From a virus, in the IMG/VR virus record IMGVR_UViG_3300026089_000019, positions 1 through 29,771 of that record: 29,771 nt of DNA. One strand, 5' to 3'. This document shows, one piece after another, positions 1 through 29,771 of the stretch. Both the position numbers and the translations under genes were made by a program. Positions within the stretch are counted from its first letter, which is position 1. Each line of letters begins with the position of its first letter. Under the pieces are notes generated by a model. The model did no database searches and had not been told where the DNA came from. It saw nothing but the letters and a program-made list of their open reading frames with translations.

Positions 1-146
1 AGAAGGGTGCGGTCGCGGCTGGCGGCAACATGAAGGTCTATTCCGGCGCGGCCTGGGTCGAGAAGCCGGCCAAGGTGTGGACCGGCAGCGCTTGGGTCAC
101 CAAGCCGGTGAAGTTCTGGAATGGCAGCGCCTGGGTGCTGGCATGA
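1..146 (+). CDS. C-terminal end of a virion protein with W-x-GSAWV repeats (partial)
   Basis: Only the last 47 codons are in the window; the reading frame is open at the left edge. The visible protein repeats a short unit three times, of the form K-V-W/F-x-G-S-A-W-V-x-K-P, for example SGAAWVEKPAKVW, TGSAWVTKPVKFW and NGSAWVLA. Such Trp/Gly-Ser-Ala-Trp repeats are common at the ends of phage tail or appendage proteins, so a minor tail or decoration role is likely, but this rests on composition and position only. The stop codon overlaps the next start in an ATGA, which ties it to the late operon. The beginning of the gene must be read from the sequence to the left. Confidence 0.7.
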   Translation, partial: KGAVAAGGNMKVYSGAAWVEKPAKVWTGSAWVTKPVKFWNGSAWVLA

Positions 147-352
147 GCGATCCCTGGATCAAGCTGCCACCGCCGAGTGCCGAAATCTGGTCGCAGATCA
201 CGTCGCTCCAGAAAGTGCGGTTTACCCAGAACGGAAGACGCCGCATCACCGAAGGCAATCGCCTGATCCGGATCATCGAGCGGGGCCGCAGGACATCGGA
301 CCCTTGGCAAGTCAGGCCACCGCCGGGATCCGATCCCTGGACACGGCTCTAG
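143..352 (+). CDS. Small hypothetical late protein with SDPW motifs, 69 aa
   Basis: The start ATG at 143 overlaps the preceding stop (ATGA), and an upstream in-frame start at 77 would bury most of the previous gene's end, so 143 is preferred. The protein begins MSDPWIKLPPP and later carries DPWQVRPPPGSDPW, so a short Ser/Asp-Pro-Trp-plus-Pro-Pro-Pro element recurs at both ends around a basic, Arg-rich middle. No enzyme motif, membrane segment or signal peptide is visible. I do not recognise the family. Its place among tail genes suggests a small structural or assembly protein, which is inference only. Confidence 0.6.
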   Translation: MSDPWIKLPPPSAEIWSQITSLQKVRFTQNGRRRITEGNRLIRIIERGRRTSDPWQVRPPPGSDPWTRL

Positions 353-359
353 ATGTCCA

Positions 360-593
360 ATGCTCCTCGCCCTCACCCTGGTGACACTGACGATCGCTGA
401 CGGCGCGAAGGTATCGATCAACCCGCAGTACGTCGTGAAGTTGTGGCCGACGAAAGAGGCGATGGAGCGCGGCAAGAACACGATGGTGGTGACGGGGGCC
501 AAGTGCGTGGTGACGATGGCCGACGGCAAGTTCATGAGCGTGCTGGAGACCTGTGACTACGTGAAATTGCGATTGGAGGGGAAGATCAAATGA
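360..593 (+). CDS. Small FlbD-like beta-strand protein
   Basis: The protein is 77 residues from the ATG at 360. It contains VTLTIADGAKVSINPQYVV, then a middle containing VVTGAKCVVTMADGKFMSVLET. This resembles the small FlbD-like family, in which a short protein begins M-x-x-L-T, has a Gly-turn and asparagine-containing strand, and ends with a strand followed by V-x-E. By that comparison the GTG at 381 (giving M-T-L-T-I-A-D-G) may be the true start; neither start has a clear ribosome binding site. Phage members of such families are of unknown function. The stop overlaps the next gene's start (ATGA at 590). The family resemblance is seen by eye and not confirmed by a search. Confidence 0.6.
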   Translation: MLLALTLVTLTIADGAKVSINPQYVVKLWPTKEAMERGKNTMVVTGAKCVVTMADGKFMSVLETCDYVKLRLEGKIK

Positions 594-1090
594 GCCTGCT
601 GAACCCCAAGACCGTCTTCAAATACAACTGCGTCCCGGCGCTTTACCTCTTGCAGGAACTGTGCGCCGTGCCGGTCAGCGACGAGGCGCATGTCCTGGTG
701 CTGGCCATCGCCGGACAGGAGAGCAACTGGGAAGCCCGTAAGCAATACGGCGGGCCGGCAAGGTCCCTCTGGCAGTTCGAGAAGGGCGGCGGTGTCCACG
801 GTGTCCTGACGCACCCGGCGTCGGAGGACAAGATCGCCGAGTTCTGCGACGCGCTGGGCATCCCGTGCGACGAAAGCACCGTGTACGAGGCGATGGCGTG
901 GAACGGCCTTTTGGGGGCTGCCATGGCACGCCTGCTGCTCTACACCGATCCGGCGCTCCTGCCCAAAATCGGCCAGCAGGACCAGGCGTGGGAGTACTAC
1001 AAGCGTAACTGGCGGCCGGGCGCGCCTCATCCCGAAGCGTGGCCCGACAAGTACCAGACAGCCGTCAAGACGGTAGGAGGCAAGCCATGA
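590..1090 (+). CDS. Lysozyme/transglycosylase-like protein, probable peptidoglycan-degrading enzyme
   Basis: This 166-residue protein carries AIAGQESNWEAR (residues 39-50) and then GGPARSLWQFEKGGGVHG (54-71). The Gln-Glu-Ser pattern with E44, followed by a Gly/Pro-rich stretch with a Trp-Gln-Phe core, is typical of lysozyme-fold transglycosylases, where the Glu is the general acid that cleaves peptidoglycan between N-acetylmuramic acid and N-acetylglucosamine. A strong ribosome binding site (GGAGGGGAAG) precedes the ATG. There is no signal peptide, so if it is the endolysin it needs a holin; the next gene encodes a small membrane protein. It could instead be a virion-associated enzyme, and a second lysozyme-like gene lies at 6340-7191. 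The fold assignment is from motif only. Confidence 0.65.
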   Translation: MSLLNPKTVFKYNCVPALYLLQELCAVPVSDEAHVLVLAIAGQESNWEARKQYGGPARSLWQFEKGGGVHGVLTHPASEDKIAEFCDALGIPCDESTVYEAMAWNGLLGAAMARLLLYTDPALLPKIGQQDQAWEYYKRNWRPGAPHPEAWPDKYQTAVKTVGGKP

Positions 1091-1440
1091 GTACCACTGT
1101 CCTGATCATCCTCGTGCTGGTCATCCTGCTGTTCGGCGGCGGCTACTACGGCTACGGCCGCTACGGTTATCAGGGACTGGGCGGCATCGTCGGGCTGATC
1201 CTGATCATCCTCGTCATCCTCTTTCTCACCGGCACCCTAGGCGGTGTCCGTGCCCAGACCCACCGCCAGCCGGTGCCCGGCGTGACCCGCACGCCCGTCA
1301 CCGACAGCGACCGCCCGGCGGAAAGACCAGCCGTCAAGACCCGACAACCAATGACGAAATCCCTGCAGGGCGCGACCCGTTGTGAACAGGCTGACGGTTG
1401 GATTACTTGCGACAACGGTGCCAAACTCAAAGCACGATAA
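1087..1440 (+). CDS. DUF3309-like small membrane protein with C-terminal extension
   Basis: The 117-residue protein starts at the ATG at 1087, overlapping the previous stop. The first 50 residues hold two hydrophobic helices (TTVLIILVLVILLFGG and IVGLILIILVILFLTG) separated by a Gly/Tyr-rich turn (GGYYGYGRYGY). This is the layout of the DUF3309 family of short proteobacterial membrane proteins. The remaining 65 residues are hydrophilic, with Pro/Arg-rich sequence and two cysteines (RCEQ and ITCDNG), which the family normally lacks. Two transmembrane helices directly after a lysozyme-like gene make a holin-like role possible, but I see nothing that proves it. Function otherwise unknown. Confidence 0.65.
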   Translation: MSTTVLIILVLVILLFGGGYYGYGRYGYQGLGGIVGLILIILVILFLTGTLGGVRAQTHRQPVPGVTRTPVTDSDRPAERPAVKTRQPMTKSLQGATRCEQADGWITCDNGAKLKAR

Positions 1441-1671
1441 AGGCCGGGAGCCCGCAGAGCCCCGGTCAGAGGGGGTCGACCTGCTGCAGATGACGCGATA
1501 ATCCCTCTCGTTGCCTTTAGCGGGTCGACCTTCGTCACAGGCAGGGTGGTTTTGATGTCCTCCCCTCGCTGTCTGGCTGCCTTGTCTGGAGCCCCGTCCT
1601 GGATTTCCTCGCGCAGTGGTCGCCAGGGCGGGGCTCACGCCCACACACACACACACACGCGGTAGAACTCT
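1441..1671 (+). other. Intergenic stretch with repeats, no convincing gene
   Basis: This 231-base gap holds a G/C-rich inverted element just after the stop of the preceding gene (CCGGG pairing with CCCGG around 1444-1466), two copies of GGGTCGACCT at 1473-1482 and 1522-1531, and a (CA)8 tract at 1642-1658. A 36-codon frame starts at an ATG at 1555 and ends with the CA tract read as His-Thr repeats before a TAG at 1663; it has no good ribosome binding site and is not called as a gene. No clear promoter is seen. Confidence 0.4.
1642..1658. repeat. (CA)8 dinucleotide tract
   Basis: Eight consecutive CA units end 14 bases before the ATG of the gene at 1672. Dinucleotide tracts of this length are unusual in a GC-rich phage and can change length by slippage. 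The 36-codon frame through the tract is in the same frame as the gene at 1672, separated by a TAG. Confidence 0.9.
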
Positions 1672-1890
1672 ATGCTGCCGGACAAGTTGCTGACGTTCTT
1701 GAATGAGCACCCGGAACTCAAGACGGTCGATGTTCCCGAGGGCTGGTCCCGGCTGGAAAGTCTGCCGCTCAAAGCTCGCGTCGTCGAGTTTCTCATGCCC
1801 GACGGGACTACTCGGACATTGGCGCCCAGCAACACCATCCTGATCACCATGAGCGTCAAGCCGATCGGCTGGCGGCAGGTTTCACGATGA
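1672..1890 (+). CDS. Hypothetical protein, 72 aa
   Basis: The protein begins MLPDKLLTFLNEHPELKTV and continues with a beta-rich middle containing VVEFLMPDGTTRTLAPSN, ending in a basic tail (GWRQVSR). Codon use and third-position GC match the neighbouring genes, which supports it being real. The upstream sequence GGTAGAACTCT is only a weak ribosome binding site, and a CA repeat sits just ahead of it. No family is recognised. It stands alone between the lysis-like pair and the collar-fibre gene, so it may be a small tail or assembly protein; this is a guess from position. Confidence 0.55.
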   Translation: MLPDKLLTFLNEHPELKTVDVPEGWSRLESLPLKARVVEFLMPDGTTRTLAPSNTILITMSVKPIGWRQVSR

Positions 1891-1967
1891 TTTAGATTGG
1901 CCCCCTTCCTGGACATCGGATCTGCGGCCGGTCTCCGCGCGCCCATTCCCCTCGTGGAGCGACGCCT

Positions 1968-2903
1968 ATGCCGACTGTCACTGTTCCCCTTGGCCTGACC
2001 AAGCCCACCGTCGGCGGCGACAAGGACGTCTGGGGCCAGTACTGGAACGACAACGCCGACAAGCTCAACGCCATTCATACTGACGACGGCACCGGCACGG
2101 CTGTCGGCATGCATGTCGGCACCGACCAGGTGCTCAGTGTCGACGGCACATTCCAGATCAAGGACATCACCGACGAAACGCATACGTCGGTCGTGACATT
2201 CATCGCGGCGGACGCCGACGCCAACGTCACTGTCGAGCTGAAGTCTCCAACGGTCGGCGGCACGATTGCCACCGAGGAGGCCATGACGGCGGTGGTGGCG
2301 ATCACCCACCCGACGGGGACGATCCTGTCGGGCTACTACGGCACCGCGCCGACCGGCTATGTTTTCGCCGATGGCCGCACGATCGGCGACGCCACGTCGA
2401 GCGCAACCAATCGCGCCAACGATGACTGCGAGCGCCTGTTCAAGCACTTGTGGACCATGGGCTTTGCCCTGGTCGGCGGCACGCGCCTGGCAACAGCGCA
2501 GCTCGACTGGGACGCGCATAAACAGCTCATCCTGCCCAACCACAGCGGGCGCGTCATGGCGGGCCGTGACAATCTCAGTGGCACGGCCGCCGGTGTCTTG
2601 CCTGGCTACACCTTTGGCGTGGCCGGTGGTGCGTATTCGCACACCCTGACGATCGGCGAGACGCCGTATCATAACCATCTGGGGGCCGACCATCTGCATT
2701 CAGGAACAGCCAACCTTGCCTTTATGTATGCGGCTGGTGGGGGTGCCTGGGGGCAGACCGTCGAAGGTGGAACTCACGTTGTCGGTTATAATGCCCTGAC
2801 GGGTGCGGCCGACCGGGAACTGTGGACGAGTTACACGGGCGGCGGCTTTGCCCATAACAACGTGCAGCCGACGATCGCTGTCGACGTGATCATCGCGCTC
2901 TGA
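1968..2903 (+). CDS. Tail fibre protein with phage tail-collar domain
   Basis: This 311-residue protein has an N-terminal anchor-like segment (LTKPTVGGDKDVWGQYWNDNADKLNAI) that resembles the start of many short phage fibres. From about residue 120 it carries a tail-collar-like domain: SGYYGTAPTGYVFADGRTIG, then LPNHSGRVMAGRDN, the histidine-rich ETPYHNHLGADHLHSG, and the C-terminal HNNVQPTIAVDVIIAL. In T4-type short fibres and microcystin-dependent proteins this domain precedes the receptor-binding tip, and paired histidines can bind metal. The role is therefore host attachment at the baseplate or tail tip. A ribosome binding site (GGAGCG) lies 8 bases before the ATG. The domain call is strong; the receptor is unknown. 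Confidence 0.85.
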   Translation: MPTVTVPLGLTKPTVGGDKDVWGQYWNDNADKLNAIHTDDGTGTAVGMHVGTDQVLSVDGTFQIKDITDETHTSVVTFIAADADANVTVELKSPTVGGTIATEEAMTAVVAITHPTGTILSGYYGTAPTGYVFADGRTIGDATSSATNRANDDCERLFKHLWTMGFALVGGTRLATAQLDWDAHKQLILPNHSGRVMAGRDNLSGTAAGVLPGYTFGVAGGAYSHTLTIGETPYHNHLGADHLHSGTANLAFMYAAGGGAWGQTVEGGTHVVGYNALTGAADRELWTSYTGGGFAHNNVQPTIAVDVIIAL

Positions 2904-2905
2904 CC

Positions 2906-4456
2906 ATGCCTCCCAGCCACAAATACATTCCGCTCCTCCTGCCGCCGGGCATGGCCCGCAACGGCACGCCCTACGACACGCCCGGACGGTGGTGGGATGC
3001 CAACCTGATGCGTTGGCACGCCGGATCGCTGCGCCCGGTCGGCGGTTGGGAGAAGCTGACGCCCAACCCGTTCGACAGCCCGGCGCGCAAGCTCTTCGCC
3101 TGGCGCTCGCACGAGATCGACCGCTCGATGCTGGTCGGCACCGACTACAAGCTCTATGTCGACCGCTCGGGCACGGCCGACCCGTGGCTCGACATCACGC
3201 CCGTAGGGTTTCTCCCGCCCGTTGCAACCATCACGGGCGGCTACGGCACTGGCCCCTACGGCATGGATTTCTACGGGACACCGCGCGACGCCGCGACCAG
3301 CACCGGCGCCTACTCGAACTTTGCCTACTGGTCGATGGACAACTGGGGCGAAGACGTCCTGATCACGGCCAACACCGACGGTCGTGTCTGGCACTATGTC
3401 CACGACAACGCGACACCGGGACCGCCGGTCGAGATCGTCGCGTCGGCCGGCGAGGTGCCGACGATGATCGCTTCGCTGATCGTCACGGAGCAGCGCCACC
3501 TCATGCTGATCCGCTGCTCGATGGACGGCACCGAGTATCCCTATCGCATTGCCTGGAGTTCTTCGGAGGACTTCACCGACTGGGATTTTACCTCGATCAC
3601 CAACTCGGCGGGCTGGCTCGACCTTCAAGCCACCAGTCCCTTGATGTGCGCCGTCCATGTCCGCGAGGGCATCCTGGTGTTCTCGGCGACCGAGGTGTTT
3701 TTGGTCACATACGTCGCCGGCCCGTACTACTACGGCGCGACCAAGATCGCCGAAATGAAGATGATGAACCCCTATGGGATTGCCCCGTTCATGGGTAATG
3801 CTCTTTGGGCGACCGACCGGGGCTTCCACTACTACACGTCGGGCTACGTCAATCCGATCAACTGCGAGTTCTTCGACGAGATCATCGCCGAGATCGACCC
3901 CGGCTGGGGACCGATGCGCGTCACCGCCGGCGGCAACGGTGTCTTCCAGGAAATCTGGTTCAGCTATCCGACGATCGGCAATTCCGAGAACAACAAGTAC
4001 GTGATTTTCCACGCCGTCGAGGGTTGGTTCGTGTGGGGCTACATGGGCCGCAGCGCGATCCTCGCCGCCGGAACCTGGCCGCAGCCGATCATGGGTGCCG
4101 CCGACAACCATCTTTACCTTCACGAGAAAGGCTGGACGGCGTCGGGCGTTCCCCTGCGCGAGCAGCGTTTCGTCGAGACCGGTGCGCTGGGCATCGCCGA
4201 AGGCACCCAGACCGTCGAGGTCACTTCGGCTCTGATCGGGTCTTCCTCGCCGGGCGCCTTCGACATCAAGTTCTTCTCGCGCTTTGCCCCTAACGGCGCG
4301 GAGCGCACCTTCGGCCCGTACATGGAGCGGCCGGACGGCTACACCGACACGCGCGTATCGGCGCGTGAGGCGCGCGTGCGCCTGGCGATGAAGGTCGATG
4401 CCAACCACGCCTTGGGTCAGACCCGTGTCCTGGTGCGCGCAGCGGGGACGCGATGA
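2906..4456 (+). CDS. Large virion protein, possible tail hub/head-closure (P22 gp10-like)
   Basis: The 516-residue protein starts two bases after the previous stop. Its N-terminus (IPLLLPPGMARNGTPYDTPG, then GRWWDANLMRWHAGSLRPVGGWEKL) describes a conserved opening seen in podovirus-type structural proteins. The rest is beta-rich with many aromatic/Gly-Tyr blades (TGGYGTGPYGMDFYG, YWSMDNWGEDVLITANTDG, WFVWGYMGR), as in beta-propeller-like packaged-DNA-stabilising proteins such as P22 gp10. The size (P22 gp10 is about 470 residues) and the position just ahead of internal virion protein genes agree. No catalytic motif is visible. The gp10-like assignment is inference from layout and composition; a fold-level search would settle it. 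Virion structural role is well supported. Confidence 0.65.
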   Translation: MPPSHKYIPLLLPPGMARNGTPYDTPGRWWDANLMRWHAGSLRPVGGWEKLTPNPFDSPARKLFAWRSHEIDRSMLVGTDYKLYVDRSGTADPWLDITPVGFLPPVATITGGYGTGPYGMDFYGTPRDAATSTGAYSNFAYWSMDNWGEDVLITANTDGRVWHYVHDNATPGPPVEIVASAGEVPTMIASLIVTEQRHLMLIRCSMDGTEYPYRIAWSSSEDFTDWDFTSITNSAGWLDLQATSPLMCAVHVREGILVFSATEVFLVTYVAGPYYYGATKIAEMKMMNPYGIAPFMGNALWATDRGFHYYTSGYVNPINCEFFDEIIAEIDPGWGPMRVTAGGNGVFQEIWFSYPTIGNSENNKYVIFHAVEGWFVWGYMGRSAILAAGTWPQPIMGAADNHLYLHEKGWTASGVPLREQRFVETGALGIAEGTQTVEVTSALIGSSSPGAFDIKFFSRFAPNGAERTFGPYMERPDGYTDTRVSAREARVRLAMKVDANHALGQTRVLVRAAGTR

Positions 4457-4698
4457 GGGTTAATTTCCCCGGCCCGGCACCGGCCAACTACAGCCAGGGC
4501 TTCATCATGCAAGTCCTGTCGCGGCTCACGCTGACGTTCAGCCAGGTGTTGTCGAGCCAACAGGAAGGGCCGTGCGTCGTCCTGTCCTCGCCCGACGGCA
4601 AAATCTGGCGCGTGTCGGTGAGTAATGCTGGGGCATTGGTCGTCGCCCCGGCGACCCCGACCACCCGCGAACACCCGGGCACGGCAGGCTCGATATGA
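4453..4698 (+). CDS. Hypothetical late protein, 81 aa
   Basis: The start overlaps the preceding stop by four bases (ATGA) and the stop overlaps the next start in the same way, so it sits in a coupled chain of late genes. The sequence MRVNFPGPAPANYSQGFIMQ is followed by VVLSSPDGKIWRVSVSNAG, a likely beta-hairpin, and a Thr/Pro-rich tail. The SPDGKxWRVxVxNxG segment is typical of small phage proteins that form a beta-sandwich or accessory virion piece. There are no cysteines arranged for metal binding and no membrane helix. I cannot assign a function. Confidence 0.65.
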   Translation: MRVNFPGPAPANYSQGFIMQVLSRLTLTFSQVLSSQQEGPCVVLSSPDGKIWRVSVSNAGALVVAPATPTTREHPGTAGSI

Positions 4699-5078
4699 GC
4701 AATCGGATAAAGCCACTCGAAGGCCACGAGATCGTCGACAAGATCAAAAAGGCGTTGCGCCTGTCCCAGGACACGCACTCTTGGGAAGACATCCGGCGCG
4801 GCCTGGTCGAGGGCAAATATCAGCTCTTCCAGAACGACGACGGGGTTGTTCTCACCGAGATCGTCCAGGCGCCCAACGTCAAATACCTGAACTGTTTCAT
4901 CATCGCCGGAAGACTGCCCGGTGTCCTGAAGCTGCAGAAGGTCGTCGAGGACCACGGCCGCCAGCACAACTGCAAGTTCATGGTCGGCACCGGCCGCCTG
5001 GGCTGGCGCAAGGTCATGCCTCTGCACGGTTGGACGGAAGAGGCCGTCGTCTTCAGAAAGGACGTTCGCTATGGGTAA
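4695..5078 (+). CDS. Conserved phage protein, possibly GNAT-fold-like, 127 aa
   Basis: The protein begins MSNRIKPLEGHEIVDKIKKAL and contains SWEDIRRGLVEGKYQLFQND, a beta-rich core (GVVLTEIVQ, LNCFIIAGRLPGVLKL) and an end containing GWRKVMPLHGWTEEAVVFRKDV. An alternation of helix, several strands, a long helix (VVEDHGRQHNCKF) and a final strand pair is reminiscent of GNAT acetyltransferase-like phage proteins found next to internal virion genes (T7 gp13 is a comparable case). No intact acetyl-CoA loop (Q/R-x-x-G-x-G/A) is obvious, so catalysis is doubtful. The ends overlap both neighbours. A virion accessory role is inferred from position. Confidence 0.65.
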   Translation: MSNRIKPLEGHEIVDKIKKALRLSQDTHSWEDIRRGLVEGKYQLFQNDDGVVLTEIVQAPNVKYLNCFIIAGRLPGVLKLQKVVEDHGRQHNCKFMVGTGRLGWRKVMPLHGWTEEAVVFRKDVRYG

Positions 5079-6336
5079 GCCATCGAGCGGCGGCGGCACG
5101 CAGCAGACCGTCAATAAGACTGAGCTGCCCGAGTGGGTGAGCCAGGCGGGACAGCGCAACCTCAACCAGTCCTACGACGTCAGCCAGAACCTGATGGGGC
5201 CTTACACCGGGCAGCGCGTCGCCGACCTTGTGCCAGGACAGATGGCGGCGATTGCCGGCATGAACCGGCTGCCTGGGTCGACCACAGCGGCCTTCAACCT
5301 GGCGCAGGACCAGGCGGCCAACGTCGGCAATTTCCAGGCGGGCCAGGTCACGCCGACCATGCTGAACGGGCTCGACCTTTCGGGCTACATGAACCCCTTC
5401 ACGAACAGCGTCATTGGAACGGGCCTAGCTGGTCTCGATGTGCAACGCCAGCAAGCCCTGCGCCAGATCGGCGACCAGGCGCTCGCTTCGCGCGCCTTCG
5501 GCGGCTCGCGACAGGGCATCCAGGAAGGCGTCACCAATACCGGAGCCGTGACAGCCGCCGGTAACCTGGCCTCCCAGCTGGCCTACCAGAACTTCAACCA
5601 GGCCCAGCAGGCGGCCACCGGCGACATCTCGCGCGACCTCGCGGCGCAGCAGTTCAACGAGCAGGCCCGCCAGCAGGCGGCGCAGACCCAGCTGGCCGGG
5701 GCCAACGCCCTGGGTGGGCTGGCCAGCCAGGGACAGCAGACACAGCTGCAGGCCCTGATGGCCATGCTGCAGGGCAATCAGCTCGTCCAGGGACAGAACC
5801 AGGCGATGCTCGACGCGGCGCGCCAGCAGTACGCGGAACAGCAGAACTTCCCGATCCAGCAGCTGCAGATCCCGCTGCAGGCCTTGGGCATGACGCCCTA
5901 CGGCCAGACCCAGACCCAGACCTCGCCGACACCGCCCGGCAACGCGACGATGTCCGGCATGGGCATGGCCTCGGCCGGGCTGGGCATCCTGGGCGCGCTG
6001 ATGGCGATCCCGACCGGCGGCACCTCGCTGATGGCGGCGCTGCCGGCGTTGGCCAGCGCGGGAGCGGCGGCAACGGGCGCGGCGTCGCGCTCCGATCGCC
6101 GGCTCAAGACCGACATCGAGCCGGCCGGACACGATCCCAACCTCGACCTGCCGCTCTACGCCTACCGCTACAAGCGCGACCCCAAGACCTACCCGAAGGT
6201 CGTCGGCGTGATGGCCCAGGACGTCGAGAAGAAATATCCCGAGGCGGTCGGCCAGACGCCGGACGGCTTCAAGACGGTCAACCTCGACTTCCTCGGCAAC
6301 GTCGCCAACCTCAACGCCCTCTACGCGCGGAGTTAG
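5071..6336 (+). CDS. Internal virion protein with C-terminal S74 intramolecular chaperone domain
   Basis: The 421-residue protein has a Gln/Ala-rich helical body (residues about 20-270, full of QQ and AA pairs), a Gly/Ala hydrophobic segment (about 295-335) and a C-terminal domain starting SDRRLKTDIEP. That motif is the catalytic Ser-Lys pair of S74 self-cleaving chaperone domains (S341 and K346 here), followed by the expected YAYRYK and GVMAQDVEKKYPEAV. Such domains help trimerise a partner domain and then cut themselves off just before the Ser. Cleavage would leave about 340 residues in the virion. A good ribosome binding site (AAAGGA) precedes the ATG at 5071. The internal or ejection-protein role is inferred from composition and neighbours; the S74 call is strong. 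Confidence 0.8.
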   Translation: MGKPSSGGGTQQTVNKTELPEWVSQAGQRNLNQSYDVSQNLMGPYTGQRVADLVPGQMAAIAGMNRLPGSTTAAFNLAQDQAANVGNFQAGQVTPTMLNGLDLSGYMNPFTNSVIGTGLAGLDVQRQQALRQIGDQALASRAFGGSRQGIQEGVTNTGAVTAAGNLASQLAYQNFNQAQQAATGDISRDLAAQQFNEQARQQAAQTQLAGANALGGLASQGQQTQLQALMAMLQGNQLVQGQNQAMLDAARQQYAEQQNFPIQQLQIPLQALGMTPYGQTQTQTSPTPPGNATMSGMGMASAGLGILGALMAIPTGGTSLMAALPALASAGAAATGAASRSDRRLKTDIEPAGHDPNLDLPLYAYRYKRDPKTYPKVVGVMAQDVEKKYPEAVGQTPDGFKTVNLDFLGNVANLNALYARS

Positions 6337-6339
6337 GCC

Positions 6340-7191
6340 ATGGCCGACAGACCGGACTTCAAGGCATACGCCGAGTACCTGCGGGGCAAGGGCCTCCAGC
6401 CGCACGTCATTCAGGCGATGCTCGACCACATGAACCGCGAGAGCGGCGGTCGACCCACCCTGTCGCACGACAAGGGCACCGGCTTCGGTCTCTACGGGTT
6501 CCGTGACCCGACGCCGGGACAGGGTCGATGGACTAACCTCAAGAACTTCGCCGGCGATCGTGATCCCAACGACTGGCGGACACAGCTCGACTTTACGCTG
6601 CACGAGATGGGTTTTGGCCAGAAGCCCGAGGGCAGCACGACCTGGGGCTCCGAGAAAGCCGCCGGGGACAGGATCCTGGGCGCCAAGGACTATGGCCAGG
6701 CCAGCGAAGGCATGTACGCCTACCTGCGTCCGCTCAACTGGAACAACGCCCAGCGGCCGGCCACGCCGACCCTGACGGAGCGGCCCAACACGGTCGGATC
6801 GGACGTTGCCAGCTGGCTCGACAGGCTGACCGGTGGCAGCGGCGTCTCGTCGACCGGTGGCAGCGGCGTCTCGTCGACCGATGCCAACGCCCAGCAGAAC
6901 AAGCCCTTCGACTGGGGCGGGCTTCTGAGCAGCGGCATGGAAACCATGGCCAAGGCCAGTCCGGCCAGCATGGGCGGCGGTGGTGGTGATGGCGGCCCGC
7001 CGCCGATGCCCAATTTGCCGGCGCACCGGCCCCAGATGCAGCAGTTCGTGAACCCACTGATGGCGCAGCAGCAGTCTGGCATGGGCATGGGCCTGCTGTC
7101 GCCCGGCATGGGCGGCCAGATGGGTCAGCCAGGACAGCCAGGACAGGACCAGATCAAGAAGCTCCTCGGGCTTCTGTCAGGAGGTGCGTGA
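6340..7191 (+). CDS. Virion-associated lysozyme (phage tail lysozyme domain) with Gly/Gln-rich tail
   Basis: Residues 1-130 match the phage tail-lysozyme type: GLQPHVIQAMLDHMNRESGG contains E34, the likely catalytic acid, followed by GTGFGLYGFRDP, WTNLKNFA and WRTQLDFTLHEM. The enzyme would open a local hole in peptidoglycan so that DNA can cross during injection. The rest (about 150-283) is low complexity: a duplicated GGSGVSST unit, GGGGGDGGPPP, and Met/Gly/Gln-rich stretches ending QDQIKKLLGLLSGG. A ribosome binding site (GGAG) lies 8 bases before the ATG. It follows the S74 protein by three bases. This is probably the infection-stage enzyme, with the 590-1090 gene as the lysis-stage candidate. 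Confidence 0.8.
   Translation: MADRPDFKAYAEYLRGKGLQPHVIQAMLDHMNRESGGRPTLSHDKGTGFGLYGFRDPTPGQGRWTNLKNFAGDRDPNDWRTQLDFTLHEMGFGQKPEGSTTWGSEKAAGDRILGAKDYGQASEGMYAYLRPLNWNNAQRPATPTLTERPNTVGSDVASWLDRLTGGSGVSSTGGSGVSSTDANAQQNKPFDWGGLLSSGMETMAKASPASMGGGGGDGGPPPMPNLPAHRPQMQQFVNPLMAQQQSGMGMGLLSPGMGGQMGQPGQPGQDQIKKLLGLLSGGA
6829..6876. repeat. Perfect 24-bp tandem duplication inside the virion lysozyme gene
   Basis: The 24-base unit beginning ACCGGTGGCAGC is present twice, head to tail and without mismatch, at 6829-6852 and 6853-6876. It adds exactly eight residues (GGSGVSST repeated) in a linker, so the frame is kept. Perfect identity suggests a recent duplication or an array that can change length. 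Confidence 0.95.
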
Positions 7192-7901
7192 TGCCCGGAC
7201 CCTTCGACGGCGGTGGCAACTTCGGTGGCGGCGGCTTCGGCAGCGGCTTCGGCGGCGCCAATCCCAACTTCGCCGCCAACCCAGGGGGCACGTCCCCCTG
7301 GCCCTACGGCGTCAACCCGGCGACCTACATTCAGCAGGCGCTCGGGGGAGCGCCCACAGGCCCCAACCAACCGAATTTTCGCTCGCAGTGGTATCAGCCA
7401 CCCAACCAGCAAAGCCCCCTCAGGGACCAGCTTGTGAGCCTCTTCGGCAATGCCCTGATGAGCCAGTCGGCGTTTCCGCAGATCATGCAGACGCTGATGC
7501 AGCGGCCCGACGCGGCGCGGCTTGAGCTTGGCCTGTTGAGCCCGCCGCAGAGCTACAGCCCCGACAAGGACTTCTGGCGCATCAACTGGAACATCCCGCC
7601 GACCGGGGCGGCGGCCAACACCTCCGCCGCCAGCGGCGGCAACCAGGTGTTCGGCACGCGGCCCGGCATTTACGGCGGGGCTGCCGTCGGCGCGGGTGAC
7701 GGCTCGGCCAACGGTGCAACCAGCAGCGAAGGCGCGCAAGGAGCAACCGGCGTCGCCGGGACAGCGGGGACTTCGTCGGAAGGCCCCGGTGTCGGATCCT
7801 CGGGATCGGCGGCGGCCGGGGTCGGCGAGGGCACGGGAGAAGGCGTCGGCGGCACGGGTGTCGGCGGCGGCACCAGCGCCGATGCGGGCGCAGTCTACTA
7901 G
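7191..7901 (+). CDS. Gly-rich probable internal virion protein, 236 aa
   Basis: The ATG at 7191 shares its A with the preceding TGA (TGATG), and AGGAGG lies just upstream. The protein opens with a Gly/Phe-rich segment (GGGNFGGGGFGSGFGG), then has a predicted ordered centre (TYIQQALGGAPTG, LRDQLVSLFGNALMSQSAF, PQIMQTLMQRPDAARLELG) and finishes with about 90 residues of Gly, Ser, Ala and Thr. No enzyme motif or cysteine cluster is seen. The organisation, a helical core between flexible tails, and its place between the lysozyme and two large coiled-coil genes suggest a minor internal or ejection protein. The family is not recognised. Confidence 0.7.
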   Translation: MPGPFDGGGNFGGGGFGSGFGGANPNFAANPGGTSPWPYGVNPATYIQQALGGAPTGPNQPNFRSQWYQPPNQQSPLRDQLVSLFGNALMSQSAFPQIMQTLMQRPDAARLELGLLSPPQSYSPDKDFWRINWNIPPTGAAANTSAASGGNQVFGTRPGIYGGAAVGAGDGSANGATSSEGAQGATGVAGTAGTSSEGPGVGSSGSAAAGVGEGTGEGVGGTGVGGGTSADAGAVY

Positions 7902-7912
7902 GAGACGGTGTA

Positions 7913-10135
7913 ATGGCCACCATCGAAGAACTGATCGCCGCCAACCAGGTCCCCGAGCGGTTTCCAGACACGCCGACGACACCGGCTGCGGCGGCCCAGC
8001 CGACGGAAGGTTTACTCGGGCGCATCCAGAACTTCGTCGCCGGATCGGCCGACCCCAAGACGCTCGACGCCGGCGGCCTGACCCAAGCCGACCGTCGGCA
8101 AGCTCTCTTTGCTGGCCTGACCGACATTGGCGCGAAACTCATGGCCGCCGGCGAACCCATGTGGGGACACCAGCGGGCGCAGTACCTGGCCGGGCTGGGC
8201 TCTGTCCCGGCGGACATGCAGCGGATGCGGACAGGCATCGCCCAGCAGCGGCTGCTTGGCGTGAAGTCGGCCGAGGCGGTGCGCGCCATGCAGGTCCAGA
8301 ACGAGATGGACGCCGTCGCCAAGGATCCCAATCACCCCATGTGGAGCCAGTTCCAGGGCCAGGATCGTTTCCTGGCGCAGTGGGCGATGAGATCAGGCGG
8401 CCCCAAGGCGTTCATGGAGTTTCTCGCCCACAAGGACGACGCCAAGTACAAGGCGGCGCTGGCCGCCAAAGCCGCAGCCGAAGTCGCCGAGATGCAGCGC
8501 GTCGCCGGCGTCCAGGAACAAATCATCCGTGCGATGGGCACAGGCGGCGGCGGTGGGACACAGCCTGCGCCGACACAGCCCGCGCCGACCCAGCCGGCGC
8601 CGACGGCTCCCGCGCAACCTTCGCCGCCCAGTGCCGCGACAGGCGCGACACTGCCGCCCTTCCAGATCCCCGGTGTCCCGACGGCTGCCCTGACGCCGGA
8701 ACAGCAGATCCTGGTGGCGCAGGCACCGCCGACGGCTGGTGTCGGCGGCGCCGAGGCCGCTGCGGCCAGCGAGCTGCGGCAGGGCGGCGGCGAAAGCCCA
8801 ACCGAACCCCCGGCGTCGATCATGCGCCTGCCCAAGCCCGGTACGCCGACGCCGACGCCTGTCCAGACACAGCCACCACCTGTCCAGACACAGCCACCAC
8901 CTGTCCAGACACAGCCACCGCCGACAGGACCGAACAGCGTGCCGCGTGCGCCGCGCACCCTGGCCGAGGTCGGCCAGATCATCCCGCCGGCGCAGTTGCT
9001 GCCGATCCTCGGCTTGAAGGGCAACGAGTTCTTCAAGGCCTTGGAGACACTCGTCGCGCCCGGCATGACGCCGGTCTACGACAGCCAGACCGGCGACCTG
9101 GTGAACGTGCCCTCCAACCAGCTTTATTCGCTCGACCCGCGCCGGTTTAAACCCGCCGCTGCGGCGCAGCAGGCCTACCAGGAAAAGAAATTCGAGTACG
9201 ACAAGAAACAGGACGCTGCGCGGCTGCAGCTCGAAAAGATCCAGCGCGACATCGCGGCGGCCAAGGACGGCTACAAGATCGAGGACGGCAAGCTCGTCCA
9301 GGATCCCGACGCCATCAGGCATCTCGAGCAGCTCAAGATCCAGGAAGAGAATATTCGGGCAGCGGCCAACATGATCCCCGAGCAGCGCGCCACCCAGAAG
9401 CGCGACACCGACATTCGCGAGGCTGCCGAACGTCGCCAGGCGGCGGCGGCGGGACAGAGCTATGGTACCGGCGAGTTCGACCCCAACAAGCAGGCGGCGA
9501 TCCAGGAGGATAAAGCCCAGGAGGCCCGCAACAAGGCCGACATCGAGCTGCGCAAGGAGTTCGCCACGCAGGACTTCAAGCAATACACCGACCCCGACAA
9601 GGGTCCGCTCGCGGTGGCCAAGGGTGCCAACAAGATGCTGCCGCTGATCTACGAGGCCGAGGAGTACCTCAAGCGCGGGATGCTCACCGGCTCGTTCTCC
9701 GAGGGCCGCATGTTCTACAACCGCATGGCCGACCTGTTGGGCGTCGGCAAGGTCGACCAGGCCCAGGTCGACCGCGTCGGCTACAACAACGTGGTCGGCC
9801 GCATGATGATCGAAGGCCTGAGCGCCGGACGGCCGCTCGGCTCGCAGGTGTCGGACGCCGACCGCGAGGCGATGAAGGAACTGACCGGCCTCGGCAACTA
9901 CACCGACAAGGAAATCGCCAAGCTGATGGCGATCGCCGAGCGCACCGCCATGAAGGCGTTCAAGAGCCATCAGACCTCGGTGTCGGAGCTGTCGCGCAAG
10001 CATCCGTCACTCAAGGACATCTTGGCAGTCGACGCCGAGATCAAGCCGCTCGACCGCGACACCTGGCGGCAGGAGTTCACCGCCGACGAGCAGCGCCGCA
10101 AGCAGGAAGCCGACGAACTCAGCAAGTTCCGGTGA
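7913..10135 (+). CDS. Large internal virion/ejection-type protein with Pro-Gln repeats and coiled coil
   Basis: The 740-residue protein starts after AGGAGACGGTGTA. The N-terminal 200 residues are helical; residues about 220-340 are Pro/Gln/Thr-rich and include PAPTQPAPTQPAPT and three copies of PPPVQTQ. From about 410 to 560 there is a long charged helical stretch (EYDKKQDAARLQLEKIQRDI) likely to form a coiled coil. A C-terminal domain from about 560 contains FNRMADLLGV-like and GLSAGRPLGSQVSDADREAM segments, which resemble the C-terminal parts of phage proteins thought to be DNA-transfer proteins. No catalytic motif is seen. Position, size and flexibility support an ejection-protein role; this is inference. 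Confidence 0.7.
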   Translation: MATIEELIAANQVPERFPDTPTTPAAAAQPTEGLLGRIQNFVAGSADPKTLDAGGLTQADRRQALFAGLTDIGAKLMAAGEPMWGHQRAQYLAGLGSVPADMQRMRTGIAQQRLLGVKSAEAVRAMQVQNEMDAVAKDPNHPMWSQFQGQDRFLAQWAMRSGGPKAFMEFLAHKDDAKYKAALAAKAAAEVAEMQRVAGVQEQIIRAMGTGGGGGTQPAPTQPAPTQPAPTAPAQPSPPSAATGATLPPFQIPGVPTAALTPEQQILVAQAPPTAGVGGAEAAAASELRQGGGESPTEPPASIMRLPKPGTPTPTPVQTQPPPVQTQPPPVQTQPPPTGPNSVPRAPRTLAEVGQIIPPAQLLPILGLKGNEFFKALETLVAPGMTPVYDSQTGDLVNVPSNQLYSLDPRRFKPAAAAQQAYQEKKFEYDKKQDAARLQLEKIQRDIAAAKDGYKIEDGKLVQDPDAIRHLEQLKIQEENIRAAANMIPEQRATQKRDTDIREAAERRQAAAAGQSYGTGEFDPNKQAAIQEDKAQEARNKADIELRKEFATQDFKQYTDPDKGPLAVAKGANKMLPLIYEAEEYLKRGMLTGSFSEGRMFYNRMADLLGVGKVDQAQVDRVGYNNVVGRMMIEGLSAGRPLGSQVSDADREAMKELTGLGNYTDKEIAKLMAIAERTAMKAFKSHQTSVSELSRKHPSLKDILAVDAEIKPLDRDTWRQEFTADEQRRKQEADELSKFR
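8858..8920. repeat. Three 21-bp tandem repeats encoding PVQTQPP
   Basis: The unit CCTGTCCAGACACAGCCACC plus one base occurs at 8858-8878, 8879-8899 and 8900-8920, differing only at the last base of the third copy. It encodes a Pro/Val/Gln/Thr/Gln linker in the large virion protein. A less regular set of PAPTQ repeats lies upstream near 8568-8610. Confidence 0.95.
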
Positions 10136-10142
10136 GGGACAG

Positions 10143-12431
10143 ATGGCCCAACTCGATCCCTATGCCCTCGACAAAGAGGTCGTGAAGCTCGCCAACTCGG
10201 GACAGCCCGGTGCCAAGGCGGCGATCCTTCAGCTGCTCAAGGCGCACGGCTACGACGAGGACAGCTGGGTAAAAATGAAGGAGCGCATCCGCACGGCCGA
10301 CGACAAGGGCGTGCTCGGCAAGGCCTGGGAGCATCACCTGATCCAGACCGAGCACGGCAATCGGGCGCGCGGTGTCTCGGGACAGGACACTGTCCTGGGA
10401 CGTGTCACCGACCAGCTGCGGGTGTTCAACGACGCCGCGAGCTTTGGCCTGGCCGACCCGATCAAGGCCAACACCATCGGCCTGTTCGACCCCAACATGA
10501 CGACCAAGGGCGAAAGACAACTCACCCAGCAGGCGCGCAACCGGCTGACCCCGTTCGAGCGGGTGGGAACCAACGTCGCCGGTGCCCTGGCCGGGCCGGC
10601 GGTCCAGGCCAGCGGTGGCCTGACGGCCGTCCAGCAGGCGATCGCCCAGGGCAAAGGCTTGGGTAAGCGCGTCCTCGAAGGCATGAAGGAAGGCGCGAAA
10701 TACGGCACCATCGACACGGCGGGACACCAGGTCGGCAACACGGAGCTGTCGTTGCCCCAGCAGGTCGGTCAGAACATCGTCGGCGCCGTCGGTGGTGCTG
10801 TCGGCGGCGGCGCGATCCCGGTCGCCGGCGCCGCCGCAGGCTGGCTCAAGAACAAGATCCCCGGCCTGCGCGACCTCGGCGAGCAGGGCCTCAACAAGGC
10901 CCAGCAAATCGTCTTGAAGGCGCTGCGCGATGATGCCGAGGCACGCGCCAACATGAGAGGTTTGTCGCAACCCGACGCCGCCGGTGCCGTCACCCAGGCC
11001 AGGACACGGGTCGCTGACGCCGGTCCCGAGACGATGCTCGCCGATACCGGCCCAGCCGCTCTGGCCACCACCCAAGGCGCTATCAGCAAGCCCGGCCCCG
11101 GCGCGTCGAGCACCCAGATGACGATCAGCGAGCGCGCCGCCGGCGAAGAAGGCCGGATGCAGGCGCTGGCTCACGACATGCTGCCGCCGACCGGACAGGG
11201 CACGCTCATTCCGTCGCAGGGCAACGTCAAGGTCCAGGGCGAGCCAACACAGTCGGCCGAGAGCATCATCCGCGAACAGCGCAACGCCCTGCAGCCGCGC
11301 TACACCCAGGTGCTCAACGATCCCAACATCCAGCCGATCGACCAGGCCCAGGTCGCCACCATCGTGCAGCGCATCGACAACGAACTGGCGACCCTGCCGG
11401 GGGACAGCCCGCATCGCGCGGCCCTCGAACGGGTTCGCGGAAACCTGGTGGCGCAGCCGGCCAATCCCGGTTCGCCGGCAGTCCCCGGCAACGCTTACAC
11501 CTTACCGACGCCGGCCGTGCCGGCGACGCCCGAGGTCTACGTCACCGATCCCAACATCCTGCACAACCTCAAGGGCGAGCTGCAGGGCCGGGTCAACTGG
11601 GAGGGCGGCGCGACGACGGGTTCGGCGCGCAAGGTCGAGGGCGCGAACAAAGTGGTCAGCGGTGCGATCGACGACGTGCTGGACACCGCTGTCCCAGGAT
11701 ATTCCCAGATCAACCAGCAATACCGCGATCTCACGACCAGGATCGACGACATCGGCACCGGCCAGCGTGTCCTGGACAGGGGCACCACCACCCAGGAAGT
11801 CACCAATGCCATGGACCGCAGCCAGGGCAGCGTCATGTCGGGGGCCATGGAGGCGATCAACAATCTGCTGAACAACTCCAAGGGTAATACCTTCACCCAG
11901 CTGCGCGGCATGTTCAACGACCGCGCGCCGGGGCTGGCCGACAAGATGCGGATGATCATGGGCGACGACGCCTACGCTCGGTTCATGGCCGAGCTGCGCA
12001 ACGAGCAGGCGCGCAAGAACACGGCGCAGGCCGTCGCCGGCAACCCGCCGACAGCGCAACGCATCGGTGCCAAGGAAGCCATGGACGAGGTCGCCAATGT
12101 CCCGGCGCGGGCGAGTGCCGAAAGCTGGGTAGCTCAGATCATGGCAATGGGTGTAAAGGCGATCGACGCTTTCCGCAGCCAGCAGGTGCGCGACGAGGTC
12201 GCCCGCCTGACAGGACTGCAAGGCGAGGCTTTAGACCGCGCTCTGGGCGACATTATCGCCGGTGTTTCTGTCCAGCAGCAGAAAGCCGCCGGCGACGCTG
12301 GACGTTCCGGGGCAACGGGCGCGCTGACCACCCAGGGCCTTCTCGGGACACCAGGGATCAGCGGCATTCCAGAGCAGGTCCAGGGACTGACGATCGACAT
12401 GAGGAAAGAGCCGCAGCCGGCGACGCCCTAG
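10143..12431 (+). CDS. Large probable internal virion/DNA-ejection protein, 762 aa
   Basis: The gene starts after GAGGGACAG, seven bases beyond the previous stop, and is the last late gene. The N-terminal 40 residues (MAQLDPYALDKEVVKLANSG) are helical. Residues about 140-235 are Gly/Ala-rich and weakly hydrophobic (VGTNVAGALAGPAV; IVGAVGGAVGGGAIPVAGAAAG), which could insert into or cross a membrane during DNA entry. The rest is mainly helical and Gln-rich, with INQQYRDLTTRIDDI and FTQLRGMFNDRAPGLADKMR. Proteins like this are found at the end of tail operons in alphaproteobacterial prophages. I see no protease or lysozyme residues. The stop overlaps the tail-to-tail stop of the facing gene by four bases, so no terminator separates the two operons. 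Confidence 0.7.
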   Translation: MAQLDPYALDKEVVKLANSGQPGAKAAILQLLKAHGYDEDSWVKMKERIRTADDKGVLGKAWEHHLIQTEHGNRARGVSGQDTVLGRVTDQLRVFNDAASFGLADPIKANTIGLFDPNMTTKGERQLTQQARNRLTPFERVGTNVAGALAGPAVQASGGLTAVQQAIAQGKGLGKRVLEGMKEGAKYGTIDTAGHQVGNTELSLPQQVGQNIVGAVGGAVGGGAIPVAGAAAGWLKNKIPGLRDLGEQGLNKAQQIVLKALRDDAEARANMRGLSQPDAAGAVTQARTRVADAGPETMLADTGPAALATTQGAISKPGPGASSTQMTISERAAGEEGRMQALAHDMLPPTGQGTLIPSQGNVKVQGEPTQSAESIIREQRNALQPRYTQVLNDPNIQPIDQAQVATIVQRIDNELATLPGDSPHRAALERVRGNLVAQPANPGSPAVPGNAYTLPTPAVPATPEVYVTDPNILHNLKGELQGRVNWEGGATTGSARKVEGANKVVSGAIDDVLDTAVPGYSQINQQYRDLTTRIDDIGTGQRVLDRGTTTQEVTNAMDRSQGSVMSGAMEAINNLLNNSKGNTFTQLRGMFNDRAPGLADKMRMIMGDDAYARFMAELRNEQARKNTAQAVAGNPPTAQRIGAKEAMDEVANVPARASAESWVAQIMAMGVKAIDAFRSQQVRDEVARLTGLQGEALDRALGDIIAGVSVQQQKAAGDAGRSGATGALTTQGLLGTPGISGIPEQVQGLTIDMRKEPQPATP

Positions 12432-12664
12432 CACTCCTCGAACAGCACGTCGAAGATCGCCGGCGACACCGTGACGAAGTTGTAGTCGATGTGGATGATC
12501 CACTCGTTCAGGCGCACGCGCGAGCGGCCCGATCGGTTCTCGATGATCAGCTCGTCGCCGTCCTGGTCGATCAGGCGCGGCTGCATCCACTTGGCGATCT
12601 CGACCTTGTTGTCGCCGGTCCATTGGTGGGCGACGTGGGACGGGACACGTTGACGAACGATCAT
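12428..12664 (-). CDS. Small conserved phage protein (QWTGDN/NEWII family), 78 aa
   Basis: The protein reads MIVRQRVPSHVAHQWTGDN, then a hairpin (LIIENRSGRSRVRLNEWII) and ends FVTVSPAIFDVLFEEC. This is the pattern of a widespread small phage protein with the layout V-x-A-x-Q-W-x-G-D-N, then a charged Gly-x-x-x-V/L strand, a G/N-D/E-W/Y-I-I motif, and a final P-x-I-F-x-x-x-(Y/F)-E. Its function is unknown. The family alignment favours the ATG at 12664; a GTG at 12691 with an AGGGG ribosome binding site would add nine residues. It is the last gene of the leftward block and its stop overlaps the opposing late gene. Confidence 0.65.
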   Translation of the reverse strand: MIVRQRVPSHVAHQWTGDNKVEIAKWMQPRLIDQDGDELIIENRSGRSRVRLNEWIIHIDYNFVTVSPAIFDVLFEEC

Positions 12665-12718
12665 CGCGGGCAAGTTATCCCCGCGATCCACAGCTTTATC
12701 CCCTGGATGATCGTTCGC

Positions 12719-12889
12719 CTACGCACGAGTTTCCTCTCTGGCCGGAACGTTTCGTAAATATTCGAGGACATCCCAGGCGAGGACGGTGTCGTGGAACTCT
12801 GCGACAACGCCATCACCGGAACGTCTCAACTCCCACACCGTCTCGTGGTTTAGCTCCACGCGACGGAGGTGATAGTGGTCCCCCTTCAC
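12719..12889 (-). CDS. Small hypothetical protein, 56 aa, GTG start
   Basis: Reading the reverse strand from a GTG at 12889 gives VKGDHYHLRRVELNHETVWE, then LRRSGDGVVAEFHDTVLAWD, then VLEYLRNVPAREETRA and a TAG. The GTG overlaps the stop of the preceding gene in a GTGA, the same coupling used by its neighbours, although no separate ribosome binding site is seen. The composition (charged, His and Trp containing, one helix at the C-terminus) and GC-rich third positions are those of a real protein. The beta-rich first half followed by a helix is typical of small phage accessory proteins. No function can be assigned. Confidence 0.55.
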   Translation of the reverse strand: MKGDHYHLRRVELNHETVWELRRSGDGVVAEFHDTVLAWDVLEYLRNVPAREETRA

Positions 12890-13338
12890 GGCGTCGGCGT
12901 CGGCTGCGCCTGTCCAGGATCCTGGTTGGTCGGCGGCTCGTCGGGCATGGTGTGGCGGGTCGGGCTCTCGGCCATGTCGCGCTGCTGCTCCTCGTTCACC
13001 GCCGGATCGGGACGCGGCTGGATCTGGCCGGCGTCGCGCAGTTTCTTCTGGCTCTCCTCGAAGCGGTCGCTGATCTCCTGCTCGGACATCCAGCCTTCCG
13101 GCGGGTCTTCGGGTGGCGGATCCGGTGTCACGTAGTCAGTCAGGGCAGTGAGCACCAGATCGGCGGCGGCTTCGTCGCGCACCAGGGCGAGGACACCGCC
13201 CGTCGGCGAGGAAATTGCCCACATCATGCCGTGCGACGTCGGCGTCTCGGTCTTGACCATAGTCGCGGGATCTTCGGTACGGGCTTCCGGCTGAGGAGCC
13301 TCAGTGGGCTCCCGCTCTTCACGATATTGCTCGGCCAT
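12886..13338 (-). CDS. Hypothetical Pro/Glu-rich protein, 150 aa
   Basis: The ATG at 13338 follows an excellent ribosome binding site (AAGGAGG, seven bases away), so it is preferred over an in-frame GTG at 13464. The protein opens MAEQYREEREPTEAPQPEAR, is disordered for about 35 residues, then has an ordered core (MMWAISSPTGGVLALVRDEA, then AAADLVLTALTDYV) and a long charged tail (EGWMSEQEISDRFEESQKKL; TNQDPGQAQPTPTP). Only the central 45 residues look folded. The same frame stays open upstream to about 13600 without an ATG. No family recognised. Confidence 0.6.
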   Translation of the reverse strand: MAEQYREEREPTEAPQPEARTEDPATMVKTETPTSHGMMWAISSPTGGVLALVRDEAAADLVLTALTDYVTPDPPPEDPPEGWMSEQEISDRFEESQKKLRDAGQIQPRPDPAVNEEQQRDMAESPTRHTMPDEPPTNQDPGQAQPTPTP

Positions 13339-13603
13339 GTCGGGCCTCCTTGAGGGGTTACGAGGAACGCAAGCGACGCGACTATAAATCAGAGTGCCGG
13401 GGGTGTCGTCTTGACCGTCAATGTCCACCCCTTGCGGGATGTCGTGCTGTACGGTTTTGGCCACCGCCCGGGGCTGTAACAGTGGTAGGGGACCCCGAGT
13501 TTTAGGCAGAAGCGACTTGGTGATGTCGGCCGCCCCCGGCGGCGACCGTATGGAGTTTGCACAGCACGCCCCTAAATCAACGCTTTGGTCTTGGCGAGGT
13601 CGG
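13339..13603 (-). other. Leader region upstream of the 13338 gene, no clear gene
   Basis: This 265-base stretch lies between two leftward genes. The frame of the downstream gene remains open through it (segments such as KSLLPKTRGPLPLLQP and HDIPQGVDIDGQDDTPG can be read) but it has no ATG, and its only in-frame GTGs, at 13464 and near 13429, lack ribosome binding sites. An 11-codon frame begins in an ATGA at the end of the preceding gene and stops at once. It may be an untranslated leader, or coding sequence that has lost its start. No convincing promoter is visible. Confidence 0.35.
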
Positions 13604-13864
13604 TCATGGCTTGCCCCCGAGTGCGGCGCGGGCCTCGCGAACGGCGCGGGGGTCGTTGGAGCTATCCACGATCTCCCGCAGCACCGCCCGCAGCCGCTCG
13701 ATCTCGTCGCGCAGTGGCTTTATCTGCGAGGTGTGTATCTCCTCGACGGCCTGCCCAAGTCGTCTGGCCGCGACAGTCAGCACTGGCTCCATGACTTCCT
13801 CGGCCAGCTTCCAGTATTCGGCTTTCTTCTCGGGCGTCACCAGCGCGCGGGTCTTGTCGTCCAT
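13604..13864 (-). CDS. Hypothetical coiled-coil protein, 86 aa
   Basis: The start chosen is the ATG at 13864, giving MDDKTRALVTPEKKAEYWKL; a TTG at 13870 overlapping the polymerase stop is an alternative. The middle (AARRLGQAVEEIHTSQIKPL, RDEIERLRAVLREIVDSS) has a heptad-like pattern of Leu and Ile with charged residues between, so a helical coiled coil or DNA-binding bundle is likely. The C-terminus (AVREARAALGGKP) is basic. The gene lies directly after the DNA polymerase in the same transcript, which may indicate a replication accessory role, but no specific family is recognised. Confidence 0.6.
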   Translation of the reverse strand: MDDKTRALVTPEKKAEYWKLAEEVMEPVLTVAARRLGQAVEEIHTSQIKPLRDEIERLRAVLREIVDSSNDPRAVREARAALGGKP

Positions 13865-13866
13865 CT

Positions 13867-15816
13867 TCAAGCCTTGTGATAGCGCGGACCATGCCAGCCC
13901 TCAGCCCACACCGGCAGTCCCGGTGCCCAGCCGGGCGGTGTCCGCATGACGTCCAGCATGTTGTCCAAGGTCTCGCCGGAATACTCACGATCAGCCTCGG
14001 CAATCAGCTCATCGTGGACCGACAGGATCAGGTCGACATAACCATCAAGTTCAAGCATGTCCTCGGCCATGACGTCGCGCGCGGCGGCCTGGGTGACGTC
14101 GGCGGCGAGCTTGGAGCCCCAAACCCGAATAGGCCCCCACTGGTTGGTGTAACGGTCGACACCGTCGTAGACCATCTGGTCCTCGCCGGTTTCGTCGTCG
14201 GTGATCCAGCGGGCATTGCGATAAATCAACCAGCGGCCCGACGGCAAGACGATGGCGATCCCGCCGGTGGTCCTCAAGATCTTCAGCCACTTGTTGATGT
14301 CGAAGTGGCTGCCCGCTGGCTGGCTGATGGCGATCCTGAAGGCACGCTCCAAGTCGGCCCACAGGCCGACGATCTTCGGGTTGTCGCGGCGCCACGAATA
14401 GATGAGCTGTTGCGCGACCGCTGGCGCCAGGTCGACACCGTAACCCCTGGCGATGGCGATGATCTTGGCGACGCCGGTGCCGTAGCCGGCGCCCAGCCGG
14501 AAGGTCTTGCCCAGTTGCCGGTTGGGCGAGCCCATCTTGCGAGCGTCATAGGAGTAGATGTCCTGTCCTGACCGGAAGACCGCCAGGACATCGTCCTGTC
14601 CTGCCAGCCAGGCCAGCATCCGGGCTTCGATCTGGGAGAGATCCGCGACCACCAGGTTCTTGCCTGGCGCCGCCACGAAGCAACCGCGCAGGCAGCTGGA
14701 GACCACATCCAAGGTTCTGCCATGCCACTTGTTGAGAAAGTCGACCGGCATGTCGTCAAGAATATCCTGACACGCCGTCAGCGGATCCTTGAGCACGCCC
14801 CTCGGCAGGTTCTGAAGCTGGACTTTGGCCCCGCCGGTGCCCGACCACCGGCCGGTGCGGGTCCCGTAGTAGCGCAGCGAACCGCGCAGCCGGCAGTCGG
14901 GCTCCAGGGCGTCCAGCATGGCGTTGAGCTTGGCGGTGGAGGTCTTGGCGCCGTCCCGGCGCAGTGCCAGGGCCTGCTCGGCAACGTCGCCGTAGGGGTC
15001 GGCCAGGGGCTCGATGGTGTCTTTCTTGAGGTCGGTCAGCCCCGGCATCCCGTTGTTCTGAACGAACTCCAGGAGCTTGGCCTGTTGATTGACGCCCGTA
15101 ACGGTGCCGCCGGTCAACCCCGCCAGTTCACGGTCGATGTCGAGCTTGGCGGCGGTGGCGATCGAGCGCATGGCCACCGCGAAGCGTTTGTCCACGGTGA
15201 TGCCCCGGCGGTTCATGTCCTGGTCGATCAGCCAGAGCGCGCGTTCCCGAGGCGGCAGGTCAGACGTGTGCTTGTGGATGGCGCGCTCGGCCTCGACGTC
15301 CTGCACGCAGTAGTCGGCCAGCATCCGAAGCTTGATCAGGTCGGTGTCGTGCCACCAGACAGGCCTGTTGCTGGCGTCGTAGCTCCGGGGCCGCGCCATC
15401 TGCAGCATGAGCTGCCGCGCGTTAGCCAGCTTCTGAAGATTGAGCGGAAGTCCAAGGGCGTTTCCGGCCAATTCCAGTTTGGCCGGAAGGCCCCAGTAGT
15501 TCGCCCGCGCCATCGTGCAGTGCCACTGATGCGGCTCGATCTTGGGCCAGCCGTAGCGTTTGACGAGGATGTTGTCCCAGATGTCGCGCTCGAAACGCGA
15601 GTTCCAGGCGTGGATCTCGACATTCTCGTAAGCCAGGATCTCGGTATTGGGCACGTCGTAGTTCTCACCAGGGATCCAGAGCTTCACCGGGCCATCGTCG
15701 ACCGCCCAAGCCAGACAGGTCACGTCGGTCGAGGGATCGCGCGAGTAGGCCGACGAGCCGATCTTGCGAAGGTCGGCCTCGCTGTGGGTTTCGAAGTCCA
15801 GGTGCAGGCGGGTCAT
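13867..15816 (-). CDS. polA: Family A DNA polymerase with 3'-5' exonuclease domain
   Basis: This 649-residue protein replicates phage DNA. Residues 1-180 form the proofreading exonuclease: LDFET (D7, E9), HAWNSRFERDIWD (N72, D78) and YCVQD (Y169, D173) are the three exo motifs. The polymerase part shows GTRTGRWSG (318-326), motif A ADLSQIEAR (D392), motif B NRQLGKTFRLGAGYG (R433, K437, Y445) and motif C VHDE (600-603; D602 is the metal ligand). Motif A reads DLSQIEAR where many enzymes have DYSQIELR. There is no 5' nuclease domain, and at about 650 residues it is shorter than E. coli Pol I, as usual for phage enzymes. The gene lies between small ORFs of unknown function in the replication block. 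Confidence 0.95.
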   Translation of the reverse strand: MTRLHLDFETHSEADLRKIGSSAYSRDPSTDVTCLAWAVDDGPVKLWIPGENYDVPNTEILAYENVEIHAWNSRFERDIWDNILVKRYGWPKIEPHQWHCTMARANYWGLPAKLELAGNALGLPLNLQKLANARQLMLQMARPRSYDASNRPVWWHDTDLIKLRMLADYCVQDVEAERAIHKHTSDLPPRERALWLIDQDMNRRGITVDKRFAVAMRSIATAAKLDIDRELAGLTGGTVTGVNQQAKLLEFVQNNGMPGLTDLKKDTIEPLADPYGDVAEQALALRRDGAKTSTAKLNAMLDALEPDCRLRGSLRYYGTRTGRWSGTGGAKVQLQNLPRGVLKDPLTACQDILDDMPVDFLNKWHGRTLDVVSSCLRGCFVAAPGKNLVVADLSQIEARMLAWLAGQDDVLAVFRSGQDIYSYDARKMGSPNRQLGKTFRLGAGYGTGVAKIIAIARGYGVDLAPAVAQQLIYSWRRDNPKIVGLWADLERAFRIAISQPAGSHFDINKWLKILRTTGGIAIVLPSGRWLIYRNARWITDDETGEDQMVYDGVDRYTNQWGPIRVWGSKLAADVTQAAARDVMAEDMLELDGYVDLILSVHDELIAEADREYSGETLDNMLDVMRTPPGWAPGLPVWAEGWHGPRYHKA

Positions 15817-15822
15817 GGCACG

Positions 15823-16026
15823 TCATCGGTCTTCGCCGAGTGACAGAGCCTCCCCGGCCGGTACAAAGCGTCTTAGCTGCTCGACACGTTTGACGCCCCA
15901 CTGCTTGCTGATCTTGTCGAGCAGCTTGTGCATACGCGCCGCATGATCCTCGTCTAGGACATCCGCAGCGTCGGTCGCCAGATTGAGCAGGTCGCTCCAC
16001 TCTTCCGTCCGCATATTGATCTTCAT
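15823..16026 (-). CDS. Hypothetical helical protein, 67 aa
   Basis: The ATG at 16026 is preceded by GGAG at a spacing of eight bases. The protein MKINMRTEEWSDLLNLATDA continues with ADVLDEDHAARMHKLLDKIS and KQWGVKRVEQLRRFVPAGEA. It is almost entirely helical and amphipathic, with no cysteines. It stops six bases before the polymerase start. Small helical proteins ahead of phage polymerases can be processivity or regulatory factors, but nothing here identifies it. Confidence 0.65.
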   Translation of the reverse strand: MKINMRTEEWSDLLNLATDAADVLDEDHAARMHKLLDKISKQWGVKRVEQLRRFVPAGEALSLGEDR

Positions 16027-16040
16027 TGTCTACTCCATTG

Positions 16041-16229
16041 TTAAAGTTGTTTAACCCACAACCCACCGTTGATCGGGCTGTGCAGGTAGTGCCGCTCGCG
16101 CAACCAACGGTGCGCTTCACCCAGGTCATCGAACGACGCCACGAGGGCATCGTCCACGTCGTACAGGTAGACGCGCAGTTCCTCGTGCGGCCGGTTGAAG
16201 CGAAGACGGAGGACGTTGGGATGCGCCAT
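16041..16229 (-). CDS. Hypothetical protein, 62 aa, start directly after a terminator
   Basis: The protein is MAHPNVLRLRFNRPHEELRV, then YLYDVDDALVASFDDLGEAH, then RWLRERHYLHSPINGGLWVKQL. The alternating strand/helix pattern, the His/Trp-rich end and GC-rich third positions support a real gene. The ATG at 16229 immediately follows the T-tract of a strong hairpin, and there is no ordinary ribosome binding site; no other in-frame ATG exists. Expression may depend on read-through, or the start may be wrong. It is followed 14 bases later by the gene at 15823. No family recognised. Confidence 0.6.
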   Translation of the reverse strand: MAHPNVLRLRFNRPHEELRVYLYDVDDALVASFDDLGEAHRWLRERHYLHSPINGGLWVKQL

Positions 16230-16266
16230 AAAAAATAACCGCCGCTCGTCAGGGCGAGCGGCGGTT
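16230..16266 (-). terminator. Intrinsic terminator after the single-strand-binding gene
   Basis: A perfect 12-bp stem (16237-16248 pairing with 16255-16266, loop of six bases) is followed on the minus strand by A and six T residues. It lies 25 bases after the stop of the 16291 gene. The T-tract touches the start codon of the next gene, so termination and expression of the downstream genes are linked. Confidence 0.85.
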
Positions 16267-16290
16267 CTCCCAGACTAAGGTTCCGCCCCC

Positions 16291-16905
16291 TTAGAACGGA
16301 TTGCTGGGCGAAGGTCCATTGGCCGGACGTGACGTGGTGTCGGTGTCCTCGGGATCGACCGGCAGGTCGCCGAAGCTCTCCTCGGCGGATCGACGATTGT
16401 CGAGCCGCACGACCTCGGGGCCGGACACCTTGGTGATCTGGACGTTGTTCAGGCCGAAGGCGACGCCGACGTTGCCCAGCTGGTCGTAGGCGTAGGGGTT
16501 GACGCTGAAGCGGGCGAACTGGCCGGCAAAGACGTCCTCCTTGAGCATCGCCTGACGCTGCGGGCCGACCACTCCCGGCGGGAACTTCGACCAGCAGTTG
16601 ATGAAGATATGGCCCGGCTCGTAGCCCTTGAGGTTCGACTTCTCGCCGGCATCGCGGAACGGCGAACGGATACGCGCGACGAAGGCCGGGTCGCTCATGC
16701 GCGAGCCGAACTTGGCCTTGCAGGCCTCGTTGGCGGCGGTCTTGAGGGCAGCGTACTCGGCCGTCTTGAGGCCTTCCGGCGGGATGATCAGGCTGGCCTG
16801 ATACACCGGCTCGGGGTTGTTCAGCCGGGGCTGCGGCACGAACAGGTGGGGAAAACTAAGCTTGCCGATCGGGGTGATCAGCAATCCGGTTGGCGCGGTG
16901 GCCAT
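16291..16905 (-). CDS. Single-stranded DNA-binding protein (DUF2815-like)
   Basis: The 204-residue protein starts at the ATG at 16905 after AGAGAGGA; a longer form from 16965 lacks such a site. It contains GLLITPIGKLSFPHLFVPQP, NNPEPVYQASLIIPPE, CKAKFGSRMSD, SPFRDAGEKSNLKGYEPGHI, and AGQFARFSVNPYAYDQ, and then a strand series ending in a long acidic tail with DLPVDPEDTDTTSRP and a terminal Phe. This is the DUF2815 phage family, which has the T7 gp2.5-like ssDNA-binding fold; the acidic C-terminus with a terminal aromatic residue is a known feature of such proteins and mediates contact with partner enzymes. It probably coats replicating phage DNA and works with the polymerase and nuclease encoded beside it. 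Terminated by the hairpin at 16230-16266. Confidence 0.85.
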   Translation of the reverse strand: MATAPTGLLITPIGKLSFPHLFVPQPRLNNPEPVYQASLIIPPEGLKTAEYAALKTAANEACKAKFGSRMSDPAFVARIRSPFRDAGEKSNLKGYEPGHIFINCWSKFPPGVVGPQRQAMLKEDVFAGQFARFSVNPYAYDQLGNVGVAFGLNNVQITKVSGPEVVRLDNRRSAEESFGDLPVDPEDTDTTSRPANGPSPSNPF

Positions 16906-16967
16906 GACGTCCTCTCTTTCAGCTGGTAAGATGATGACAATTGGTAGATGCGTAGGACGACCCATAC

Positions 16968-18179
16968 TTAAGCTGCGGTAGCAAACGGGTCAATAGGTGT
17001 CTTAGGAATATCCGAGAAACTCTCAGCCGCGTCGAGGACAGAGACCTCGGCACGCGGATCGCTTTCGCGCACCAGCGACGTGCCGGTGCTTTCCTTGGTG
17101 ACGATCTCGGCGTTCATCGGCTGGTGCTGGCGCTTGTCGATCAGCTTCTCGATCTGCGCCGGGGATTTAAGCTCGGGCTTGGTGTACCAGTCCGGTGTCT
17201 CGTTGCTGTGTTCGCGCAGCCAGATGGCCGCCGCCAGCGGGTCTTTCCACTGACGGACGGCGCGCTTGGCGACCAACTTGTGGTAGCGGATCTTCCGGCC
17301 AGCCTGGGCGCGCTTCAGGGCTTCGGCGGCGACGGCGTCGATCCGCAGCTGGATCATCTCGTTCTCGACCATCGCCGCTCCCAGTTCGTCGTCGGATAGT
17401 TCCCCGGCGGCCTGGCCCGCCGGGAGGACGAACTGCTGGACAGCTGATTTCATGGCGCGCTCCTTCAACCCGGGACAGTGTGCAGCGGCCGGGCAGAACC
17501 TACAATGCAGGCCGGTGACGAAAGGCTCGCTGTCGGCCTGTCCCGAGACGATCGCCTCGACCGCCGGCTTGAGGACCTTGTCGCCCCACATCAGCAGATC
17601 CAGGTCGGTGATCACCCACGAGCGTTCGAGGGCACCGCCCGGTGTCCTGGGCTGGACGACGACCAGTTCGACCACGTCGAGGTCCTGCTCGGCGGGATCG
17701 AGGGCGTGGTACTCGCCCAAGGCGTAGCAGAGCATTTGCGTGTTGTTCTCGGGATAGACCTCGATGCCCCGACCGAATTTATAATCGAAGATCGTCAACT
17801 TGCGGTGTCCCAGGACACGGGCGTCGAGGTTGCCGAACATGCCCGCCTTGGCGCCGACCACAGGAGCTAAATCTACCTCGTGTTCCGAGGCGCACGTCCC
17901 AGGCCGGGCTTTCACCACGTCGCGCCACTGCTCGCCGCACTCGATCATTTCCTGGGTGACGGCGATCTCGTGGCCGTCAACCTTGGTGGTGGCACCGACA
18001 GCGGGGAGCGGCTTGTTCTGCAGGATCCGGTCGGCGATGTCGTGCGCGACCGTGCCTTCGGCGGCATAGGAAGAGGCCTGCCGAGGGCTACTCGGCAGGC
18101 TTTCGATGAAAGAGACGGAGCGGCGACACTGAAGCCACCTCTCACTTGCGCTCGGGGGAAATCGCCGGCTGTGCCGCAT
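16968..18179 (-). CDS. Cas4/RecB-like PD-(D/E)XK nuclease (DUF2800-like)
   Basis: The 403-residue protein has the marks of a RecB/Cas4-type exonuclease with an iron-sulfur cluster. The N-terminus SASERWLQCRRS holds C18; EGTVAHDIAD (41-50) is the conserved glutamate/histidine motif; NLDA (D119) and FDYKFGRG (D132-x-K134) form the nuclease active site; NTQML (146-150) follows as the Gln motif. CRFCPAAAHC (C226, C229, C235) completes the four-cysteine cluster with C18. DUF2800 phage proteins have this architecture and are thought to process DNA ends for recombination. It lies between the SSB and an AT-hook protein, consistent with a replication/recombination unit. Substrate specificity is not shown by the sequence. 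Confidence 0.85.
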   Translation of the reverse strand: MRHSRRFPPSASERWLQCRRSVSFIESLPSSPRQASSYAAEGTVAHDIADRILQNKPLPAVGATTKVDGHEIAVTQEMIECGEQWRDVVKARPGTCASEHEVDLAPVVGAKAGMFGNLDARVLGHRKLTIFDYKFGRGIEVYPENNTQMLCYALGEYHALDPAEQDLDVVELVVVQPRTPGGALERSWVITDLDLLMWGDKVLKPAVEAIVSGQADSEPFVTGLHCRFCPAAAHCPGLKERAMKSAVQQFVLPAGQAAGELSDDELGAAMVENEMIQLRIDAVAAEALKRAQAGRKIRYHKLVAKRAVRQWKDPLAAAIWLREHSNETPDWYTKPELKSPAQIEKLIDKRQHQPMNAEIVTKESTGTSLVRESDPRAEVSVLDAAESFSDIPKTPIDPFATAA

Positions 18180-18677
18180 CTAGTTCTCCAGGGCGAACAG
18201 CGCGCGGTTGCTCAGCTGAAGCAGCTCGACCGCCCGCTCCAACGGGACGTCGACCAGCTTGACCACGTTGAAGTGCTTGCAGATCTCGTCGACCTTGGCC
18301 TGGCCGGCAGGACCCTTTTTGTAGACGTTGCGCAGGACAGCCACGGCGTCGTGTCGGATGTCGGCAGCCGACTTTTCGGGTTTGGCATCCTCGGCCGGGG
18401 TCGACGGATCAGGCTCTTCCGGAGGGCTGATCTGCTCACCTGTCGGCACCGGCGACGGCGGGTCGTCGGTGGTGGTTGCCACGACGTTCTTGGGCGGGCG
18501 GCCGACGGGTCTCTTACCGGTCGGCGCAGGCGTAGCCTGCGCCGCCGGCGAGGCTTTGTCCACCCCGTTGGCGGTCTTCGGTACATTCGCTGGCGGTGCC
18601 GGCACATTCATGAGGGAGAGCATCTGGGCCAGGACTTCCTGGACATTGGCGCCCTCGACACTGATCTTGATGGTCAT
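18180..18677 (-). CDS. AT-hook-containing hypothetical protein, 165 aa
   Basis: The ATG at 18677 follows GAGGAG with a ten-base gap. The protein begins MTIKISVEGANVQEVLAQML, then has a disordered, Pro/Thr-rich linker holding GKRPVGRPPKN (residues 54-64), an AT-hook-type motif that binds the minor groove of DNA. A C-terminal domain (ADIRHDAVAVLRNVYKKGPA, then KVDEICKHFNVVKLVDVPLE) is helical. The N-terminal helix may oligomerise. A role with the adjacent nuclease and SSB in DNA processing is likely but unproved. The TAG stop abuts the ATG of the nuclease gene. Confidence 0.65.
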   Translation of the reverse strand: MTIKISVEGANVQEVLAQMLSLMNVPAPPANVPKTANGVDKASPAAQATPAPTGKRPVGRPPKNVVATTTDDPPSPVPTGEQISPPEEPDPSTPAEDAKPEKSAADIRHDAVAVLRNVYKKGPAGQAKVDEICKHFNVVKLVDVPLERAVELLQLSNRALFALEN

Positions 18678-18710
18678 GATTGATTAAACTCCTCTTTAAG
18701 ATTATCCGAG

Positions 18711-18739
18711 ATTTAATAGAACCCCTTCGGGCAAGTCAA
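18711..18739 (-). promoter_or_regulatory. Possible promoter/operator upstream of the AT-hook gene
   Basis: On the minus strand, TTGACT (18734-18739) is followed by A/T-rich sequence with TTAAAT at a 17-base spacing or TATTAA at 15. An inverted repeat TTAATAG/CTATTAA (18713-18719 and 18740-18746) surrounds it. The short GC hairpin between could also act as a weak terminator for the preceding gene. The call is a resemblance to consensus only. Confidence 0.3.
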
Positions 18740-18742
18740 CTA

Positions 18743-18964
18743 TTAATTCGAGCCATAATGCTTGGCGAAATAATCCTTGTTGATCAACCACATGTCGTAG
18801 TTGTTGGTGGGGTTGCGGGCAATCATGTCGCCCTCTTTGGGGGAGCCGTTCCTGCTGTCCTCGTCGGCGATCGAGACTTTCACCGACGGGTTGGCACGCA
18901 GGAACTCCACCGCGTCGATCGCTTCGATCAGGCCCCGGCGGGCATAAACTCTCCATTCGGTCAT
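18743..18964 (-). CDS. Hypothetical protein, 73 aa
   Basis: The ATG at 18964 overlaps the stop of the preceding gene and follows GGGAG at eight bases. The protein MTEWRVYARRGLIEAIDAVE continues with FLRANPSVKVSIADEDSRNG and ends NNYDMWLINKDYFAKHYGSN. A helix, a strand and an acidic loop, followed by aromatic-rich sequence, resemble small phage accessory proteins. No metal-binding or catalytic pattern stands out. Function unknown. Confidence 0.65.
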   Translation of the reverse strand: MTEWRVYARRGLIEAIDAVEFLRANPSVKVSIADEDSRNGSPKEGDMIARNPTNNYDMWLINKDYFAKHYGSN

Positions 18965-19293
18965 CGCTGGATCTCCCGTTGTTGTTGTTGATAGGCAAAC
19001 TCTTCAAAGTCGCGTTTGAACTTCAGGGCGGCCCTGCGAGCGGTCCAGCCCTCGATCCGAAAGCTTTCCCAGGCCCGAGAAATATCCAGGACATCGTAGT
19101 TGTAGGGCGCCTGTCCCAGGACACGACGGATCTCCACCGGCAGCGCATCGAAAATCGCCAGTCTTTCTGACGCACTCAGCCCGTCCTCACCCTTCGCTCG
19201 GGTCTTCGCCGTTGGGGGGTGGCGGGGCGGGTTGAACACGAGAGATCTGAATGCGGATCGGGTCATGGTAGATCGTGACATCGTGCGCCCCAT
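18961..19293 (-). CDS. Hypothetical basic protein overlapping the preceding gene, 110 aa
   Basis: The part after about residue 40 is convincing: SASERLAIFDALPVEIRRVL, GQAPYNYDVLDISRAWESFR, IEGWTARRAALKFKRDFEEF, ending in a Gln-rich tail. The ATG at 19293 has GGGAG six bases upstream, but it lies inside the end of the gene at 19187-19384, so the two overlap by 107 bases in different frames. A later GTG near residue 53 would remove the overlap but cut off part of the ordered domain. The C-terminal W-T-A-R-R-A-A-x-K-F helix looks like a DNA- or RNA-binding helix. No family recognised. Confidence 0.55.
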   Translation of the reverse strand: MGRTMSRSTMTRSAFRSLVFNPPRHPPTAKTRAKGEDGLSASERLAIFDALPVEIRRVLGQAPYNYDVLDISRAWESFRIEGWTARRAALKFKRDFEEFAYQQQQREIQR

Positions 19294-19384
19294 ACTTGTC
19301 TCCCAGGCCAGCGAGGATGCCCACGGCGTAGTTGAACAGTTCCAGTTCCTGGTCGGTCATGTGCGTCACGTCGTCCGGTTTCAC
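19187..19384 (-). CDS. Hypothetical protein, 65 aa
   Basis: A GTG at 19384 overlaps the helicase stop in a GTGA and has AGAGGA seven bases upstream, so it is preferred to the ATG at 19360. The protein contains MTDQELELFNYAVGILAGLG and DKYGAHDVTIYHDPIRIQIS, then a Pro-rich tail (PAPPPPNGEDPSEG). The helix followed by two strands could be a small interaction domain. The 3' third also encodes the start of the next gene in another frame. No function assigned. Confidence 0.55.
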   Translation of the reverse strand: MKPDDVTHMTDQELELFNYAVGILAGLGDKYGAHDVTIYHDPIRIQISRVQPAPPPPNGEDPSEG

Positions 19385-20694
19385 GCGGCGTCCTCTTTGT
19401 GTGCGAATAGGCCCTGAAGGTCGCGGGTCTTGCGGGCCATGACCCCCGCTATCACCTCGTCGAGGGTTCCCGGCGCGTACATCATGCGGGCCAGGACGGC
19501 GTTCTTCTGGCCAATACGATGGGTGCGCTGGATCGCCTGGGCGATGTTGGCCGGCGTCCAGTCGGGTTCCAGGACCATGACGTCATGGCTAGCCGTGAGG
19601 GTCAGACCCGTTCCGGCCGCCAGGGTCTGTCCTATGAAGACACGGATGCCGTTGTCGTTCTGGAACAGGTGGACGGCGGCCTGGCGTAGCCTGGTGGGAG
19701 TACCTCCGGTGACGTTCACCGCCTGGCCGGTCAGGCGCTGCTGAAGCTGGTCGATGACGCCCAGGTGATGGGCGAAGACCACCAGCTTGCGGTCGCTCGA
19801 CGCCAGGAACTCCTCGATCCACTCGATGGCGGCCTTGACCTTGGCCCCTCCTAGAAGGCGTCTGGCCCCCGCCAGGTGGGTCGCCCGGTCGTTCAGCCAC
19901 TTGACCAGTTCGTCGTCGCTCATCACCCCAGCCAGGGCCGGGTCTCTGAAATCGGCCGGGATGGTCGACATGTCGACGTCGAGCGGCTCTTCCACGACCA
20001 TCAGCGGCGGCAGGTCGGGCAGGACTTGCTCCTTGAGCAACCTTCGGAAGAACGTCTTCGTCCTTTCGCGCAACTGATCGGTGTTCTTGGAGCCGACAAC
20101 ACGAAATCCGTAGTTGGAGGCTCGTTGGTGTGAGTAAAGCTCGCGGAACTGATGCTCGGCGAGCGGCGTGGTGGTGGTCGACCGCCAGATGGTCGCCGGC
20201 GCCAGGGCGTTGAGGTGGGTCCAGAGTTCACTCGTGAAGTTGGGCGCCGGTGTCCCGGACAGCGCCAGCACCATCGGGACACCGTGGATCAGGCTGGCCG
20301 GACCGCCGTCGATCGCCGGCCCGTAGACGACCTGGGTCCGCTTGGCTTTGCGTTCTTTGGCGTAGTGCGCCTCGTCGAGCACGATCATGTCGGGTCGCCA
20401 CCGCCGGACGTACTCCTGGTAGCTGGCGGGGTTCCGCACGATCTCGTTCCACGACCAGAACACCAGCTTGCCGGTGCCCTTCCACTTCGACCACTCGTAG
20501 GGCCAGATCACGCGGCCGATCGCGGGGCCGATCACCAGGATCCTGGTAAACCGCCGACGGTTGGCGACTTCGATGCAGAGCCTGGTCTTGCCCAAACCCA
20601 TAGACCACGCCACAAACAATCGAGCTGGCAACGGCATGCCAACCAGCTCGGCGACTTGGTTCTCCTGATAAGGGAACAGCGGTTCAGCAGACAT
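19381..20694 (-). CDS. SNF2-family superfamily 2 helicase/translocase
   Basis: The 437-residue protein is an ATP-driven DNA translocase. Near the N-terminus is a Q-motif-like LFPYQENQV, then Walker A WSMGLGKTRLC (GLGKT at 33-37), the DEAH box VLDEAHYAKERK (107-110) and SGTPAPN (146-152). The second half carries LVVFAHHLGVIDQL, FIGQTLAAGTGLTLTASHDV and motif VI QAIQRTHRIGQKN (about 386-398), the hallmark of SNF2 proteins. The compact size, without accessory domains, is usual for phage SNF2-like helicases that remodel forks or aid recombination. It lies between the HNH gene and small coupled genes. The ATG overlaps the HNH stop by 11 bases. Confidence 0.9.
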   Translation of the reverse strand: MSAEPLFPYQENQVAELVGMPLPARLFVAWSMGLGKTRLCIEVANRRRFTRILVIGPAIGRVIWPYEWSKWKGTGKLVFWSWNEIVRNPASYQEYVRRWRPDMIVLDEAHYAKERKAKRTQVVYGPAIDGGPASLIHGVPMVLALSGTPAPNFTSELWTHLNALAPATIWRSTTTTPLAEHQFRELYSHQRASNYGFRVVGSKNTDQLRERTKTFFRRLLKEQVLPDLPPLMVVEEPLDVDMSTIPADFRDPALAGVMSDDELVKWLNDRATHLAGARRLLGGAKVKAAIEWIEEFLASSDRKLVVFAHHLGVIDQLQQRLTGQAVNVTGGTPTRLRQAAVHLFQNDNGIRVFIGQTLAAGTGLTLTASHDVMVLEPDWTPANIAQAIQRTHRIGQKNAVLARMMYAPGTLDEVIAGVMARKTRDLQGLFAHKEDAA

Positions 20695-21046
20695 GCTTTT
20701 TAATCCCTTTCCTCTGCCCCGCGATGTTGCGCAGCGCCGCCGACCGACCCTTACGTAAGCTATCCAGGGCGTTGTCGCTGTACGTGCCGAGAAAAAGATG
20801 ATCAGGGTTCACGCAACAAGGCAGGTCGCATGTGTGACAGATGATCAAACCATTAGGGATTGGTCCGCGATGGATCTGCCAGGACAGACGATGAGCCTGG
20901 ATCCGCTTAAGTCGCTTACCTCCGCGAACCATGATGCCGCCGTAGCCGTCCTTGTCCCAAGACAGGAAGAACAGCCAACAGCTTGAGTTGGGTTCCGGAA
21001 TATAACCGTCATGGAAGCGGTCAATCGTTGAGCGTCGGGATCTCAT
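20684..21046 (-). CDS. HNH endonuclease
   Basis: The ATG at 21046 overlaps the previous stop (ATGA) and the end overlaps the SNF2 start. The 120-residue protein has RIQAHRLSWQIHRGPIPNGL (H52), then IICHTCDLPCCVNPDHLFLG with C70, H71, C73, C77, N80 and H83, and NALDSLRKGR. This is the zinc-supported HNH_3-type nuclease pattern, in which the final Asn and His with H71 form the active site and the cysteines support the fold. Such genes in phages are often homing endonucleases that sit between other genes, though the tight overlaps on both sides suggest it is settled in the operon. Role may be DNA cleavage in packaging, recombination or homing. Confidence 0.85.
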   Translation of the reverse strand: MRSRRSTIDRFHDGYIPEPNSSCWLFFLSWDKDGYGGIMVRGGKRLKRIQAHRLSWQIHRGPIPNGLIICHTCDLPCCVNPDHLFLGTYSDNALDSLRKGRSAALRNIAGQRKGIKKHVC

Positions 21047-21264
21047 GTTTTCGGCAATCCCTTGTCCATGAACTGGTAGAACGTCTCGCGACACGCCAAG
21101 CAAATGTGCGACGGCGGCGTACTCGGGTCGTCGCCGACCCGCAGCTGCAACCAGCCTTGAGGACCGGACATGCGCTTGTGGGGCGGTGCGCCCATGTCGT
21201 GCTCGGCGTGTTCGCTCTCGCCGCAACGATCACAGGTATAGAGGATCTGGGGCCGCGCGCTCAT
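21043..21264 (-). CDS. Zinc-ribbon-like small protein, 73 aa
   Basis: The start ATG at 21264 overlaps the previous stop. The protein MSARPQILYTCDRCGESEHA has C11-x2-C14, and the C-terminal part SHICLACRETFYQ has C55-x2-C58, so two CxxC knuckles probably hold one zinc ion. Between them are His-rich and Gly/Asp stretches (HAEHDMGAPPHKRMSGPQGW). Zinc-ribbon proteins of this size in phages may bind nucleic acid or other proteins. It sits between a conserved hypothetical and the HNH gene in a coupled chain. Confidence 0.7.
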   Translation of the reverse strand: MSARPQILYTCDRCGESEHAEHDMGAPPHKRMSGPQGWLQLRVGDDPSTPPSHICLACRETFYQFMDKGLPKT

Positions 21265-21701
21265 CGCACGCCATCCGGACCCTTGGCGGTCTCGCGCACG
21301 CCGGCGACGACGTGCTGCGGGGCGCGAGCCTTGCCGCCCTTTTTGCCCTTGTTGGGCACCGGCAACCTGTAACCGAGTTTCTGGGTTTCGTGCGGCGCCA
21401 TCAGGCGATACTTCCCCACATCGAAAGCGCCGGTCCGGTCGAACACGACCAACTCGGTCCGCAGTGCCGCCGGTGTCACATAGCGATCCCAGTGACGCTC
21501 TTTCCGGACATAGATACGGGACAGGTAGACACGGGCTTCTGTGACTTTTTGCTCGCGACAGATTGCGACGGCCGCCGCGCATTCCGTGCTGGAGCGTTTG
21601 CCTTGGGCGCGAACATCCTTGTTGGTGACGTTGATGATCAGGTCGTTGAGCGCGTCGCGCAACGGCAGACCATCCAGCTTACGAACGATTTTCTTAGCCA
21701 T
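21261..21701 (-). CDS. Conserved phage hypothetical, 146 aa
   Basis: The ATG at 21701 is preceded by AGAGGGA. The protein MAKKIVRKLDGLPLRDALND has LIINVTNKDVRAQGKRSSTE and CAAAVAICREQKVTEARVYL, then SRIYVRKERHWDRYVTPAAL with the two-part FDRTGAFDVGKYRLM, and a basic Lys/Gly-rich tail (PNKGKKGGKARAPQ). An alpha/beta domain followed by a basic tail suggests nucleic-acid contact. I believe such proteins occur in rhizobial phages, but I cannot name the family. The stop overlaps the next start (ATGA). Confidence 0.65.
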   Translation of the reverse strand: MAKKIVRKLDGLPLRDALNDLIINVTNKDVRAQGKRSSTECAAAVAICREQKVTEARVYLSRIYVRKERHWDRYVTPAALRTELVVFDRTGAFDVGKYRLMAPHETQKLGYRLPVPNKGKKGGKARAPQHVVAGVRETAKGPDGVR

Positions 21702-21715
21702 CAGGGGGATCCCTC

Positions 21716-22129
21716 TTATTTGCCGTGGGCAATCAGTTGAAGCAGCTCGTTCTCACTGAGGTCTTCTGTCCGGATCCGGTGCTGCAGGGCCGGGGACAGT
21801 CGCAGATAATGCACGCTCAGAATGATATCCTTGAGCGCTTCGCGCAGGTCGCTCGCCGGCTTGGTCGGCGGTGGCGGGTTGGTGGCGACGAAGTTCTGAT
21901 AGAACTGCGGGGTGTAGGTATTCACCCGCTGGTTGGCGTAGTCCTGCACCACAGCGACAATCGGTGGCGGCGACGCATCCCGAACGATCACCGGCATCAC
22001 CTCCAGCACTTCGGGCTTGGGCGGGTTGGCCTGTTCGGCAAGCACGGCGTTCCGGTAACCCTCGACACGGGCGTCGTCGGCATCGGGGTACTTAATTTTG
22101 AAAGCTTCGACCATCGTCTCGACGTTCAT
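21716..22129 (-). CDS. Hypothetical protein, 137 aa
   Basis: The ATG at 22129 overlaps the stop of the previous gene (ATGA). The N-terminal 40 residues (MNVETMVEAFKIKYPDADDA, RVEGYRNAVLAEQ) are helical and charged; a Pro/Val-rich linker (PPPIVAVVQDYANQRVNTYT) and a FYQNFVATNPPPPTKP segment follow. The end is a helical domain (DLREALKDIILSVHYLRLSP, LSENELLQLIAHGK). A two-domain adaptor is plausible. No enzyme motif is visible and I do not recognise it. Confidence 0.6.
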   Translation of the reverse strand: MNVETMVEAFKIKYPDADDARVEGYRNAVLAEQANPPKPEVLEVMPVIVRDASPPPIVAVVQDYANQRVNTYTPQFYQNFVATNPPPPTKPASDLREALKDIILSVHYLRLSPALQHRIRTEDLSENELLQLIAHGK

Positions 22130-22332
22130 TCGTCTTTCTCCAAGTCGTCGATCATGTGGCTGATGTGACGGACGAGCAGGCAGAAATACATGTCGCGCTC
22201 GGCCGGCTCTTGGTCGCAAAGCCACAAGCCGGCCATGGTCGCCACCGCCGCCGCCTGGATGTCGACCGGGAACTCGCTCAGCAACGCTTTGATCCGGTCG
22301 GCGATGTCGACTGTGCGCGCGGCGTCGATCAT
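22126..22332 (-). CDS. Hypothetical helical protein, 68 aa
   Basis: The ATG at 22332 overlaps the stop of the RHH gene (ATGA). The protein MIDAARTVDIADRIKALLSE has PVDIQAAAVATMAGLWLCDQ in the middle and ends MYFCLLVRHISHMIDDLEKDE. It is mostly helical; the central segment is only mildly hydrophobic and does not look like a membrane helix. It is a member of the coupled chain 21716-22993. Function unknown. Confidence 0.6.
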   Translation of the reverse strand: MIDAARTVDIADRIKALLSEFPVDIQAAAVATMAGLWLCDQEPAERDMYFCLLVRHISHMIDDLEKDE

Positions 22333-22562
22333 TCGGCGGCCTCGACGAACGGGTTCTTGCTGTTCTCTTCCTTGAGCCACATCTCCACCGCATCGCGCAC
22401 CAGCGCCGACACGGGCTCGCGCCGCATCGTCGCGAACTTACGCAGCGCGGCGATGTCGGCCTTGGGAAGATGCATACTGATCCTCGGTGTCTTCGACACC
22501 TTGACCTTGCCGCGCGAACCCTTGGCCGCCGCCCGGTACTTGCGCTTAGTGTGGTACGTCAT
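22329..22562 (-). CDS. Ribbon-helix-helix (Arc/CopG-type) DNA-binding protein
   Basis: The ATG at 22562 has AAGGG five bases upstream. The 77-residue protein has a basic N-terminus (TKRKYRAAAKGSRGKVKVSK) followed by PRISMHLPKADIAALRKFAT and MRREPVSALVRDAVEMWLKE. A short beta-strand (ISMHL), helix, turn and second helix of this form is the ribbon-helix-helix fold, which works as a dimer and inserts the strand into the DNA major groove. It may repress its own promoter or another early promoter; no operator was identified. The basic N-terminal arm is longer than in minimal CopG proteins. Confidence 0.75.
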   Translation of the reverse strand: MTYHTKRKYRAAAKGSRGKVKVSKTPRISMHLPKADIAALRKFATMRREPVSALVRDAVEMWLKEENSKNPFVEAAE

Positions 22563-22671
22563 CGGAACCCTTCATGTTCATCTTGGAAAACAAATCCGTC
22601 CTGAGAAACCGCTCGTGGACCGTCGCCATCATGTCGTAGATCGCCGGCCGCCAGAGGTTGGAGCGTTTCAT
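22546..22671 (-). CDS. Very small hypothetical protein, 41 aa
   Basis: The ATG at 22671 overlaps the stop of the previous gene (ATGA), and the end overlaps the RHH start by 17 bases in another frame. The protein is MKRSNLWRPAIYDMMATVHE, then RFLRTDLFSKMNMKGSDDVP and H. The Trp/Tyr/Met-rich, amphipathic sequence looks like a single helix and may be a short regulator or binding partner. The coupling to both neighbours is the main support; it is too short for a secure call. Confidence 0.5.
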   Translation of the reverse strand: MKRSNLWRPAIYDMMATVHERFLRTDLFSKMNMKGSDDVPH

Positions 22672-22853
22672 GCGACCTTCTCCCGGAGCCGGACGCGAAC
22701 TTCCAGGACAGGCTTGAGCCCGGTCATCGCCTTCGACGTGACGTAGAACTGCGCCGCCCGGGTCAACGCCGCCGGCCAGCTGTCGGCGGTGATGTTCAAG
22801 GCGTCGATCTCCTTGCCCTGAACGTCGATGATCGTGACCCGCCAGTCGCTCAT
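22668..22853 (-). CDS. Hypothetical protein, 61 aa
   Basis: The ATG at 22853 has GGAG six bases upstream and overlaps the preceding stop (ATGA). The protein MSDWRVTIIDVQGKEIDALN continues with ITADSWPAALTRAAQFYVTS and ends GLKPVLEVRVRLREKVA. The strand, Gly turn, helix and strand layout is that of a small alpha/beta domain. The C-terminal basic strand could bind DNA or a partner. No family recognised. Confidence 0.65.
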   Translation of the reverse strand: MSDWRVTIIDVQGKEIDALNITADSWPAALTRAAQFYVTSKAMTGLKPVLEVRVRLREKVA

Positions 22854-22993
22854 GACTTGCTCCGCGCGAGGCGTAGTTGCCTAACGCCTTCCTGGGTGGT
22901 GTCACAAATTTGTGAGACCGATTTGTCGTCGTTCGTGAATACCGACCGGTGGCCGTAATGCGGCTGACCAAAGCGGCGATCCTCTTCAGACAT
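22850..22993 (-). CDS. Very small hypothetical protein, 47 aa
   Basis: Reverse-strand reading from the ATG at 22993, with GGAG eight bases upstream, gives MSEEDRRFGQPHYGHRSVFT, then NDDKSVSQICDTTQEGVRQL and RLARSKS. The TGA overlaps the next ATG. The first half is polar with His and Tyr; the second half is a probable helix. It has the same spacing and coupling as its neighbours, so translation is likely, but the short length leaves doubt. No function can be given. Confidence 0.55.
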   Translation of the reverse strand: MSEEDRRFGQPHYGHRSVFTNDDKSVSQICDTTQEGVRQLRLARSKS

Positions 22994-23009
22994 TGTCTCG
23001 GCTCCACGG

Positions 23010-23483
23010 TTAGCCGCTCTCGCTTCCGACCCAGGCGATCAGGGCGGCGTCCGATCGTCCGTGCTTGCCCTTGGTGAACAGCGTCGTGCTGTCGGGGAAG
23101 AGTTCGCGGGCTCGCTTGATCGAGCCGTCTTTGCCTTTTCGCATCTTGCTGTGGGCCTGCCACTTCTGCGGCGTCAGGTAGGCCACGTTGAACTCCATCG
23201 CCGCCAGGATCCCCTCAAGCTGGCCGACCCCTCGGCCGAACTGGTAGGTGCTGACGACGCCCTGCTGGGGCATCGGCCCGACCAACTCGATGAAGGCGGT
23301 CGAGATGCCTTCGCGATGCGTGGTGAGGAACTGGACGACACCGTCGAGGTCGATCTCGCGCTTGTTGGTCTTGCCCCTCTTCAAAGAGAACGTCGGCATG
23401 TCGAGGATCTCGTGGATGGTGCCCACGCTCGGCTGGTAGAGCGCCAACGCCCCGTCCAGCCCCGGATCTATTCCCAGTATCAA
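23010..23483 (-). CDS. RuvC-like Holliday junction resolvase
   Basis: The start is a TTG at 23483 with GGAGG five bases upstream; no ATG is available in a better place. The 157-residue protein opens ILGIDPGLDGALAL (D6 in the first catalytic strand) and has STAFIELVGPMPQ (E66), the GVVSTYQFGRGVGQLEGIL segment and the late acidic site HGRSDAALIAW (D145). D6, E66 and D145 correspond to the metal-binding acids of RuvC-type nucleases that cut four-way DNA junctions. The length matches compact phage and poxvirus-type enzymes. The gene is the first of the leftward block, divergent from the primase-helicase, so it is read early and would resolve replication or recombination junctions. Confidence 0.85.
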   Translation of the reverse strand: MILGIDPGLDGALALYQPSVGTIHEILDMPTFSLKRGKTNKREIDLDGVVQFLTTHREGISTAFIELVGPMPQQGVVSTYQFGRGVGQLEGILAAMEFNVAYLTPQKWQAHSKMRKGKDGSIKRARELFPDSTTLFTKGKHGRSDAALIAWVGSESG

Positions 23484-23736
23484 GTCGTCCTCCCACCACC
23501 ATTAGTCGTGTCAACGTATAATGTAATCTCCGAGAATAGAGAATACAAGCGAGATCGCTTGACGTAAAACTTTCACAGGAAGAAAATCATGAGACCGGCG
23601 GCAGCGTAGATCCCCTCAGATCGCCACCGCCGGTCCCGATTTCCTCGGCCACCGGGGGAGTTGGGGCCAAGAAAGTAGGCGATGCGCGGTCCCACACCGC
23701 CAGCGCCGTGACGAGACAACCTTGGAGGAGGTGCCC
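23484..23736. promoter_or_regulatory. Divergent control region between resolvase and primase-helicase
   Basis: The two flanking genes point away from each other, so this 253-base region must start transcription in both directions. Leftward, TTGTAT about 17 bases from TACATT (around 23522-23550) is a candidate promoter for the resolvase. Rightward, a perfect TATAAT at 23517-23522 lacks a -35 box. The rightward leader contains a 9-bp inverted repeat (23593-23601 with 23627-23635) that could form a hairpin. None of the promoters is proved. Confidence 0.5.
23559..23587 (+). promoter_or_regulatory. Candidate rightward promoter for primase-helicase
   Basis: TTGACG at 23559-23564 is followed after 17 bases by GAAAAT at 23582-23587, a fair sigma-70-like arrangement on the plus strand. 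It would start transcription just before the 23593-23635 inverted repeat and about 140 bases before the gene. It is a consensus match only. Confidence 0.4.
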
Positions 23737-25824
23737 GTGGATGGGACCGTAACTTCTCATTCTCCGACTGACAAGGCCCTTGCGCTAGTCGCGCGCGGCT
23801 TTCACGTATTTCCGTGCAACGACGACAAGTCACCGGCCTGCCCGCATGGGCATCTCGATGCTTCCTGTGACCCGCTGCGCGTCAAGATGCTGTTCGCCGG
23901 CGCTCCCAACGCAACGCTCGTAGGGATCTCGTGCCCGGCCTCGCACATCCACGTGCTGGACATCGACCCGCAGGGCCTGCCGTTCTACGAGCAGCACAAG
24001 CATCTTGTGCCGGACACGGTGAAGATCACGACACGGCGAGGCGGCTTGCACCTGCAGTACCGCGCCGACGATCCGCAGCTGGTGGTCAAGAACGGCGCCG
24101 GCGGCGGCATCGACGTGCGTTCGGGCAACGCCAAGGGCGGCTATGTCATCGCCTGGGGCGAAGCCTATCAGTACGACCTCAACCGGATGTCCCCTGAATG
24201 GCCCGAGGCGTTTGTCAGCCTGGCACGGGCGCAGCCCAAGACCAACGGCCACACGACCTGGCTACCGCTTCCAACGATGCCATCACACTCGCCAGCTACC
24301 ATTGCTGACGAGATCCGTGCGGTGGCTGTCCTGGGACATGTCCCGATCGGCGAGCGCGACCACTTTCTGATGAGGGCTTATGGGCACGCCCAGAAAGCCC
24401 GTCGCGAGGGCATGGCGACGCTTGAGCAGGTCGGTGCGTTCATCGGCCGGATCTCGTCGGCCAAGATGATGTCGGGCGATTTGATACACGATTTCGAGGG
24501 CAAGCTTCGCCGGGCCAAGTTCACACCGCAGGAAGTCGCTTTTCTGCTGCCCTACGAGAACAATGACGACGGGGAGCCGATTGTGCCGTTCCCCAAGGGC
24601 GGCGAGTTTCCGGTCGATCCGTTCGAGGGGTACGAAAGCATACCCGGAGGTCAAACGGGATTTGGAACCGGGATCTTCGAGACCTCCCTGGACAGCCACC
24701 CGCTTGCCGAGATCGTGCCCTATTCGAGCACGGTCAGGATCCCCGAATACGTCATCCCAAACTTCATCGGCGCCGGCCTGGTGACGATCGCCGGGGGTCA
24801 TGGCAAGGGCAAGACGACGGCGCTGGTGGCGTTGGCGTTGATCGTGGCGGGGCTGGGTGCCGCTGGACACGAGCTGGCCCAGAAGCCGGGACGCTGGCGG
24901 CATGTCGTCTACATCACGGAGGACGACGGGCAGGTCCAGCGCATCCTCAATGCCCACGAGATGGCCGACAAGCTGTCGGCGCAGGACATCAATGATCGGT
25001 TCCATATCGTCCTGGCCAAGCGGCTGGACGCCAAGCAGTTCGTTCGCATCGGCAAATGGTACCAGGAGCAATACGCTCGCGAGGCGGATGGCGCGGTGCT
25101 GAAGCCCCTGGTGATCGTCGACACCAAGTCGGCTTCGTTCGAGGTCGAGGACGAAAACTCGAATGCCGAAGCGTCCAAGATTGCGGCCTGCCTAAAGCAG
25201 GATTTCGAGCGACTGCCGACCTTCCTGGTGGGACATATCTCGAAAGAGGACATGACGCGCCAGCAGGCCCGGTCGATGCGGGGAGCGACGGCGATCGAGG
25301 CTGATGCTGTCCAGAACCTGTACTTCGCCCAGGAAGAGGATGGGTCACGGTACATCGTGCGGGGCAAGACCCGGTTTGAGGCGTCGGTCGAGGCGGTCCT
25401 GGTCGAGAGCGAAGTGACCATGGTGCAGGGGACGGACATGTTCAGCGACACGGACAGCGTGCCGCTACGGTGGGCGCGGGTTCGGTCGTCCGCCCGTGTG
25501 CCTGGACAGGTGCGGGCCGGAAAGGGCGACCTGAAGTCTGCCCTTCAGGTGCTGGAAGACCTGATCACGAGCAACACACCCCCGGCGGCGGCCCCCGGTG
25601 CCCAGAACAATCGGTTCAGCGACATCCTGATGCAGAAGCTGCAATGGCCAGAAGCCCTGGCCAAGCAGGTGATCAGCCAAGCCAAGGCCAAGGGTCTGAT
25701 CAAGGCGGTTAAGCCGATCAGGGCCAAGGGTGCCACTCATAATCCCTGGGTTTTCGACCTCACTCAGGAGGGTCGGGAATATTTATCGGGAGCGCAGGAC
25801 TTCGATGAAGCCAGTCCTTTTTGA
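23737..25824 (+). CDS. Primase-polymerase/helicase fusion (prim-pol N-terminal, RepA-like ATPase)
   Basis: The 695-residue protein joins an archaeo-eukaryotic-type primase to a RecA-fold helicase. The start is the GTG at 23737, about six bases after GGAGGAGG. In the primase domain, VLDIDPQG (D75, D77) binds metal, followed by RRGGLHLQY (H105), GIDVRSGN (D126) and KGGYVIAWG, as in bifunctional primase-polymerase proteins. From about residue 340 the ATPase follows: VTIAGGHGKGKTT (Walker A, K359), HVVYITEDD, LVIVDTKSASFEVEDENS and RSMRGATAIEADAVQNL, matching the AAA_25/RepA-like helicase fold. It would prime and unwind phage DNA at the origin. It works with the polymerase and SSB at 13867 and 16291. 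A repeat cluster follows immediately. Confidence 0.9.
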   Translation: MDGTVTSHSPTDKALALVARGFHVFPCNDDKSPACPHGHLDASCDPLRVKMLFAGAPNATLVGISCPASHIHVLDIDPQGLPFYEQHKHLVPDTVKITTRRGGLHLQYRADDPQLVVKNGAGGGIDVRSGNAKGGYVIAWGEAYQYDLNRMSPEWPEAFVSLARAQPKTNGHTTWLPLPTMPSHSPATIADEIRAVAVLGHVPIGERDHFLMRAYGHAQKARREGMATLEQVGAFIGRISSAKMMSGDLIHDFEGKLRRAKFTPQEVAFLLPYENNDDGEPIVPFPKGGEFPVDPFEGYESIPGGQTGFGTGIFETSLDSHPLAEIVPYSSTVRIPEYVIPNFIGAGLVTIAGGHGKGKTTALVALALIVAGLGAAGHELAQKPGRWRHVVYITEDDGQVQRILNAHEMADKLSAQDINDRFHIVLAKRLDAKQFVRIGKWYQEQYAREADGAVLKPLVIVDTKSASFEVEDENSNAEASKIAACLKQDFERLPTFLVGHISKEDMTRQQARSMRGATAIEADAVQNLYFAQEEDGSRYIVRGKTRFEASVEAVLVESEVTMVQGTDMFSDTDSVPLRWARVRSSARVPGQVRAGKGDLKSALQVLEDLITSNTPPAAAPGAQNNRFSDILMQKLQWPEALAKQVISQAKAKGLIKAVKPIRAKGATHNPWVFDLTQEGREYLSGAQDFDEASPF

Positions 25825-25833
25825 TTTTTTATG

Positions 25834-25866
25834 ACCGGGAAGAGACCGGGAAGAGACCGGGAAGAT
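25834..25866 (+). repeat. Three tandem 11-bp ACCGGGAAGAG units
   Basis: Copies lie at 25834-25844, 25845-25855 and 25856-25866; the last base of the third is T. Their regular 11-base period is one helical turn, so a protein would see all three copies on the same DNA face. Confidence 0.95.
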
Positions 25867-25914
25867 GAATGTAATGAAATCAATGAGTTACAAGTTTCCC
25901 GGTCTCTTCCCGGT
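25845..25914. repeat. 19-bp perfect inverted repeat built from the ACCGGGAA units
   Basis: ACCGGGAAGAGACCGGGAA at 25845-25863 is the exact reverse complement of 25896-25914, separated by 32 bases. The left arm can also be taken from 25834-25852, so two alternative hairpins are possible. Confidence 0.95.
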
Positions 25915-25946
25915 GTGGAGCGCGCAGAAGACAGTTTCTTCCCACT

Positions 25947-25973
25947 GTGTCCCATGGGGTACCCATGGGACAC
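25947..25973. repeat. 12-bp perfect palindrome arms with GTA loop
   Basis: GTGTCCCATGGG (25947-25958) is the reverse complement of CCCATGGGACAC (25962-25973), separated by GTA. Imperfect pairing continues outward through TTCCCA and TGGGAA. It could form a strong cruciform or bind a dimeric protein. Confidence 0.95.
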
Positions 25974-26046
25974 TGGGAAGATGTCTGGGAATTAATTAGA
26001 CCGGGAAACTCCCGGCGATGGCCAAAAGTCAGAACAGGAGATCGTG

Positions 26047-26385
26047 ATGTCGAATATTATTCCTGCCAGCCCTGGGGACCATGCTTTGGTCTTCACGCAT
26101 AATTCGCTGGGGAAAGACCCCTGCTATCTTGAAATACCCGTGAAGGCTTGGCGGATTGTTGAGAGCAAGGATTGGCGACCCGCTCATGTCGAGCCAATCC
26201 TGGCGGCGGAGGTGGGTCCAATGCTGCATGTTGCGATCCCGGTTGGCGGGGGAAAGTATTTTGAGCCCAAACACGGCAGCGGTGGCACGTTTTGGTCCTT
26301 GGCCAAGGTGATCGAGCGCGCGCAATTGATGAAACGGATAGAGGATGGGGGGCGTGAAGAGAGCGGATTGCGCGCGGTGACCTGA
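26047..26385 (+). CDS. Hypothetical protein, 112 aa
   Basis: The ATG at 26047 has AGGAG six bases upstream; a GTG directly before it is an alternative. The protein MSNIIPASPGDHALVFTHNS has LGKDPCYLEIPVKAWRIVES, EPILAAEVGPMLHVAIPVGG and GGTFWSLAKVIERAQLMKRI. It looks like a beta-sheet domain followed by a helix. The codon use is a little less GC-rich than that of its neighbours. It is separated from the primase-helicase by the repeat cluster, so it may be transcribed with it. I do not recognise the family. Confidence 0.65.
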   Translation: MSNIIPASPGDHALVFTHNSLGKDPCYLEIPVKAWRIVESKDWRPAHVEPILAAEVGPMLHVAIPVGGGKYFEPKHGSGGTFWSLAKVIERAQLMKRIEDGGREESGLRAVT

Positions 26386-26415
26386 AACTCTGGACGCAGA
26401 CGTGGACGCAGGGCC

Positions 26416-26439
26416 TGGACGTGGACGTGGACGTGGACG
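26416..26439 (+). repeat. Four tandem TGGACG hexamers
   Basis: Perfect copies at 26416-26421, 26422-26427, 26428-26433 and 26434-26439, with two isolated TGGACG copies upstream at 26391 and 26403. They lie just after the stop of the preceding gene. Confidence 0.95.
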
Positions 26440-26655
26440 CGCGAATATTTCGTGCCACGAGGCTAGACCTGGTTCAAACTTGCAGCCGACCGGCCCGGAG
26501 AGGGGGGTCCGCCCTACTATGGCTTTCAGAAAAATTATCCGACCTGGTGTCGCGCGCCAGGCGCGCCCGGATCTTGACGTTGTCTAGATGCCTGGCCCGC
26601 GCATCTTGACGCTGTCCAGGATCCTGTGCCCAGGGTCCTGTCCTGTGTCCTGGCG

Positions 26656-26715
26656 CCTGGTCGTTCGCCTGGTCGTTCGCCTGGTCGTTCGCCTGGTCGT
26701 TCGCCTGGTCGTTCG
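26656..26715 (+). repeat. Five tandem 12-bp CCTGGTCGTTCG units
   Basis: Perfect copies run from 26656 to 26715 and a partial copy follows at 26716. A close relative, with the core CCTGGTCTTCGC, is repeated four times inside the CobT-like gene near 28250-28300, where it encodes Gly-Glu-Asp-Gln units. Confidence 0.95.
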
Positions 26716-26751
26716 CCTGGTCCAAGCTTCACTGCCTATGGCAGGCAAACA

Positions 26752-26781
26752 AAAACGCCCGGCATTTCTGCCGGGCGTTTT
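26752..26781. terminator. Bidirectional intrinsic terminator
   Basis: AAAACGCCCGGCA (26752-26764) pairs perfectly with 26769-26781 around a TTTC loop, and both ends are T-rich when read outward (TTTTGTTT rightward, TTTTTGTTT leftward). It ends the rightward 26047 transcript and the leftward transcript from the membrane-protein gene at 26803. Confidence 0.85.
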
Positions 26782-26802
26782 GTTTGGTGAACGCCTAGGC
26801 GT

Positions 26803-27021
26803 TTACCATTTCCGCAGTCCCTGGCGCACGCGACCTCGGCTATCGACATAGCAAGGGCCTTTGGCCAGTTCCTCCGCAATGCGCTTGCGCCGCGCCAATT
26901 GACGCTCGCTTGGCCCGTCCATCGCCCGGTCGTCATCGGCATTGGTCAGGGCGTTGGCGACCCTGGCGATGAGCGCCAGGGCGACGATGGCGAGGAGTAT
27001 GCCGCCGGCTACGGCGATCAC
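26803..27021 (-). CDS. Small single-pass membrane protein, 72 aa
   Basis: The GTG at 27021 has GGAGG eight bases upstream, so it is preferred; the frame also extends to an ATG at 27123, which would add 34 low-complexity residues and lacks a ribosome binding site. The N-terminus VIAVAGGILLAIVALALIAR is a clear membrane helix, followed by VANALTNADDDRAMDGPSER and a basic end (QLARRKRIAEELAKGPCYVD, SRGRVRQGLRKW). One helix plus a cytoplasmic basic tail could anchor a protein at the host membrane. It could be translated with the CobT-like gene upstream, but the strong hairpins between argue for partial separation. Function unknown. Confidence 0.6.
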   Translation of the reverse strand: MIAVAGGILLAIVALALIARVANALTNADDDRAMDGPSERQLARRKRIAEELAKGPCYVDSRGRVRQGLRKW

Positions 27022-27100
27022 TTGGCGACCCTCCAGTTCAGGGCGATTGATGGCTTGATCATTGTCGGTCTCCGGGTAATCGAGCGATGACGGGATTGTC

Positions 27101-27144
27101 AGGGCTCGCCCAGGGCCTGCCATGGCAGGGCCTGGGCGAGCCCT
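27101..27144. repeat. 44-bp perfect palindrome
   Basis: The arms 27101-27121 and 27124-27144 are exact reverse complements, joined by AT, so the whole 44 bases are self-complementary. The centre reads CCATGG. It lies downstream of the CobT-like gene and upstream of the small membrane-protein start, and overlaps the next hairpin by four bases. Confidence 0.95.
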
Positions 27145-27169
27145 GGGCGCGTCCTAGACGCGCCCAGGG
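27141..27169 (-). terminator. Strong hairpin after the CobT-like gene
   Basis: CCCTGGGCGCGT (27141-27152) pairs perfectly with ACGCGCCCAGGG (27158-27169). It begins six bases after the minus-strand stop at 27176. No T-tract follows, so it may act as an attenuator or an RNA end-stabiliser and not as a full terminator. Confidence 0.55.
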
Positions 27170-27175
27170 GCGTGC

Positions 27176-29236
27176 CTAGCGTGCCACCCAGGCCTTGCGA
27201 AGCTCGTCCAGAAGCGCGCCCAGAACTTCGCTGGAAAGCTTGGATGGATCAGGCACGGCAATGCCGACCTTGAACGCATCGGCCTTTTCTTCGCCGATCT
27301 GCACGCCGATCACTTGGACGCCCTTGGCCCTGGCGTAGTCCTGCGCCAAGTCCATCGCCGGCTGACCCTCGTCGGCATCGCCATCGGTCAGGACCAGCAA
27401 AATCCGTTTGGTCCGGTTGGTCCGCATGGCGAGCTTGTCGATAGCCGCCATCATGCATTGGGCGAGGGGCGTATGGCCCATGCATGCGCCCAGGTTGGCG
27501 ATGGTCGCCAGGGCCTGCGGCAGGGGCTGGTTCCAGTTCTTCACAATGGCGAGCCCGTAGGGGCTGAAAGCCGAAATGTGACAATCCACGTCGGCGTGCT
27601 TGCAGGCTTCGGCCAGGGTCACGGCCAAGGCCTTTTGGCAGGTGTTACGGTCGTGGTTCTGGCCGTGCGCTATGTGCGTCATGGAGCCCGAATTGTCGAG
27701 CAACAGCCCTACGGCGGTATTCACCGCATCGGCACGCGTGCGCTTAGTGAACACGTTTGGCGCGTCCATCGCCATCCTCGGAAATGCGCGGCGGTCCAAG
27801 CGACCGTGCGGGCGATAGTGCTGCCGCATCGCCTGGGCGGGCGCCTTGAGCAACCGCCGCACGTGTTCCCGGACCATGGTCGCGTTGGGAACGAGCGCCT
27901 TCAGCTCGGGCAGGGTCGTGGTCGCGTGAAGGTCGCGCGGCAACAGTTCGTTGTCGGACACGCCGCGCCAATCCCGAATGTTCTCGGGAATGGAGCGTAG
28001 CTTCCGGGCGGTAAGATTGTTGCGTGCCAGGATATTATCGACGAGATTTTTCAAGGCGTCATCGTGGTCGGCGGACTGGGATTGCACCTCACGTTGAGCG
28101 CCGCGCTTGGGCTTGCCCTTGGATGGTGCGCTGGGACCGTCCTGGGGCTCGCCCTGCGTGTCCTGGCCAGCGTCTCCCGTATCGCCCGCGTCCTGGCCGT
28201 CGCTCTCTGACGGCCTTCCCTGGCCGTCCTGGGTGCCGTCCTGGGTGCCGTCCTGGTCTTCGCCCTGGTCTTCGCCCTGGTCTTCGCCCTGGTCTTCGCC
28301 CTGGCCGTCCTGGGGCTCGCCCTGGGGCTCGCCGTCCTGGCCGTCGCCGTCCTGGGTGTCGTCGCCCTGGCCGTCCTGGCCGTCGCCGTCCTGGGCGCTT
28401 CCCTGGCCGTCCTGGGCGCTATCCTGGGGCTTGTCGCCCTGGTCGTCGCCGTCCTGGTCGTCGTCGCCCTGGCTCGTGTCGCCCTGGGGCTCGCCAAGGT
28501 CGACCTTGGGCTGTTGCTCGGCGGCAGCCCTGGCAAGGCGCAGCATGTCCTCTGCGAGCAAGGATACGCTGGCAGTGTCACGGCACGCGCCCAGGCGGGC
28601 GCGCATGAGATCAAGCGCGCCATCAAACTGCCGACCTACCCGGAGCCCTGCCAGCTGGACGTCATGGCCAAGGTGGTGGCGGCCCAAGATTGCGACGGTG
28701 AACGGCAGGGCGCCCAGGCAATCGCACGTCCAGCCGTTCGCCAGGGCTTCCGCCAACAATGCCTGGGCGAGCCCGGACAGGATCACGCGAGCATTCGGGA
28801 TGGTCCCGTCGGAGATCAACTCGGCTTCGATCCGACAATCTTCGAGAGCATTGATCATGCCCGCGAGCAACCGTTCCTTGCCCTGCAGCCCGTTCACGTC
28901 GCTTTTGCGGACGTGCTGCAATTCGTGGATGAGGTAGCCAACGAGACGTTCGGCGTAGGCCCTGGGAACCCGCAGGAACGCGGGCAGGGAAGGCATGGAC
29001 AGGTCGATATACAGCGACGTGTGGGGGTCTGTGAGACGGCCGCGCCACGTCACGCGGGCGGTTGGTCCGCCTTTGGTATCCACGTCAACGTGGATGCGGT
29101 TTGCCGGCTTCCCAGGGAAGGCCTGGGCGGCAAGCTTGGCGAAGGTCACGCGGACCGCCGCGACGACGGTGCCGTAATCCACGACGGGCGCGCCCAGGCC
29201 TAGCAGGCCTGGGGCGTTCTGAAGGGGAGCGTTCAT
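27176..29236 (-). CDS. CobT-like von Willebrand A protein with HELQH motif
   Basis: The ATG at 29236 follows GGAG and lies 16 bases after the AAA+ gene. The 686-residue protein has three parts. Residues 1-245 contain [13 protein letters not shown] (H104, E105, H108), a zinc-metallopeptidase-type HExxH, and [13 protein letters not shown] (129-140), the N-x-L-E-D-x-R-x-E motif of CobT/NorD-type proteins. Residues about 246-370 are an acidic Asp/Gly/Gln/Glu linker. From about 380 a CobT-like C-terminal region leads to a von Willebrand A domain: LLLDNSGSM (D514, S516, S518), GHTP (T589) and LTDGD (D618), the full metal-ion-dependent adhesion site. In CobNST the CobS-CobT pair is an ATP-driven chaperone for metal insertion. 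Here no CobN is seen, so the target is unknown. Confidence 0.85.
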
Positions 29237-29252
29237 AGTCACTGTACTCCGG

Positions 29253-29771
29253 TTAGACGTTGTTGAAATCGGCGGCGCCGCGACCGACAGGGGTCGCGCC
29301 CAGGGCTTCACGAACCAAACCTTCGCCAGCATGGGTCATGAGAATTTGGAGGAGCACTTCGCGCTCCTCCACGCTCGCCCCGTTGAGCAAGGCGCAACGT
29401 GCGGCGGTCTCGGGCTCGATGCCGTCAACGAGCAATCCCGCCCAGGCTTCTAGCGCCCGAAAGCTCATGCCGTCCGAAAGCGTACCGCCCGAGACCGCTT
29501 CGCGGGTCACGTTGGCGGCGCCGACAAGCAGCTTTGCCAGGGCGGGCGGACAGGACGTGCGACCGATCAGAAGCTTGATCTCGGCGGCCGGCCGCAAATA
29601 GCTGACCGCGACGATGGCGCGGAAGCGCGACATGAGTGCTGAGTTCTGTTCCTGGGTGCCACCATAGCGGCCGGACACGTCGCCGCGACCGTTGGTATTG
29701 CCTGCCATGATCAGGATCACGCCAGGGGCGCAGACAATGCGCTCGCCGGTCTCGGGGACGGTGTACGCGCG
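29253..29771 (-). CDS. CobS/MoxR-like AAA+ ATPase, C-terminal part (partial)
   Basis: The frame is open at the right edge of the window; the last 172 codons are visible. The sequence RAYTVPETGERIVCAPGVIL leads into IMAGNTNGRGDVSG, the sensor-1 region (AGNTNGRGD) of the CobS/MoxR AAA+ type, then NSALMSRFRAIV with the arginine-finger region. The C-terminal lid is helical (FRALEAWAGLLVDGIEPETA, RCALLNGASVEEREVLLQIL). The Walker A and B motifs lie outside the window. AAA+ proteins of this type form rings that act on a VWA partner, encoded here 16 bases downstream. It would therefore form one chaperone unit with the CobT-like protein. Confidence 0.85.
   Translation of the reverse strand, partial: RAYTVPETGERIVCAPGVILIMAGNTNGRGDVSGRYGGTQEQNSALMSRFRAIVAVSYLRPAAEIKLLIGRTSCPPALAKLLVGAANVTREAVSGGTLSDGMSFRALEAWAGLLVDGIEPETAARCALLNGASVEEREVLLQILMTHAGEGLVREALGATPVGRGAADFNNV

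Follow-up and report, generated by a model that had tools for sequence, protein, structure and literature searches.

A dispersed non-palindromic octamer in a phage genome, re-spelled in relatives, as a candidate Chi-like word with a putative phage-encoded reader

Genome-wide words are known for bacteria, where they include uptake words and Chi sites. Chi sites (GCTGGTGG and the other bacterial Chi words) are read by RecBCD or AddAB. The stoperators of mycobacteriophage L5 are many copies of a repressor site distributed across a phage genome; they are longer, number about two dozen and are mostly intergenic. Localized nick sites occur on one strand only, with approximately 14 per genome (PMC3517423), and the prim-pol of NrS-1 recognizes TTTGGTTA and GTG (PMC8718748). 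In the literature library searched, we found no account of phage genomes that are similarly enriched in an octamer or a pentanucleotide.

The window analyzed here, a whole stretch of 29,771 nucleotides of phage DNA, contains 20 exact copies of CCAGGACA/TGTCCTGG, 11 on the plus strand and 9 on the minus strand (Table 1). A preliminary description had listed 18 of these, all with correct coordinates, and had missed 2, at 691 and 15216, both TGTCCTGG. Its estimate of about one copy expected from base composition agrees with our value of 1.2, and the over-representation it claimed is confirmed by first-, second-, and third-order Markov models, which predict 1.1, 1.8, and 5.2 copies. The octamer occurs at roughly 10 times expectation, while its backward spelling, counted as a control, occurs 3 times. 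The excess is clear at orders 0 to 3 and modest at orders 4 to 5, where 12 to 15 copies are expected. The bulk of the signal is therefore already present in the shorter words CCAGG, AGGAC, and GGACA, and the octamer can be broken down further. What is enriched is a core GGACA, preferably preceded by CCA or CCG, and the flanks of the octamer carry too little information to support an extended consensus. There are 4 TGTCC-N2-GGACA inverted pairs in the window, yet the Sinorhizobium meliloti phage phiM5 (see below) shows no preferred spacing, and a paired or palindromic site was rejected.

The 20 sites fall in coding and non-coding DNA, in all reading frames and in both orientations, a distribution that had been noted before for several frames and that rules out a protein motif as the cause. 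Coding DNA holds 18 octamers, whereas synonymous codon shuffling, which preserves all proteins and the codon usage, yields 4.3 (sd 1.7, maximum 8 of 300). Individual frames in the window's coding DNA are enriched as well: NNT-GTC-CTG-G, the TGTCCTGG spelling, is found 10 times versus 1.0 expected, CCA-GGA-CA 3 times versus 0.1, and GGA-CAG 19 times versus 5.0. The Markov p-value of the octamer, about 1e-14, is by itself unremarkable, since words in T7 (promoters) and Bordetella phage BPP-1 are equally extreme. We consider the octamer a real feature because of the codon-shuffling result and because the identical octamer recurs in related phages.

Table 1. Copies of the octamer and relevant genes in the window.
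Feature	Position	Strand	Remarks
CCAGGACA copy	691..698	-	exact match; in ORF 590-1090; absent from preliminary list
CCAGGACA copy	4426..4433	-	in virion structural protein gene 2906-4456
CCAGGACA copy	4766..4773	+	part of TGTCC-CA-GGACA inverted pair
CCAGGACA copy	5233..5240	+	frame CCA GGA CAG
CCAGGACA copy	7129..7136	+	first member, 9-bp tandem pair
CCAGGACA copy	7138..7145	+	second member, 9-bp tandem pair
CCAGGACA copy	10391..10398	-	
CCAGGACA copy	10999..11006	+	rare codon AGG used
CCAGGACA copy	11768..11775	-	
CCAGGACA copy	14583..14590	+	in PolA gene
CCAGGACA copy	15216..15223	-	in PolA gene; absent from preliminary list
CCAGGACA copy	17643..17650	-	in exonuclease gene
CCAGGACA copy	17810..17817	+	part of TGTCC-CA-GGACA inverted pair
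CCAGGACA copy	19086..19093	+	
CCAGGACA copy	19116..19123	+	part of TGTCC-CA-GGACA inverted pair
CCAGGACA copy	20879..20886	+	outside assigned genes
CCAGGACA copy	22703..22710	+	
CCAGGACA copy	24327..24334	-	in prim-pol gene; TGTCC-TG-GGACA inverted pair
CCAGGACA copy	26646..26653	-	non-coding; adjoins tandem array
CCAGGACA copy	28159..28166	-	in CobT-like gene
Family A DNA polymerase (PolA)	13867..15816	-	defines module; PHROG 17, E 3e-105
gp2.5-like ssDNA-binding/annealing protein	16291..16965	-	PHROG 112
Exonuclease	16968..18179	-	PHROG 69; RecB-family or Cas4-like in annotated relatives
SNF2-type DNA-dependent ATPase/helicase	19381..20694	-	candidate reader; Pfam SNF2-rel_dom, Helicase_C
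Holliday junction resolvase (RuvC-like)	23010..23483	-	PHROG 1770
Prim-pol + AAA_25 helicase	23722..25824	+	rival candidate reader; Pfam PF09250, PF13481
CobT-like VWA-domain protein	27176..29332	-	Pfam VWA_2; CobT PHROG match weak
CobS-like AAA+ ATPase	29253..29771	-	truncated by window edge; PHROG 249, Pfam CbbQ_C

The word recurs beyond this contig, in relatives, in the same spelling or re-spelled. In Microcystis phage Mae-Yong1326-1, whose PolA is 45% identical to that of the window, CCAGGACA is the most over-represented 8-mer with 51 copies; 34 of these are coding, versus 9.4±2.2 under synonymous shuffling, and the density is higher outside the genes counted. The octamer is also enriched in the IMG/VR phages G014 (31 copies) and G020 (25 copies, backward control 0). 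G020 was retrieved solely on two close copies of CCAGGACA, and homologs of PolA, SSB, exonuclease, SNF2, RuvC, CobS, and CobT are all present in it; apart from G020, none of the 50 word-pair contigs counted whole that reach at least 15 kb holds more than 10 copies. In phiM5 the corresponding word is TGACA (423 vs 62), which is even on both strands, has Poisson spacing, and reaches 9.1/kb in coding DNA and 11.6/kb elsewhere. Other genomes carry GAGACA (G016, G112), GGGACC/CGGGAC (G095-G104), or TGGACA (G115), and the re-spelled words TGACA, GAGACA, and CGGGACC have a GAC core in common. G001, a close syntenic relative of the window, has a single copy of CCAGGACA. In this closest relative, no octamer of the window that falls in an alignable gene is retained, so the positional conservation that the preliminary description proposed to look for is absent. 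Sharing of GGACA positions is also close to the median for 56 control pentamers of similar abundance.

The presence of the CobS-like gene marks word-bearing genomes. When a genome was called word-positive at an observed/expected ratio of at least 1.65 for a GAC-core pentamer, the word was found in 17 of 21 phage genomes with both PolA and CobS, in 1 of 34 with PolA but not CobS, and in none of 10 with CobS but not PolA, although these genomes are related and Fisher p-values therefore overstate their independence. After close relatives were thinned by eye, 11 of 13 genomes with both genes carry the word, and among PolA-bearing contigs retrieved via CobS alone, 10 of 13 pass the threshold. Neither CobS alone nor the PolA module alone was retained as the determinant. 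The module is not sufficient, since G099 has PolA and CobS and lacks a strong word; G011 and L028 have PolA and SNF2 without the word. G078, which has both PolA and CobS, carries a GGGGTA word without the GAC core, and G017 and G018, which lack CobS, carry GAGCCC. A homolog of the SNF2 helicase is found in every word-positive genome compared, and among the proteins of two reference genomes none beyond the replication module is present in all of them.

With moderate confidence, and from comparison of genomes, we propose that CCAGGACA, with its core GGACA, is the window's spelling of a dispersed non-palindromic word read by a phage-encoded replication or recombination protein, Chi-like in kind. 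Phages that bear the word at high density would combine a PolA/gp2.5-like SSB/exonuclease/SNF2 helicase/RuvC module with the CobS/CobT-like AAA+/VWA pair. Since the phiM5 spelling shows no enrichment in the single host replicon tested, any such reader would need to be encoded by the phage. It would most likely belong to the replication-recombination machinery and act on single sites, as AddAB/RecBCD do on Chi; the leading candidates are the SNF2 helicase, the exonuclease, and the resolvase. If so, how many sites there are would matter and not where they lie, which would let copies turn over fast and the word drift with its reader. The reading of the preliminary description is partly supported as a whole. 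A dispersed recognition site, be it Chi-like, architectural, or regulatory, is supported by the selection-like pressure on DNA at synonymous positions, which is seen in more than one frame and on either strand, by the recurrence in relatives, and by the lack of enrichment of the phiM5 word in the one host replicon compared.

A broader version, which we offer tentatively and regard as somewhat unlikely, is that a lineage-specific short word fills the genome and distinguishes phage DNA from host DNA. Its putative reader would be the lineage's own recombination/replication machinery or the CobS/CobT-like AAA+/VWA pair, and word and reader would co-evolve by single-letter changes around the GAC core.

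It is unlikely, in our estimate, that the word is a template recognition site of a phage primase or prim-pol, with its density setting the starts of lagging-strand primers. A prim-pol is present in the window and in phiM5, the NrS-1 prim-pol reads an 8-nt site, and priming fits non-palindromic sites of 5 to 8 bases on both strands. However, the word does not track primase type: genomes with the identical word have differing primase-helicases (Prim-Pol+AAA_25, AAA_25, or DUF5906), in which a common primase domain may be unrecognized. In T7, moreover, the phage's own primase sites show just 1.4-1.7 fold enrichment, with none for GTGTC, versus 2-7 fold here.

We judge equally improbable a set of binding sites for a phage architectural, segregation, or silencing protein, comparable to stoperators, in which intergenic clusters by the CobS gene would be the nucleation site. 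One-way intergenic arrays of TGTCC or TGTCTCC do lie near CobS/CobT in G014, G020, and G016, many spaced 9-11 bp, but they may simply reflect unconstrained DNA, and the word-positive genomes yielded no small DNA-binding protein common to them.

That replication or repair enzymes of the phage create the words by mutational or conversion drive, with no function, appears quite unlikely. Such a drive would agree with the turnover of copies at unconserved positions, the local tandem arrays, and the enrichment in non-coding DNA. The pressure acts, however, on a contiguous word of 5 to 8 bases and not on a dinucleotide change, and a mutational precursor was rejected because no single-substitution neighbor of the word is depleted.

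It is very doubtful that the phages copy a host signature, such as a host Chi, an uptake word, or a codon-pair habit. Host Chi is over-represented in E. coli phages (median O/E about 3; PMC3784561), and in Azospirillum pAB510a the count of CCAGGACA slightly exceeds that of the backward control (108 vs 37). But the phiM5 word CGCTGTCA occurs 49 times in the 44 kb phage versus 36 times in the 1.68 Mb S. meliloti pSymB, the sole host replicon compared, where the control also stands at 36, and this already weakens the explanation for phiM5. The density of CCAGGACA is also about 9-20 times lower in five large alphaproteobacterial/actinobacterial replicons than in the window, and the near absence of the word from G001 is against a host signature too. 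A search for the window's host by PolA genome scan gave a single, distant match, at a locus of a Dethiobacter bin.

Plain codon-pair bias, which had also been suggested, is insufficient because several frames are enriched and because non-coding density equals or exceeds coding density in phiM5 and Mae-Yong1326-1, and so many copies on both strands do not agree with either a lone packaging site or a nick site confined to one strand.

Phages thus appear to keep genome-wide words of their own, with spelling that varies between relatives. Such a word is a sequence-only handle on a putative sequence-reading protein, which could be found by comparing word-bearing with word-free relatives, and its association hints at what the enigmatic CobS/CobT-like pairs of many phages may do.

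Among the described systems, the nick sites of T5-, phiKMV-, and tf/LUZ24-like phages (e.g., TACT/RTGMC) are likewise dispersed, phage-specific consensus words, found in DTR podoviruses, but the word described here occupies both strands, in 20-51 copies as an octamer or in the hundreds as a pentamer. The sites of T7 primase and NrS-1 prim-pol are also short words, on ssDNA templates, and TGTC and GGTC are near the T7 sites; these are hardly enriched in T7, and bearers of the same phage word differ in primase type. In contrast to L5 stoperators, most copies of the phage word lie inside genes. By the strand-polarity criterion of PMC8022716, the window (11/9), G014 (18/13), G020 (10/15), Mae-Yong1326-1 (17/34), and phiM5 TGACA (231/192) do not behave like Chi, and an orientation toward the genome ends is hinted at only in Mae-Yong1326-1, where it is confounded by gene direction, and is absent in phiM5. 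The phage word further differs from Chi in being carried by phages, in being unenriched in the one host replicon tested, and in its far higher density (up to one per 104 bp). Chi and the phage word are alike in being short, non-palindromic, species-specific, and over-represented in both coding and non-coding DNA and, on the reading proposed here, in that number would count over position.

The octamer CCAGGACA, with its GGACA core, occurs 20 times in the 29,771 bases of the window, 11 times on the + strand and 9 times on the - strand. All 18 positions listed in the preliminary description are correct by exact count, but the list was incomplete, with copies at 691 and 15216 overlooked. Base composition predicts 1.2 copies and Markov models of orders 1, 2, and 3 predict 1.1, 1.8, and 5.2, while at orders 4-5 the expectation climbs to 12-15 because such models already include the enriched pentamers and hexamers. 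Coding DNA holds 18 copies versus 4.3 (sd 1.7) expected under a shuffle that permutes synonymous codons alone and preserves proteins and codon usage, with simple ORF picks as gene calls. Enrichment is seen for NNT-GTC-CTG-G (10 versus 1.0), GGA-CAG (19 versus 5), and CCA-GGA-CA (3 versus 0.1). The earlier suggestion that Gly-Gln is often written GGA CAG was right as to the enrichment, but since several frames are under pressure this habit is part of one DNA-level effect, and plain codon-pair bias fits poorly. By Markov p-value the window is unexceptional, T7 promoters and BPP-1 words reaching like scores; the octamer's weight as evidence is its recurrence among relatives, rather than that p-value.

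The window is a phage fragment with phiM5-like structural genes (a stabilisation-type structural protein and DNA ejection proteins) and a replication block encoding PolA, a gp2.5-like SSB, an exonuclease, an SNF2 helicase, a RuvC-like resolvase (together the PolA module), a prim-pol with AAA_25, and CobT/CobS-like VWA and AAA+ proteins. In Microcystis phage Mae-Yong1326-1 (host on record, PMC9503304), whose PolA is 45% identical, CCAGGACA is the top over-represented 8-mer, with 51 copies versus 1.6-4.4 expected. Its coding DNA has 34 versus 9.4±2.2 under the codon shuffle, and density is greater outside the counted genes. Because the G+C of this phage (locus L019) is 71.8%, we take its assignment to Microcystis to be doubtful. 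Two IMG/VR phages, G014 and G020, carry 31 and 25 copies. G020 is the strongest single test: a scan whose sole criterion was a pair of neighbouring CCAGGACA copies retrieved it, and it then proved to encode homologues of PolA, SSB, exonuclease, SNF2, RuvC, CobS, and CobT. Among the 50 word-pair contigs counted whole, no further one of at least 15 kb had more than 10 copies; two short ones (7.8 and 4.6 kb) have a high density.

The nearest relative found, IMG/VR 3300009094_000472 (G001), is mostly syntenic with the window, with ~40-70% identity in most shared proteins. It has one CCAGGACA copy, yet GGACA is two-fold enriched as in the window, with GAGGACAT-type flanks. Conservation of copies at synonymous positions, proposed earlier as a check, was absent: within alignable genes the window and G001 have no octamer position in common, and their overlap in GGACA positions does not exceed that of control pentamers, so word sites undergo rapid turnover. 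The sites are single and non-palindromic, and no selective depletion of one-letter neighbour variants was seen. Intergenic DNA by the CobS/CobT genes of G014, G020, and a third contig, G016, has one-way tandem word arrays, many 9-11 bp apart. Beside the DUF5906 primase gene, G014 (1-1180) and G020 (1540-2300; loci L223-L228) have in common AAATGCGAAAACC-type short repeats, distinct from the octamer, which are probably origin iterons. In the window, the prim-pol/CobT intergenic region has one octamer copy plus tandem arrays other than the octamer, and looks like a replication origin. The CobT region of G016 has a CCCTCG repeat comparable to the window's GCCGTCCTGG repeats.

Repeats and hairpin in and beside the prim-pol/CobT intergenic region
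Feature	Window position	Content
Putative replication origin, prim-pol/CobT intergenic	25825-27175	repeats and hairpin
GACCGGGAAGA x3, with an inverted copy	25833-25914	
TGGACG x8	26391-26439	
CGCCTGGTCGTT x5.8	26654-26722	
Hairpin	26752-26781	
Low-complexity tandem repeats in CobT-like gene	28223-28487	GCCGTCCTGG units

The synonymous-shuffle null was used to score words in 45 complete or almost complete phage records and in three partial loci. A CobS-like AAA+ profile was run on 47 records, nearly all with the PolA module, and matched just 6 of them: G014, Mae-Yong1326-1, G016, G072, G078, and phiM5. Each of these six carries a strong word and had already surfaced in earlier word surveys. With the window and G020, which also have both CobS and a strong word, 8 of 8 lie above a cut-off set after scores were seen, versus 6 of 35. 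GAC-core pentamers (AGACA, GGACA, TGACA, and GGACC) reached an O/E of at least 1.65 in 17/21 PolA+CobS+, 1/34 PolA+CobS-, and 0/10 CobS+PolA- genomes, where CobS-negative can mean that the gene is unsequenced since metagenomic contigs may be partial. The p-values (~1e-8) are descriptive only, because the pentamer list came from the first set and the genomes are related; thinning close relatives by eye leaves 11 of 13 PolA+CobS+ passing. In a fresh set retrieved by CobS similarity alone, 10 of 13 PolA+ contigs pass, the failures being G099 (1.23), G098 (1.50), and G101 (1.63). G099 has PolA and CobS without a strong word, and two others (G011, L028) have PolA and SNF2 without the word. The SNF2 helicase is the sole protein family in all word-positive genomes compared, including one (G115) with a barely recognisable PolA, and is likewise found in word-free phages. 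Carriers of the identical octamer differ in primase-helicase type (Prim-Pol+AAA_25, AAA_25, or DUF5906).

Spelling varies among these phages. The word of Sinorhizobium phage phiM5 is TGACA (423 copies versus 62 expected), evenly divided between strands, at 9.1 per kb within genes and 11.6 elsewhere, with Poisson spacing and no preferred pairing seen when sought. The word of G078, GGGGTA, lacks GAC, and contigs G017 and G018 (L318-L321), which have no CobS gene, are strongly enriched in GAGCCC, G017 having 134 copies against a codon-shuffle figure of 33. Two CobS-bearing contigs without PolA, G107 and G117 (L392-L393, L412-L413), show ~3-fold enrichment of AACAGC/ACAGCT, and in G016 (L229-L231) CGAGGGCG is enriched (55 versus 8.5 expected) in addition to GGAGACAC. 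GGACC is nearly missing from BPP-1 (L245; O/E 0.02) and G109 (L396-L397; O/E 0.00), which resembles avoidance of an AvaII-type site (GGWCC).

The word is thus a DNA-level, phage-carried, dispersed signal, spelled by lineage and linked to replication-recombination genes and a CobS-like gene, and we infer a phage protein as its candidate reader. Rather than having the Chi-like role considered below, it may be a priming site, the site of an architectural or silencing protein, or the product of mutational drive. A host explanation is weak, and copying from the host a poor fit, because CGCTGTCA, with 49 copies in phiM5, is at control level (36 versus 36) in pSymB (1.68 Mb), the one true host replicon compared, and CCAGGACA is sparse in five large bacterial replicons (33-74 per Mb versus 670 in the window). 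Primase sites of the T7 style, in the form seen in T7 itself, fit poorly, as do known one-strand nick sites (PMC3517423), the word lying on both strands. A Chi-like role for the phage word, in which a phage-encoded helicase, nuclease, or resolvase would act at it, fits its size, spelling drift, indifference to position, and gene association. Chi has a polarity that the phage word lacks.
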